Source of the DNA: Pedosphaera parvula Ellin514
GTDB taxonomy: Bacteria > Verrucomicrobiota > Verrucomicrobiia > Limisphaerales > Pedosphaeraceae
Direction of reading: 5' to 3'
DNA: 52,174 bases
Assembly (NCBI RefSeq): GCF_000172555.1
Contig: NZ_ABOX02000054.1
Coordinates: 1 to 52,174, forward strand
Position numbers and translations under genes: made by a program. Below the pieces are notes generated by a model. That model was not told the origin of the DNA. It searched no databases and was given only the letters and a program-made list of their open reading frames with translations. Shown here one piece after another: positions 1 to 52,174 of the stretch; the stretch's first letter is position 1, and every line of letters starts with the position of its first letter.

Positions 1-2421
1 TACAGCTACTCTGGCATTTACCAGGATAAACCCTCGGGTCCGGGAGCCGTCTATTCGGCGGATGGTTGGGTTTACTCTTCTTCAGGTGACCACATCGTTG
101 GTGGAAATATTGCCTGGCTGGAGGTTGCTTTCCGTGACGCCGGCGGTCACAACCTCGCACTTTATCGATCGGGGAATGTCGATACCACCACTCCGACGGA
201 CACCTGGATTGACTTGGCGGTCACAAACCAGTTCGATCCGGGGAGCTTTACGCTTACTAATACAGTTACCAGTCTCACTGCGCCTCCCGGTACAGTGCAG
301 GTGCGTTATCAGATTGTTTTTCAACAGCCCGCCAATGATGGTGGTTCGCTGTTCTTTGATGACCTGATCCTGGATCAAACCGGTGGTGCTTTACCTCCAA
401 CCGTCAATAACATTTCCCCAGACGGAAGCGCCACTGTCCTGAGTGGAGCTACAACTTTCAGTTTCAGTGCAAATTCACCGAGCACCACCATTCCGACGAG
501 TGGCATTCAGGTGGTGTTGAATGGTGTGGACGTTTCCTCGCAATTGGTTTTTGGCGGCAACGCTTCCAGCAGGAACGTGAGCTATGCGAACCTGACCCTG
601 AACCAAAACTATACCGGCACGATTAAAGTTACGGATGCAAACGGTTTTACCCTTACCACAGCGGTGCGTTTCGATACCTTTGCGCCAACCAATTTTGTTT
701 GGGAAGCAGAAGACTTCGACTACGGTGGCGGACTATATATTGATAATTCAACGCCTTCGGCCACCAACAGCGCAACCAGTTACTTTGGGCGTATTGGCAT
801 GCAAGGGATTGATGAAAATGAAACTGGTAACGGTGGAACGGGGGATGGTCCGGAAGTCTACCGCGTGGGAGATATCATGTCCACCGACCTGGCCAGCGAA
901 ACCGCGAGGTCCAAATTTGCTGCCGCCGGTGCGCAGGATTATGCCGTAGGCTGGTTCAATACTGGTGAATGGGTGAATTACACCAGGACCTATCCCGCTG
1001 GCGATTACACCATCTATGCCCGGCTAGCTAATGGAAATGGTGGGGCGGCCAATGGTTTTCTTTCCAAGGTGACAGCGGGGCAGGGGACGACCACTCAAAC
1101 GGTCGTGCAACTAGGTACGTTTTCTTTTACCGCGCGAGGCTGGAATGCTTATGATCTGATACCTTTGACCGATTCTTATGGCAACGTTCAGACCATACAC
1201 CTCAGCGGGGTAACCACATTGCGAATGACCTCCGGCCCGCTCGGTGGCGGTTTGAACATGAACTTTTTCATGCTGGCTCCTGCAAGGACGGATCTGCCTC
1301 CGGCCATTGTTAATGTCTTCCCGGATGGCGCACAGCCGTATCAGAATACAAACAAGCTGGCATTTACTGTCACCTCGGCCAACAGCACCGTCAGTTCCAA
1401 CAATGTCCATGTGACATTGAACGGAGCCGATGTCTCCTCTCAACTGGTCTTCAGTGGCAATTCCAGCAGTTGGAATGTGACTCTGCCTCTAGCCCAGGGA
1501 GTTTACAATGCGGTTATCACGGCAACTGATGCGAACAGCCGGGTGCAGAATTTGACGACAACATTCGACACTTTCAGCCAGTCCAATCTGATGATTGAAG
1601 CGGAAGATTTTGACTTCAACGGCGGTCAGTTTGTGGACAATTCGGTGCCACGGTCTTCTCCAGCGGCGGACAGTTATTTCGTTTATCCCGGTGGAGATCC
1701 TGCGAATGCAGCCATTATTGGAATTGACCTGACCACTCCCGCTAACGATAGCGGCGAGCAATTCCTGTATCGACCATTTGAATCGTGTGGAAGCGAAACC
1801 AATCAGGATTTCGTGCGTCAGAAATTTCTCACGGCGCAACAGACCGATCCTGGTGCTGTGGATTACGATGTCGGTTGGTGGAATGGCGGAACCTGGTTGA
1901 ACTACACACGCACGTTCCCCGCCACTAATTATATTGTCTATGGCCGGCTCGCAGGCGGCTCCGGGGCTTACAGTCTTACGCTTGGCCAGGTCACCAGCGG
2001 AGCAGGCACTTCAAACCAGGTCACGCAGCCGTTGGGATCTTTCAGTGCCACCGGAACCGGTTGGCAAAGTTGGCAGTGGGTACCGTTGATGAACACGAAC
2101 GGAACTCCTGCCGTGGTGGCGCTTGGTGGCACCAACACGCTCAAAGTAACCAGTGGTGGCGGCTTCAACGCGAACTTTTTCATGTTCGTGCCAGCGGCAG
2201 CCCCGTCAGCGTTGCCAGTCTCCGTTTCAATCTCCCACAGCGGGTCGAACCTGGTGCTCTCGTTCCCGACGCAGGCGGGACACAACTATACGGTCCAGTT
2301 TAAAAATAACCTGAATGCTGGCACCTGGGGCACCTTGAATACTGTTGCAGGCGATGGCTCGGTGAAAAACGTGAGTGATCCGCTGGGGACCAACCGGTTC
2401 TACCGGGTGTCCGCCCAATAA
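1..2421 (+). CDS. Secreted carbohydrate-binding (CBM6/35-like) multidomain protein, 5' end outside the window
   Basis: The reading frame is open from base 1, so the start lies upstream; the first in-frame start-like codon inside the window (TTG at 214) falls in the middle of a domain and is not the real start. About 806 codons are visible. The protein has two similar modules, each an Ig-like segment (both with the motif DVSSQLVF) followed by a jelly-roll-like module beginning EAEDFD and containing [17 protein letters not shown] or [17 protein letters not shown], as in CBM6/CBM35-type sugar-binding domains. The last ~65 residues form a short domain ending NRFYRVSAQ, which I recognise as common at the C-termini of verrucomicrobial secreted proteins. 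No catalytic domain is visible in this part. The probable role is binding polysaccharide outside the cell; the enzymatic part, if any, is upstream. The gene is followed by a strong terminator. Confidence 0.85.
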
Positions 2422-2437
2422 ATGGTCTGAATCCCGA

Positions 2438-2466
2438 AGCCCGCCCGGCCTGCCGGGCGGGCTTTT
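2438..2466 (+). terminator. Rho-independent terminator
   Basis: Perfect 11-bp inverted repeat (AGCCCGCCCGG ... CCGGGCGGGCT) with a 4-nt loop CCTG, followed directly by TTTT. It lies 17 nt after the stop codon of the carbohydrate-binding protein and ends transcription from it. The next gene starts 5 nt after the T run, so that gene either has its promoter inside the upstream gene or receives read-through. Confidence 0.9.
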
Positions 2467-2470
2467 AACG

Positions 2471-3373
2471 ATGCGAAAAATGAAAACAAAAGTCATAACC
2501 GATCAGTTTTCCCGCGGAGATGATTTGCGGGACGACCGGTCTCCTGCGGAGCGGAGGGAAAAGAAGCAACAGGGTTTTACCTTGATAGAATTATTGGTGG
2601 TGATTGCCATCATCGCCATTTTGGCAGGCTTGTTGTTACCCGCCCTGGCCAAGGCCAAGATCAAGGCCCAAGCCATTCAGTGTGTCAACAACGAGAAGCA
2701 GTTGACGCTCGGCTGGATCATGTATGCCGGTGACAATAGTGATAAGCTCGTTCCCAACGGGGAACTCAGCAACCAGCCAGGCGCCTATACCGATAACAGC
2801 CTGCAGCCGGGGGGCGCCAATTCCCAATGGTGCCCGGGGAATATGACGGGGCCAAGTGCGGTGGATACGAATTGGATACAGGTGGGGCTGCTATTCCCTT
2901 ATGTGAATAATTTTACTCTCTACAAATGTCCAGCAGATCGCAGTGTTTTTCCTTATAACACCAGCTATGGAAAGCCAAGGGTTCGCAGCATGTCGATGAA
3001 TTGTTGGATGAACCCGATCAGGAGTTGGAATTCAATCAAGGGTTACAGCGGCGCCAATGCGCTCAACGTTTTTACGAAGCAGGCGATGATTAATTCGCCC
3101 AGCACCTCGCAAGCTTTTGTCTTCATCGATGAAAATCCGAGCACGGTGGACGACAGTTTTTTTGTCAGTGATCCGAACCAGGTCAACCATTGGGTCAATG
3201 CGCCGGCCACCTACCACAATAATGCCGGGGGCATTTCGTTTGCTGACGGGCATGCTGAGATCAAGCGCTGGCGTGATGCGAACCTGTTAACCAAGCCGGG
3301 AAATGATATCGCGGCTGACGCGCCAACTGGTGATTGCAAATGGCTGCAGGACCGGGCGAGCAGTGTTCAATAA
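2471..3373 (+). CDS. Prepilin-type N-terminal cleavage/methylation protein with H-X9-DG C-terminus
   Basis: Product of about 300 residues. After a charged leader comes the type IV prepilin signal [19 protein letters not shown] (Gly before Phe is the peptidase site, Glu at +5), a hydrophobic helix, and [17 protein letters not shown]. Near the C-terminus is [20 protein letters not shown], matching the H-X9-DG motif of the pseudopilin-like family that is greatly expanded in Planctomycetota and Verrucomicrobiota. It is probably processed by a prepilin peptidase and displayed on or outside the inner membrane; the exact role of these paralogues is unknown. The start at ATG 2471 lies just after the terminator; an in-frame start further upstream would place the protein across the terminator. 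The leader of about 36 residues before the cleavage site is long for this family. Confidence 0.9.
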
Positions 3374-3579
3374 AAGCGTCGTGTGCCTCCGAGTTCAAGG
3401 CAACGGACGGTGACACCCAAACATTCCGCCGCCTGTTCTTTGGTCAGCAGGTTCTCGCCCTGTCCGGGCTTTTTTTTCAACATTTTTACAACAACGCATA
3501 AATTGGAACCTGCTTTACCAGCGGCCATCACGACGCCGCGCAAAGCGTCGGAACTGACACTAAAATTGCTTACCACCAC
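3367..3579 (-). pseudogene. Remnant of an excisionase/MerR-type helix-turn-helix protein
   Basis: The 70-residue frame contains NLLTKEQAAECLGVTVRCLEL, which resembles the first helix-turn-helix of the HTH_17 (excisionase-like) family. In intact members the next residues form the wing (often a Trp/Arg/Gly-rich stretch), but here the frame turns to GGTRRFY and stops. The stop overlaps the last bases of the convergent prepilin gene. I read this as a decayed or truncated DNA-binding gene, possibly left at a rearrangement boundary. The first 40 residues match nothing I recognise. Confidence 0.45.
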
Positions 3580-3783
3580 TAGCCAGGGTTGCCATCACCC
3601 CCAATTGATTTCAACACCAATGCTACGTCCATTATGACTTCACAGAATAGAGGTGCTCCGCGCGGCGCTTACGAAGCCTTGCTTGTCAGGATATATATAA
3701 GAGAAGGTTGGAGCGACTTCAACAAAATGGGGACTACTCTGAATCATGACATCACAACCAAATTGAATCTGTCGGTTCCGCAG

Positions 3784-4380
3784 TCAATCTCCAGAACATC
3801 CGGCGAAAAACAATTCGTCTGGAGAACCATCGCGGTAAACAATGATATAGATTCCTTGCCATCGGCGGGAGACATACTTCTCAAGTGAACCAGATTCATA
3901 CGCTTCCTCAATTTCGGCATGGTTTGGAGTCTCTGAGTCAAACAACTCTATAAGCTTGGCGCGCGGGAAAGGACTAATCGCGCCAAATTTGGGCTTCGGA
4001 GAAAGGCCAACCATATCTAGGACCGAATGAGTCCCGTTTGCTGCCTGCCGCTGCAACAACTCTTCTATTGATTGTGGCTTCTGTTCAGATTGAGATGTGT
4101 CCATGCCAGATTTGAGCAATTCTCTTTCAGCTTGCTCTGCCATTTCGATATACTGGGCTCGTTTCGGCTCCGGCAAATCAGCGGCGATTTCCCTGCACCT
4201 TTGCACCCATGGGCCTAATGCTGGACGTATCCTTTCTATCGAAGCCTGTCGATCCTCTGGCGTAAGACCATCACGATAAATGTAATCACCCCGGACGAAA
4301 ACATCTTGTCGCAACCGTTGCAACGCGGTTGTGATGTCCGCCTCGTAAGGTACAAAATAACTCCATCCAGTCGCTCCCAT
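3784..4380 (-). CDS. Hypothetical protein (MGATGWSYFVPY-type)
   Basis: About 198 residues from ATG 4380, which directly precedes the sequence MGATGWSYFVPY. A longer frame begins at TTG 4398, but that would overlap the upstream stop codon and adds six unconvincing residues. The protein has no signal peptide or membrane helix and looks soluble. It has a charged helical centre and ends YIIVYRDGSPDELFFAGCSGD. I recall scattered bacterial proteins with this N-terminus and a similar 'YRDG.PDE.FFAG.SGD' end, but their function is unknown to me. It lies 14 nt downstream of the 4395-5330 gene on the same strand, so the two are probably cotranscribed. Confidence 0.7.
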   Translation of the reverse strand: MGATGWSYFVPYEADITTALQRLRQDVFVRGDYIYRDGLTPEDRQASIERIRPALGPWVQRCREIAADLPEPKRAQYIEMAEQAERELLKSGMDTSQSEQKPQSIEELLQRQAANGTHSVLDMVGLSPKPKFGAISPFPRAKLIELFDSETPNHAEIEEAYESGSLEKYVSRRWQGIYIIVYRDGSPDELFFAGCSGD

Positions 4381-4394
4381 AACATGTGTTTTAT

Positions 4395-5330
4395 TCAATC
4401 GGGAGTGAGAGATTCAAAATCAAGTCCCTTAAGCAGCTTTGGTAGAACATCGAAAAATATCCTGCAATGCTGAATGATGAAATCGCAAACAGGTTGAATA
4501 TCTTCATCTATCAGGTGTTCCCACCCGGTATCACCCCGTAGTCCAAGCCAGCCAGTTAAGCTTGGAAACCCCAATATCACGGCAGGCATTCCATGTGGCG
4601 GAATACTTGCTTCACTACAGATGGCATGCCCGTAATCAAACTGCCTGCCTCTCACCTCAAAATCGAAATGGGTGGTGACAATCCATCCGTTCCGTTTCAT
4701 TTTGAAATCCAATTCCGGATCAATCCCCACAATTGCTAGATCAAAGCACTCAGTTTCAAACGCCCCCCTGAACTGCTTGAGAATAGCCCGACGAATTTTT
4801 GCTTTGCTGGCAAACCTGGTCCTTCCTGCCGCCTCAACCCTTGCCCGTATTTCGGCCTCCTCGGTTTGCCGGGTGGGAAAGTCCAGGCAAAACTCGCGAA
4901 ACTGCGTAAGCAAAGCCTCTTCTTTAGGCGTAATATGCTCGCCTAAAGCCGCAATTGCCTCTGGATTATTATGCTTAAGACGGGCACTCGCCATAATAAT
5001 CTGATCATATTTTCCGAGTTGCTGCATGAATCGATGAAGTTTCCAAAATCGTCCTGACTTAAAGGAGCGCAAGATGGGGAATGAGTCTGCCATTTCGCGC
5101 TTAAACTCCAACGTGCCCCATTCATAATATCGGACGGCAAATTCCTCTCTCGCTTTTGTAAAGGTCATGCTTATATCACAGTACAGTGCTGTTTTGTAAC
5201 AAAGTAAAACATGTTCCTGTCTATCTACCTCAACACCACCCTTCAAATAAACAAAATATCTGAGATTGCCCGCAGGAGATTTGTGGGCGTACAGATAGCG
5301 TAGCTCCCAACGTAAAAAGCCAAGAGGCAC
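4395..5330 (-). CDS. Hypothetical protein with N-terminus derived from a duplicated membrane-protein gene
   Basis: The frame of 311 codons opens at GTG 5330. Residues 12-45 (YLYAHKSPAGNLRYFVY, then GGVEV and QEHVL) repeat the middle of the small membrane protein at 6787-7077. The unique part starts near Met55 (ATG 5168, MTFTKAREE) and is probably the original protein of about 257 residues. That part is soluble, charged and without recognised motifs; the C-terminal half contains GWIVTTHFDFEVRGRQFDYGH and hydrophobic segments. Upstream, an ATG at 5362 opens a transmembrane N-terminus (MNGRSVTAGMCLLAFYVGSY) in another frame. One missing base near 5298, compared with the 6.9-kb copy, would join it to this frame. 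So this is either a gene fusion broken by a frameshift or an intact gene behind a pseudogene. Function unknown. Confidence 0.55.
   Translation of the reverse strand: MPLGFLRWELRYLYAHKSPAGNLRYFVYLKGGVEVDRQEHVLLCYKTALYCDISMTFTKAREEFAVRYYEWGTLEFKREMADSFPILRSFKSGRFWKLHRFMQQLGKYDQIIMASARLKHNNPEAIAALGEHITPKEEALLTQFREFCLDFPTRQTEEAEIRARVEAAGRTRFASKAKIRRAILKQFRGAFETECFDLAIVGIDPELDFKMKRNGWIVTTHFDFEVRGRQFDYGHAICSEASIPPHGMPAVILGFPSLTGWLGLRGDTGWEHLIDEDIQPVCDFIIQHCRIFFDVLPKLLKGLDFESLTPD
5205..5316 (-). repeat. Duplicated segment, copy 1 (112 bp)
   Basis: Direct repeat of 6892-7004 at roughly 90% identity by eye, both starting TAAAACATGTTCCTG on the + strand and ending at CAACGTAAA. This copy lacks one G (GATAGCG here, GATAGGCG in the other) at about position 5298, which shifts the frame of the encoded membrane-protein fragment. 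Confidence 0.85.
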
Positions 5331-5372
5331 ATCCCCGCTGCTGTGACGCTTCGACCGTTCATGGAAAGAGAG

Positions 5373-6156
5373 CTATTGGATTCCAGCCCTCGCGGCGGCA
5401 TCCGGGTCAATTTGTTTTATAGCTTTAGCAGCACAATCACGGGTGGAGATGTCTTGGTTGTGTAGATATGGCAGAATGGCCGGAACGGCTGCTTTTGCCT
5501 GGCTTTGAAATTCACCGAGCCGATCAATCACCCGGATCCGCTATGAACAACTCCGTTGGCGGGCTGTTCAAAACCTGTAGCAAAGCCGGTACCTCCTCAA
5601 CTGATTTTGGTGGAATATTATTCAAAGCTTCGGCTGAACAGACACGCACGTCCTGATTTGGGTCGCTCAGGTGCCTTATCAAACCGGGTATAGCATTCTG
5701 TGCTTCCGGGCCGATTGAACCAAGCGAACGCGTAGCGGTTTTGCGAATATCGTCGTCTTTGTCATCCAACAAACCAATCAATGTTGGCACCGCTGGTTCC
5801 GCCGCAGAGCCGAGCGCGTCAAATCCGAAAGCAGCGGAGAAGTGGTTGTGAGCGGACCGCGTTGCGTAACTGACAAACCACTTCTCAGGCAAGATCGCCG
5901 TGACTTTTGCTTTCAACGCCGAGTCTCTTGTTATCGCCAGCTTTAACAAGTACGGGATCGCATTCGTTCCAATTTGCCGGACAGCTTTCTCGGCCTCTGG
6001 ATCAACTCCCCCATCAAGATACCAAACTTCTTCCAACCAATCACTCAAATACCGTCCTTGATAGCTTGGTTCTTTCTGATGCAGCAGTTGCCAGCCAAAT
6101 CCAGCAACAAGGGCTGCCACCAAGATGGCAAGCCCGATGCGTACTCGTTTCTTCAT
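5373..6156 (-). pseudogene. Frameshifted HEAT-repeat protein
   Basis: The start at ATG 6156 gives MKKRVRIGLAILVAALVAGF, a signal anchor, followed by YQGRYLSDWLEE, a motif I associate with verrucomicrobial HEAT proteins. HEAT repeats follow (AAEPAVPTLIGLLDDKDDDIR; NAIPGLIRHLSDPNQDVRVC). The frame stops at 5524 after about 210 residues. Reading the +1 frame from about 5540 restores a further repeat (GEFQSQAKAAVPAILPYL, then STRDCAAKAIKQID) ending at a stop at 5373. A single-base change near 5530-5540 therefore splits the gene. Such proteins are usually membrane-anchored scaffolds outside the cytoplasm with no known reaction. The frameshift is either real decay or a sequence error. The next downstream coding remnant starts 10 nt later (ATG 5362). 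Confidence 0.8.
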
Positions 6157-6271
6157 TGTGTGAGCATGACGGTTTGCAGCCCGAAAGCCGGGAGAGTTTG
6201 TGTTAGCCAAATGAACCGCATCGCTCATACCTGACGTCAGGGCACGTTGTTATAAGAGAATATATACCTTA

Positions 6272-6787
6272 TCACTTACCGGAACGGGATCGCCCTTCGC
6301 TTTTGCTAGAACTCGGAACGGACCGTAATGCACGCTCAAACTCCGGCTTGTATGCCCAATCTTCTCCCGTATCAATACCGACTGGCTCCGGCGTATGTTT
6401 ATCGAAAAGCAGATAAACGAGATAGCCAACATTTGGCTTCCAGTCCTGCGGAACGGATTCCAATTCTCGGTAAAAGGCGATTGGCTCTCCGACCTGCCAA
6501 GCTCCCTTATAGCTGCGAACGACAGTTGCCTTGCTGTCAACCCGGTGTTTGCGGGGCAATGGCATCCTTTGAAGTTGGCTTTCGTAAATGCAAACCAACA
6601 CAACGTCCTGATGTGATCGTGCCTCTTTCTTGAATGTCTCGACTTCCCAAGCACTATATTTTTGGTCAGCGGTAGTTGTTGTGGAATGACAGCCAGCACT
6701 GGCTATTGCCATACCAATCGTGAGGCTGACAAGTGAGACTATGGAGATGATTTTGTTTTTCATGGGACGCTTACGTCTCATCACCAT
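6272..6787 (-). CDS. Putative lipoprotein, C-terminus probably frameshifted
   Basis: ATG 6787 shares one base with the stop of the upstream gene (TGATG), suggesting translational coupling; ATG 6763 (MKNKIISIV) is the alternative. The n-region is basic (RRKRP, KNK), then comes a hydrophobic stretch ending IASAGC, a plausible lipobox, so the mature protein is probably lipid-anchored. The body is of unknown function (VRSYKGAWQVGEPIAFY; GYLVYLLFDKH). As read it ends at 6272 with a Ser/Arg-rich tail. The alternative frame over the last 90 bases encodes YGPFRVLAKAKGDPVPVSDK and ends at 6250. This matches the end of the broken gene at 7097-7529 (YGPFRILSDKDPVPRSNK), so the tail as read is probably a frameshift artefact or mutation near 6330. 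Confidence 0.65.
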   Translation of the reverse strand: MVMRRKRPMKNKIISIVSLVSLTIGMAIASAGCHSTTTTADQKYSAWEVETFKKEARSHQDVVLVCIYESQLQRMPLPRKHRVDSKATVVRSYKGAWQVGEPIAFYRELESVPQDWKPNVGYLVYLLFDKHTPEPVGIDTGEDWAYKPEFERALRSVPSSSKSEGRSRSGK

Positions 6788-7077
6788 CAACCATTGAAGT
6801 CCTTCGGGAAAACCATTTTAGGCCGATCTATGTTATGCTCAACGCCACCAAACCATTTGTGGATTTTGTATATAGGGTAGTAGCAATAGTATAAAACATG
6901 TTCCTGTTCATCCACTTCGACACCACCCTTCGAATAAACAAAATACCTGAGATTGCCCGCAGGAGACTTGTGGGCGTACAGATAGGCGTAGCTCCCAACG
7001 TAAAGAATCAAGGTACATATCCCGACCACTTCAACAGTTCGGTTGCTCGCGACTCTCAAGGCACGTTTAAGAAACAT
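6787..7077 (-). CDS. Small single-pass membrane protein, hypothetical
   Basis: 96 residues from ATG 7077. A basic N-terminus (MFLKRALRVASNR) is followed by one hydrophobic segment (VEVVGICTLILYVGSYAYLY) and a short exposed tail. The central segment SPAGNLRYFVYSKGGVEVDE is duplicated at 5.2 kb. Its stop overlaps the start of the lipoprotein gene, and it follows the broken gene at 7097 by 19 nt, so the 7.5-5.4 kb genes look like one operon. Function unknown. Confidence 0.65.
   Translation of the reverse strand: MFLKRALRVASNRTVEVVGICTLILYVGSYAYLYAHKSPAGNLRYFVYSKGGVEVDEQEHVLYYCYYPIYKIHKWFGGVEHNIDRPKMVFPKDFNG
6892..7004 (-). repeat. Duplicated segment, copy 2 (113 bp)
   Basis: The intact partner of the segment at 5205-5316. 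It lies inside the 96-residue membrane protein gene and keeps the frame open, so it is probably the parental form. Confidence 0.85.
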
Positions 7078-7096
7078 AACTTACCGATTCATACCA

Positions 7097-7529
7097 TCAG
7101 TCCACGTTCTTATAAAAGAATATGTAGACTTTATTGGACCTTGGAACTGGGTCTTTGTCGGAGAGAATTCTAAATGGACCGTATGACACGTAGGGCATGT
7201 TATTATATGGCCATTCTGCATTCAGTCTGTGCGTTTTAACGGGGGTCTTGCCACCATCCTCAGATGGCCATTGCACCATCCATTCATTTGATTTTTTATC
7301 TCCATACGTACCCGTGCGAACTGAAATGAAACCAACAGTTGTTGCTTAATACCAAAGCCCCGTCGATTTGCCCCTTGAAAGGCACTTGCTTGAACCAAAT
7401 CACTTGGTTCGCAGCTATAGGCTGCGGTATCGGCAAGTCCAGTTTCTTCGCGAAATCTGAAACGTGTGGCAAAATCGCAACCAGCACAGCGTTTGAATAA
7501 GCAGCGGTTATATGGATAAGTTCGAGCAT
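7097..7529 (-). pseudogene. Frameshifted hypothetical gene, partial paralogue of the lipoprotein's C-terminal part
   Basis: ATG 7529 opens MLELIHITAAYSNAVLVAILPHV and runs through FAKKLDLPIPQPI and GALVLSNN before stopping at 7296. A second frame overlaps it, continuing TTVGFISVRTGTYGDKKS and NEWMVQWPSEDGG to YGPFRILSDKDPVPRSNK and a stop at 7097. The shift lies near 7340. The joined product would be about 140 residues. I recall the AYSNAVLVAILPHVSDFA motif from verrucomicrobial hypothetical proteins. The C-terminus matches the alternative-frame end of the lipoprotein gene. Function unknown. Confidence 0.6.
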
Positions 7530-8298
7530 ACATTTACTGGTTAAACGCCCAAAAACTCAGGTCCCAGTAGCCGAAGACTTTCGTTTAGCTGGTAATCACC
7601 CCAGTAACGTCAGGTGGTCTTTTAGGTACTTCTATTTACAACTTTGAGCAGGAGACTTTGATTATCTCCCGCTCCAAGTCAATGTTCATTTCTGCTGCGC
7701 TTGTTTCTACTGCCCTGAGTTACTACTACTACGTTCCAAAACGGGCGAATCTTTCAAAAATCTTCATTTATTTTTTCAGCCGGTTCTTACCGGCAACACG
7801 AGGCGGGCAATTGTTTTAAAATATCCCCCTGATCTTCACTTTAATACTCATGTATTGAGTTAGCTTTCTTGGATCAGCGAAGTTGCGGCTGAAAAGGAAA
7901 AGAGCGCGAACCCGTCGCACTCCGGGGTCGCGCGGCGAAGCGCCTAGCTAGAGCGCAACCGGGCCGCGCCAACGGGCCTTAAGAGGTCACCGGTTTGGCC
8001 CCAGGCGAAAGGAGTAAAGGATGGGCAGGAAGGACGGTTGGAAAAAGCCATGAGCAAGCTGGTTGAATGGCCTTTCTTGCAAAAACCTTCCCAGTTATGT
8101 TGAGGCCGGAACGGTTCGGTTGGTGTGGTCGCGTTTGCCTTGCCCGTGCCTATTTTGAACTTGTGCCGGCCCGGCTGCCATGCATGAGCAATCTCCAAGT
8201 CACGGCAGTCATCCCCCAAGCTTGGGCCAAATGAGGGAGCACATTGGACATTTTCGTGAAGACTCCATCGTAAGCCGGTTGGGAAACTGACGCTCCGG
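7530..8298. other. Gene-poor intergenic stretch
   Basis: No frame here has convincing coding character. A short perfect hairpin GCCGGT-TCTT-ACCGGC lies at 7779-7794, but no T run follows it on either strand. GC content rises sharply after about 7900. I see no tRNA or known RNA fold. Confidence 0.6.
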
Positions 8299-8311
8299 GG
8301 CTGATGGTGGG

Positions 8312-8760
8312 ATTGGAGTCGTTGGTCGCGTGCGCGAAGGGGGATCGCGGAAGCAAGGTTAGAGGCTCCTCACGTCGTCACCTACCGGAGAGAACGTGCC
8401 TGGCGGTGGGATTGGGATTGCGGGGCGCGTACGCGGGTGGAGGCAAAAGATGAATTGTATCCTTGGCAATGTCAGTGCGGCGCGCACAGGAGTGCTCTTC
8501 CTACCCACGAAGCTGGCGCGGGGAATTGGAGTCGTTGGTCGCGTGCGCGAAGGGGATCGCGAAGCAAGGTTAGAGACTCCTCACGTCGTCACCTACGGGA
8601 GAGAACGTGCCTGGCGGTGGGATTGGATTGTGGGGCGCGTGCGCGGATGGGGCAAGGGGAGGAATAGTATCCCTAGCAATATTAGTGCGGCGCGCACAGG
8701 AATGCTCTCCCTACCGCGAAGCTGGCGCGGAGGATTGGAATCGCTGGTCGCGTCATGGTC
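8312..8760. repeat. GC-rich tandem repeat, period about 211 bp
   Basis: Unit 1 starts at 8312 and unit 2 at 8525, both with ATTGGAGTCGTTGGTCGCG; a truncated third unit starts at 8734 (ATTGGAATCGCTGGTCGCG). Units share CTCACGTCGTCACCTAC, GAGAGAACGTGCCTGGCGG, GTGCGGCGCGCACAGGA and GAAGCTGGCGCGG. The spacings are 213 and 209 bp with small indels that shift the reading frame, so the unit is not coding. Several short palindromes (GCGCGTACGCG, GTGCGGCGCGCAC) occur in each unit. Confidence 0.85.
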
Positions 8761-8924
8761 AGCAAAGCACAAAGCGCTTTTTCCACATTCTGTTTGCAGG
8801 GCGAAATAAGTGAAAATGTAAGACTTTTTGGAAGGTTATGCGCAGTAAGAGGCAAGGAAGGGTGCGTGTATGCCAAAGATTGCAAGAGTATGGTTAAAAC
8901 GATTCTAATTATGATAAAATTATA

Positions 8925-8953
8925 TTGACATAGTAAGCATTATTATATTATAA
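8925..8953 (+). promoter_or_regulatory. Sigma70-like promoter candidate
   Basis: Perfect TTGACA at 8925-8930, a 17-bp spacer, then TTATAA at 8948-8953, in a strongly AT-rich patch. No convincing gene follows for about 900 bp; the decamer-array cluster begins about 290 bp downstream. It may drive a non-coding transcript through the arrays or be chance in AT-rich sequence. Confidence 0.35.
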
Positions 8954-9240
8954 GCTATGTTTGTTAGTAAAAGGTTTGCGGTGAATGTGAAATGAAAGCC
9001 TAATAGATAATGAACAACTGCACGTTAAGTCGGGAAAACTTCCAGTTCAACCACGAGTCGACACCCATGAACACCAATAGAGCCACAGCTTACAGCTCAG
9101 TTGGACCGCTCGCTATGGGGGCACCCAATGGTGAACCGTCTCGATTGAGAGGTGAGCAGCGAGGCTTTATGAGAGATCAATTCCATCAAAACTTGAAAGC
9201 CGGTCCAGAAAACCAGGCATCAGCGGGGTGGAGGAAGGTC

Positions 9241-9326
9241 GTATTATCTCGGGTTAAGTCGGGCTATCTCGGGTTATCTCGTGTTAAAAAATATGAAAAT
9301 CGGGTTTTCAGTTTCGAGTTTGTGGC
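9241..9326 (+). repeat. Decamer array A1 (unit ATCTCGGGTT) with conserved tail
   Basis: Four consecutive 10-bp units at 9246-9285 (ATCTCGGGTT, AAGTCGGGCT, ATCTCGGGTT, ATCTCGTGTT), then AAAAAATATGAAAA and a tail with TTTTCAGTTTCGA. The same tail closes array A2 at 20.4 kb on the other strand. Confidence 0.85.
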
Positions 9327-9375
9327 GGATGGGAGGTCCAGCGGCGGGTGTCGGTGGTCCGTTGATGAGACCGTT

Positions 9376-9440
9376 TTTAATTCAGATGGGTGTGAGTTCG
9401 GAGGATGTCGGAAGCCAATGGAAGGTATCGAAAGGTCAAG
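9376..9440 (+). repeat. Decamer array D1 (degenerate GAAGGTATCG type)
   Basis: A leader ending GAGTTCGG is followed by 10-bp units from about 9401: GAGGATGTCG, GAAGCCAATG, GAAGGTATCG, AAAGGTCAAG, then GAAATTTCGA. The unit GAAGGTATCG is identical to the perfectly repeated unit of array D2, and the GCCAAT-containing unit recurs in arrays C1 and C2. Confidence 0.65.
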
Positions 9441-9480
9441 GAAATTTCGAATGGTGAATTTCGATTTTCGAATGGAAGAA

Positions 9481-9540
9481 TCTAACGCCTGATAACGGTA
9501 GATAACGCCAGATAACGGTACATAACGGTTAAAAAATATT
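9481..9540 (+). repeat. Decamer array B1 (unit GATAACGGTA)
   Basis: Units of exactly 10 bp: TCTAACGCCT, GATAACGGTA, GATAACGCCA, GATAACGGTA, CATAACGGTT, closing AAAAAATATT. The junction GGTTAAAAAATATT matches the end of array D2. Confidence 0.85.
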
Positions 9541-9606
9541 TAGGGAATGGATTCAGGAATGGAAAATGGACAGTTGATAATGAATAACGAGGCGGGCAAC
9601 CTGCGA

Positions 9607-9640
9607 AAGTTATCGGTCAGTGATGGACGGTTAAAATTTA
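9607..9640 (+). repeat. Remnant decamer array E1
   Basis: About two degenerate units containing TATCGGTCAG and TGATGGACGG followed by TTAAAATTTA. It runs straight into the leader of array C1, so this may be a worn copy on which C1 is stacked. Weak by itself. Confidence 0.4.
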
Positions 9641-9733
9641 ATACGTGTATGGGGGTTCGGTCGGTATTGGTCGGTATCGGACGCCAATAGACGGTAACGG
9701 ACGGTTAAAAAATTTCTGACGGATGCCGACCGG
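9641..9733 (+). repeat. Decamer array C1 (unit TCGGTATCGG) with leader and tail
   Basis: Leader ATACGTGTATG...GTTCGG, units TCGGTATTGG, TCGGTATCGG, ACGCCAATAG, ACGGTAACGG, ACGGTTAAAA at 9661-9710, then tail TTTCTGACGGATGCCGACCG. Leader, unit order (the GCCAAT unit is third in both) and tail match array C2 on the minus strand at 20.2-20.3 kb. It ends about 125 bp before the histidine kinase start. Confidence 0.9.
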
Positions 9734-9859
9734 GTAAGAAGTTATGGAAAGAAATGAGAAATGATCAGGATTTACTTTCTAAATATGCCCATGACGAGGG
9801 AAAGTTTTTCGACCTGCACTTTACCCATTCCTTGCAGTCGAAGCCTAAACTGAAGTTAA

Positions 9860-12391
9860 ATGCATAGTGACTTCACCATGAAAACCAGGCGCAATCGAGT
9901 TGGCCTTCTTGCCGGAAAGGACTGGTCGTGTCCGGTGTTGATTGGACTCACAGTCTTATTATCAGCAATCGTCGGTCTGGCTCAGGATCAGCCGTTGAAG
10001 GAATTGCGGACGGCGGAGGAGATTCGGCGACTTTCGGCAGAGCAAGCTTCGAAGCATTACCCGGTTCATTTGAAGGGGGTGGTGACGGTGTATGATCCGA
10101 GTCTTTTCTCCCGTTTTCTCCAGGATGAAACGGCGGGTATTTATTTTCTGGAACTGTCGGGAGGGCCGCCGCTGAGTCCAGGGCAGTTGGTGGAGGTCGA
10201 AGGAGAAACCAGTGCCGGCGAGTATGCGCCGATCGTGGTGCCGAGACAAATTCGAGTGATCGGGACAGCGTCCCTGCCGGTGGCGAAGCCGGTGACTTTT
10301 CAGCAACTCGCGAGCGGGCAGGAGGACAGCCAGTTTGTGGAGATTCATGGGATCGTGCGAACTGCTGTTACCATTGATGAGCAGAGCAAACATCAAGTGA
10401 TTGAAATTGCCACGGGTTCCGGACGATTGATGGCAAACGTTCAGGATTTGAAACTTCCATTGCAGGATTTGGTGGATAGCACGGTGAGGGTGCGCGGGGT
10501 GTGCGTGACTTTGTTCAATCGGCAGCGGCAGTTGTTCCATGTTCGCGTGGTCGCACCCAGCGCGGAGGATATCGTCATAGAAAAACCAGCGACTGAAGAT
10601 CCATTTTCCCTGCCGGCCCAGACGATTGACAGCCTGCTGCAATTCAATCCGCAAGGGACGGTTGGACATCGGGTGAAGGTGATTGGGACCGTGGTATATC
10701 GTCAGCCGGACAGCGCATTATACATTCAGGACGACAAGGAGGGGTTGTACGTACAGACGCAGCAGCAGGGGCGGTTGTTGGTGGGAGATCGGGTGGAGGT
10801 TTCGGGTTTTCCCGCGAAGGGTGAATATACCCCGATGTTGGAGGATGCGATTTACCGGAAGATTGGTGCTGACCCGCTGCCCGTAGCGCCGCTCATCAGC
10901 GCCAACGAGGCGTTGAAGGGAACATACGATTGTCGGTTGGTAAAGATGGAGGCGACCTTGCTTGAAAGAGCACGGCATAGCCGGGAACAGTTCATGGTGC
11001 TGCAGGCTGGAGGATTCATTTTTCACGCGTATCTGCCGCGGAAGGAAGGGGGAACCGATTTTGCCTACTTGCAAAATGGCAGCAAGGTAACGGTTACAGG
11101 TGTTTGCCTGATTGAACCGGGCACTGATTGGCGCGCTGGGGAGGATTGGCGCGCAAAATCGTTTCGTATTCTACTGCGTTCACCGGGGGATATTTTCGTG
11201 CTTCAACGTCCATCATGGTGGACGTTGGGAAAAATGCTGTGGATGGTTGGTCTGCTCGGGATCATAGTGCTTGGGGCCTTTGCCTGGGTGGCCAACCTGA
11301 GGCGTCGAGTCAATGCGCAGACGAAGATCATCCGGCAAAAACTTCAGGCGGAAGCGACGCTCAAAGAGCGTTATGAAGATCTGTTCGAGAATGCCAATGA
11401 CATGGTCTATACACATGACCTCAAGGGGCGGATCACTTCCGTTAATACGACTGGAGAAAAGTTGTTACAACGATCTCGATCGAAAATTTTGGGCAAGACC
11501 CTGTTGGAATATATAGCGGAGGAGCAGGAAGGCGCGGCTGCGAACTGGATGGAGCAGGTCATTAAAGGTGAAGCCCCGCCGACGGCAGAATGGGATTTCA
11601 TATCCGCTTCCGGACAGCGCATCAAACTGGAGATCAGCACCCGGCTGATTGAGCAGGAAGGTAAGAAGGTGGAGGTGGAAGGGATGGCGCGGGATATTAC
11701 CGAGAGGAAGAGGTTGGAGCGGGAAATTCTGGAGATCAGCAATCGCGAGCAACGCAGAATCGGCCACGACCTGCATGACGGGGTTTGCCAACAACTGGCG
11801 GGCATTGCTTTCATGACTTCGACACTGGCGGAGAAGTTGCAGGAAAAGGGCGAGGCGGAATCAGCCCAGGTTGAGCGGATCAGTGGTTTATTGAACACCG
11901 CGATCAATCAGACGCGCAGTGTGGCGCGAGGTTTGTTCCCGGTCAGGCTGGAGGAAAATGGACTCGTTTCAGCTTTGGAAGAACTCGCAGCGAACGCTGG
12001 GGATTTGTTCAAGATTTCCTGCCGATTTGTTTCCGAAGAGCCACCGGTCTCGGTGGATAACGGGATTGCGCTGCACCTTTATTACATTGCGCAAGAAGCC
12101 GTCACCAATGCGGCGAAACATGCCAAGGCACAAAATGTTTTTATAACTCTGGAGCCGGTGAAAGGGGGACGGTATGAGTTAACAGTGAAGGATGACGGGG
12201 TTGGGTTGGCCATTCCGGAGAAGGCGCATCCGGGCATGGGTATTCGAATTATGCATTATCGCGCACGGGTAATTGGAGCAACCTTGAGCTTGAAGAGCAA
12301 GCCGGGTTCGGGAACGCAAGTGTCGTGTCTGTTTTTCCCGGTATCACGAGAGTTGCAGCAAAATGGAAAACAGCACAATATCCAGGAGTAG
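9860..12391 (+). CDS. Membrane sensor histidine kinase, NarL/DegS type (HisKA_3), with PAS and OB-like sensor domains
   Basis: 843 residues from ATG 9860; ATG 9878 is equally possible and gives a cleaner signal sequence. Residues 24-41 are hydrophobic (signal peptide or anchor). Two similar OB-fold-like modules follow at about 68-136 and 270-335, both with a QDE/QDD...G(I/L)Y strand and 'VEV.G....GEY.P'. A transmembrane helix lies at about 456-478, a PAS domain at about 503-615 (YEDLFENANDMVYTHDLKG), and a HisKA_3 helix with HDLHDG, where His636 is the phosphoacceptor. The C-terminal HATPase has EAVTNAAKHA (N box) and DDGVG. The kinase senses an exported signal through the OB-like region and phosphorylates the regulator encoded 30 nt downstream. 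A decamer-array cluster lies just upstream. Confidence 0.93.
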   Translation: MHSDFTMKTRRNRVGLLAGKDWSCPVLIGLTVLLSAIVGLAQDQPLKELRTAEEIRRLSAEQASKHYPVHLKGVVTVYDPSLFSRFLQDETAGIYFLELSGGPPLSPGQLVEVEGETSAGEYAPIVVPRQIRVIGTASLPVAKPVTFQQLASGQEDSQFVEIHGIVRTAVTIDEQSKHQVIEIATGSGRLMANVQDLKLPLQDLVDSTVRVRGVCVTLFNRQRQLFHVRVVAPSAEDIVIEKPATEDPFSLPAQTIDSLLQFNPQGTVGHRVKVIGTVVYRQPDSALYIQDDKEGLYVQTQQQGRLLVGDRVEVSGFPAKGEYTPMLEDAIYRKIGADPLPVAPLISANEALKGTYDCRLVKMEATLLERARHSREQFMVLQAGGFIFHAYLPRKEGGTDFAYLQNGSKVTVTGVCLIEPGTDWRAGEDWRAKSFRILLRSPGDIFVLQRPSWWTLGKMLWMVGLLGIIVLGAFAWVANLRRRVNAQTKIIRQKLQAEATLKERYEDLFENANDMVYTHDLKGRITSVNTTGEKLLQRSRSKILGKTLLEYIAEEQEGAAANWMEQVIKGEAPPTAEWDFISASGQRIKLEISTRLIEQEGKKVEVEGMARDITERKRLEREILEISNREQRRIGHDLHDGVCQQLAGIAFMTSTLAEKLQEKGEAESAQVERISGLLNTAINQTRSVARGLFPVRLEENGLVSALEELAANAGDLFKISCRFVSEEPPVSVDNGIALHLYYIAQEAVTNAAKHAKAQNVFITLEPVKGGRYELTVKDDGVGLAIPEKAHPGMGIRIMHYRARVIGATLSLKSKPGSGTQVSCLFFPVSRELQQNGKQHNIQE

Positions 12392-12421
12392 CGCAAAAAA
12401 TAAGAATTGGGCGTGCCGGTT

Positions 12422-13093
12422 ATGACCAAACAACCAACAGAAAAAAGCCGTGTGCTCATCGTTGATGACCATCCATTGTTCCGCGAGGGATTGCAGCAGA
12501 TGATCGATCGCGATCCTTCTCTGGTGGTGTGCGGCGAGGCGGCAGATGCCGTCCAGGCGATGGAGGCCATCAATACATTGAAACCGAATCTGGTGTTGGT
12601 CGACATTTCGCTGGGAAATGCGAGCGGCATCGATCTGATAAAAAATATCAAAAATCAGCACGACGATCTTCCGGTGCTGGTGGTTTCCATGCACGATGAA
12701 TCCCTCTATGCGGAACGTGCATTGCGCGCTGGCGCCATGGGTTATGTGATGAAACACGAGCCAGCCAAGACGGTCAGGGGTGCAATTTACAAAGTACTTG
12801 GGGGAGACATTTACCTCAGCGAGAGAATGGCAAGTTCCATGCTCGTGAAATTCATGAAAGGCAAGACCGATGAGCCGCTGTCACCTCTGGAAATACTCAG
12901 TGACCGGGAGTTGGAAGTGTTTCGCATGCTGGGGCAGGGAAAGGGAACGCGGCAAATTGCCGAAGAGATGAATCTAACGATTGCCACCATCAACTCTTTT
13001 CGTGCGCGCATAAAGGACAAGCTGCATTTAAAAAGTTCGACCGAGGTCATGCTGCACGCGATTCAATCATTCAGGGAAGGGGCTGAAAAGTAA
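12422..13093 (+). CDS. LuxR/NarL-family response regulator
   Basis: 223 residues from ATG 12422 (a GTG at 12407 would add five residues). The receiver domain has VLIVDDHPLFREGL with the acidic pair, the phosphoacceptor Asp61 in LVLVDISLG, Ser in VVSMHDE and Lys in YVMKHEPA. The C-terminal LuxR helix-turn-helix at about 155-215 (SDRELEVFRMLGQGKGTRQIAEEM, NLTIATINSFRARI shown in two parts) binds DNA. It is the direct partner of the preceding HisKA_3 kinase, with which it is probably cotranscribed. Target genes cannot be read from the sequence. Confidence 0.95.
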   Translation: MTKQPTEKSRVLIVDDHPLFREGLQQMIDRDPSLVVCGEAADAVQAMEAINTLKPNLVLVDISLGNASGIDLIKNIKNQHDDLPVLVVSMHDESLYAERALRAGAMGYVMKHEPAKTVRGAIYKVLGGDIYLSERMASSMLVKFMKGKTDEPLSPLEILSDRELEVFRMLGQGKGTRQIAEEMNLTIATINSFRARIKDKLHLKSSTEVMLHAIQSFREGAEK

Positions 13094-13211
13094 CTGAGGT
13101 CCGGGCTGGCTGGTTTTTCGAGTTGGACAATTTTGGGAGCATAATAATCAAAGTAGCGATCATGAGGCGGCACAGTTCGCCCACGAAAACCGGCTTTTCC
13201 GGGATCTTGAT

Positions 13212-14471
13212 TTATCGAATGAACTTTTTCACTACCCGATCCAGTGCATCCAATCCAATCTCCAGTTTCTTCATCTCCGGGCCGAAGCTGATCCGGCAAT
13301 AATTTCCATAACGACCATGCACACGGCGATTGCCGGGATTCACGTCAAAAAATTCTCCCGGCACAATGATAACTTTCTCTTTCAACCCTTCGCGAAAGAA
13401 ACTCATGCCGTCATTGAGCGGCTTTGGCAGGTGTGAAAGGTTCGCCCAGATATAAAATGCCCCTGCAGGTTCAGCATCCATGGTGATGCCCATTTTCTTC
13501 AGCCGTCCCATGACGTAGTCACGTTTTACCGCAAAATGTTTCTGTATCGCGGCGGTTTCCTGGATTGCAAGTTGCGGATCCAGCAGCTTGGCGACGACGC
13601 TCTGAAACGGATGGTTGGCTCCGCCGTCCAGAAACGATCCGGCACTCGCAATCGTTTCAATCACCGCTTTTGGACCAAGCGTCCAACTGATGCGCCAGCC
13701 AGGGTAACGCCAATTTTTCGTCAAACCATCCACGATGATCACCGGGTCAGCTTCAACGTCATCGACGTAGGCCGCGGCAGAAACCATTTTGGCCGGCTCA
13801 TCTTTGGCGGCACCGTAAATGTAATGGGAGTAGAATTCATCGATGATCAGGGAACAATGGCACTCCCGCGCGAGCGCGCACCATGCCCGCAACTCGCCAT
13901 CTTCCACCAACTGGCCGGTCGGATTGCACGGATTGCTGACCAACAACGCGCTCAAACCGCGCCCAAGAATTTCCTTCTTCAATGCTGGCAGCGGAATTTT
14001 ATAACCCGCTTCAGCATCAAGCAAAATCGGAATCGCAGTGAAGGCCTTGAACACGCTGAGTAATTCCTCGTAAGCCGTATAATCCGGGATGAAATGCCCC
14101 ATGTTTACGTTGCCCAGGGCACTCGCCAATCGGGTTAGTGCGAGACGTCCGCCACTGGCGATGCTGACATTGTCAGGTGTATACTTCGATTTTTTGTCGC
14201 GCCGATAGGTGATGTTATAAAAATCGGCGACGGCTTGGCGCAGATCCTTGTTTCCCGCGACCGGACCGTATTGCTGGGATGTCGCTGGGATGGTCAGGCT
14301 TTCAACTCGCGCGGGCGCATCGGGGAGGGGACCTGTCTCAGGTGAACCCTGGCCGAGGTTCGCCCATGCCGGATCATCATAGCTGAAACCGTGCTGCGCC
14401 GCCTCATGCATTACGTAAATCACGCCCGTTCTTGGGACAAACCGGAAACCCGGAATAGCTGACTGTTCCAT
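13212..14471 (-). CDS. PLP-dependent class I/II aminotransferase
   Basis: 419 residues from ATG 14471 (a TTG start at 14480 would add three). Fold-type I features: SNPCNPTGQ at about 180-187 (Asn contact to PLP), DEFYSHY near 211 (Asp to the pyridine nitrogen), DGLTKNWRYPGWRISW with the Schiff-base Lys252, and a C-terminal Arg-containing segment (NYCRISFG) for the substrate carboxylate. No signal peptide, so cytoplasmic. It transfers an amino group between an amino acid and a 2-oxo acid; the exact substrate cannot be told. A 189-bp gap separates it from the ThuA gene upstream on the same strand. Confidence 0.92.
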   Translation of the reverse strand: MEQSAIPGFRFVPRTGVIYVMHEAAQHGFSYDDPAWANLGQGSPETGPLPDAPARVESLTIPATSQQYGPVAGNKDLRQAVADFYNITYRRDKKSKYTPDNVSIASGGRLALTRLASALGNVNMGHFIPDYTAYEELLSVFKAFTAIPILLDAEAGYKIPLPALKKEILGRGLSALLVSNPCNPTGQLVEDGELRAWCALARECHCSLIIDEFYSHYIYGAAKDEPAKMVSAAAYVDDVEADPVIIVDGLTKNWRYPGWRISWTLGPKAVIETIASAGSFLDGGANHPFQSVVAKLLDPQLAIQETAAIQKHFAVKRDYVMGRLKKMGITMDAEPAGAFYIWANLSHLPKPLNDGMSFFREGLKEKVIIVPGEFFDVNPGNRRVHGRYGNYCRISFGPEMKKLEIGLDALDRVVKKFIR

Positions 14472-14660
14472 CGCGTTCAATTAGTTCCTGTTCTCAAATT
14501 CCACACCTGCCTTAAACCAGTAACTTGTTCAAGCTGGCTCAAAGGTGCGACAACTTAGCTAAATCATCCCTCCCTTACCAATCCAAAATGTGTTTCGTCG
14601 AATACGATGGCATGGCCTTTTTCATCAACTTTACCAAAATAAGCTGCTGTTCACTGTATC

Positions 14661-15398
14661 TCATTGCCTTCCCACCCAACGAATGCTATTCGCCACCAAC
14701 CGGCGATAATTCTGATTCTCATACGCCGAATGATCGTGGCCCAATTGTAAATAAACCACGCGCGATTTTCCTTGCGTGCGATACCACGCGAGCGGCTTCC
14801 CGCTCTTCGGTTGTGTCGTTGTGATCAGCGGCACCACATCCGGTTCCGTGCGAAATCCCCAATAAATTTCATCATGAATGATGAAATCCTTCACTCCTGC
14901 TGTGACTGGATGCTCTTTCGCCAGCACGACCACCGGCACTTCCACATCATGTTGATACCCAACTTCCTCACTCACTGCGCCGCCCTTGCCATCCGCTTCC
15001 GGATACCTGCCTCCAATAATTTTTTCATACTCCGGCCAGTGTTGATAAGAAACCAGGGCATGATGCAGCACCACTAAACCAACCCCCTTCTCGAACAACG
15101 AAAGGAACTTCGTCTTCTGCTCCTCAGTGATGTTCTTTGGCATGTCATACAACACCACGACATCATAGTTAAGCAGGTCGTCGCGTTCGTAGGCAGAGGC
15201 ATTCGTCTTTCCGTGTTGCGCTGAGGTAAACGTGATCTCAGAATTCTCCTTAAAAATCTGGAAGAACGGTTCCTCCTCAAATCCATGTCCACCGGTGATG
15301 ACCAACACATTAATTTTGCCCGCGGCCTCCTCGGCCGGCAGCGTACCCGTCACCAGCGCAGCCACCAATAAACTCCAGAGAAACAGGATGGTTTTCAT
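14661..15398 (-). CDS. Secreted ThuA-like domain protein
   Basis: 245 residues with a signal peptide (MKTILFLWSLLVAALVTGTLPAEE). The core is the ThuA/type-1 glutamine-amidotransferase-like fold: VLVITGGHGFEEEPFF, YDVVVLYDMPK, GLVVLHHALVSYQHWPEY, and the C-terminal YLQLGHDHSAYENQNYRRL. Such proteins are linked to sugar metabolism, but no reaction is firmly established; they are abundant beside propeller/cytochrome c proteins in the PVC group, as here. It starts 24 nt after the stop of the 15423-17975 gene, so the two form an operon. Confidence 0.9.
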   Translation of the reverse strand: MKTILFLWSLLVAALVTGTLPAEEAAGKINVLVITGGHGFEEEPFFQIFKENSEITFTSAQHGKTNASAYERDDLLNYDVVVLYDMPKNITEEQKTKFLSLFEKGVGLVVLHHALVSYQHWPEYEKIIGGRYPEADGKGGAVSEEVGYQHDVEVPVVVLAKEHPVTAGVKDFIIHDEIYWGFRTEPDVVPLITTTQPKSGKPLAWYRTQGKSRVVYLQLGHDHSAYENQNYRRLVANSIRWVGRQ

Positions 15399-15422
15399 CG
15401 AGTGTTGATTTCAACTCCACGG

Positions 15423-17975
15423 TTAATTCTTTGCCTGCTTCGCACTTTCCACGAGCAAAAAGGTCAACAGATCTTTCCGTTGCTGGTTGCTCAACCCTTG
15501 TAGCAAACCTTCCGGCATCAGTGAAATACTCGATGCTTTTCTGCTGGCAATCTGATTTTTAGCAACCGTGATGCTCTGACCTGTGGCTTGCCCAATCACC
15601 AAACCATCCACGGTATCTTCCAAAATGACTCCCGTCACCGCTTCGCCACTTTTTAATTCAATATTGTAAGCCAGATGATCCGGGTTGATTGCCGCGCTCG
15701 GTTCAGTGATGTCCTTATAAACCGACGCGTAATCGCGTTGCGGCAAATTCGACAAATCAGGTCCAATCTTGCCACCTACACCGGCAACCTGATGACATTT
15801 GAAACAGGCGGCCTGCTCCCCATAAAAAACCTTTTTACCGCGCTGCCAATCTCCCCCGACAATCTCGGGTATCCTTCGTTCCGTGACCTGCTGCAATTCC
15901 TCCGCATGGGGCGTGGCCCAAGGCATCAGCATGCGCCGCAACTGAAGCGGACGTGGACGTGAATCTTCCGCCGTAAACCAGCTCACATCAATTTTCGGTT
16001 CGCACTCCCCAGTCATCAGGCTGATCTCGATGGGCACCCACTGATCCGCTTTCGGCATCGTCGTGATCTCCAACTCCTTGTCGTTCATCCGGCGAACTTT
16101 CACATTGGCACCACTTTTCAACTTCAACTTGGCATCGCTTTTAAATACTACAGTCACCATTTCGGGTGGATATTCGTAATCCAGTTTGGCGCCCGGCTGC
16201 GTTTTTGGATGTAGCATTAATCCCATATCCAACTGACTGCGAAGTGTCAATTTCCCCGGCCTCTTCAAAAGTCCAAACAAATGCTTATGTTCCTCGCTCG
16301 CCTCGGTAAAACCTTTTGCCACGCTCAAATCCAAATGCGGAAGCCAGCCTGACCACTTCTCTTTGCCTGATGCCGCCCGCCACTCGACCTCCACGCCGGA
16401 GAGGTCACTCAGTACATCAATTGCCGATTGTTGCGGCATCTCGTGACGACTTCCATCGTGCGTGCGCTCCGCTGATTCGCCTTCAGGCAATTGAACTCCA
16501 TAGTTCACCGCCTCTTTGCGCGAAGCTGTCAGAAGTACCAGAGAACGATTATCGGAACTCAGCCCTCCTGTCAAAACCGGCAGGTTGAAACGGGGAACCT
16601 CATTTTGATCTTTCACCGCTTGATAACCCGGCTGAAATGATTCAAACCGATCGCCCGCTCCTACATATCGGCCCATTGTAATGCTCGACAGTTTCGCCAG
16701 GTTTTTCAACTTCCCCGGGTCCAGCGGTCGATCAAAAATTACGCGTGTTTCAGTCGGACTTGAAGCATAGGCGAACACCGGTTGCGGCGCCATTTTATCA
16801 GTATACGAAATCTTGAACAACTTGCCTTCGCCTTCAGGCCCGGTGCCCCAATCCGGCTTTCCCGAATGGCACGTGACAAGCAAATCTCCTTGCGGCGTAG
16901 GAATTGAATCGATGGTCAGCATGTTCAAACATGCAATCAACTCGGTTTGCGCCACGTAACCCGCTGCGGACTTGACCAGCTTCGTCCGCCAAATCTTCCC
17001 GCGCGATTCACCGGAAACCAGTGCATCGCCTTGCCACCACGATGGCCCAAACACGTTTTTTCCATTTGCCAGCCGCTCATTGAAATGCAAACCACATGTC
17101 GACTGATGCTGCGGCGCATAATCAAACACGCTTGGTTCATCAATCACGTTCGGCAAATACTTCGGATGCCGTGGTGGAAATCCATAATGCCTTCCGGGTT
17201 GGATGTGTAGAAGCTCATCAAAAGGATTTCCGTTTGGTAACCACGTCGCCCCTTCCTGGTCGGTCGCAAACAGATCTCCATTCGCGTTGAAGGCCATCGA
17301 AATCGTGAACCGTATACCCGTACAGATGGCCTCGTGCGTCTTGAAGTCCGACGAAAGTTTTTGAACCGTTCCACGATCGCTGTGAATGTTATAATCCGAC
17401 TTGCCGGTTTCCTTGTTCACCCGGTAAGCCTCGTGCCAATCATCGCACCCAAGACCGAAGAAAACATTCCCTTGCTGATCCACCGCTATTCCAATCGCGT
17501 CCAGACCCGACCCCGCCATGCCGGTTGGCTTAACCCAATCCTTCGCGATTGTTTCCAATTCACCTGTCCCGTCCCCTTTGTCTTTCAACCGGATCACCCG
17601 TCCACGTGACGCGATGTAAAGCCCGCCCGGTCCCCAACACATGCCGATGCTCGGAAGAATCTGCTCCGGCTTATTTGCAAAAAAAAGCGTTGCTGTATCT
17701 TCCAACCCATCGCCATCCGTATCTTTCAATTGATAAACAACCCCGTTATATCCCAGTGCGAAAAGCCGTCCGTCCGGCGCATAAACCAGGTTGTTGATGT
17801 TCTTCAGATTCAGCGGCAACTCGCGCACGCTAAATCCCGGTGCCAACATCTGGATGGGGGGAACTTTTTCTACTGTCTCACGCCTGACTTCGATCGAGCC
17901 GACGGGCTGAGCGGGTAGGGTGCAGGTAGCAAAGGCAGCCAACACGTTCGCAAACAAAATTGTATAGCGGTTCAT
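15423..17975 (-). CDS. Secreted propeller dehydrogenase-like protein with C-terminal cytochrome c domain (PVC type)
   Basis: 850 residues with a signal peptide (MNRYTILFANVLAAFATCTLPAQ). The N-terminal half is a six-bladed propeller of the glucose/sorbosone dehydrogenase-like type (APDGRLFALGYNGVVYQLKD; GIAVDQQGNVFFGLG; AFNANGDLFATDQEGATW). A long beta-rich middle follows. At residues 724-728 is the heme c motif CFKCH, within RGKKVFYGEQAACFKCHQVAG, followed by GPDLSNL and a typical end (LLTFLLVES). It is probably a periplasmic oxidoreductase passing electrons through its own heme. The substrate is unknown, most likely a sugar or sugar derivative given the adjacent ThuA gene. The M13 peptidase gene lies 90 nt upstream on the same strand. 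Confidence 0.9.
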   Translation of the reverse strand: MNRYTILFANVLAAFATCTLPAQPVGSIEVRRETVEKVPPIQMLAPGFSVRELPLNLKNINNLVYAPDGRLFALGYNGVVYQLKDTDGDGLEDTATLFFANKPEQILPSIGMCWGPGGLYIASRGRVIRLKDKGDGTGELETIAKDWVKPTGMAGSGLDAIGIAVDQQGNVFFGLGCDDWHEAYRVNKETGKSDYNIHSDRGTVQKLSSDFKTHEAICTGIRFTISMAFNANGDLFATDQEGATWLPNGNPFDELLHIQPGRHYGFPPRHPKYLPNVIDEPSVFDYAPQHQSTCGLHFNERLANGKNVFGPSWWQGDALVSGESRGKIWRTKLVKSAAGYVAQTELIACLNMLTIDSIPTPQGDLLVTCHSGKPDWGTGPEGEGKLFKISYTDKMAPQPVFAYASSPTETRVIFDRPLDPGKLKNLAKLSSITMGRYVGAGDRFESFQPGYQAVKDQNEVPRFNLPVLTGGLSSDNRSLVLLTASRKEAVNYGVQLPEGESAERTHDGSRHEMPQQSAIDVLSDLSGVEVEWRAASGKEKWSGWLPHLDLSVAKGFTEASEEHKHLFGLLKRPGKLTLRSQLDMGLMLHPKTQPGAKLDYEYPPEMVTVVFKSDAKLKLKSGANVKVRRMNDKELEITTMPKADQWVPIEISLMTGECEPKIDVSWFTAEDSRPRPLQLRRMLMPWATPHAEELQQVTERRIPEIVGGDWQRGKKVFYGEQAACFKCHQVAGVGGKIGPDLSNLPQRDYASVYKDITEPSAAINPDHLAYNIELKSGEAVTGVILEDTVDGLVIGQATGQSITVAKNQIASRKASSISLMPEGLLQGLSNQQRKDLLTFLLVESAKQAKN

Positions 17976-18065
17976 GGTGTGTGCGCCGACAATAACTCAT
18001 GCTGCCTCATCCCTCCAGCAAAAAGGATTTGCCGGAGTGGATGAATTGCGAACTTCAGAAGCTAA

Positions 18066-20114
18066 CTACCAGATGACTGCCCGCAGTGCCAACGGACGCC
18101 ACATCGGCGCGTCTTCTTTGATGCCAAATGCATCATAGAACTCCTGCACATTCACATGCGGCCCGATTCCCCGAAACTGCCCCGGGCTATGCGGATCCAC
18201 CGTAATGAGCCGGCGCATTTCAGCTTCGCGGCAATTGATGCGCCAAATCTGTGACAGCGACAAAAAGAACCGTTGTTCCGGCGTGAAGCCATCGATCGTC
18301 TTCCGCTTCGAAGGGTCTTTTGCCAAAGCCTTCTGCAGCGCCTTGTAGGCAATTCTCGTCCCGCCCAAATCGGCAATATTTTCGCCCAGTGTCAACCTGC
18401 CATTGACATGCAAGCCCGGTAACACCTCGTAAGCATTGTATTGATCCACAACCTTCTGCGCGCGCGCCTCAAATGCCTTCGCGTCCGCCTCCGTCCACCA
18501 ATCGTTCAAATTACCCTGCCCATCGTATTTCCGTCCCTGATCATCGTAACCATGCGTAATCTCATGGCCGATCACCACACCGATTGCGCCATAGTTCACC
18601 GCATCATCCATCTCCACGTCAAAGAATGGCGGCTGCAAAATTCCCGCTGGAAAAACAATCTCATTCTGCGACGGATTGAAATACGCATTGACCGTCGGCG
18701 GCGTCATATGCCACTCCGTTTTGTCAACCGGCTTGCCCACGCGCACAAGTTGTCGCTTGGATTCAAATATCGTGGCTCGCTGAACGTTGCCGTAAAAATC
18801 ATCCGGTCGAATCTCCACTGAGGAGTAATCACGGAACTTGTCAGGATGTCCAATCTTCTGCGTGAACAGGTCGAATTTCGCCAGTGCCTTCGCCCGCGTG
18901 GCCTCGGTCATCCAATCCACCGTCTTCAAATCATCGCGAAAAACCTCTTTCAAATTTTCCACCAACTCCGCCATGCGCGCGCGGGCAGTCGACGGAAAAT
19001 GCTTTTCCACAAACAACTGTCCCAGTGCTTCCCCGATTTCACCATCGATGACTCTTCCAGCACGTTGCCAGCGTGGTTCCTGGGTCGGTTGTCCCCGCAA
19101 TACGGTGCCGTAGAAGGCGAAGGACTCATCTTCCGCCGCATGGTGCAACAACGGTGCCGCCGTGCGAATCAAATGCCATCGCAGATAAACCTTCCATTCA
19201 TCCAGCGAACGCTCCGTTACCAGCTTGTCTAATGCCGCAAAGAACTCCGGTTGTCCCACAATCAGGTCGGTCATCTTCTCCTGACCGGAATCTTTCAGAA
19301 AGGTTTTGAATTCCATGTCTGGATAATCCTTTGCCAGATCGGAAACCGTCACCTTGTGATAGTTGGCAATTGGATCACGCAAATCCACCCGTGATTTGCT
19401 CGCCTTTGCCATCGCCGTTTCCAGTTCCAGCACCGTCTTCGCGTGTCCCTTTGCTTCCTCCGGTTTTTCCCCAACCAGCCCGAACATCTTTGTCATATGC
19501 TCGACATACGCTTCACGCTGTTTGGCAAAACCTTCCGACAGGTAATAATCCCGGTCCGGCAAACCGAGCCCGCCTTGATGCAAATGAAATGCGTAAATGG
19601 AACTCTGCTTCGCGTCCGGCGATACCGAATCTCCGAAGAACGCCTCCACCCCCCGCTGATGAAAGTCAGCGAGCAATGGCGACAACTCTGCTTTTGATTT
19701 CAACTCTGCAATCTTCTTCAGATCAGGCTCCAATGGCCTGAAGCCCAGTTCCTCCAGTTGATTGGTATCCATCGCCGATTTGTAGAAATCACCCACCTTC
19801 TGCGCCGGAGAATTGTTTTGGTTGCTCGCCTTGGCGGTTGAATCCAGTATTTCGTGGAGCAACGCCCAATTCCTCTCCTGCAACTCAATGAAGCCACCCC
19901 AGCGCGATTTATCAGCCGGCACGGGATTTTCCTTCAACCAGGTTCCACAGGCATACTGATAAAAATTTGTCCCGGGATCGACCGAGCGATCCATGTATCC
20001 AGGTGAGAACCGGGGCACTTTCGGCTTCAAATCAGCCGCCTTCACCACGGTGTTGACGGTCAAAGCGACAGCGGCCATTGCCACGCATTGCATCAATGAA
20101 TAAAACTTGATCAT
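18066..20114 (-). CDS. M13 family (neprilysin/PepO-like) zinc metallopeptidase, exported
   Basis: 682 residues from ATG 20114, chosen because MIKFYSLMQCVAMAAVALTV begins a good signal peptide; the frame extends upstream to 20195 without one. The N-terminal M13 domain begins FSPGYMDRSVDPGTNFYQYACG. The catalytic motif VIGHEITHGYDDQG (HEXXH at 517-521) and the third zinc ligand in GENIADLGG (about 577-585) are intact. NAYFNPSQNEIVFPAGI and the C-terminal CREAEMRRLITVDPHSPGQFR also match, and the protein ends in Trp as is common in the family. It cleaves oligopeptides outside the cytoplasm. A decamer-array cluster lies 108-610 bp upstream in the same orientation. Confidence 0.95.
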   Translation of the reverse strand: MIKFYSLMQCVAMAAVALTVNTVVKAADLKPKVPRFSPGYMDRSVDPGTNFYQYACGTWLKENPVPADKSRWGGFIELQERNWALLHEILDSTAKASNQNNSPAQKVGDFYKSAMDTNQLEELGFRPLEPDLKKIAELKSKAELSPLLADFHQRGVEAFFGDSVSPDAKQSSIYAFHLHQGGLGLPDRDYYLSEGFAKQREAYVEHMTKMFGLVGEKPEEAKGHAKTVLELETAMAKASKSRVDLRDPIANYHKVTVSDLAKDYPDMEFKTFLKDSGQEKMTDLIVGQPEFFAALDKLVTERSLDEWKVYLRWHLIRTAAPLLHHAAEDESFAFYGTVLRGQPTQEPRWQRAGRVIDGEIGEALGQLFVEKHFPSTARARMAELVENLKEVFRDDLKTVDWMTEATRAKALAKFDLFTQKIGHPDKFRDYSSVEIRPDDFYGNVQRATIFESKRQLVRVGKPVDKTEWHMTPPTVNAYFNPSQNEIVFPAGILQPPFFDVEMDDAVNYGAIGVVIGHEITHGYDDQGRKYDGQGNLNDWWTEADAKAFEARAQKVVDQYNAYEVLPGLHVNGRLTLGENIADLGGTRIAYKALQKALAKDPSKRKTIDGFTPEQRFFLSLSQIWRINCREAEMRRLITVDPHSPGQFRGIGPHVNVQEFYDAFGIKEDAPMWRPLALRAVIW

Positions 20115-20228
20115 GTTAAATTTGTAATGTTCCGTCTTATTGGAATCCGAACTGAACTGCAACGGTCTCATATTGTCGCAAAAACGCAAATCCAACTCTT
20201 TTTCTCATCCGGCTCAAGCCTTCCGCGT

Positions 20229-20323
20229 CGATCGGTATCCGCCAGAAATTTTTTTTTAACCGACCGTTACCGACCATTGGCGTCTATTACCGACCGTTAC
20301 CGACCGAACCCCTATACACGTAT
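20229..20323 (-). repeat. Decamer array C2
   Basis: Read on the minus strand: leader ATACGTGTAT...GGTTCGG, units TCGGTAACGG, TCGGTAATAG, ACGCCAATGG, TCGGTAACGG, TCGGTTAAAA, then an A run and the tail TTTCTGGCGGATACCGATCG. The same leader, unit count, position of the GCCAAT unit and tail occur in C1 at 9.7 kb. It ends 114 bp before the peptidase start. Confidence 0.9.
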
Positions 20324-20380
20324 GAATCCTAGAACGGAACTCCAAACGGACTCTTTTCTGCTTCTTCCAAAAGCCGAATG

Positions 20381-20450
20381 TTCGAAACTGAAAGCCCTTT
20401 TTCATATTTTTTAACCCGAGTTAGTGCGAGTTAAGCCGAGATAGCGCGAC
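20381..20450 (-). repeat. Decamer array A2
   Basis: On the + strand the units are TTAACCCGAG, TTAGTGCGAG, TTAAGCCGAG, ATAGCGCGAC (20411-20450). On the minus strand they end in GGTTAAAAAATATGAAAA and a tail with CTTTCAGTTTCGA. This is the partner of A1 at 9.25 kb. Confidence 0.85.
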
Positions 20451-20589
20451 TTCCCCATCATCGGTTCCCTCCAAACGGTGATGGGCTGACTCCCAACACC
20501 GGTCACACGCGTCGTCCAACGCACAGCGGAACAAATGCCAACCCGATAAGCTGCTACTTTCGTTTTCATTACGCTGACAATTCGGCATG

Positions 20590-20730
20590 CAAAATATTTT
20601 TTTAACCTTCCGATACCTTCCGATACCTTCCGATACCTTCCGATACCTTCCGATACCTTCCGATACCTTCCGATACCTTCCGATACCTTCCGATACCTTC
20701 CGATACCTTCCGAACTCATGCACACGTATT
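20590..20730 (-). repeat. Decamer array D2: ten perfect copies of GAAGGTATCG
   Basis: The + strand block CGATACCTTC is repeated ten times without a mismatch at 20611-20710. On the minus strand it is preceded by a leader (ATACGTGTGCATGAGTTCGG) and followed by GGTTAAAAAAATATT. Long frames across it translate as a 10-residue repeat containing RYRKVSEGIG only because three units make 30 bp. The perfect copies imply recent expansion or homogenisation. Confidence 0.95.
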
Positions 20731-21216
20731 GGCTGAAACCGCCCCTTCAACAGACCGCTGATGACAGCCAATGAATTTTTTGTCGGCTCAAAAATGCTTA
20801 TTGGAAGCTCTTGGAGCAAAACCTGCCCAATCTCAGTAGCTAAAAGTCCTTTGAACATGCACCTCGAATGTATGGTAAAAGTCGAAAATGCGTCAACAGA
20901 AAAAACCATACACATGAAGGTATAAGACTGCCTTGTTCCGCATTGGCCGCCGCTTCCACTTCAACTGGTTCTAATGCTGGTCAACACTATTTCGCCACCC
21001 GTCCATCCCTCGAACCGATCCCCAAGCCCATTTGGAATGCCAGGAACGGAAAATGCCCTGCCTTCGGACCGCGCCTGGTGCCCGCGTCGAAACGTCCCGT
21101 CTGGAAGGACCTCAGACGCGGAAATGCAAACCACTTCGGCGCGCCCATCCGCTCAAGTGTCCGCCATCCAATTCCACCGACTTGCACGTTTTCCCAAACC
21201 CAATTCTTACGTGCCC
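20731..21216. other. Intergenic stretch without a recognisable gene
   Basis: Several overlapping frames exist on both strands, but none shows family motifs or consistent coding character. It lies between the 3' end of the NHL gene and array D2. I see no terminator hairpin with a T run. Confidence 0.5.
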
Positions 21217-21233
21217 TTACCTTCCAGCCCGAA

Positions 21234-22313
21234 TCACCCGCACCCGATTGTTCTCGGTATCACCAATAAAATACGCCCATCCTTGTCCGCAAAAACTCCG
21301 TGTGGCCTCGCCAGTTGGCATTTCCCTAACTCACCCTCCGGCCCATCACCCCGCAGTCCCGTGCCCGTCACCAGGAAAATCTTTCCGCTCTTTGCCTCAA
21401 TCATCCGTATTGCATGATTCTCAGTATCCGCCACAAAGACATTCCCATTCGACGCCACGCTCAATCCCTTCGGCCCTTTGAAAGTGGCCGCCTTCGCCGG
21501 GCCGCCATTACCCGTAAATCCATTTTTTCCAGTTCCCGCGACGTGAAAAATCCTCCCTTTCTCCATATCGATTTTATAAACCGCGTTGCCTTCCCTCAAA
21601 GCCACCCAAAGATTTCCATCCGGCCCAAAATCCAAGGCTCTCGGTCCATTCAACGGAGCATTTCCAATCGCCGTCCCATCCGGCGTCGGTTTCCTTTCAC
21701 CCGTTCCGCAAAAGGTCGAGATCATCCCGCTCTTCATATCTACTTTGCGGATGCGATGATTCCTCACGTCGCAAATATATAAATTCCCAGCCTTGTCGAA
21801 CCCGATGCTATGCGGCTCGTTCATCTGTGCTTTAGTCGCTGGTCCGCCATCGCCGGAAAATCCCGCCGTCCCATTTCCGGCGATTGTCGTCACGATCCCT
21901 GTCTTCGCATCGCACTTCCTCACCGTGTGGCTCAGTCGCTCCACCCAAAATAGATTTTCAGCCTGGTCCAGCCGCACTTCGTAAGGCTCGTTCAGCTTCG
22001 CCGCTGTGGCTGGCCCTCCATCACCACTCCAACCGTGTTCGCCCGTTCCCGCCACGGTGCTGATGTTGCCATCCGCTGTCACCTTGCGGATGCGATGATT
22101 CTCCGTGTCGCAAATATAGAGCGAACCATCACTGCCGCGCACAATTCCAGTCGGGCCATTCAACTCCGCACCCTTGGCTGCCGCGCCATCGCCCGAAAAT
22201 CCCTTTTTCCCATTCCCTGCAAAATTACTGATGCTTCCGGCCTTTTCTGATGCGCAGAGCAGGGTGGTGGACAACGAAAGGAGCAAGGCTATTTTTTTCA
22301 ATTTGGCAGGCAT
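21234..22313 (-). CDS. Secreted NHL-repeat beta-propeller protein, last blade frameshifted
   Basis: 359 residues as read, with a signal peptide (KKIALLLSLSTTLLCASEKAG). Repeats of the pattern FAGNGKKGFSGDGAAAKGAELN...PTGIVRGSDGSLYICDTENHRIRK recur about six times: each blade has GDGGPATKA, NEP or NGP, and 'D..NHRIR'. As read the frame ends VIPRTIGCG. The alternate frame from about 21270 gives YFIGDTENNRVRVIRAGR and a stop at 21217, exactly the expected final blade, so one base seems to be missing. NHL propellers bind ligands or partners; no enzyme motif is present. The gene is monocistronic and divergent from the permease gene. Confidence 0.85.
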   Translation of the reverse strand: MPAKLKKIALLLSLSTTLLCASEKAGSISNFAGNGKKGFSGDGAAAKGAELNGPTGIVRGSDGSLYICDTENHRIRKVTADGNISTVAGTGEHGWSGDGGPATAAKLNEPYEVRLDQAENLFWVERLSHTVRKCDAKTGIVTTIAGNGTAGFSGDGGPATKAQMNEPHSIGFDKAGNLYICDVRNHRIRKVDMKSGMISTFCGTGERKPTPDGTAIGNAPLNGPRALDFGPDGNLWVALREGNAVYKIDMEKGRIFHVAGTGKNGFTGNGGPAKAATFKGPKGLSVASNGNVFVADTENHAIRMIEAKSGKIFLVTGTGLRGDGPEGELGKCQLARPHGVFADKDGRILLVIPRTIGCG

Positions 22314-22468
22314 GCTGAAAAGGACGTTACTATGCCGTCCACGGTTACTTCAATAAGCGACCAACTATAATCCTGAGACTTTTTCAAATGTTCTCCCGAT
22401 TTTTCTACCCCAAGGCCATCCTCCATGTTAATCTGTCGGAAGTCTTGGAAGGGATACTCAAGGATTAA

Positions 22469-24223
22469 ATGACCTTTCTACCCATAGTGGAACGTGAATT
22501 GCGCGTGGTTGCACGGCGACCTGGCACTTATCGCAAACGTGCTTTGGTAGCGGCATTTCTCGCGGTGATTGTATTGGCTGAAATTTTGTTGCTTCCCTTT
22601 GTCACCACGTCTGTCTCATTGGGAAGAGCGCTCTATATTATAGTCTCCTGCCTGGCGCTGGTGCTCTGCGCGCTCTCAGGTATTTGGAGTACCGCGGATT
22701 CATTGAGTGGAGAGAAACGCGAAGGCACTCTCGGATTGCTCTTTCTTACCGACCTCAATGGCTATGATGTCGTGCTTGGAAAACTGGCTGCCGCTCTCCT
22801 GGCCTCAATTTACAGCCTCCTCGCCATTCTGCCGATTCTCTCCTGGTCACTTCTGCTCGGCGGTATGACGATGGGCGAAATCTGGCGCATGGGATTTGCC
22901 CTGGTGAATGTTCTTTTCTTTTCGCTGGCTGTTGGTGTTTGGGTTTCTTCCCGCAGCCACTCTGTCAGTTCAGCCATGGGTGGCACCTTCTTTTTGGTAA
23001 TGTTGTTTTTGCTGGCACCCGTCCCGTTCAAAGCCAGTCACTTCGCTCCGCTCAGCCCGGCATATGCTTTTTTTGCCGCCCCCATTTTCAGCTACGCGGC
23101 CCATCCGTTTTATTATTGGGAATCCTTGTTGCTGACCCAGGCCTTTATCGCGTGCTTTCTCGCCGATGCCTCGAGGACGATTAAACTTTTTCGCGAGGGT
23201 GAGCTCTTCGGCTCGGCTTCTACTTCGCCTAAAGCAACCTCGTCCGCCTCGGTCTCGAATCCCAAATACTCTGAGCAACGGGCAAAAATTCGTGCCCTCC
23301 TGCTCGACCACAATCCCATCTCATGGCTTGCAAGTCACAATATCAGCACGCCGCGCCTGGTCTGGTTACTGGTCTTTTTTGCAGGATTGATTATCGCCTT
23401 AATCTTCGCCTTCCCGTTGTTTTATAGTCTCCTTACAAAGCCTCAGCTCATGACGACGGCTCAAAGCAATACCTATACTGTCCGAATCACACCGATCCAA
23501 ACATTCATGTCGTTCATGGCAGGGTTTGGATTCGTGGGTTTGCTCATCCTCATCAACGCCGCCGTAAAAGTGCTCGTCGCTTCACAAGCCTGTCGTTGCC
23601 ATGCCGAGGCTCGTCGCAACAGTACTTTGGAAATCCTCTTAACCACCCCCATAAAAGTGCAGGACATCCTTCAAGGTCAGGTTCTTGCTCTCAAGCGGAC
23701 TTTTCTTAAACCAATCCTGGTGCTTCTCGCTTTTGAAGTGACCGGTGTCTATGCCGCGCTTTACCAGGCTTTTGGCCAGGCGGCCACCGGGGAGCTCGGG
23801 CATCGCTTTGGCGACACTGTGTTGTTCGTGGAGGCAGCGTTCATTCTCTTCTTCCTGCTCGATTTTCAAGGGGTCACCTGGGCTGGGATTTGGTTCGGGC
23901 TCTGCTCCAAAAATGAAAGCCAGGCCACCTTTAAAACAACTTTTTATGTCATCGTCGGCCCCATGCTGCTGCTCGTCCTGTATTTCATCGGCGCCGCCTT
24001 GTTCCTTGCCTGGCCAGTGGTCAGCTTCGTCCGGGCCCGCTTGAAGTTGCAGGAACATTTTCGCTACCTCGCTGGCCAGCGTTTGACCTCGGGTGCCGAA
24101 ACCTCCCTTTGGCTGCCCTTGCAAATTCCTGAAGCTCCCGAAGAGCCGTCCGCCAATCCACCGCCGCATTCGCCGTTCCCAAACTCTACCATGACTGGAG
24201 CAGAGAAGGCATCGTTTCATTAG
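22469..24223 (+). CDS. ABC-2 type transporter permease
   Basis: 584 residues from ATG 22469, with about a dozen hydrophobic segments in two halves separated by a charged, Ser-rich loop at about 250-285. The N-terminus (MTFLPIVERELRVVARRPGTYRKR) and TADSLSGEKREGTLGLLFLTDL, followed by VVLGKL, are typical of ABC-2 membrane subunits, where this cytoplasmic stretch contacts the ATPase. A second similar segment is CRCHAEARRNSTLEILLTTPI. No ATP-binding subunit is encoded next to it in this window, so its partner must be elsewhere. The substrate is unknown. The C-terminal tail is Pro-rich and poorly conserved in appearance. Confidence 0.85.
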   Translation: MTFLPIVERELRVVARRPGTYRKRALVAAFLAVIVLAEILLLPFVTTSVSLGRALYIIVSCLALVLCALSGIWSTADSLSGEKREGTLGLLFLTDLNGYDVVLGKLAAALLASIYSLLAILPILSWSLLLGGMTMGEIWRMGFALVNVLFFSLAVGVWVSSRSHSVSSAMGGTFFLVMLFLLAPVPFKASHFAPLSPAYAFFAAPIFSYAAHPFYYWESLLLTQAFIACFLADASRTIKLFREGELFGSASTSPKATSSASVSNPKYSEQRAKIRALLLDHNPISWLASHNISTPRLVWLLVFFAGLIIALIFAFPLFYSLLTKPQLMTTAQSNTYTVRITPIQTFMSFMAGFGFVGLLILINAAVKVLVASQACRCHAEARRNSTLEILLTTPIKVQDILQGQVLALKRTFLKPILVLLAFEVTGVYAALYQAFGQAATGELGHRFGDTVLFVEAAFILFFLLDFQGVTWAGIWFGLCSKNESQATFKTTFYVIVGPMLLLVLYFIGAALFLAWPVVSFVRARLKLQEHFRYLAGQRLTSGAETSLWLPLQIPEAPEEPSANPPPHSPFPNSTMTGAEKASFH

Positions 24224-24530
24224 CCACGCAGCCAAACATCAGGTCGGTTTGCACCCTGTCACTGCTTTTCCCAGCCATCACCGCAAGACTTCTCTCCAAT
24301 TCCGGTTCAAGTGTGTTTCACCTCTTCTTAATCCGTGTTGGTCCGTGTCAATCCGTGGTGAAATTGCATTCTGGTTTGGCTTGGTCACACGGCTCATCAA
24401 CCCGGCGTGATAAAAAAACTTAATGGATTTCTGCAATTCTGCAGTGACTCCACCAGACTCCACTGCTAAATAAGCAGCTCAAAAGCTCGTGGGACAGCCA
24501 GGCATTGGCACATAAAAATACTTTTAAACT
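24224..24530. other. Intergenic region between permease and isomerase-like gene
   Basis: About 300 bp. It holds decamer array F1 at 24331-24366 and otherwise no recognised signal. The 30 bases before the downstream start are AT-rich (CATAAAAATACTTTTAAAC), a plausible promoter region without clear boxes. Confidence 0.6.
24331..24366 (+). repeat. Decamer array F1 (unit ATCCGTGTTG)
   Basis: Three units ATCCGTGTTG, GTCCGTGTCA, ATCCGTGGTG, then AAAT. It resembles 'ATCCGTGT..ATCTGTGGTTAAA' sequences that I recall seeing between genes in many bacteria. Period and + strand closing motif agree with the other arrays. It lies about 170 bp upstream of the isomerase-like gene. Confidence 0.7.
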
Positions 24531-24536
24531 TTGATT

Positions 24537-26168
24537 ATGAAATCGATCAGACGGTTGAGCCCGAGGCACGCTTACCTCATGGCTAGTGGCGACCTTCGCC
24601 TCACTGCCAATCAGCAATGCTGGTCTGCGCAGGCTAACATGGAAGCCAGCCTTACCCGTGCATTGAAAGCCGAAGGCTGGACGGTCATGCGTGCCCACCC
24701 GTATGACCGTGCAAAAAAGCACGGCTTTATCGACTCTCAAAAAATGGGAATGGAAGTATTTCGCAAGCTGGACCCAAATGCTCCCTTAATCGTTGCCGAG
24801 AGCGTCTGGCAGTACAGCCATCATTTGCTGCACGGTCTCCTGACTCATCAAGGACCCATCCTCACGGTTGCCAATTGGAGCGGCACCTGGCCCGGTCTGG
24901 TCGGCCTGCTCAATCTCAACGGGTCCATGACCAAAGCCGGCATTCGCTACAGCAGTTTGTGGAGCGAGGATTTTACCGACGATTATTTCAAGAACGGCCT
25001 TCGCGAATGGCTCAAGACAGGCAGCATTACCCACGACCAAAGCCATGTGCGCGACTTGGAACACGTCAAACTTCCCGCTGCTGATGAACGCCTCGGACGC
25101 CGTATGGGCCGCGAATTCAAGGCGCAAAAAGCCATCATGGGCGTGTTCGATGAAGGCTGCATGGGCATGTTCAATGCAATCGTCCCCGACGAACTGCTGC
25201 ATCCCACCGGTCTCTTCAAGGAACGACTCAGCCAATCCTCCCTGTATGCTGCCATGCAACAAGTCGCGGACGCAGAAGCCCGCGAAGTGGTGCGCTGGTA
25301 TTTGAAGAAGGGAGTGAAATTCCACTGGGGCAGGGATGAGGCCACTGAACTCACCGAATCGCAAACCCTCCAACAGTGCAAAATGTATATTGCCGCCGTT
25401 CGCCTCGCCGATGAGTTCGGCTGCTCCACCATCGGCATACAATATCAGCAAGGTCTCAAAGACCTTACCCCCGCCAGCGACCTCGTGGAAGGCACGCTCA
25501 ACAGTGTGGAACGTCCCCCGGTAAAATGTCCTCGCACCGGCCGACTCCTCTTCGCCCGCGAAGCCTTGCCCCACTTCAACGAAGTCGATGAATGCGCCGG
25601 TCTCGATGGCCTCGTCACCTACCGACTCTGGCGCGAACTCGGTCTTCCGCCTGAAAACACGTTGCACGATTTGCGCTGGGGCCAGCACTTCACTGGTGAA
25701 GGTATCAACGACTATGTTTGGGTGCTCTTAATTTCCGGTGCGGCGCCGCCCGCGCATTTTGTTGGCGGATGGAAAGGAAGTTCCAGCGAACGCCAGCCGC
25801 CCATGTACTTCCGCCTGGGTGGTGGCAGTCTCAAAGGTGTCAGCAAACCAGGCAAAATCGTCTGGAGCCGCATCTTCGTCATGGATGGCAAACTCCATTG
25901 CGACCTCGGCGTCGCCAGCGTTGTCGAACTGCCCGAGGAGGAAACCGCCCGCCGCTGGCGCGAAACCACCCCGCAATGGCCCATCATGCACGCCGTGTTC
26001 GATGGCATCACCCGCGACCAGATGATGGCCCGTCACAAATCAAATCACATCCAGGTCGTCTACGCTCCCAGCGAGAAGCAAGCCCATCGCGCCTGCCGCA
26101 TCAAAGCCGCCATGCTCGCCGAAATAGGTCTCCAAATCCATTTCTGCGGCAATGTAAATTTGGCATGA
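24537..26168 (+). CDS. L-fucose/L-arabinose isomerase-fold protein (fucose isomerase-like)
   Basis: 543 residues from ATG 24537 (TTG 24531 is a weaker option). No signal peptide, so cytoplasmic. [59 protein letters not shown] and [11 protein letters not shown] match proteins that I recall being annotated as fucose isomerase-like in Planctomycetota and Verrucomicrobiota. In characterised relatives a metal-dependent aldose-ketose isomerisation is catalysed by two acidic residues and a His; candidates here include [16 protein letters not shown] and the later HFVGGW region, but I cannot assign them. The actual substrate is uncertain. It stands alone, downstream of array F1. Confidence 0.65.
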
Positions 26169-26335
26169 CAATTTCCCGACAGAAATCCTTGGAAATTATT
26201 TGAGTTCAACGGCACCTCCCAATAACAGGGCAGGGCAGTGGACGACAAGCCAGGCAAGTCAGGTTTTATTTCTGAAGAGAGCAGGGATAGAAGTTGCTTT
26301 TAAAATCTCTGTTTACCTGGTGCGGCAAACCTTGC

Positions 26336-29300
26336 TCATGGCTTCGCGATCTTCTCTGTCTGGCCGCGTTGCTTTTGCCAGAGATACTCAATTATTCCTT
26401 TATACTTTTCCAGAGTGGCCGGGTCACTCCAATTGTATAAGGGCGTGGGCATAAATCCGCGTGGACGAGGCTGCGCATTCACAATCGCGCGTCTTGTCAG
26501 GGAGATGAGCAAGCTTTCAAGTTCTTGCTGGTTCAATCTCCTGTCATGGTCTTTATCGTAGTTGAGCCAGGCCATCATATTAAAATAGGTCCGGGCTGTT
26601 GCGTGCAGTTGATTCTCCTCCATCACGACTGTCCTCAATTCCTGTTCGCTCAGCGCGCCATCGCGATCCTGATCCCATCGGCGTAGCAGTTCTGCTGCAA
26701 CCAGCGTTTGAACTTTGTCCATTGCCTGCAACTCCGAGTCATCCACTTGGCCATTTTCATTCGCATCGAATAGGGCGAGGTTGTCTTCCTCATCCAGGAA
26801 ACCATTTTTATTCGTGTCGATTGCAGGCCAGTTCACTTCCAGCCAGCGTAGATCCTTCACTGCCGCTTCCTTCTCTTCCGGATTCAAGTTTCCGTCGTGG
26901 TTCAGGTCATACTGAGACAGCAACTCCTGTTGCAGACGCTTTATTCTGGCAACCTCCTCTGCCTCCTGCTGCAACGTAAGTTCCCTTTCATGATTGATGG
27001 CCGCTTGAAGTTGTGCATCAGGAATGAGCCAAACGCCGGGCGTGCCAGGATAACCGATCATCAGGCCATCCGCAGCATGAGCCAACCAAGGAGAACCAAG
27101 ACCCCAGAATCCCTTTTGTGAGCCTAAACTCGCGCTCGGAACGGGACCGCGAGCCACATCGAATTTCAAAGGAACGAACAGTGGCTTTGGCATCCCGCTT
27201 TCCAGGCAAACGAGAAACGCATGATGCCCGTTCTTTTCAGCAGCCGACCATTCCTTGGCCGTATTGGTAACTGCACAATCCTCCTGGAAAAAATGCACGT
27301 TTGTTAGCGTTGCAATACCTGGCGCGCCTGCCGTCTGCATGGGAGAGTTTGGTTTCCAAATGGGCTTGGGCTTCGAATTGTTCGTAGCCAGTTTATTGTT
27401 AAACATCCCGGTACTTGGAATGCCGCCACCGTAAAGCTCAAAGACTTGCTCTTCCCAATAAAGATTGGCATTGGTTCCGGTATGCGCCAGAAACCAAACC
27501 TGAGCCTCGCCTCTCACGGGATTGGAGCGTAACAAGGTGCCCTCCTCAAATACTTCCGGACGCCTGGTCACTGCTAGATTCATGCTTTCTTCCCAGTCCT
27601 TTCCATTCCAGGTATAGAGCTTGTTCCCAATACAGGTCCGGACGGTCTGGTCAGGTCCTGGAAAGAGCAGGGGAGAATTGAGGCTACTCAGGGAGTCCAG
27701 CGCCGTTACCGCCGGACGTCGCCGGTTGCTGGCCAGCATTCGTGTGCCATGCCCTCGATCCAGGATTTCGAAAATACTCTCGTCATTTGCTGCGTACAAA
27801 TGATCCCCAATGGCATACAGCTGACAGAGCTTGGGCTCAGGTATCTCGACTTTCTCCCAATGCCTGGATTCCAGGTCATACCGCATTACGCCCACCGCGC
27901 TGAGGTACACAGCCGACTTGAACAGTTCAAAGTAAAAGCTCTCGTCCTTCGCGCCATTGAACCCCGTGGGTCTTGCGTATGGATCATCGCTGGGCGGATA
28001 CGGAATTATTTGCCAGGCTCCATTTTTTGGATCCAAAATGGCAATGGCAGCTCGATCGGAAATGGGCGAGGAATTATGCGCGGTCTCATCATAGCGCAGA
28101 TCAAGTAATAATTTGCCTTCCCGCACACGATGGGAAAAAACTTTGATGTTGGAAGGGGTTTCACCAGGAAGCAGCTTTTCAGGTATGGCAAAGAACTTAT
28201 CCACCAACAATGCCTGCGCAGACATTTCCGGCGCTTTCAACTCAACGGGCCTGACAACGATCACATTGGTATTTGCGCTTTTCACCGTTTGAGAAGATGG
28301 ATGAAGAATCCTCGCCAATCTGCCCTCAACGATCGTGACTTGGGAAATGCCACCTTGTAATTTGCTCATTTCCACACCGGTCAAGCTTGATGCTCGAGCC
28401 AGGAGATTTGATTTGTAACTGGCGCATAACGGCTCCAGCTCCGCTGCTTGCGCGGGTGAGTATTGATAGAAACTGAATGCGCGGTTGAATGCGAAGAATT
28501 CATATGAGTTGCCTTTCAGAATTTCCTTCTGCTTCTCGAACAAAACGTCGTTTTCCTGTTGCTGTTTGCGCAAACGCAGATTGTTCCAATACTCGCTGTC
28601 CATTGCCTCGAGCTTCGCCCAATACTCATGATAAAGCTGCTGCTCTAATTTTTCCTTCACTGCACTTGAATGATCCAAGCCATTGCGACCAACCAGATCA
28701 CCGAGTCTCCAGTTAAGATAGAGCAATTCAACATTGTTTGTGACAATCGCATCGTGATTGTCAAACAAGAGGGAGATCAGGCTGTTAAATGAATTCGCCA
28801 GTTCCTTCTCGTTGGCTGCCTGTGCCACTTGCAGACTACTGGCCTCCAGTTTGAGGAACAAATTTGTCGAACTATCCAGCTCCTGCCTGAACTGACTCCA
28901 GAGCAGTCGTCCCCTTTCCTTGTCTTGCTGATTCCAAGCGGGGAGCAGTGGACTTGCAAGCTCCCGGAACCAAAGATCCTTGTGGATGTAGCAAAACACT
29001 TCGCTGCTCATTAAACCGCGGTAGAGTGCTATGGTATCTTCTGGTTTTTCCTGCCAGAAGGGACCCCAATGCAGCTTGCATTGAAAAATATTCGGCGCCT
29101 CCGAAAATCGGCCTAGTGTGTCATGCGTGGCGAACTGGTTTCCCACCCAATACGCGTCCCGCACTGAAGGCGATTTTAAAATGTAATCTGAAACCTCCCG
29201 CGCCAGGCGGCGCAGTTCCGCGAGCTTATCTTCCACCCCCTTCTGTGCCTCTGGCACGAGATAGAAATGCTGCAACACTTTCGATGCTCCCGTCAGGGTG

Positions 29301-30631
29301 CTGACTCCCAAACGATACCAGTCCGAGTCCATTTTTGGTTCTTCCGCTGGCAGGCTCTGGCTGAATTCGCGATAGAGGCCTAATACGTGAATGGCCCCGG
29401 CAAGCTTTTCCTGATCGGGTTGATTCAACACCATCAGTATGCGAACGAACTTGCCATCCAATCCACCACGTTCCCAGATCATCGCAGCAGGATGATATGT
29501 CCTCTTATCATCATCCAGTGTCGATCGAGCCTCCTCATCCGTGGCGGTGGTTTCAGAAAGCGAACTCTCCACGAAATGCGGATCCGGAAGCGCGTCTGTC
29601 AAATGTGCTTGAATTCGCACCATGGCACAGTCCAAGTCCCGTTTGCCCAGAGCCCAAGCTGCTTCCGCCGCAGCCTGTGCCTCCTTGTTTACTTGCCATT
29701 TCAACGCCCATTTAGCTTCCTCATAGAATTGTATCGCCTCCGCCGCCGGCTTCCATTCCGGCGCTGAGCTTTGTTTCTTTAGGGATGCCATGATCTGCCT
29801 TGCCAACTGCTCAATCATTTGCTCGGGCTGGTTCCGTTTCCCGGAGATCTCAATCTCCACCGGCGTTCCACCGCCGGGAGGCACCAACCGTGCGCTGATC
29901 GTGGCTTCCTCCTTTGAATAACCGTTTTTATCCACAATCCCTTCCAACAAATAACTCCCGTTCCAGAAGGGGGAGTCTTCCGTTTTCGAAAACTCCTTTT
30001 CCGTGGTCAGCTTGTCCAGTTTGCGACGTTCAAGGACGAACAATTCTTTCTCATGAGTGAGGCGGTTGAGGAGCAGTTCGGTTAATTGGTGCTCGAATTG
30101 TTTGGACTCCGGCGAACTGGCGGCAGAGCGGAGATTGAGAACCGAGATCGGCAATGCATCCTTTGTCAGCACACCCAGTTTGGGCAGAAACGGCTGGAAG
30201 TGTGCCCTGACCAGTTTTGCCCATTCACCCGAATCCTTCATTGGCCACGGGGACTCCATCACATCCAGAATCACCCCTTGTTTCACCGCAATCAGCGTGG
30301 CAGCCAAATGGCTGTTTGTGCCGCTTTGAACCAACCCCAAGGTCAGTAACCCATCCGCCCCCAGAATGTGTCCCACGTCGATGCTTTCCTTGATGCTGAT
30401 CCCGCTTTGCGCCAGCTTTTGTTCCTTTAGAATTTTGTCGATTTCATTTCGTTCCAGGAGAACAACGTTGGTCTGCCCGGAAAGCTCCACCGCAAGCAGG
30501 TCGCCCGCCTGGCTGAATTCTGAACCGGAAAGTATGGCCAGGCGAGGCTGGTTTTCATTCGCACGAACAGACAGGCCAAACCCAATCAAGAGAAGGCAGC
30601 AAAATAAATAATTAACGAGCCTGCGCTTCAT
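26336..30631 (-). CDS. Giant exported protein P1: double CsgG-like N-terminus, propeller-like middle, five EF-hands
   Basis: 1431 residues from ATG 30631 (MKRRLVNYLFCCLLLIGFGL, signal peptide); GTG 30652 would add seven. Two CsgG/FlgT-like half-domains follow: one with VVLLERNEIDKILKEQKLAQSG and ILGADGLLTLG, the second with LFVLERRKLDKLTTEKEF. A helical region (about 300-800) precedes a beta-rich propeller-like region (YDLESRHWEKVEIPEP; LYTWNGKDWEE). Near the C-terminus are five EF-hand loops at about 1242 (DLNHDGNLNPEE), 1272 (DTNKNGFLDEED), 1289 (DANENGQVDDSE), 1320 (DQDRDGALSEQE) and 1359 (DKDHDRRLNQQE, Gly6 replaced). It is probably periplasmic or surface-bound and binds calcium. It is the last gene of the sigma-factor-led cluster and a close paralogue of P2. 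Function unknown. Confidence 0.85.
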   Translation of the reverse strand: MKRRLVNYLFCCLLLIGFGLSVRANENQPRLAILSGSEFSQAGDLLAVELSGQTNVVLLERNEIDKILKEQKLAQSGISIKESIDVGHILGADGLLTLGLVQSGTNSHLAATLIAVKQGVILDVMESPWPMKDSGEWAKLVRAHFQPFLPKLGVLTKDALPISVLNLRSAASSPESKQFEHQLTELLLNRLTHEKELFVLERRKLDKLTTEKEFSKTEDSPFWNGSYLLEGIVDKNGYSKEEATISARLVPPGGGTPVEIEISGKRNQPEQMIEQLARQIMASLKKQSSAPEWKPAAEAIQFYEEAKWALKWQVNKEAQAAAEAAWALGKRDLDCAMVRIQAHLTDALPDPHFVESSLSETTATDEEARSTLDDDKRTYHPAAMIWERGGLDGKFVRILMVLNQPDQEKLAGAIHVLGLYREFSQSLPAEEPKMDSDWYRLGVSTLTGASKVLQHFYLVPEAQKGVEDKLAELRRLAREVSDYILKSPSVRDAYWVGNQFATHDTLGRFSEAPNIFQCKLHWGPFWQEKPEDTIALYRGLMSSEVFCYIHKDLWFRELASPLLPAWNQQDKERGRLLWSQFRQELDSSTNLFLKLEASSLQVAQAANEKELANSFNSLISLLFDNHDAIVTNNVELLYLNWRLGDLVGRNGLDHSSAVKEKLEQQLYHEYWAKLEAMDSEYWNNLRLRKQQQENDVLFEKQKEILKGNSYEFFAFNRAFSFYQYSPAQAAELEPLCASYKSNLLARASSLTGVEMSKLQGGISQVTIVEGRLARILHPSSQTVKSANTNVIVVRPVELKAPEMSAQALLVDKFFAIPEKLLPGETPSNIKVFSHRVREGKLLLDLRYDETAHNSSPISDRAAIAILDPKNGAWQIIPYPPSDDPYARPTGFNGAKDESFYFELFKSAVYLSAVGVMRYDLESRHWEKVEIPEPKLCQLYAIGDHLYAANDESIFEILDRGHGTRMLASNRRRPAVTALDSLSSLNSPLLFPGPDQTVRTCIGNKLYTWNGKDWEESMNLAVTRRPEVFEEGTLLRSNPVRGEAQVWFLAHTGTNANLYWEEQVFELYGGGIPSTGMFNNKLATNNSKPKPIWKPNSPMQTAGAPGIATLTNVHFFQEDCAVTNTAKEWSAAEKNGHHAFLVCLESGMPKPLFVPLKFDVARGPVPSASLGSQKGFWGLGSPWLAHAADGLMIGYPGTPGVWLIPDAQLQAAINHERELTLQQEAEEVARIKRLQQELLSQYDLNHDGNLNPEEKEAAVKDLRWLEVNWPAIDTNKNGFLDEEDNLALFDANENGQVDDSELQAMDKVQTLVAAELLRRWDQDRDGALSEQELRTVVMEENQLHATARTYFNMMAWLNYDKDHDRRLNQQELESLLISLTRRAIVNAQPRPRGFMPTPLYNWSDPATLEKYKGIIEYLWQKQRGQTEKIAKP

Positions 30632-30709
30632 AAGTATTGGCACTGCAACCACCCACCGTTTTTACATGTTCTCGCATTTTGAAAATGAATTGTGACTTAG
30701 TTTGGGTCT

Positions 30710-33700
30710 CTATTTGATCTTTTCGACACCTGCAGTTCTTTGTTGCCGCCAAAGATGCTCCACCACTTTCTGGTATAGTTGCCGGGTTCCGGGATCGTTC
30801 CATTGGAAGGCAAACAACGGCACGCGCGGGCGCATGTCCGGCCAGCTGGGGCGCGCAGTCAGAATGCTGTTGTGAGTGTAAACAGCCAGCATTTCTTGAA
30901 GTTCCTTTTGGTCCAACGATCGGTCGCGATCAGCATCGAAACCTAAACAGAAAGACACACTCACATGAAATTGGGCTTTGGGGCGGGTGCGTCTGTCTTC
31001 GCTCTCAAGCGCCCGCAGTTCCTGTTCATCCAACACCCCATCGCGGTTCTGATCCCAACGTTCGAGGAGTTTGGCTGCAACAACGGATTGAATTTTATCA
31101 ATGGCGGAAAGCTCGGCCTCTTCCGCCTGGTCATTACCATTGGCATCAAAGAGATTCAGATTATCTTCCGCATCCAGTAACCCGTTGCCGTTGGTATCGA
31201 TTAAAGGCCAATTGAGTTCCAACCAGGCCGGATCCAATACGGCCGCTTCACTTTCTTCCGCATCAAGAGTGCCGTCATGATTATGATCGTATCGAGCCAT
31301 CAGCTCTTTCCGCAGATCCTCCGGCTTCTTCTCAGCCTCTCGACGGCGTGACTGGTTATCTTGCATGTCGCGAGCAATGGCTGCATCGATTTGCGTTTGA
31401 GGGATTACCCAGATGCCAGGAAGACTCCCATGTCCAATTACCAGTTTGCCGGCAATCGTAGCCATCCAGGGAAAGGTAAGGCCCATCCGCGGCGCTCTTC
31501 TAAATAAAGTGGAACTCGGAACCGCTCCGTGCTCAGTATCAAACTTTAAGGGAATCGACAAAGGGTCCTGCACTTCGGGATTCAGGCAAAACAGGAAACC
31601 ATGATGGCCGTTCCTTTCTACCGCCGTCATATGTCCCGAGAGGTTTGTAACGCCGCAATCCTCCTGGAAAAAATATAAATTGGTGTTTATGGCGACGCAC
31701 GCGCCTTGTGCTATTTGCACGCCCGGTTTTGGCTTCCAGAACGGCTTCGGTGCCGAAGCGACATTGGTTTGAGGTTCCCCAGTCGTGGCTGGCCTCAAAT
31801 ATGGATTTCCTACCCGCTCCTGCCAGCAAAAGACTGCATTCGTTTCAGCATGCGGCAGGAACCAGATCTGTGCCGCACCACTCAAAGGAACAAAACGCAG
31901 CAGCGTCCCATCCGCGAAATCTTCCGGACCTTTGTTCAACTTCAGGCTCAAACTCCGGTTCCAGGCCTGTCCATCCCAGCTGTAAATACTGCCATTAACG
32001 GACGTGCGAACGGTTTTGCCGGGTCCCGGAAATAAAACCGGCTTATCCAGGCTTTCCAGCGAATCCAATAATGTTATCTCCGGTCTTCTGCGTATGCTGG
32101 CCAGCAGTCGTGTGCTGTGCCCTTGATCCAGTATTTCAAAAATGCTATCGTCACTCGATGCATATAGGCGGCCGCCCATGGCAAAAAGCTGACAAAGCCT
32201 TGCTTCGGGCAGGTGTAAATCCTCCCACTCCATTGTCCTCGAATCATAACGCTTTATACCCTCCCAATCGCTGATGTACAGCGCTCCGTTGAAAAACTCA
32301 AATTGTGAGGTCAGCTCCTCCTGGCCCATGAAGCCAATTGGAACGGAAAGCTGATTAATACCAGCATTACCGTTTGCAGGGTAAGGAATTATCCGCCACC
32401 CCTCGTTTTGTGGATTCCAAATGCCTACGGCGGCGCGGAACAAGGGCCCTGCATTCGGTTGTCTCTCATCATAGCGCAAATCGACGAACAACTTTCCTTC
32501 GCGAACAACATGGGAAAGTGTTCTTAAGTGAGCAATCTTTTCCGCCGGAAAATCCCTCTCAGGGATTTCAAAGTATTTTTCCACAAGCAAGGGTTTGGCT
32601 GAGGAATCGGGCCCGTGCGCTTCCTTGGAATTGAGACGGAAGGCGTTTGTTTGATTGACAGGCTCTTTCCTGGCAGTTGGATTTTGGGAAGTGCGCAGGA
32701 TTTCATTCACCCTCTTCTCAATTATTTCAACTCGAAATATCGCACTGCTTAATTGGGCCTTTTGTCTTTCTGGCAGGTTCGATGTCTGCGTTGAAAGATT
32801 TGTCTTATAATTCGCTAATAATGGTTTCAGTTCCAAGGCTTGGGCGGGTGTGTACTGAAAGAACTGGAAAGCATGCTCGAAGGTAAAAAATTCGTATGAT
32901 GTGCCCTTCAGGATTTCTTTCTGTTGTTCAAATAATACCTGGTTTTCGCGTTGTATCTTTCTCTCACTACTCCTCGTCCAATATTCCTGATCCATGGCCG
33001 CAAGTTTGGGCGCATATTCCGAATTATATAATTTGCCCAATTTAGCTAAGCCCGGTTTTAAGCCCAGGTGCCAGGTGCCCACCAGATCTCCCAGTCCCCA
33101 GTTTTGATATAACACTTCGACATTATTAGTGACGATGGCTTCACGATTATCGAAAAGCAGCTTGAATAGGTTGGTGAAGGCAACCTCCGATTCCTGAGGA
33201 TCAGCGGTTCGTGCCAGCTCAAGGCTTTTGGCCTCCAGTCTCAGCATCAAATTAGTCGAAGCCTCCATCCCTTGAACGAACTGATTCCAAACCAGTGGAA
33301 CCTTCTGCTTGTCCTCTGGTCTCCACGCTGCCAACCGTGGGAATTCAATTCCCCGGAACCAGAAATCTTTGTGGATGTAACAAAACACATCGCTCCTCAT
33401 CAAATCGCGGTAGAGCGCAATTGAATCTTCTGGCGCTTCCTGCCATACGGAGCCCCATAGCAGCTTGCATTGAAATATATTCTGACCTGCCGAAAAGCGA
33501 GCCAGTTCGTCGTGCGTAGCAACTCGTTCTCCAACCCAATATGCATCTCGCACGGAAGGTGATTTCAGAATGTATTCCGAAACAGCACGCGCCAGCCTGC
33601 GAAGTTCCGCGAGCTTATTTTTAACCCCTTTTTGCGATTCGCGCATTAAATAATAGTGCTGTAAAACCTGTGATGCACGGATCAGCGAATTGACACCCAA

Positions 33701-35035
33701 GCGATACCACGCTGAATCCATCCTGGGTTCCTGCGGTGAGGTGGTCTGAGCGAATTCGTAATATAGACTTAGTATGTGGATCGAAGCATCAAGTTGTCCT
33801 TCTTGAGGTGAATTTGCGATGGTGAGATACCGAATGATATCACCATTATCGACTGGGTGCTCCCAAAACAATCCTGCGGCATTGTCATTGGTCTTAATTT
33901 GTTCCAGAGTCCAAATAATCCTTTGTTCATCCTTAAACCCACTCAGCGTCCCACGTTGGTAACCCGGATCAGGCACAATCTCCGCCAGATAGGAATTTAT
34001 CCTTACCAGCGCGCAATCCATATCCCGTTTGCCCAGTGCCCAGGCCGATTCCGCCGCAGCTTGTGCCTCCTGGTTCACGTTCCATTTCAATGCCCACTTC
34101 GCTTCCTCATAGTATTGCATCGCCTCGGCTGCCGGTTTCCACTCCGGCGCTGAGCTTTTCTTCTTCAACGATGCCATGATCCGCCTTGCCAACTGCTCAA
34201 TCATCTGCTCCGGCTGGTTTCGTTTCCCGAAGATTTCAATCTCCACCGGCGTTTCGCCACCAGGAGGCACCAACCGTGCGCTGATCGTGGCTTCCTCCTT
34301 CGAATAACCATTTTTATCAATGATTCCCTCCAGCAAATAACTCCCATTCCAGAATGGCGATTCTTCAGTCTTATTGAATTCCTTTTCTGTGGTGAGCTTG
34401 TCCAATTTGCGACGCTCAAGCACAAATAATTCCCGCTCATGTGTGAGCCGGTTTAAGAGCAGTTCTGTCAATTCACGCTCCAGTTTTTTGGTTTCCTGCG
34501 AGTTCGCCGCTGACCGCAGATTTAGGACTGAGATTGGCAACGCATCCTTGGGCAGTACGCCCAGTTTCGGGAGATATTCCTGAAAATGCGCCCTGACCAG
34601 CCTGGGCCACTCACCGATCTCCTTTATTGGCCAGGGCGATTCCATCACATCCAGAATCACCCCTTGTTTCACCGCAATCAGCGTGGCAGCCAAATGACTG
34701 TTTGTACCACTTTGAACCAACCCCAAGGTCAGCAATCCATCCGCGCCAAGAATTTGCCCCACTTTAATATTATCCTTGAGGCTCGTTTCGCTTAGCGCCA
34801 GGTTCTGCTCCTTTAGAATCCTGTCAATTTCACTTCGTTCCAGGAGCACAATGTTCGTTTGATGCGAAAGTTCCACCGAAAGCAAATCGCCAGCTGGACC
34901 GAATGTCTGGTCTGACAGTATCGCGAGGTGAGGTTGGGGCGTCTCTGCGCCTGCGCACAGACTGCCCGCCAACAAAAGCAGAGGGCAGAACACATACTTG
35001 AGAAAATGGCGCTTTAAAAACATCAGATTTGGCAT
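30710..35035 (-). CDS. Giant exported protein P2: paralogue of P1 with five EF-hand-type loops
   Basis: 1441 residues from ATG 35035 (MPNLMFLKRHFLKYVFCPLLLLAG, signal peptide, ending around AGAE). The layout is as in P1: two CsgG-like half-domains (VLLERSEIDRILKEQNLALS; VLERRKLDKLTTEKEFNK), a helical middle, and a propeller-like part (YISDWEGIKRYDSRTMEWED; VNGSIYSWDGQAWNR). Loops lie at about 1250 (DHNHDGTLDAEE), 1280 (DTNGNGLLDAED), 1297 (DANGNDQAEEAE, Gly6 to Asp, probably weak), 1328 (DQNRDGVLDEQE) and 1367 (DADRDRSLDQKE). Identity with P1 is highest in the N-terminal ~330 residues, where even the DNA is nearly the same, and lower in the middle. It starts 15 nt after the stop of P3 and is followed by P1 after 78 nt, all on one strand. 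Confidence 0.85.
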   Translation of the reverse strand: MPNLMFLKRHFLKYVFCPLLLLAGSLCAGAETPQPHLAILSDQTFGPAGDLLSVELSHQTNIVLLERSEIDRILKEQNLALSETSLKDNIKVGQILGADGLLTLGLVQSGTNSHLAATLIAVKQGVILDVMESPWPIKEIGEWPRLVRAHFQEYLPKLGVLPKDALPISVLNLRSAANSQETKKLERELTELLLNRLTHERELFVLERRKLDKLTTEKEFNKTEESPFWNGSYLLEGIIDKNGYSKEEATISARLVPPGGETPVEIEIFGKRNQPEQMIEQLARRIMASLKKKSSAPEWKPAAEAMQYYEEAKWALKWNVNQEAQAAAESAWALGKRDMDCALVRINSYLAEIVPDPGYQRGTLSGFKDEQRIIWTLEQIKTNDNAAGLFWEHPVDNGDIIRYLTIANSPQEGQLDASIHILSLYYEFAQTTSPQEPRMDSAWYRLGVNSLIRASQVLQHYYLMRESQKGVKNKLAELRRLARAVSEYILKSPSVRDAYWVGERVATHDELARFSAGQNIFQCKLLWGSVWQEAPEDSIALYRDLMRSDVFCYIHKDFWFRGIEFPRLAAWRPEDKQKVPLVWNQFVQGMEASTNLMLRLEAKSLELARTADPQESEVAFTNLFKLLFDNREAIVTNNVEVLYQNWGLGDLVGTWHLGLKPGLAKLGKLYNSEYAPKLAAMDQEYWTRSSERKIQRENQVLFEQQKEILKGTSYEFFTFEHAFQFFQYTPAQALELKPLLANYKTNLSTQTSNLPERQKAQLSSAIFRVEIIEKRVNEILRTSQNPTARKEPVNQTNAFRLNSKEAHGPDSSAKPLLVEKYFEIPERDFPAEKIAHLRTLSHVVREGKLFVDLRYDERQPNAGPLFRAAVGIWNPQNEGWRIIPYPANGNAGINQLSVPIGFMGQEELTSQFEFFNGALYISDWEGIKRYDSRTMEWEDLHLPEARLCQLFAMGGRLYASSDDSIFEILDQGHSTRLLASIRRRPEITLLDSLESLDKPVLFPGPGKTVRTSVNGSIYSWDGQAWNRSLSLKLNKGPEDFADGTLLRFVPLSGAAQIWFLPHAETNAVFCWQERVGNPYLRPATTGEPQTNVASAPKPFWKPKPGVQIAQGACVAINTNLYFFQEDCGVTNLSGHMTAVERNGHHGFLFCLNPEVQDPLSIPLKFDTEHGAVPSSTLFRRAPRMGLTFPWMATIAGKLVIGHGSLPGIWVIPQTQIDAAIARDMQDNQSRRREAEKKPEDLRKELMARYDHNHDGTLDAEESEAAVLDPAWLELNWPLIDTNGNGLLDAEDNLNLFDANGNDQAEEAELSAIDKIQSVVAAKLLERWDQNRDGVLDEQELRALESEDRRTRPKAQFHVSVSFCLGFDADRDRSLDQKELQEMLAVYTHNSILTARPSWPDMRPRVPLFAFQWNDPGTRQLYQKVVEHLWRQQRTAGVEKIK

Positions 35036-35050
35036 TCAGGAATAATCAGT

Positions 35051-38000
35051 TCACTTGGGATGCAATGTTTCTGCCTGTTTGAACGAACCAGCGAATGTTC
35101 TCAGCTCGTTTTCATCCAGATAGCCGTCGTGATTCGCATCATATTGCTTGAGCAAAAGGGAGACTGATGGGAAATCCCTGGAAATGAGCGGAGCAAATAC
35201 AATTTTTTTGCCCTTGATCATTTCTGGAGAAGCTTCTGCGTAAAGCAAGCTTCGTTGGCGCAGAACCTTCAGCTCTTCCTCATCCAGCCTGCCATCATGA
35301 TTGAGGTCAGATCTCTTGAATATTTCCCTGATTTGGACTGAAAGCTGATCCGTGTGCCAGGATCTTTCATCGTTCACATAATCGGGATCTTTTTCCATTG
35401 CCTCGCGTTCCTTGGGATCAAGAATTCCGTTTTTATTCCGATCATATTTTGCCAGCAGCGTTCGTTCCCGATCCTTTTGTTTCGCCTCCTGATAGTTGGC
35501 AAACGTTGCCTCTTCGGCAAACTGTGACCATGGACTTTCCGGAAAACGCCTGATGATCTCCCCGTAAGCCTCGCGCACTGTTTCCGGGTCATTCACACCG
35601 AGGGTGTCGTGGCTGAATGCCAGGAGGAATAATTCCTCCAGGTTTGCCTCGCTGACCGACTTGTTTTTTAGCAGGGCTGCCACCTGGGAATCGTTCCCCG
35701 CGTACAAGGCAAAGAGCGCCCTGGCTCGCAGTGGCATTTTTTCAATCAACTCGTTTCGTTCGCCGGGTGTAATCCCAAGGCTCAACCAATTTTCCTTGGG
35801 GACCGCAAGAAGGTCTTGCTTTTTGACCTGCTGAAGAGGCGAGTCTGAATAAGGCGTCCCCACCCATAGAAATTCACGGGAAACCGCCAAACTCGAAACC
35901 TCGCGGTCCAGCTTGAAGCAGCTTATCCAGGCGAGGCTGGGTTTATGCAATAACATGACATAATAAGGATAACTGCGGATGGCCACCCAGAGGAAGTCTC
36001 CGTCATTCGCCAAGGCGCTGACACCGTCCGGCAGGCGCGCATCCAGATGCAAGGGATCGTTTGACGATGTAGATGGCTCCGAGGAACTCCCATGCAGTTT
36101 GTTTCTCTTTGACTGCAGGCTCTTCAATCCTTGAAATATTTTGTGCCTTGCCTCCTCCACTTTTCTTTCCGGAATGTCTTTTGTGTTCGCGAAATAAAAC
36201 TGGGATTCCTGCAGGGAAATCCCCGGTTCGGAGGTCGGTGTTTTCCAATGCTCCAGATGAGAGTTGTCCAATGTGAGGCGGTCCAAACTTTCAGCCGTGC
36301 CCATCCAAAAAGCGGAAGCGTCGGGAGTCATGCATCGGAGGTTGGGAAGCTCATTTAAGTTTTTCCAACTTCCTCGCGTCAAATCGTAAATCAGGGTGGA
36401 ACCTGAGCTTAGGCATAACCATTCTCCATTGGCTGCCAGGAAAGGATGACGGTCATTGGAACGGGAAAACGATGCTGGTGGCAGAGGAAGGCTTTCCCAT
36501 CTGGAGTGCGGCGTCTTCAACCTCAGGAGTTTGAAATCACCGGTTACGTATATTGCGCCATCGGAAGCAGCGGTTAAACCATCAGTCTCGTGCAGATTAA
36601 ACCCATCTGCCAATCCAACGGAACGCGCACCTGTATTATTTAAACCATAGAAACCAAGCGAGGAACCTCCCAGCCAGATTCCATTCTCGCCCGGAGCCAT
36701 CGATTGGATATTTTCCGGCAGGGAACTGTCGGCACAGCGACTCAGTGTGCTTTTGACAACATCGTAACACCACAGTTTCCCCATTTTGCGGTGCATCTCC
36801 GCCGAGATCTCGGGCTTTTCTGAACTGGATTGGGCCGATGCTTCACTTTCGGCCAGAATCCATAATTTTTCCTGGTGGAAGAGCAGTTGTCTAATGACTT
36901 GCAGTTGCTCGTGCTCGGGGAAGGAAATGCTCTGCAGAGTAGGATTGAGAACTGTTGGAAGCAAACGAGGCGGATTTAAGTTAAACATCGGGCGCACCTG
37001 CCGCAACCAGTCGTTCCCGGTTGCAGAGGGCTTTTGCACCATTGCCGGAGCTGGTAGATGTACTGCCGGGCGGGTATCCCTCTGCACTGGCCGTGAGGGT
37101 GGCGTTGATGTTTGGAAAGCAAAAAGTGAGGACAGCAGTTTGTCTGCTTCCGTGGGCTTGCCGACCTGAGTGTACCATTTTCTCAAGGTTTGTTCCTCGT
37201 TCGTTGGCAGAATCCGCGTTCTTTCCAGATGTTTGGAAAACTCAATGCAAAGCGGCCACACCCCTTCGATCAATCGTAATCGTTCCGGTACATGATCCTC
37301 TTGCTCAAATATTCTTCCCAACACCATGCGCAAGGGAGAGATTTTGAAGGCCGGGTTTTTATCAATATTATTGGTGATGGCGTAGTTGGTTTTGAAATAA
37401 TCTGCAACCCGGCAGAGCCTCTTCCAGTGCTCTGCGTCAATTTGTTGTTTCCATTCCTTTTCAAGGGCAGGGGGGATGTCCGCCGGGAAACCATAAGCTT
37501 GGGCTTTGTTATGGGTCGCCCACATCCGCAAAACCTCGTCGAGCGAAGAAAGATATGGAGCGGAAATACCCTGTGACCCGTACGGGAATGGCAACGTGAC
37601 GGTTTCACCCAAGCCAAATTGATCAACATATTTGCCCCAGGCAACGCTCCTTCGCCACTTCGACCAAAACTCGCTTTTGACTGTAAATCCAAAATCCACC
37701 CAAAATCCCCAGCGGCAACTGATCCTCAGGGCGTGGGCTTTGGAATTGCCTGGTTCAAAAAAGCAGGCCGTTTCCAGCATATGCACAGCCTGTATGAAAG
37801 TTTCCTTGTTATGCAGCCCCATCGTTGGATGTCCCTGTGATTCAAGGCTGGTGTAGGTTTTAAGAATTTCTTCCGTGATGGCGTGCCGCATCTGACTCGT
37901 GTCCGTTTGGTGACCGTGCTTTCCAGCCTGCGACAGGATTTGTTGGGTGGCTTTATGCAGAAGACTGGTGATCTGCTCGGGCGAAGCAGTCCATTGCTTC

Positions 38001-38986
38001 GATAAAACAACTTCCTGTTTGAATGTTTTGAACGGCAAAACGCCGTCCCAGACATTGACTGTGACCATCAACTTCGGATTGGCTCCCTTCAACTCCTGCA
38101 TATTCGAAGTGGTATAGGACCCCCACACGTAGAGGTCTGCAGAATGTCGCCATGCATTGAGATCCGCTTCGGCAAAACCTTCCAAAACCATTTCTGCTTC
38201 ATCCATGGATTGATAAGCCTTTGGAAAGCGTACGATCCGGATTTGCGAATTGGTTTTCGTCGCTTGCTGCAGAGCCTGAAAAAACTCGCGCTGCAGAATT
38301 TCAGTGCCCCGTTCGTAAGTGCTAAGATCTGCAAAAAAGAGTGGGGCGACCAGGACTTGATGGGAGGCTTCCTTCGCTTTCGAGCGCGACAGGGCCAAAA
38401 TTTGATGCACGGTTTCAGCAGCGGCTTCCAGTTGGCGGGATTGTGGCGAGGCATTCTCCCCGGCTGCTTCCGGAAGTATCAACGTTTGTGTGACCAAGGT
38501 GTCCGCGTGCTGGAGATCAGTCACCTCAAAGGACAAGGTACGCCGGTTCTGATCGTCGTGGGAGAATTCACCGGTTAACAGCCATTCTGCCTTGGCCCAC
38601 TTGCCGCGGCGGACGGGAGCGGTTTCACCAAGGTTCCCAAGTTCAGCCAACCCCAGTTCGCGGCCGGCAAGTTCCAGTTGAGTGCGCTCAACCCACTCAA
38701 TTCCGGGCTCATCTTGAAGGCGTGTTTGCAACATGCTTGCGAAATCTGCAGCAGCCTGTGCATTCCGGTAGGAGTTATCATCCGTGCTGAAATCCATCAT
38801 CGCCACCCTGATTGAACTTGAATCGGTCGATTTTCCCGGAAAGTCAGCTTGTGCAATTCCGCCGCTAAACACGCAGCAGAAAACCAAAATCTGAATGAAG
38901 GCGGGATTTCGACAACAGTGAATAATCGGCAACATCAGTTCGAGCAAACCACGCTGGCTGCCTCCGGTTTTTCCACTCGCTAACAT
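35051..38986 (-). CDS. Giant exported protein P3: CsgG-like N-terminus, reg_prop-like propeller, three EF-hands
   Basis: 1311 residues from ATG 38986. ATG 38935 (MLPIIHCCRNPAFIQILVFCC) gives a better-placed signal peptide and may be the real start. After export the protein begins with a CsgG-like domain (IRVAMMDFSTDDNSYRNAQ; IEWVERTQLELAGRELGLAEL; WLLTGEF), followed by a second segment with ADLYVWGSYTT. The middle has blade-like repeats of the two-component-propeller style (GENGIWLGGSSLGFYGLN; ASDGAIYVTGDFKLLRL; REFLWVGTPYSDSPL). A TPR-like stretch (about 1100-1180) leads to three EF loops: DRNKNGILDPKE, DLNHDGRLDEEE and DANHDGYLDENE. It is a distant paralogue of P1 and P2. It begins 24 nt after the CsgG-like gene, in the same operon. 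Confidence 0.82.
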   Translation of the reverse strand: MLASGKTGGSQRGLLELMLPIIHCCRNPAFIQILVFCCVFSGGIAQADFPGKSTDSSSIRVAMMDFSTDDNSYRNAQAAADFASMLQTRLQDEPGIEWVERTQLELAGRELGLAELGNLGETAPVRRGKWAKAEWLLTGEFSHDDQNRRTLSFEVTDLQHADTLVTQTLILPEAAGENASPQSRQLEAAAETVHQILALSRSKAKEASHQVLVAPLFFADLSTYERGTEILQREFFQALQQATKTNSQIRIVRFPKAYQSMDEAEMVLEGFAEADLNAWRHSADLYVWGSYTTSNMQELKGANPKLMVTVNVWDGVLPFKTFKQEVVLSKQWTASPEQITSLLHKATQQILSQAGKHGHQTDTSQMRHAITEEILKTYTSLESQGHPTMGLHNKETFIQAVHMLETACFFEPGNSKAHALRISCRWGFWVDFGFTVKSEFWSKWRRSVAWGKYVDQFGLGETVTLPFPYGSQGISAPYLSSLDEVLRMWATHNKAQAYGFPADIPPALEKEWKQQIDAEHWKRLCRVADYFKTNYAITNNIDKNPAFKISPLRMVLGRIFEQEDHVPERLRLIEGVWPLCIEFSKHLERTRILPTNEEQTLRKWYTQVGKPTEADKLLSSLFAFQTSTPPSRPVQRDTRPAVHLPAPAMVQKPSATGNDWLRQVRPMFNLNPPRLLPTVLNPTLQSISFPEHEQLQVIRQLLFHQEKLWILAESEASAQSSSEKPEISAEMHRKMGKLWCYDVVKSTLSRCADSSLPENIQSMAPGENGIWLGGSSLGFYGLNNTGARSVGLADGFNLHETDGLTAASDGAIYVTGDFKLLRLKTPHSRWESLPLPPASFSRSNDRHPFLAANGEWLCLSSGSTLIYDLTRGSWKNLNELPNLRCMTPDASAFWMGTAESLDRLTLDNSHLEHWKTPTSEPGISLQESQFYFANTKDIPERKVEEARHKIFQGLKSLQSKRNKLHGSSSEPSTSSNDPLHLDARLPDGVSALANDGDFLWVAIRSYPYYVMLLHKPSLAWISCFKLDREVSSLAVSREFLWVGTPYSDSPLQQVKKQDLLAVPKENWLSLGITPGERNELIEKMPLRARALFALYAGNDSQVAALLKNKSVSEANLEELFLLAFSHDTLGVNDPETVREAYGEIIRRFPESPWSQFAEEATFANYQEAKQKDRERTLLAKYDRNKNGILDPKEREAMEKDPDYVNDERSWHTDQLSVQIREIFKRSDLNHDGRLDEEELKVLRQRSLLYAEASPEMIKGKKIVFAPLISRDFPSVSLLLKQYDANHDGYLDENELRTFAGSFKQAETLHPK

Positions 38987-39010
38987 GCAGGATGCAATGC
39001 CGGGGATTGA

Positions 39011-39964
39011 TTATTTCGCAGTTAGTTTCGGCAGCAGGCGTTCAGCCAATTCCAGGGCGGCATTTTGCAGGGCGGTTTTGGCCGCTGTCTGCTCGGCAAT
39101 ATCCACGGCCACGCTGGTTTGACGATCCTGAGTCAAGATCTTTCCACCCTCCCGCTGTTGAGCTTTGATTTCCACACGGGAACGGCACGAAATCAGATTG
39201 CCTTTGCGCATGCCATAAACACTGAAAGCTTCCCCGGTGATTTCGATGTCAGGCTTGTCAGTGGATTTGTCATCCAGGACAGTAAATCCAGCCTTTTGCA
39301 GGATCATGGCAAGTTCGGTTTCTGCGGCGGGGTCAATCACAGCACCACCGAAGTGGCGTTCCGCAATCTTAAGCGATACCGAGGGACGTTTGCCCTCTTT
39401 GAGCGATTTCACAAGCTTATCAATTTTCTCCTCAGGGCTTTCGAATTTGGCAACCAACGTTGCGCCTTTCTCCGAGACGGTTTTGCCAATTTTTTTTGCC
39501 AGCTCGGCGGAAAGATCGGAGATTGAGGCAGACGCCGTCCCCTTGACCAGTTCGCCATAAACACGGCTGGTCTCCGTGCCAATGATCTTGGCAACCATGA
39601 TCAATTCTTTGTCCGCTTTGAAAACACGCCCGGTAACCAACACTTTCGCTCCGGTAAGATGTCCTACCTTGGCAGCGGTGTCAGCGGAAACGGTTCCCGA
39701 AAGTCCCAGTTCCTGTTCGCCCAGGACCTTTTCCAGTTCCGCCCGCTCAACCGTGATGATCTGCGGTTCGGCGGAGAGATTGGCATTTACCAGGGTGGCG
39801 ATTTTGGGACCCAGATCGTGCACGGCTTCATCTTTCGATTCAAAATCGAAGATGGCCACAGTCAATACATCCGGGTCCGCCGCGCGTGCGGTGGCGCAGA
39901 GCAACAAAAACAGGCTTACGATTGTTGATAGTGATAGTTTCATATGGTGGATAAACCTTTTCAT
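39011..39964 (-). CDS. CsgG-like exported protein
   Basis: 317 residues from ATG 39964, overlapping the stop of the preceding gene by 4 nt (ATGA). Signal peptide MKLSLSTIVSLFLLLCATARA. The CsgG/HfaB-type signature is clear: VAIFDFESKDEAVHDLGPKI, IITVERAELEKVLGEQELGLSG, AAKVGHLTGAKVLVTGRVF. A second alpha/beta part follows (AETELAMILQKAGFTVLDD; ISCRSRVEIKAQQREGG; ELAERLLPKL). CsgG proteins form outer-membrane export pores and are lipoproteins; no lipobox Cys is seen here, so this is more likely a periplasmic relative. It is the single-domain form of what P1-P3 carry at their N-termini, suggesting they act together or co-assemble. Confidence 0.85.
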   Translation of the reverse strand: MKRFIHHMKLSLSTIVSLFLLLCATARAADPDVLTVAIFDFESKDEAVHDLGPKIATLVNANLSAEPQIITVERAELEKVLGEQELGLSGTVSADTAAKVGHLTGAKVLVTGRVFKADKELIMVAKIIGTETSRVYGELVKGTASASISDLSAELAKKIGKTVSEKGATLVAKFESPEEKIDKLVKSLKEGKRPSVSLKIAERHFGGAVIDPAAETELAMILQKAGFTVLDDKSTDKPDIEITGEAFSVYGMRKGNLISCRSRVEIKAQQREGGKILTQDRQTSVAVDIAEQTAAKTALQNAALELAERLLPKLTAK

Positions 39965-40794
39965 CGGTTGTTTTCGGAGAAATGAAGTTGCTCCGGCATG
40001 GTGGCCAATCCCACTGCGCGGAGCAGATTCAATTGTGATTGAGGGTTTAATTGGAAATCAGAAACAAGGGAGGATTGCACGATTACAACAGTGCCGTTCA
40101 CTGCCTGTACGGGAAGCATCCGCGGTTCTGTCATGGCGCCTGGTTCCTGATCAGGAACAATCCAGACTACGGCTTTATCCGCTTTTGCCAGAATCGCAAC
40201 TTTGCGTTTCAGCTCTGAAGATTTGCTGCTCAAGTGAATGGGTGACCAAACAATCGCCAGATTTCCCGAGAACTTTTCCGCCTTGGTATCCGCGAGGTCT
40301 TCCACATCGAGAGCGTAAGCTTTGAGCAGCGGTTTGAGATGGTTTTCAGGATCATAAACTCCCACCGGAAGCCCTTTGGCCAGCGGATGCAGTTCGGTAA
40401 GTAGATTGGTGGGGAAGACGAAAACTTCCGTTTTACCGATGACCCCGGCAGCGTCATCAATCCACTGTATAAGAAAGCGAGTCATGCTTTTCACCTCCGG
40501 GAAATTGAAGGTGCCTGATTCAAGCACAGTTTGACTGGAAAGGACCTGCAAGGTCTTCCAGGGATCCGATTTTCCAAAAGGAGCTGCCGTGGATGAACTG
40601 ACCTGATACATCCGGGTGCGCACGGAGACGTTTGTGCCACTGGTTCCCGGATTGCGAAAGATCACTTCGATCGAGCGGGCCGGACCGGAAAAAACAGACT
40701 GTACCTCGCGAGAATGAACAACCTCCAGTTGTGCCAGGAGAGGCTGAGCCGCACAGAATGGCAGCAACAAAATCCATTTTCGTAACCAGTTCAT
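39961..40794 (-). CDS. Exported hypothetical protein of the sigma-factor operon
   Basis: 277 residues from ATG 40794, where MNWLRKWILLLPFCAAQPLLAQ forms a signal peptide; the frame extends upstream to 40956 without support. The first half looks like a beta-sandwich (VHSREVQSVFSGPARSIEVIFR; GTNVSVRTRMYQVSSS). The second half looks alpha/beta (KLPVGVYD-like GLPVGVYDPENHLKPLLKAY; NLAIVWSPIHLSSKS; AVVWIVPDQEP). I recognise no family. A 247-bp gap containing a strong hairpin separates it from the anti-sigma-like gene; downstream it overlaps the CsgG-like gene by 4 nt. It probably acts in the periplasm with that protein. Confidence 0.75.
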   Translation of the reverse strand: MNWLRKWILLLPFCAAQPLLAQLEVVHSREVQSVFSGPARSIEVIFRNPGTSGTNVSVRTRMYQVSSSTAAPFGKSDPWKTLQVLSSQTVLESGTFNFPEVKSMTRFLIQWIDDAAGVIGKTEVFVFPTNLLTELHPLAKGLPVGVYDPENHLKPLLKAYALDVEDLADTKAEKFSGNLAIVWSPIHLSSKSSELKRKVAILAKADKAVVWIVPDQEPGAMTEPRMLPVQAVNGTVVIVQSSLVSDFQLNPQSQLNLLRAVGLATMPEQLHFSENNR

Positions 40795-40957
40795 GTTTGT
40801 GTCATCAATCGGCACCTGATGGTAGATGCAAGTTTGCCTCCCGCCCAATTCTCTGACCAATAGGATAATTGAGTTCCGTAATTCCTTTGAACTTTCACAC
40901 TCAGGAGTGGAACCGTGCCGTGGAGTCGAGTCACATTGGACTGGCTGGTTAGCCAAG

Positions 40958-40999
40958 GCCTGCCGATGGATGGACTGTTATCTCCATCCAACGGCAGGC
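40958..40999 (-). promoter_or_regulatory. Strong hairpin in the anti-sigma/structural gene gap
   Basis: Arms GCCTGCCGATGGATGGA (40958-40974) and TCCATCCAACGGCAGGC (40983-40999) pair over 17 bp with one mismatch and an 8-nt loop. No T run follows on the minus strand, so it is not a classic terminator. A processing site or stabiliser that separates expression of the sigma/anti-sigma pair from the large downstream genes is plausible. Confidence 0.6.
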
Positions 41000-41041
41000 T
41001 GGCACTCCCATCTCCATGGCGAAAAATTAGGTTCATTTGGT

Positions 41042-41647
41042 TCAAAGGGCTGCTTCCAAAGGTTTAGCTTCGATTTTCAGGGATTGCGCCAGATTGGCAT
41101 TATCATTACCAGCCCAGAATGAGCTTTTTCCAACCAGCATCACCTGGCCCTCGGGAGTGGCCAAAACCTGGTAGGTTTCACCGTTCGCTTGAACGGTTTG
41201 GCCGCTGAAGGTGATGAAACCCTTGCAACCCTCCGGTCCGCAAATTTTTACCAGCAGGGGCGGGGAGTTGGGCACATTCGGGTTCTCTGAAAGAACCAGG
41301 TGCGTCCCTTTTTGATCAAATACTATGGCCTTAACTTGATTTGGAAAAAGTCCTTCAATCTCATGATAATATTTTCTCGCATCAGCCAGTTGTTGAGTAT
41401 TGAACCCCGACTCCTTTCCACGCCAGAACCCGACTGTAAAACCAAGAACGATACAGGTGGTGGCAAGGGCAAATCCCCAGGCTGCCAGGAGCCTCCGTCG
41501 GGGGCTGGCGTGAACACTTTGATCCATGGATGGCTTGTGCCAATGGAGTCTGGCCGTAATGCCTTTTGCAAAACTGTTCCAATAGGCTTCATCACGCTGA
41601 GGCACTTGCGCGGACTTCAGTATTTCATCCAGCTCTTTATCATTCAT
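41042..41647 (-). CDS. Membrane anti-sigma-factor-like protein
   Basis: 201 residues from ATG 41647, overlapping the sigma-factor gene by 8 bp, which implies coupled translation. A cytoplasmic N-terminus of about 50 residues is followed by one membrane helix at about 53-75 (LLAAWGFALATTCIVLGFTV) and an exported domain of about 125 residues (KAIVFDQKGTHLVLSE; GQTVQANGETYQVLATPEG). The topology and position match an anti-sigma factor that holds the sigma at the membrane. The zinc-binding HxxxCxxC motif of ZAS anti-sigmas is absent, so the assignment rests on context and topology. Confidence 0.7.
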   Translation of the reverse strand: MNDKELDEILKSAQVPQRDEAYWNSFAKGITARLHWHKPSMDQSVHASPRRRLLAAWGFALATTCIVLGFTVGFWRGKESGFNTQQLADARKYYHEIEGLFPNQVKAIVFDQKGTHLVLSENPNVPNSPPLLVKICGPEGCKGFITFSGQTVQANGETYQVLATPEGQVMLVGKSSFWAGNDNANLAQSLKIEAKPLEAAL

Positions 41648-42191
41648 GCGACACCTCTTTAGTGTGAGCTTTGGAAAGCAGTTTTTTCAGTTTCGTGCGG
41701 GCGGCAAAAATGCGCCATGAGACCGTGGTTTCGGAGCAACCCAAAACCTGGGCGGCTTCGGCGTGATTCAGACCGTCATAGGTGGTAAGCACAATCGCCG
41801 CTCGTTGCTTTGGACGCAGTTTCATTAGCGCTTCCTGGACTTGTTGCGCACGTTTGCCATCGGGAGTGGTTTCCGTATCCAAATTCTGACCGTACTCCTC
41901 GTGCGCTTTTTGCTGACGTTGCTGACTTTTTCGCCAGTTTAGACATAAATTGATGCCGATGCGGTAAAGCCAGGACGAGAACTTTGAGTCTCCGCGGTAG
42001 GTATGGATCTGCCGAAACGCCTGGATAAAAGTGTCCTGGGCCAGATCCTCACCATCGGTGAGAGAACCAGTCATCCGGTATGTCAGCGCGTGAATCATTT
42101 TTTGATAACACTTGATGAGTGCTTCAAATGCCTCATGGTCGCCTTGACGGCTTTTGCCAATCCATACTTTTTCTTCATCTATTACGGCCAT
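41640..42191 (-). CDS. ECF-type RNA polymerase sigma factor
   Basis: 183 residues from ATG 42191. Region 2 is clear (YRMTGSLTDGEDLAQDTFIQAF, HTYRGDSKFSSWLYRIGINLC), and region 4 has MKLRPKQRAAIVLTTYDGL and HAEAAQVLGCSETTVSWRIFAARTKLKKLL. There is no region 3 or 1.1, and the length fits ECF sigmas of the RpoE-like group. It leads a same-strand cluster of seven genes ending with P1 and probably controls it. The gene is divergent from moxR across 151 bp. Confidence 0.95.
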   Translation of the reverse strand: MAVIDEEKVWIGKSRQGDHEAFEALIKCYQKMIHALTYRMTGSLTDGEDLAQDTFIQAFRQIHTYRGDSKFSSWLYRIGINLCLNWRKSQQRQQKAHEEYGQNLDTETTPDGKRAQQVQEALMKLRPKQRAAIVLTTYDGLNHAEAAQVLGCSETTVSWRIFAARTKLKKLLSKAHTKEVSHE

Positions 42192-42281
42192 GCGGCGTTA
42201 TTCTTTAATGGGTAAGACAGGTGTCGGCGACAAATCCTTTGATAATTTTGAAAAAATTTTGAACGTGTTGCGCGATTGAAT

Positions 42282-42297
42282 TCTTATCCGAATAAGA
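42282..42297. promoter_or_regulatory. Perfect inverted repeat in the sigma/moxR divergent region
   Basis: TCTTAT-CCGA-ATAAGA: 6-bp arms with a 4-nt centre, placed between two divergent operons. It suits a dimeric regulator's binding site, or could be a weak hairpin. Confidence 0.4.
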
Positions 42298-42328
42298 TTT
42301 TTACTACCCACGACCCCAAAAAACCGCC

Positions 42329-42334
42329 TATACT
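42329..42334 (+). promoter_or_regulatory. Candidate -10 box for the moxR-bat operon
   Basis: TATACT matches five of six bases of TATAAT and ends 8 nt before the moxR ATG. If used, transcription would begin at or within a base or two of the start codon, giving a leaderless message. No good -35 box is seen at the expected distance. Confidence 0.3.
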
Positions 42335-42342
42335 GTCCCGTA

Positions 42343-43332
42343 ATGGCCGCTACGTTAAACGAAATAAATGAGGATGTGCAAAGAGCTTCGGCTTGGGTGA
42401 ATACTTTGCGCAAGGAAATTGGCCACGTAATCGTGGGCCAGGAATACTTGGTGGACAGACTTCTCGTTGGCCTCCTGGCCAACGGACATGTGCTTCTGGA
42501 AGGTGTACCGGGCTTGGCTAAGACGCTCTCGGTGAGAACGTTGGCTGCCGCCATCCAGGCCCAGTTCCATCGTATCCAATTTACCCCGGACCTGCTGCCT
42601 GCCGATATCATTGGCACTTTGATTTACAGTCCGCAGGACGGTAAGTACCACGCCACGCGCGGACCTGTCTTCGCCAATCTGGTGCTGGCGGACGAAATCA
42701 ACCGCGCCCCAGCCAAGGTGCAGTCGGCCTTGCTCGAGGCCATGCAGGAGCGACAAGTGACCCTCGGCGGGGAAACCATGCCCTTGCCATCGCCCTTCCT
42801 CGTGTTGGCTACGGAGAACCCCATCGATCAGGAGGGAACGTATCCCTTGCCCGAAGCGCAGGTGGATCGCTTCATGTTCAAGGTGGTGATCGGCTATCCT
42901 ACGTTCGAAGAAGAACGCAAGATTTTGGACAAGATGGCGTTTACCTCGCCCGATTTCAAAATTACGCCCGTCATTTCGTTGGACGAAATCATCAAGACCC
43001 GTAAGTTGGTGGATGGCGTTCATGTGGACGAAAAAATCCGCGATTATATAGTCCATCTTGTGTTTGCCACCCGCACGCCGGAAAAATACAAACTGGACGT
43101 GAAGCATTTGATTCAATTTGGCGCTTCACCACGCGCGACGATCTTTCTGACCGTCGCCGCCAAGGCATGGGCTCTGTTGCAAGGCAGGTCCTACGTGACA
43201 CCGGAGGACGTAAAGAATATCGCTCCCGATGTGTTGCGGCACAGAATTATTTTGACGTATGAAGCTGAAGCCCAGGCCGTGAAAACGGATGATATCATTA
43301 AAAAAATTCTCAATACCATTCCCGTGCCTTGA
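42343..43332 (+). CDS. moxR: MoxR-family AAA+ ATPase
   Basis: 329 residues from ATG 42343. Walker A is GVPGLAKT at 54-61, Walker B LVLADE at 113-118 (LVLADEINRAPAKVQSALLEAM), sensor 1 region LVLATENPIDQEGTYPLPEAQ, and sensor 2 area FGASPRATIFL. The length and the N-terminal segment before VIVGQ are typical. MoxR ATPases act as cytoplasmic chaperones for VWA-domain partners; here the partners are the DUF58 and Bat proteins encoded directly downstream. It is the first gene of the operon. Confidence 0.96.
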   Translation: MAATLNEINEDVQRASAWVNTLRKEIGHVIVGQEYLVDRLLVGLLANGHVLLEGVPGLAKTLSVRTLAAAIQAQFHRIQFTPDLLPADIIGTLIYSPQDGKYHATRGPVFANLVLADEINRAPAKVQSALLEAMQERQVTLGGETMPLPSPFLVLATENPIDQEGTYPLPEAQVDRFMFKVVIGYPTFEEERKILDKMAFTSPDFKITPVISLDEIIKTRKLVDGVHVDEKIRDYIVHLVFATRTPEKYKLDVKHLIQFGASPRATIFLTVAAKAWALLQGRSYVTPEDVKNIAPDVLRHRIILTYEAEAQAVKTDDIIKKILNTIPVP

Positions 43333-43387
43333 AAACCTCACTGCGGTCCAACATGACCTCTTGCAGCCATAGTAGTTGCAGTAGCCC

Positions 43388-44305
43388 ATGACCATTCAGG
43401 AAATCTTCGAAGCTGTGCGCCGGGTGGAAATCCGGACCAACCGGCTGGTTAATGACATGATGGTCGGTGCGTACCTGAGTCATTTCAAAGGTCGGGGCAT
43501 GGATTTTGAGGAACTGCGTGAATACATGCCGGGTGATGATGTGCGGGACATTGATTGGAATGTTACCAATCGCATGGGCCGCCCATTCGTGAAGCGATTT
43601 CGGGAGGAACGCGAACTGGGTGTCATCCTGGCCATGGATATTTCCGCTTCCGAAGCGTTCGGTTCCAACCTGCGCAGCAAACGTGAGTTCGCCACGGAAA
43701 TTGCTGCCACCCTGGCATTCTCGGCCGCTCGAAGCAGCGATAAGGTTGGATTGTTGCTCTTTTCGGACCAGGTGGAATTGTTCCTGCCCCCTCGCAAAGG
43801 ACGCAGTCATATTCTCAGGTTAACCAAGGAAATGCTGTTCTTCGAACCAAAGAACCGGAAAACGAGCATTCCCCAGGCTCTGACTTTTCTGAACCACGCC
43901 GTTCGGCGTCGCTCAATCGTTTTCCTCCTCACCGATTTTCTACACAGCTTTGGTGCTGGCACCGTCGGCACAAAAAATGGCCGGGACATGGTGCAGCAGA
44001 TTGGGATGACGAATGCGCGGCATGACTTGATCTGTGTGCATTTGCACGATCCACGCGAGAGCCATATTCCCAACGCTGGCTTATTGACGATTGAAGATGC
44101 TGAGACAGGGGAACTTCTGGAAATGGATTCAGCACGAGCCGGTGTCCGGCAAACCTACGCGGAGCAGAATGCAGCGAGGTTATCCGACTTGGACCGTGCA
44201 TTGACGCAGGCCGGGGTGGAGACACTGCGATTCAGCAGTGGAGAACCCTACGCGCAGATACTGCAAAGATTCTTTGAAACACGTCGCGGCAGGAGGAGGG
44301 GATGA
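43388..44305 (+). CDS. DUF58 domain (VWA-like) protein
   Basis: 305 residues. The DUF58 core is plain: GRGMDFEELREYMPGDDVRDIDWNVTNRMG and KRFREERELGVILAMDISASEAFG. The MIDAS-like DISAS motif is intact. No membrane helix, so cytoplasmic. In moxR/bat operons this protein is the usual direct partner of the MoxR ATPase. Its stop overlaps the next start by 4 nt (ATGA). Confidence 0.95.
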   Translation: MTIQEIFEAVRRVEIRTNRLVNDMMVGAYLSHFKGRGMDFEELREYMPGDDVRDIDWNVTNRMGRPFVKRFREERELGVILAMDISASEAFGSNLRSKREFATEIAATLAFSAARSSDKVGLLLFSDQVELFLPPRKGRSHILRLTKEMLFFEPKNRKTSIPQALTFLNHAVRRRSIVFLLTDFLHSFGAGTVGTKNGRDMVQQIGMTNARHDLICVHLHDPRESHIPNAGLLTIEDAETGELLEMDSARAGVRQTYAEQNAARLSDLDRALTQAGVETLRFSSGEPYAQILQRFFETRRGRRRG

Positions 44306-44919
44306 GTCTCTTCTGCAAACAGTCACGATTCGGCGGATGTATTCTGTTCGCTGTTTTTGCACTATTTGCTCCCAATGCCCTGTCTGCACAACAGGACCTG
44401 ACCGCCTTAAGACCGCCGAAAGGGGAGTTGGCTCCAGGTTTCTGGGAGCAGTTTGGCTGGGTGGTGGCGGCGGGCTTGATCGTTCTGTTTGGAGTGGCGC
44501 TGACATGGGCCATGTTGCGAAAAGGGAAAAAGCCACCTATCCTGCCTGCGCCAGCGATGATGGCGAAACGCGAGTTGGAAGCACTTCGGGGACAAACAAA
44601 GGGTGAAGCGCATGCCTTTGGCGTCTCTAAGATTATCAAAAACTACCTCGTTCTGGTGTTATGTTTGCCGCCTGGTGAGTACACGACCTTGGACATCAAT
44701 AAGGCATTACAAACTCAACCGGACCTTGGCGAGGATTTGAAGCAAAATTTTGCCCGGTTCCTCCGGGAATGCGACGAGCAAAAGTTTTCCGGCGCCCATT
44801 CTCGCAGCGACAATGATATCATCACTTCTGCCTCCGGATTAATCGATCAAACTGAGAGCCAGTTGAAGCAGATTCGGTCCCAAACCGCACCGTTAACGGT
44901 AAGCGCTCCGGCGAAATGA
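44302..44919 (+). CDS. Single-pass membrane protein of the Bat operon (DUF4381-like)
   Basis: 205 residues with a signal sequence ending around LSAQQ, a Pro-rich exported stretch (LRPPKGELAPGFWEQFG), one membrane helix (WVVAAGLIVLFGVALTWAML) and a cytoplasmic helical domain. Topology and position between DUF58 and batA match the DUF4381-like proteins of Bat operons. Function is unknown beyond association with the complex. It overlaps both neighbours by 4 nt. Confidence 0.75.
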   Translation: MSLFCKQSRFGGCILFAVFALFAPNALSAQQDLTALRPPKGELAPGFWEQFGWVVAAGLIVLFGVALTWAMLRKGKKPPILPAPAMMAKRELEALRGQTKGEAHAFGVSKIIKNYLVLVLCLPPGEYTTLDINKALQTQPDLGEDLKQNFARFLRECDEQKFSGAHSRSDNDIITSASGLIDQTESQLKQIRSQTAPLTVSAPAK

Positions 44920-45956
44920 ATTCCCATTTTCAATTTCAATATCCGTGGTTCCTGGCATTACTGGCGTTGCTGCCGGTGTATGCCTTTCTGCGCGGACGCG
45001 TAGGCAAGCTTTCCGCCCTGCGTTTTTCAAGTGCCGAAATTGCCCGGGCTGCGGGTGGTGCGGCTCGTTCCGCAGCGGGACGCCTGCTCGCCTTCCTGCG
45101 CATTATGACGGTGGCTTTGCTCGTTGTGGCACTTGCCGGGCCACGGTTCGCGCATGACCGCACTGAAACCCAGGCCAGTGGCGTGGACATTATGCTGGTG
45201 TTCGATTTATCATGGTCGATGATGGTGCTGGATATGGGAGGGCATGATGAGACGGGTACGCGCTTCGGCATCGCCAGTGCGGTTTTGGAGGACTTCGTCA
45301 ACAAGCGCCCCAATGACCGCATTGGTTTGATAGTCTTCTCCGGTGTGCCTTACCTGGCCAGTCCCTTGACCTTGAATCACGATTGGCTCGTTGAAAACCT
45401 GCATCGGTTGCATATAGGTATTATCCGCGAACTGGGGACTGCCATCGGGGACGCCACGGCAGCAGCTACCAAGAGGCTGCAGATGTCCAAGGACAGCAAA
45501 AGCCGCATCATTATTCTGCTGACGGATGGAGATAATAATCAGGGTGAGATCGAGCCGGTTCCGGCCGCTCAACTCGCGGCTGCCATCGGAGCGAAAATCT
45601 ATACCATTGGATTGGGAATTGAAGAGCCGAGCCACCTGCCGGCCTTCGATGTGGACACCGGAAAGTTCAAACACGGTCCCGGTGGAGAACTGATTCCAAC
45701 CATCATGCTCCAACCTGCCAACTACTCTGTGCTTGGCCAGATGTCCCGGTTGGCGCACGGGAAGTTTTATCGCGCCACCAATCGCCGTGACCTGGAGAAC
45801 ATTTACAACGAGATTGATCGACTCGAAAAAACCGAGGTCAAGCTCCGGCGTTTCACCACCTTCACCCCTTTATTTCAGTGGCCATTGATTGGCGCCGGTG
45901 CGTTGCTCGCGCTGGAATTGATTTTGTCCAATACCCGTTTTAGGCGAGTGCCTTGA
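44916..45956 (+). CDS. batA: BatA-like VWA domain membrane protein
   Basis: 346 residues. N-terminal membrane helices (FLALLALLPVYAFLRG; LLAFLRIMTVALLVVALAGPRF) precede a VWA domain with MIDAS DLSWSM, the later Thr/Asp sites, and LLTDGDNNQGE; a C-terminal helix lies at FQWPLIGAGALLALELIL. The VWA domain faces the periplasm and binds metal and protein partners. Bat proteins were first linked to aerotolerance in Bacteroides; the actual role is probably envelope stress or protein assembly. Confidence 0.9.
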   Translation: MNSHFQFQYPWFLALLALLPVYAFLRGRVGKLSALRFSSAEIARAAGGAARSAAGRLLAFLRIMTVALLVVALAGPRFAHDRTETQASGVDIMLVFDLSWSMMVLDMGGHDETGTRFGIASAVLEDFVNKRPNDRIGLIVFSGVPYLASPLTLNHDWLVENLHRLHIGIIRELGTAIGDATAAATKRLQMSKDSKSRIIILLTDGDNNQGEIEPVPAAQLAAAIGAKIYTIGLGIEEPSHLPAFDVDTGKFKHGPGGELIPTIMLQPANYSVLGQMSRLAHGKFYRATNRRDLENIYNEIDRLEKTEVKLRRFTTFTPLFQWPLIGAGALLALELILSNTRFRRVP

Positions 45957-45965
45957 TAAACTAGC

Positions 45966-46994
45966 ATGGATTTCAGACATCCACATTTTGCAGAACGAGG
46001 CTGGCTTTGGCTGGCTGTTTTAGGGCCGTTGTGCCTGGTCCTGTTGCATCGCTACGCGGCGTGGGCCCGGAGCCGGCAACTAAAATTATTCGCAGCTCCT
46101 GAACTGATTTTAGGACTGTTGCAATCTCATAATCCCATCCGGCGATTGATGAAGAACCTGCTTCTGGTCGTGGCCGTTGCGGGAATCGGGATAGCCATGG
46201 CCCGGCCGCAGTGGGGTGAAACTACGGAGGTGTCAAAAGCGTTGGGCGAAGATGTCATGTTCCTGCTCGATTGTTCCAAGAGCATGTTGGCAGCCGATGT
46301 CCAGCCCAGCCGCTTGTCGCGCTCCAAGTACGCCATTCTTGATTTTGTTCAGCAGCATGGACGAGGTCGTGTGGGCCTGGTCGCCTTTGCCGGACAAGCC
46401 TTTTTGCAATGTCCATTGACTTTCGACTACGATGCTTTTCGCGATGCCTTGCTGGCCATCGATGAGCAAACCATCCCGGTCGGTGGAACGGATATCGGTC
46501 GCGCGCTGGATGAAGCCTATCGAGCCATGGAAAAAAATGATCGCCATAAAATCCTGGTCCTAATTACCGATGGTGAGGATTTGGAAAAAGCCGGCATCAA
46601 AACGGCGCAAGCGCTCGCGGAAAAGGGAATCGTGGTTTACACCATCGGTGTGGGAACGGCTGCCGGCAGCCCGATAAAAGTTATGAACGAACGCGGCATG
46701 CTGGACTATGTTAAGGACGAGCAGGGAAATGTCGTTGAGAGCCACTTGGATGAAGCCACCTTGACCGCCATTGCCCAGATGACACATGGGAGTTATCAAC
46801 CACTTGGACCGCTGGGAGAAGGACTTGGCAGGATTCGGCGGGCGCTCGAAGGTGCGAGCGAATCGAATATCGCGGCTCGACAGAAAAAAATGGGAATGGA
46901 CCGGTTCCATGTTTTTGTGGCGGCTGTTATACTCTTGTTGGTGGTGGAATCCCTGCTTGGGACGCGACGCAAGGTTTCCAATATCGCGCCATGA
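45966..46994 (+). CDS. batB: BatB-like VWA domain membrane protein
   Basis: 342 residues, 9 nt after batA. Same plan as BatA: N-terminal helices (LWLAVLGPLCLVLLHRY; NLLLVVAVAGIGIAMARPQWG), VWA domain with MIDAS LLDCSKSMLAAD (DxSxS kept), GGTDIGRALDEAY and VLITDGEDLEKAG, and a C-terminal helix (FHVFVAAVILLLVVESLLGTR). Ends with an ATGA overlap into batC. Confidence 0.92.
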   Translation: MDFRHPHFAERGWLWLAVLGPLCLVLLHRYAAWARSRQLKLFAAPELILGLLQSHNPIRRLMKNLLLVVAVAGIGIAMARPQWGETTEVSKALGEDVMFLLDCSKSMLAADVQPSRLSRSKYAILDFVQQHGRGRVGLVAFAGQAFLQCPLTFDYDAFRDALLAIDEQTIPVGGTDIGRALDEAYRAMEKNDRHKILVLITDGEDLEKAGIKTAQALAEKGIVVYTIGVGTAAGSPIKVMNERGMLDYVKDEQGNVVESHLDEATLTAIAQMTHGSYQPLGPLGEGLGRIRRALEGASESNIAARQKKMGMDRFHVFVAAVILLLVVESLLGTRRKVSNIAP

Positions 46995-47983
46995 CATATA
47001 TGCTGACAAACGAGCACAACCAAAAGACAGGGAGAGGCCGGGGGATCCAGGGTTCAAGCTTTGCCTCGCTGCTCATCATTGCGGTTTTCGCACTGTCCAC
47101 CATGGCTGCTTCCACTGGCGGCGGAGATTCAGATACTCAGGAAACAGCGCGCCAGCTTTATAACAACGGCACGGAGAAGCTGCGCGATGGAAAGTTGCGT
47201 GAAGCCGAAAGTTATCTGCAAAGCGCAGTGGCCAGTCAGAATGAAAAGGTCCAAGGTCCGGCTCTTTATAATTTGGGGCATGTGCGATTCAAGACGGGTT
47301 TGGAAGAGTTAAAGAAGTCTCCGGAGGGGAGTTCAGCAGGGCCTCGGTCAAGTCAGGCTTTGGATACTGGAAGCGGGGCGATCAAAGCTTTGGATGAAGC
47401 CCTGGTGAGTGACGATGTCAAGGCGATGGTCGCTGCCTATCAACGGGGACGCGGCGCGCGCAAGGAATTGAAAGGCGCCACGGATGCGGTAAAGCGCGCC
47501 ATGCAGACGTACGGCAGCGTGCTGACGAAGTGGCAGCGTGCCTCTGGAGATTTTAAAAGTACCGCCGAAATGAATTCTGCAGATAAGGACGCGCAGACGA
47601 ATGCAGAGTTGGTGGACCGGAGTATCGCCAAGCTGGTGGATACTCAACAAATGATGATGCAGAATCAGGGGCAGATGGATAAACAGAAGCAGGAACTGCG
47701 TGACAAAATGAAAAAGCTTAAAGGCAAACTCCCACAGGAGATGGCTCCGCCCGGAGGTCCTGGTGGTGATGAAGATGATGACGATGAAGATGACAAGAAA
47801 CCCAAGGAACCAAAAGCTGGAATGGAAGAGGGGCCGTCAAAGGATGGCAAGGAAAGGCAGCTGACACCTGAAGAAGCGGAGCGGTTGCTCGGCATGTTGA
47901 AACTGGACGGAAACCGCAAGCTTCCCCTGGGGATGAAGGAAACCGGGGAGAAGAAGGAAGACCGTAAACGCAAGGATTGGTGA
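46991..47983 (+). CDS. batC: BatC-like TPR protein with acidic tail
   Basis: 330 residues from ATG 46991. After a signal-type hydrophobic stretch (SFASLLIIAVFALSTMAAS) come TPR helices (ETARQLYNNGTEKLRDGKLREAESYL; GPALYNLGHVRFKTG). The centre is coiled-coil-like (QMDKQKQELRDKMKKLKGKL). The C-terminal third is low-complexity and charged (GGDEDDDDEDDKKPKEP), longer than in typical BatC, and ends in a segment with LTPEEAERLLGML seen in many BatC proteins. Probably a periplasmic scaffold for BatA/B. Confidence 0.88.
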   Translation: MTYMLTNEHNQKTGRGRGIQGSSFASLLIIAVFALSTMAASTGGGDSDTQETARQLYNNGTEKLRDGKLREAESYLQSAVASQNEKVQGPALYNLGHVRFKTGLEELKKSPEGSSAGPRSSQALDTGSGAIKALDEALVSDDVKAMVAAYQRGRGARKELKGATDAVKRAMQTYGSVLTKWQRASGDFKSTAEMNSADKDAQTNAELVDRSIAKLVDTQQMMMQNQGQMDKQKQELRDKMKKLKGKLPQEMAPPGGPGGDEDDDDEDDKKPKEPKAGMEEGPSKDGKERQLTPEEAERLLGMLKLDGNRKLPLGMKETGEKKEDRKRKDW

Positions 47984-49893
47984 AAACTCGAATGATGTTG
48001 CGCAAAACCTTAAGCACAGTCCTTGGCATCAGCCTGTCCTTTACCGGGATTTCCAGCTTCGGACAAATTACAAATTCAATCCGTCCGCGCGTAGCCACCG
48101 TGCGTCCATTCCGTGTTGTCCAGGGTAATCTGCAGCCGTCGCCGGGTGGACCTGATGTTTTTGACAGCCTCGTTTCCTCGGCTGCTTCCTTCGACATGGA
48201 CTCACCAGTAGAAGCCAAGGCTGAGTTCGATCCTCCTGTGGCAACCGTGGGAGGAAAGGTTATTTATCGCGTCGTCCTGACGGCTTTGGATGAATCAGTA
48301 AAAGTGCCTGATCAACTGCCTGTTCCTCCCGGACTTGAATTGCATCAGGGGGGACGGGGGCAATCTTATAACAACGTGGGCGGCCTGAAGCTGCGTCCGC
48401 AGACTACGATTTTATATCACCTAAGCGTTACCAATACTGGCACTTTCACGATTCCATCCTTCGAGATCACCGCTTACAGCAAGCCTGTAAAAGTGCCGGA
48501 AGCGAAGCTCACAGTAATGTCCGCCGGAAGCATCGCCGCTTACGAGCCGCCTCATCTGTTCCTGCAAGTACCCAAGGAGGATGTTTATGTCGGCCAGGCT
48601 TTGAGAATATCCCTTGTTCTGCCTGATACCGGTGATGGAAATGTAGGCGGTCTGGCCCAGGCTAAAATCAAGGGTGAATTCATTTTCTCCGAACCATTTT
48701 CGCTGGGCATGCGTCGCGAACCGATTCAACGCAACGGAACCAACATCCTGGCATTGATCCAGGAAGTGATGGTGACGCCTCTGCGTGAAGGTGAACAGGA
48801 GATTGTTGGTCAGGCGCATAGCGTATCCAGCCGAATTGTTCCTGGACAGACGCCGGTCTTCCAAAGCACCAGTTTGTTGGTTGATTCCGATCCGGTGAAG
48901 CTCAACGTGAAAGCGTTGCCGGAAGAAGGCAAGCTGCCCGGCTTCACCGGCGCAGTAGGTAATTACCAATTGGAGCCACCTAGACTTTCGAAGGATGAAG
49001 TGCGGGCGGGTGAGCCGGTTACCATGACTGTCAATCTCCACGGGGACGGTAATCTCGGTCGTTTAAGCCCTCCTCAAGTGCCTTTGCTTAAACAGTGGGA
49101 GGGTTTCCCGCCAGTCGCCGATAACTCACTCCCACCCGCCATTGTGCAACAACGCGGGTTTGTCAGTTTTACCTACACCCTCGTTCCGCTTTCAGATAAG
49201 GTGGATGCCACAACCGCCATTCCTTTCAGCTACTTTGAGCCCAGGAAGAAAATTTACATCGATCTTACCATCCCGACTGTAGCCATCCGAGTAAAGCCCG
49301 CGCCCGGCGGTGATCTGGCACTCAAAGAACGCGAAGCCGACAATGCTTCCAAATCTCAGGATTTGGCTGAAGAGGACAAACCGCCTGTGATGGCTGGTCT
49401 TATCGCCAGGCCCGGGAGAGCAGCCAGTCTGGCTCCTTTGCAGCAAAGGTGGTGGTTTCTTGGGTTGCAGGCATTGCCTGCCGCGGGAATAGGAGGGCTT
49501 TGGGCCTGGGACAGGCGCCGACGTTATTTGGAACAAAACCCTGGGGTGGTTCTGAAGCGAAAAGCTCGTCGCGGGCTTCGCAAGCAGCTTCAAGCAGCGC
49601 GCCGGGCTGCGGCACGCGGAGACACCAATGGCTTTGTGCTGAGCGGCATAAACGCGTTGCGCGAAGCCTGTGCCCCCCATGTGCCGGCCCGGCCGGAGTC
49701 TTTGGTGTGCACGGATGTACTGGACGTTTTGCCCAGGGCTCAAAGGGAAGGTGAGAGCGGTCAGTTGGTAAGACACTTTTTCGCGGCCGCCGACGGGATC
49801 CTCTTTGGTGGCACGACCCGCGAGGTCACCGGCTTGCTGGCGCAGCAATCAGAGTTGGAAAAATTATTGGAACAACTCGGGGAGCGCTTATGA
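47980..49893 (+). CDS. batD: BatD-like protein (oxygen-tolerance family)
   Basis: 637 residues from GTG 47980, whose bases overlap the batC stop (GTGA); ATG 47992 is an alternative. A signal peptide (TLSTVLGISLSFTGISSFGQ) is followed by several beta-sandwich domains typical of BatD (VEAKAEFDPPVATVGGKVIYRV; PHLFLQVPKEDVYVGQALRI; LSKDEVRAGEPVTMTVNLHG), then one membrane helix near residue 490 (WWFLGLQALPAAGIGGLWAW) and a basic cytoplasmic domain. It is thought to be the large periplasmic component of the Bat complex. Confidence 0.9.
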   Translation: MKTRMMLRKTLSTVLGISLSFTGISSFGQITNSIRPRVATVRPFRVVQGNLQPSPGGPDVFDSLVSSAASFDMDSPVEAKAEFDPPVATVGGKVIYRVVLTALDESVKVPDQLPVPPGLELHQGGRGQSYNNVGGLKLRPQTTILYHLSVTNTGTFTIPSFEITAYSKPVKVPEAKLTVMSAGSIAAYEPPHLFLQVPKEDVYVGQALRISLVLPDTGDGNVGGLAQAKIKGEFIFSEPFSLGMRREPIQRNGTNILALIQEVMVTPLREGEQEIVGQAHSVSSRIVPGQTPVFQSTSLLVDSDPVKLNVKALPEEGKLPGFTGAVGNYQLEPPRLSKDEVRAGEPVTMTVNLHGDGNLGRLSPPQVPLLKQWEGFPPVADNSLPPAIVQQRGFVSFTYTLVPLSDKVDATTAIPFSYFEPRKKIYIDLTIPTVAIRVKPAPGGDLALKEREADNASKSQDLAEEDKPPVMAGLIARPGRAASLAPLQQRWWFLGLQALPAAGIGGLWAWDRRRRYLEQNPGVVLKRKARRGLRKQLQAARRAAARGDTNGFVLSGINALREACAPHVPARPESLVCTDVLDVLPRAQREGESGQLVRHFFAAADGILFGGTTREVTGLLAQQSELEKLLEQLGERL

Positions 49894-50657
49894 GAATGTT
49901 CAAGAAGCTTGAATGGTCACCTGTTTTTTGCTGCGTGTTCATGCTCCTCATGCTGTGCGTTAGTAATCTGTTTGCGGGAAACCCGGTAACAACCGAAGCG
50001 CTGTTCAAGCAGGGAGTGCAGGCATATGCTGGTGGTGAGTTCGACCAAAGTGCGGAATTTTTTCGTCAAGCCACGACGGTTTCCCCTTCCTTCGGGGCAT
50101 TGCACAATCTTGGAAACGCCGAATGGAAAGCCGGACATGGTGGCGCTGCAATTCTTGCCTGGGAGCAGGCGCAATGGTTGTCTCCTTTCAGCAAACAGAC
50201 GCGCGAGAACCTGCTGTTTGCGCGCCGGGAGGCACAATTGGATGCGCCAGAACTGACCTGGTATGAAGTCTGTTCAAGCTGGCTGCCGCCGGACCTCTGG
50301 ATTTGGATTGCGTTTGTGAGTTTTTGGTTGGCTGTGGCACTGATGGTGCTTCCGGGAGCACTTCGTTGGCGCCGGGCCGATTGGCATCAAGGACTCGCAG
50401 TCGCAGCTTTAGCCCTCTTTTTGCTCACCATTCCCGGCATCATCGGCGTGCATACGCGAACCAGGCTTGGAATTGTTCTCTCCCAGGAAGCACCCTTGCG
50501 ACTGACTCCCACCAGTGAAGGGCAGGTTTTAGTCAGATTGCATGGCGGCGAGGGTGCGCGCTTGGAAAAGCAGCGTGGAAAGTTTATTTTCGTGCGAACC
50601 ACAGGAGGTGCAGGCTGGGTGGAAGGGGATCAGTTGGGCTTGATTTCCCGGCCATGA
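49890..50657 (+). CDS. batE: BatE-like TPR/SH3 membrane protein
   Basis: 255 residues, overlapping batD by 4 nt. A signal sequence (VFCCVFMLLMLCVSNLFAG) leads to TPR helices (EALFKQGVQAYAGGEFDQSAEFFRQA; GALHNLGNAEWKAG), two membrane helices (LWIWIAFVSFWLAVALMVL; LAVAALALFLLTIPGIIGV) and a C-terminal SH3-like domain (RLTPTSEGQVLVRLHGGEGARLE; GGAGWVEGDQLGLI). This order is typical of BatE. It is the last gene of the operon; no clear terminator follows. Confidence 0.9.
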   Translation: MRMFKKLEWSPVFCCVFMLLMLCVSNLFAGNPVTTEALFKQGVQAYAGGEFDQSAEFFRQATTVSPSFGALHNLGNAEWKAGHGGAAILAWEQAQWLSPFSKQTRENLLFARREAQLDAPELTWYEVCSSWLPPDLWIWIAFVSFWLAVALMVLPGALRWRRADWHQGLAVAALALFLLTIPGIIGVHTRTRLGIVLSQEAPLRLTPTSEGQVLVRLHGGEGARLEKQRGKFIFVRTTGGAGWVEGDQLGLISRP

Positions 50658-51349
50658 AGAATCCCTCAAAGTAATCTTTCCCAATTTCACATGATGCTGT
50701 GAGGAGTGGAAAGCATTGAAATTCACCTCGACTGGCGGGTCTTGGCTCTAGTTTTCCAACATGTAGCGTTAAAGTTTGTTAGCTGCTCGATCCCGAGATG
50801 CATGAACCACGGTCTTCGTTGCGCAAGGAAGCGAGATTTAAGTTGATCAAGCCGCATGAGCTAGTACATCAATAGCGGGCTTCGGAGATTGTTTTTAGTT
50901 AACAGACTTAACTTACTCCATCTAAGTGCCTGTGCTTAAATGTGATTGTTAAGATTATGTGTCTGTGCGGCACGTCAGTTTGCGTGCTTATATGCAAACG
51001 ATGATACGGGGAAGGGACTTTTGCGCTGTCAGGCAATGAGTTCTTGCAAGTTTGTCAGTCGTAAAAATTTCTTTGGGCAGCTGGAAAAGTGAGAAAAAGA
51101 TCGGGTGGCAATAATGTTGACACCCAACGTTTTTCGTCTAGCCTAACGACAAAATTTTTCTTGGCGGGTGCGTTGTTGGTAATTTTTGCGTCACGTCCCG
51201 TAGACGCGAGACTTTTCTTCACGCTGGGACGGCTTTTGAACTCTGGTTAGAAAACTCAGAATAGCAGCCATTGTCTGCTTTGCTCCAGGCGAGCGCCTTG
51301 GGCAAATGACGTTTTCGTTTGGGTTTCGGTATTTAGAGTGCGCTTTGTT
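50658..51349. other. Intergenic region, about 690 bp, no gene recognised
   Basis: AT-richer than the flanking genes and without a convincing frame. TTGACA at 51116-51121 followed 16 bp later by TAGCCT is a weak promoter candidate for the downstream gene, leaving a leader of roughly 200 nt. An imperfect inverted pair GGGTGGCA/TGACACCC lies around 51103-51125. Confidence 0.4.
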
Positions 51350-52174
51350 ATGAACAAAATCAGCAGGTATACTTTTTGGACAACGTTAGCGGTGTTCATT
51401 CTCGCCCTGGCGATGGTTGGACCAGTAAAGGCGGACTTGGTTCGCACCCAGACGATCAATCTTCACAAAGGCTGGAATGCAGTTTTTCTTCAGGTCACTC
51501 CTTTAAATACCAATGCGGCAGCAGTTTTCAGCGGCACCCCGATTTCCATCGTGACGACTTATTTCGGGGGCAATTCATCGGTGGAATTCATTCAGAATCC
51601 CGGTGCCATCAAATGGAAAAAAGATGGATGGGGCGCCTGGTATGCTCCTGGCCGGCCTGATTCATTTCTTTCCAGCCTCGCTGCCATTCATGGTAACCGG
51701 GCTTACCTGGTTTATGCTGGGCAGGATTTTACCTGGACCATACAGGGGACGGTAAGCTTCCAGCGGACCAAGTGGAAAAGCGACTCTTTCAATTTGGTTG
51801 GTTTTTGCCTGGACGATCAATCACCTCCAACTTTCGACAAGTTTTTTACAGGCTCAAGCGCACACAAGCCCTACAAGATTTATCGGTTGGTAAATGATCA
51901 GTGGACACTGGTCATCGACCCGCTTCGCACCACCATGAAATCCGGCGAAGCTTATTGGGTGTACTGCAATGGTGGCTCGGATTATCAAGGACCGCTCATG
52001 GCGAGGCTCGGCGGTGGCCAGGCCGTTGTTTTTGGTACTACTGGAGAAACCTGGATTTATTTGGCGAATCAATCGACCGATCCCATGGGGCTGAAAGTTG
52101 AAACGATAACTGGGGATGCTGGACTGCCATTGGCGTATAAAATTCGCGGAGTCAGCCCGGGACAAATCCAGGAT
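51350..52174 (+). CDS. Large secreted protein, N-terminal part only (window ends)
   Basis: The frame opens at ATG 51350 and stays open for 275 codons to the last base, so the gene continues outside. MNKISRYTFWTTLAVFILAL, ending near VKA, is a signal peptide. The exported part begins with TQTINLHKGWNAVFLQVTP, is rich in Trp, Tyr and Gly, and alternates strands (GNRAYLVYAGQDFTWTIQG; SFNLVGFCLDDQSPPTFDKF; SGEAYWVYCNGGSDYQGPL). The 'L..GWN.V.LQV.P' opening is familiar to me from large secreted verrucomicrobial and planctomycete proteins. No enzymatic motif is seen. Function unknown. Confidence 0.85.
   Translation, partial: MNKISRYTFWTTLAVFILALAMVGPVKADLVRTQTINLHKGWNAVFLQVTPLNTNAAAVFSGTPISIVTTYFGGNSSVEFIQNPGAIKWKKDGWGAWYAPGRPDSFLSSLAAIHGNRAYLVYAGQDFTWTIQGTVSFQRTKWKSDSFNLVGFCLDDQSPPTFDKFFTGSSAHKPYKIYRLVNDQWTLVIDPLRTTMKSGEAYWVYCNGGSDYQGPLMARLGGGQAVVFGTTGETWIYLANQSTDPMGLKVETITGDAGLPLAYKIRGVSPGQIQD

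Follow-up and report, generated by a model that had tools for sequence, protein, structure and literature searches.

Seven genes lie on the minus strand at positions 26336 to 42191 of the window, the 52,174-nt stretch of Pedosphaera parvula Ellin514 DNA (contig NZ_ABOX02000054.1) that was analyzed. In transcription order, recomputed ORFs for a sigma factor (SIG), an anti-sigma-like protein (ANTI), an exported protein (EXP), a CsgG-like protein (CsgGs), and three giant exported proteins (P3, P2, and P1) were recovered exactly as the first-pass annotation had placed them (Table 1). The intergenic gaps were -8, 247, -4, 24, 15, and 57 nt, the second assuming that EXP starts at the ATG at 40794 and the last measured from the GTG start of P1; the first five repeat the earlier values, and the sixth replaces 78 nt, which had been counted from a later ATG of P1. 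On direct reading, the exported products of the cluster, giants included, carry signal-peptide-like N-termini. The flanking Bat operon was rejected as part of the system because G001, from the same genus, and G002, from the same family, compared over several kilobases in front of MoxR, have the Bat operon without adjoining cassette genes.

Table 1. Genes, domains, and putative control sites of the cluster (window coordinates)
Feature	Coordinates	Strand	Details or basis
Putative ECF promoter before SIG	42213..42241	-	CAAAGGA, 16 bases, GTCTTA (= CAAAGGA-N15-TGTCT)
SIG, ECF sigma factor, 183 aa	41640..42191	-	PF04542, PF08281, TIGR02937
ANTI, single-pass anti-sigma-like protein, 201 aa	41042..41647	-	Hydrophobicity, position after SIG
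Hairpin in ANTI-EXP gap	40959..40998	-	16 base pairs, one internal mismatch
Putative second SIG-type promoter, before EXP	40860..40890	-	TCAAAGGA-N15-TATCCTAT
EXP, exported protein, 277 aa	39961..40794	-	Precedes CsgGs in 70/79 loci
CsgGs, secreted protein, 317 aa, tandem TolB/FlgT-like and CsgG/PelC-like domains	39011..39964	-	PF03783, model
P3, giant exported protein, 1311 aa, CsgG-like N-terminus	35051..38986	-	hhalign; P3-type relatives beside unit
EF-hand tail of P3, 3 loops	35105..35443	-	PF00036, loop scan
P2, giant exported protein, 1441 aa, P1 paralogue	30710..35035	-	57% identity, CsgG x2, EF-hands
EF-hand tail of P2, 5 loops	30902..31288	-	PF00036, loop scan
P1, giant exported protein, 1438 aa	26336..30652	-	Pfam, AF2 model
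P1 tandem alpha/beta domains, ~residues 37-159 and 167-290	29783..30544	-	AF2, Foldseek, hhalign
P1 mostly helical region, ~residues 302-783	28304..29752	-	AF2 model
P1 beta-propeller (predicted), ~residues 812-1211	27020..28219	-	AF2 model, VIA-align
EF-hand tail of P1, 5 loops	26522..26908	-	PF00036, loop scan

The assignment of SIG as an ECF sigma factor stood: sigma regions 2 and 4 (PF04542, 2e-18; PF08281, 3.9e-14), its only domain content, and TIGR02937 were all matched over cut-off. ANTI, whose ORF overlaps SIG by 8 nt, has one hydrophobic segment, from residue 53 in the hydrophobicity scan, and its family members come after SIG in relatives (alignment of 27 of 51 listed rows plus the window); as at first pass, it is called an anti-sigma factor by position and topology only. 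The window ANTI had zero Pfam matches and, on direct reading, lacked the Hx3Cx2C motif of class I zinc anti-sigma factors, and across 28 family members there were isolated weak matches to unrelated Pfam families. In the locus of Geminisphaera colitermitum TAV2, a cultured strain that also carries the unit (L134), the anti-sigma matches were split over two frames.

De novo discovery upstream of the sigma genes yielded the motif [AC]AAGGA-N15-YGTCY. The test set comprised the window and 47 named loci (48 regions in all), chosen for a SIG score of at least 190 bits and 230 nt of upstream sequence. The exact motif was found in 22 of these regions and in none of 20 shuffled sets, and a weight matrix (P ≤ 0.05) added 20 of the remaining 26, giving 42/48; in six regions, neither search found a significant promoter. 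Weight-matrix hits lay at odd distances in four loci (L139, L150, L134, and L124). Judging by this conservation, SIG is probably autoregulated. Autoregulation and a canonical AAC -35 element are both typical of ECF sigma factors without being obligatory. Here, the -35 element of the predicted promoter is [AC]AAGGA in place of the usual AAC (PMC8103513).

The site before EXP scored 20.0 with the weight matrix (0/300 shuffles as good) and departs from the consensus at one -10 position; SIG-type sites likewise precede EXP in 7 of 70 named loci. The 247-nt gap in which it lies had a predicted RNA fold of -87.1 kcal/mol (z, -3.6; 1/200 shuffles as good), and the hairpin pattern there occurs at a single genomic position. 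In the window and 79 named loci, 50 matrix sites scored at least 16: 31 before SIG, eight before EXP, three each before CsgGs and ANTI, one before a divergently transcribed giant (L116), and four others. At a score of at least 18, scanning 1.55 Mb of loci that partly overlap gave 48 sites, versus none when the sequence was reversed; this count includes loci present twice under different ids.

In its own genome, the strict pattern CAAAGGA-N14-17-GTCYTA matched once, before SIG, versus three times in the backwards control, and the exact motif was not enriched (40 matches versus 42). A regulon confined to the operon, as that single strict match might suggest, was not upheld by the looser pattern and its control. 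With the weight matrix, strong sites were found upstream of orphan giants in G004 (24.8) and G002 (19.1), genomes without CsgGs at E ≤ 1e-30, and a weak one in G000:C28; none was found for the orphan giants of G000:C4, G005:C94, G007:C714, and G019:C498. The sites in G002 and G004 argue for a wider putative regulon in those relatives.

EXP of the window matched no Pfam family and nothing convincing in the PDB (best match, E 0.053); the family alignment of EXP comprises the window and 44 of the 69 rows listed. The CsgG-like character of CsgGs was borne out by PF03783 (36.2 bits, over cut-off), the match spanning only positions 50 to 100 of 210; the family alignment of CsgGs comprises the window and 88 of 90 rows. 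In the predicted model (pLDDT 93.3), the best structural match of the first domain was TolB (Z 14.6), the second domain aligned to CsgG 4q79_A (Z 12.6 over 129 residues), and FlgT (Z 13.7) and PelC (Z 11.8) were among the fold matches.

The giants have 1311 (P3), 1441 (P2), and 1438 (P1) residues, within the size range noted at first pass, and P1 and P2 are paralogues with 57% identity. PF03783 matched two stretches each of P1 (43.7 bits) and P2 (48.5 bits) over cut-off; P3 stayed below it (17.0 versus 20.8), and hhalign aligned the N-terminal families of P3 (96.8%, E 2.6e-10) and P1 (97.8%) to the CsgGs profile. The CsgG fold that had been proposed for all three N-termini was thus recovered in P1 by structure prediction, in P3 by profile, and in P2 via its identity to P1. 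In the AF2 model of P1 (residues 31 to 1230, pLDDT 82.6), the two alpha/beta domains come first, then the mostly helical part, then the propeller; the EF-hands form an optional tail. VIA-align gave Z 15 to 18, mostly to WD40-type propellers, in a list filled with propellers that barely tested the N-terminal and helical parts. The LpoB domain was among the top Foldseek matches of the P1 model; TolB was also listed, with no aligned region given there. The propeller-like middle originally ascribed to the giants is therefore a prediction for P1; for P3, it is a reading of the sequence accompanied by sub-cut-off Reg_prop or Kelch hits in the P3 relatives L083 and L096.

EF-hands were found by PF00036 in P1 (1.3e-12), P2 (1.8e-9), and P3 (5.8e-12), and the canonical 12-residue loops, all within the last 260 residues, number five, five, and three, as first counted. 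NCBIfam gave sub-cut-off matches on the giants, the best to XopAW (56.8 versus a cut-off of 120), a calcium-binding effector family; these are taken as shared EF-hands. The loops are not general: they occur in adjacent large ORFs of only 10/63 loci, and three near-full-length P1 relatives stop where the EF tail would start. Calcium as the organizing principle was accordingly rejected as a general feature. A further EF-bearing ORF was seen in L082, outside the adjacency rule. The L080 tail aligns to the P3 tail (41% over 96 residues) and the P2 tail to part of it too, by which an exchange of EF tails between giants is only suggested. Across loci, the variable parts of the giants include helical or TPR regions, propellers, Sel1 repeats, and optional EF-hand tails.

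The gene order recurs in other genomes, and the cluster is therefore more than chance; the giants also recur at other loci, and an accident of the Ellin514 genome was rejected for them. Of 79 named loci found through CsgGs, 75 are titled Verrucomicrobia-type, planctomycete, Lentisphaerae, or Kiritimatiellota, and the full unit of SIG, ANTI, EXP, and CsgGs is present in 47. Where at least 3.3 kb lies upstream of CsgGs (65 loci), EXP was found in 60, ANTI in 45, SIG in 44, and all three in 42. Seventeen of these loci have EXP with neither SIG nor ANTI found, one (L093) is without SIG only, three are without all three genes, and two have SIG and ANTI without EXP; contig ends account for some, not all, of the incomplete units. 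The constant part of the cluster is its first four genes. The linkage of sigma gene, EXP, and CsgGs was seen in loci found via CsgGs, and SIG-type sigma factors without CsgGs would therefore have escaped.

Among the 63 loci with at least 2 kb downstream, an adjacent large ORF carrying the CsgG/TolB-like module is present in 43; a module-bearing one is missing in 20, and any large one in 15. The expected proximity of giants to the sigma/anti-sigma pair was borne out: of the 50 named loci having both SIG and ANTI, 31 have a module-bearing large ORF next to the unit, as do 30 of the 39 whose downstream sequence reaches 2 kb or more. For the unit's four proteins, distance matrices built on the window and 46 loci (47 rows) correlated at 0.79 to 0.90 against a permutation maximum of 0.24, although common ancestry by itself could produce such correlations. 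Distribution in the order is patchy, with CsgGs in 37/293 genomes, its own included.

We give about even chances to an autoregulated envelope-response module of the PVC group that would produce a periplasmic scaffold, with the regulation read from promoter conservation and the scaffold from predicted folds. ANTI would hold SIG at the inner membrane and release it on an envelope signal, which the outer part of ANTI might detect together with exported EXP. SIG would then bind the non-canonical promoter (-35 [AC]AAGGA, -10 YGTCY) upstream of the SIG gene itself and, at certain loci, also upstream of EXP, CsgGs, or a giant. Given their N-termini, the products would be secreted; they are most likely periplasmic. 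The soluble two-domain CsgGs may serve as a conserved adaptor or ring-type piece, and the giants, with a CsgGs-type alpha/beta module at the N-terminus and variable interaction parts, may act as arms of the scaffold that bind clients at the wall or the outer membrane, calcium modulating only those with EF tails. Ring formation by CsgGs is suggested by analogy with its fold relatives; TolB, its best match, is not known to oligomerize (PMC3173608). A bolder version, which we hold only tentatively, is an undescribed PVC envelope machine in which CsgGs would be the periplasmic ring or adaptor and interchangeable giant arms would dock via the shared alpha/beta module; its production would be switched on when needed by a sigma factor devoted to it, which would recognize a distinct promoter type ahead of the regulators, EXP, CsgGs, and even distant giants, and sensing would fall to a new anti-sigma family and EXP.

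Maintenance of the wall or outer membrane, with the giants as enlarged TolB or LpoB-like activators of wall synthesis, is an unlikely alternative: TolB is the best match of CsgGs domain 1, P1 is predicted to join alpha/beta domains with a propeller and has LpoB among its top Foldseek matches, and TolB_N (PF04052) had zero matches in the genome at E ≤ 1, but the P1 propeller resembles propellers in general, the system is patchy, and none of the seven proteins matched the Pal, TolA, or PBP families in Pfam. We consider improbable a calcium-dependent adhesin or matrix operon, with giants secreted to the surface and assembled there by their EF-hands. The well-formed loops and the signal-peptide-like N-termini of the giants fit it, whereas the rarity of loops across loci and the tail-less P1 relatives do not; P1 to P3 also showed no second hydrophobic segment in the hydrophobicity scan, which speaks against a C-terminal membrane anchor. 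Most improbable is a secretion channel in which CsgGs or the giants' N-termini would form an outer-membrane pore exporting or displaying the giants as with curli subunits, despite the PF03783 matches in CsgGs, P1, and P2, the alignment of CsgGs to CsgG, and the large module-bearing ORFs accompanying it: the PF03783 match in CsgGs is partial, and a pore formed by CsgGs is unlikely because its predicted model has no inserted membrane hairpins or strand pairs and the window CsgGs has no lipobox (a weak match in just 3/91 family sequences).

With curlin repeats (PF07012) also at 0 matches in the genome and positive in the E. coli control, a curli system was rejected, and the export-pore implication of the first-pass annotation is not supported. 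Its broader proposal of a regulated envelope or surface assembly survives in part: exported CsgG-fold proteins go together with a sigma unit of their own, which is probably autoregulated, and giants recur beside it. As that annotation had supposed, a literature search found no paper on this module; an ECF group entry noting a CsgG neighbor may exist. The envelopes of PVC bacteria are unusual, and little is understood about how they are regulated. The four-gene unit, recurring in loci of Verrucomicrobia, Planctomycetes, Lentisphaerae, and Kiritimatiellota, offers a concrete handle on them: it comes with structure predictions, with a putative sigma/anti-sigma pair, and with a predicted type of promoter that is also seen before giants and EXP; two of its proteins, EXP and ANTI, match no Pfam family.

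Compared with known systems, CsgGs shares with the CsgG curli channel the alpha/beta fold of its second domain and the PF03783 match, and differs in its two tandem domains, in lacking lipid-anchor motif and membrane hairpins, and in a genome without curlin. FlgT, PelC, and LpoB belong to the same fold group; FlgT and PelC form periplasmic rings, and LpoB activates a wall synthase. PelC structure entries are titled dodecamers. Flagellar, Pel, and PBP families are, however, absent among the seven proteins, and PelC and LpoB are lipoproteins, whereas CsgGs has no lipobox. TolB is resembled in predicted fold by the first domain of CsgGs, although PF04052 had no match in the genome, and P1 also has a predicted propeller. 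P1 is, however, more than three times the length of the compared TolB chains and has two alpha/beta domains and EF-hands; its propeller is predicted to follow the second alpha/beta domain and some 480 mostly helical residues, not to come directly after the alpha/beta domain as in TolB. ECF/anti-sigma envelope-stress modules, of which RpoE-RseA is the type case with a membrane-bound anti-sigma factor, are alike in that the gene after the sigma gene encodes a single-pass anti-sigma-like protein, in apparent autoregulation, and in exported proteins within the operon; the present cluster differs from them in its -35 element, its Pfam-less ANTI, and its linkage to EXP and a CsgG-fold protein.

The constant part of the cassette is its first four genes, encoding the ECF sigma factor SIG, the anti-sigma-like ANTI, the exported protein EXP and the small CsgG-like protein CsgGs, and not the giant exported proteins P1 to P3, as was seen from reading the gene surroundings of relatives. 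Homologues of the giants were sought in 58 genomes, own genome included (E ≤ 0.001), and matches were found for P2 in 16 and P3 in 10, many of them short and covering the N-terminus or the EF-hand alone. In G005, CsgGs was 80% and the giant 41-43% identical to those of the window. At least 79 CsgGs loci were recovered from the named genome collection: 55 Verrucomicrobia-type, 10 planctomycete, 10 Lentisphaerae or Kiritimatiellota, 3 unspecified and 1 Proteobacteria (hand count of submitters' titles); these are not a survey, because the query was taken from a single order and only matches listed were counted. Profiles built out from the window proteins placed EXP upstream of CsgGs in 70 of the 79 listed loci and recovered the full unit in 47. 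Among the 65 listed loci with at least 3.3 kb upstream of CsgGs, EXP was present in 60, ANTI in 45, SIG in 44 and all three in 42; the incomplete ones had EXP alone (17), ANTI and EXP (1), SIG and ANTI (2) or none (3). SIG and ANTI lay ≤300 nt apart in 47 of the 50 listed loci with both. A counter-case was G019, with a P1-like giant on contig C498, where the unit was absent within the 10 kb read; EXP and CsgGs are on its contig C555, together with another P1-like N-terminus.

Features of the cassette and its flanks
Feature	Position	Strand	Remark
Flanking protein	24531-26168		
P1	26336-30652	-	1438 aa
P2	30710-35035	-	1441 aa
P3	35051-38986	-	1311 aa
CsgGs	39011-39964	-	
EXP	39961-40794	-	
Second promoter-like site	40860-40890	-	before EXP; weight matrix
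Hairpin	40959-40998	-	16 base pairs, one internal mismatch; ANTI-EXP gap of 247 nt
ANTI	41042-41647	-	
SIG	41640-42191	-	
Bat-type operon	42343-50657	divergent	MoxR / DUF58 / BatA-like VWA / BatD / TPR; adjoins cassette

Judged by these searches, the system is accessory and patchy. CsgGs was found in 37 of 293 unnamed-collection genomes of the order (E ≤ 1e-30) and 57 of 387 of the phylum (E ≤ 1e-40), own genome included in each; the same-genus genome G001 had no match. The Bat operon, from MoxR onwards, is also present in G001 and G002, where the parts read in front of MoxR contain no cassette genes. Pairwise distances of the four unit proteins correlate at 0.79-0.90 for the window plus 46 loci (permutations reached 0.24 at most), which would also be expected from common descent alone. 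At one G044 locus (L069/L084, contig C274), a shortened sigma gene lies directly 5' of CsgGs, with ANTI and EXP missing; a second, on C469, has all four genes.

Conserved promoter boxes were found before SIG when two-box motifs were counted, without supervision, in 48 SIG-upstream regions. AAGGA with GTCT was common to up to 16 of them (maximum 5 in 10 shuffled sets). The exact form [AC]AAGGA-N14-16-YGTCY was present in 22, the spacer being 15 nt in every case; 20 shuffled sets contained no example. A weight matrix made from these 22 regions placed a site at p ≤ 0.05 in 20 of the other 26, four of these sites at odd distances; an AAGA/TCTA-box variant also emerged de novo in 9 of those 26 regions (shuffle maximum 5). 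According to PMC8103513, the usual elements of ECF promoters are AAC (-35) and CGT (-10); the -10 of the motif fits, whereas the -35 does not. The unit is very probably conserved and autoregulated.

In all loci read (1.55 Mb, partly overlapping), the matrix found 48 sites at score ≥18 compared to 0 in reversed sequence, and 59 compared to 5 at ≥16. Of the 50 sites at ≥16 in the window and the 79 listed loci, 31 precede SIG, 8 EXP (the window and 7 of 70 listed loci with EXP), 3 CsgGs, 3 ANTI (one overlapping its start) and 1 a divergently transcribed P1-like giant (L116); 4 lie elsewhere. In the own genome, CAAAGGA-N14-17-GTCYTA had 1 match, before SIG, compared to 3 in the backwards control, and a looser exact form 40 compared to 42; neither is enriched, so the case for motif specificity comes from conservation and position. 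Between ANTI and EXP, the 247-nt gap contains, by RNA fold and matrix scan, a hairpin (its pattern a single genomic match) and then the second promoter-like site; together they could keep levels of the regulators separate from those of the effectors. Strong sites next to a 138-aa ORF (L081:6083-6113, minus strand, 22.0) and a 285-aa ORF (L083:19822-19852, plus strand, 19.9), both outside the unit, mark possible further regulon members.

Giants apart from the unit also occur. Two proteins with CsgG-like N-termini, of 1069 aa (G000:C4, L067:4906-8115) and 1057 aa (G000:C28, L068:7509-10682), are encoded elsewhere in the own genome, with no sigma/EXP/CsgGs unit within the 15-16 kb read around them, and similar orphans occur in G002, G004 and G005:C94. 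Strong sites precede orphan giants in G004 (24.8) and G002 (19.1), genomes without CsgGs at E ≤ 1e-30; none was found before those of G000:C4, G005:C94, G007:C714 and G019:C498. One of the 40 looser matches lies 16 nt before the C28 orphan, with a weak matrix score (12.1, p 0.02); about 0.0003 such placements were expected for two orphan genes, calculated post hoc. In G004 (L063), the interval from the promoter-like site (7971-7941) to the giant (7845, minus strand) contains a ~26-codon ORF, which overlaps the giant's start and could be a leader or the remnant of a different gene.

The seven same-strand genes of the first-pass annotation were all found in its order as minus-strand ORFs, and its gaps were reproduced, the last being 57 or 78 nt depending on the P1 start chosen. 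Pfam backed the ECF identity of SIG and the EF-hands of P1 to P3, whose loops, proposed at three to five, number 5, 5 and 3, confined to the C-terminal tails. The proposed CsgG-like N-termini were recovered by Pfam on P1 and P2, as on CsgGs; P3 scored below cut-off (17.0, cut-off 20.8), and there the assignment comes from profile comparison (hhalign with CsgGs 96.8%; P1/P2 family 97.8%). P1 and P2 are 57% identical across almost their entire length; the pair is a tandem duplication. The flanking protein next to P1 resembles L-fucose isomerase domains below cut-off, with 78-80% identity in G003, G005 and G006, 62% in G004, and no match in G001, G002 or G007.

The payload varies. Of the listed loci, 63 extend for 2 kb or more beyond CsgGs on its downstream side, and 48 of these have, adjacent and on the same strand, an ORF of ≥600 aa, which carries the CsgG/TolB-like module (profile, E ≤ 1e-3) in 43 and EF loops in 10; 31 of the 50 listed loci with SIG and ANTI had an adjacent module-bearing large ORF. 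Such ORFs are sited between SIG and EXP or 3' of CsgGs. Pfam was run on a selection of 14 large proteins that included second neighbours: PF03783 was above cut-off in 4 and below in 3, and the other hits were Sel1, ankyrin (the second large ORF at L138), TPR (L088, module not detected by profile), EF-hands and 3-keto-disaccharide hydrolase, with Reg_prop and Kelch weak; 2 had no Pfam match. P1-type relatives in L081, L096 and L113 stop where the EF tail would start. In L085, L093 and L094, arrays of three to six consecutive small CsgGs paralogues replace or accompany the giant.

ANTI has ~50 N-terminal residues, one hydrophobic segment and a C-terminal domain with an LFP-type motif, its F nearly invariant in the alignment, and no Pfam family. 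According to PMC7406223, anti-sigma domains under 50 residues may represent divergent class II factors; as a lead, ANTI could be of this kind. EXP of the window likewise has no Pfam family; DUF4350 was touched weakly by 2 of 45 EXP members.

Gene order, co-occurrence, promoter conservation and predicted folds are read from sequence. In the proposed mechanism, ANTI would inhibit SIG, EXP would help sensing, the products would act in the periplasm, CsgGs would assemble and the giants would dock via the shared module; we give the whole chain an even chance.

The P1 model (residues 31-1230, 20 rows, pLDDT 82.6) has two alpha/beta domains, a long helical region and a predicted beta-propeller, bearing out the proposed propeller-like middle and matching chiefly WD40 types (Z 15-18); its Foldseek list includes LpoB and TolB at modest scores. 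CsgGs was modelled (89-row alignment, pLDDT 93.3) as two alpha/beta domains lacking inserted membrane strands. Domain 1 aligned best with TolB 2hqs_B (Z 14.6, 2.6 A, 122 residues) and FlgT (Z 13.7, 2.4 A, 128 residues), and domain 2 with curli-complex chain 6lqh_A (Z 12.8, 2.8 A, 125 residues), CsgG 4q79_A (Z 12.6, 2.8 A, 129 residues) and PelC (Z 11.8, 2.7 A, 116 residues), Z values differing by ≤1 being ties and a common fold showing no function. TolB itself is not known to form oligomers (PMC3173608). Sigma/anti-sigma operons are a known kind of system, and the TolB/CsgG fold is likewise known; in the literature searched, no description was found of this combination or of its recurring across the PVC group.
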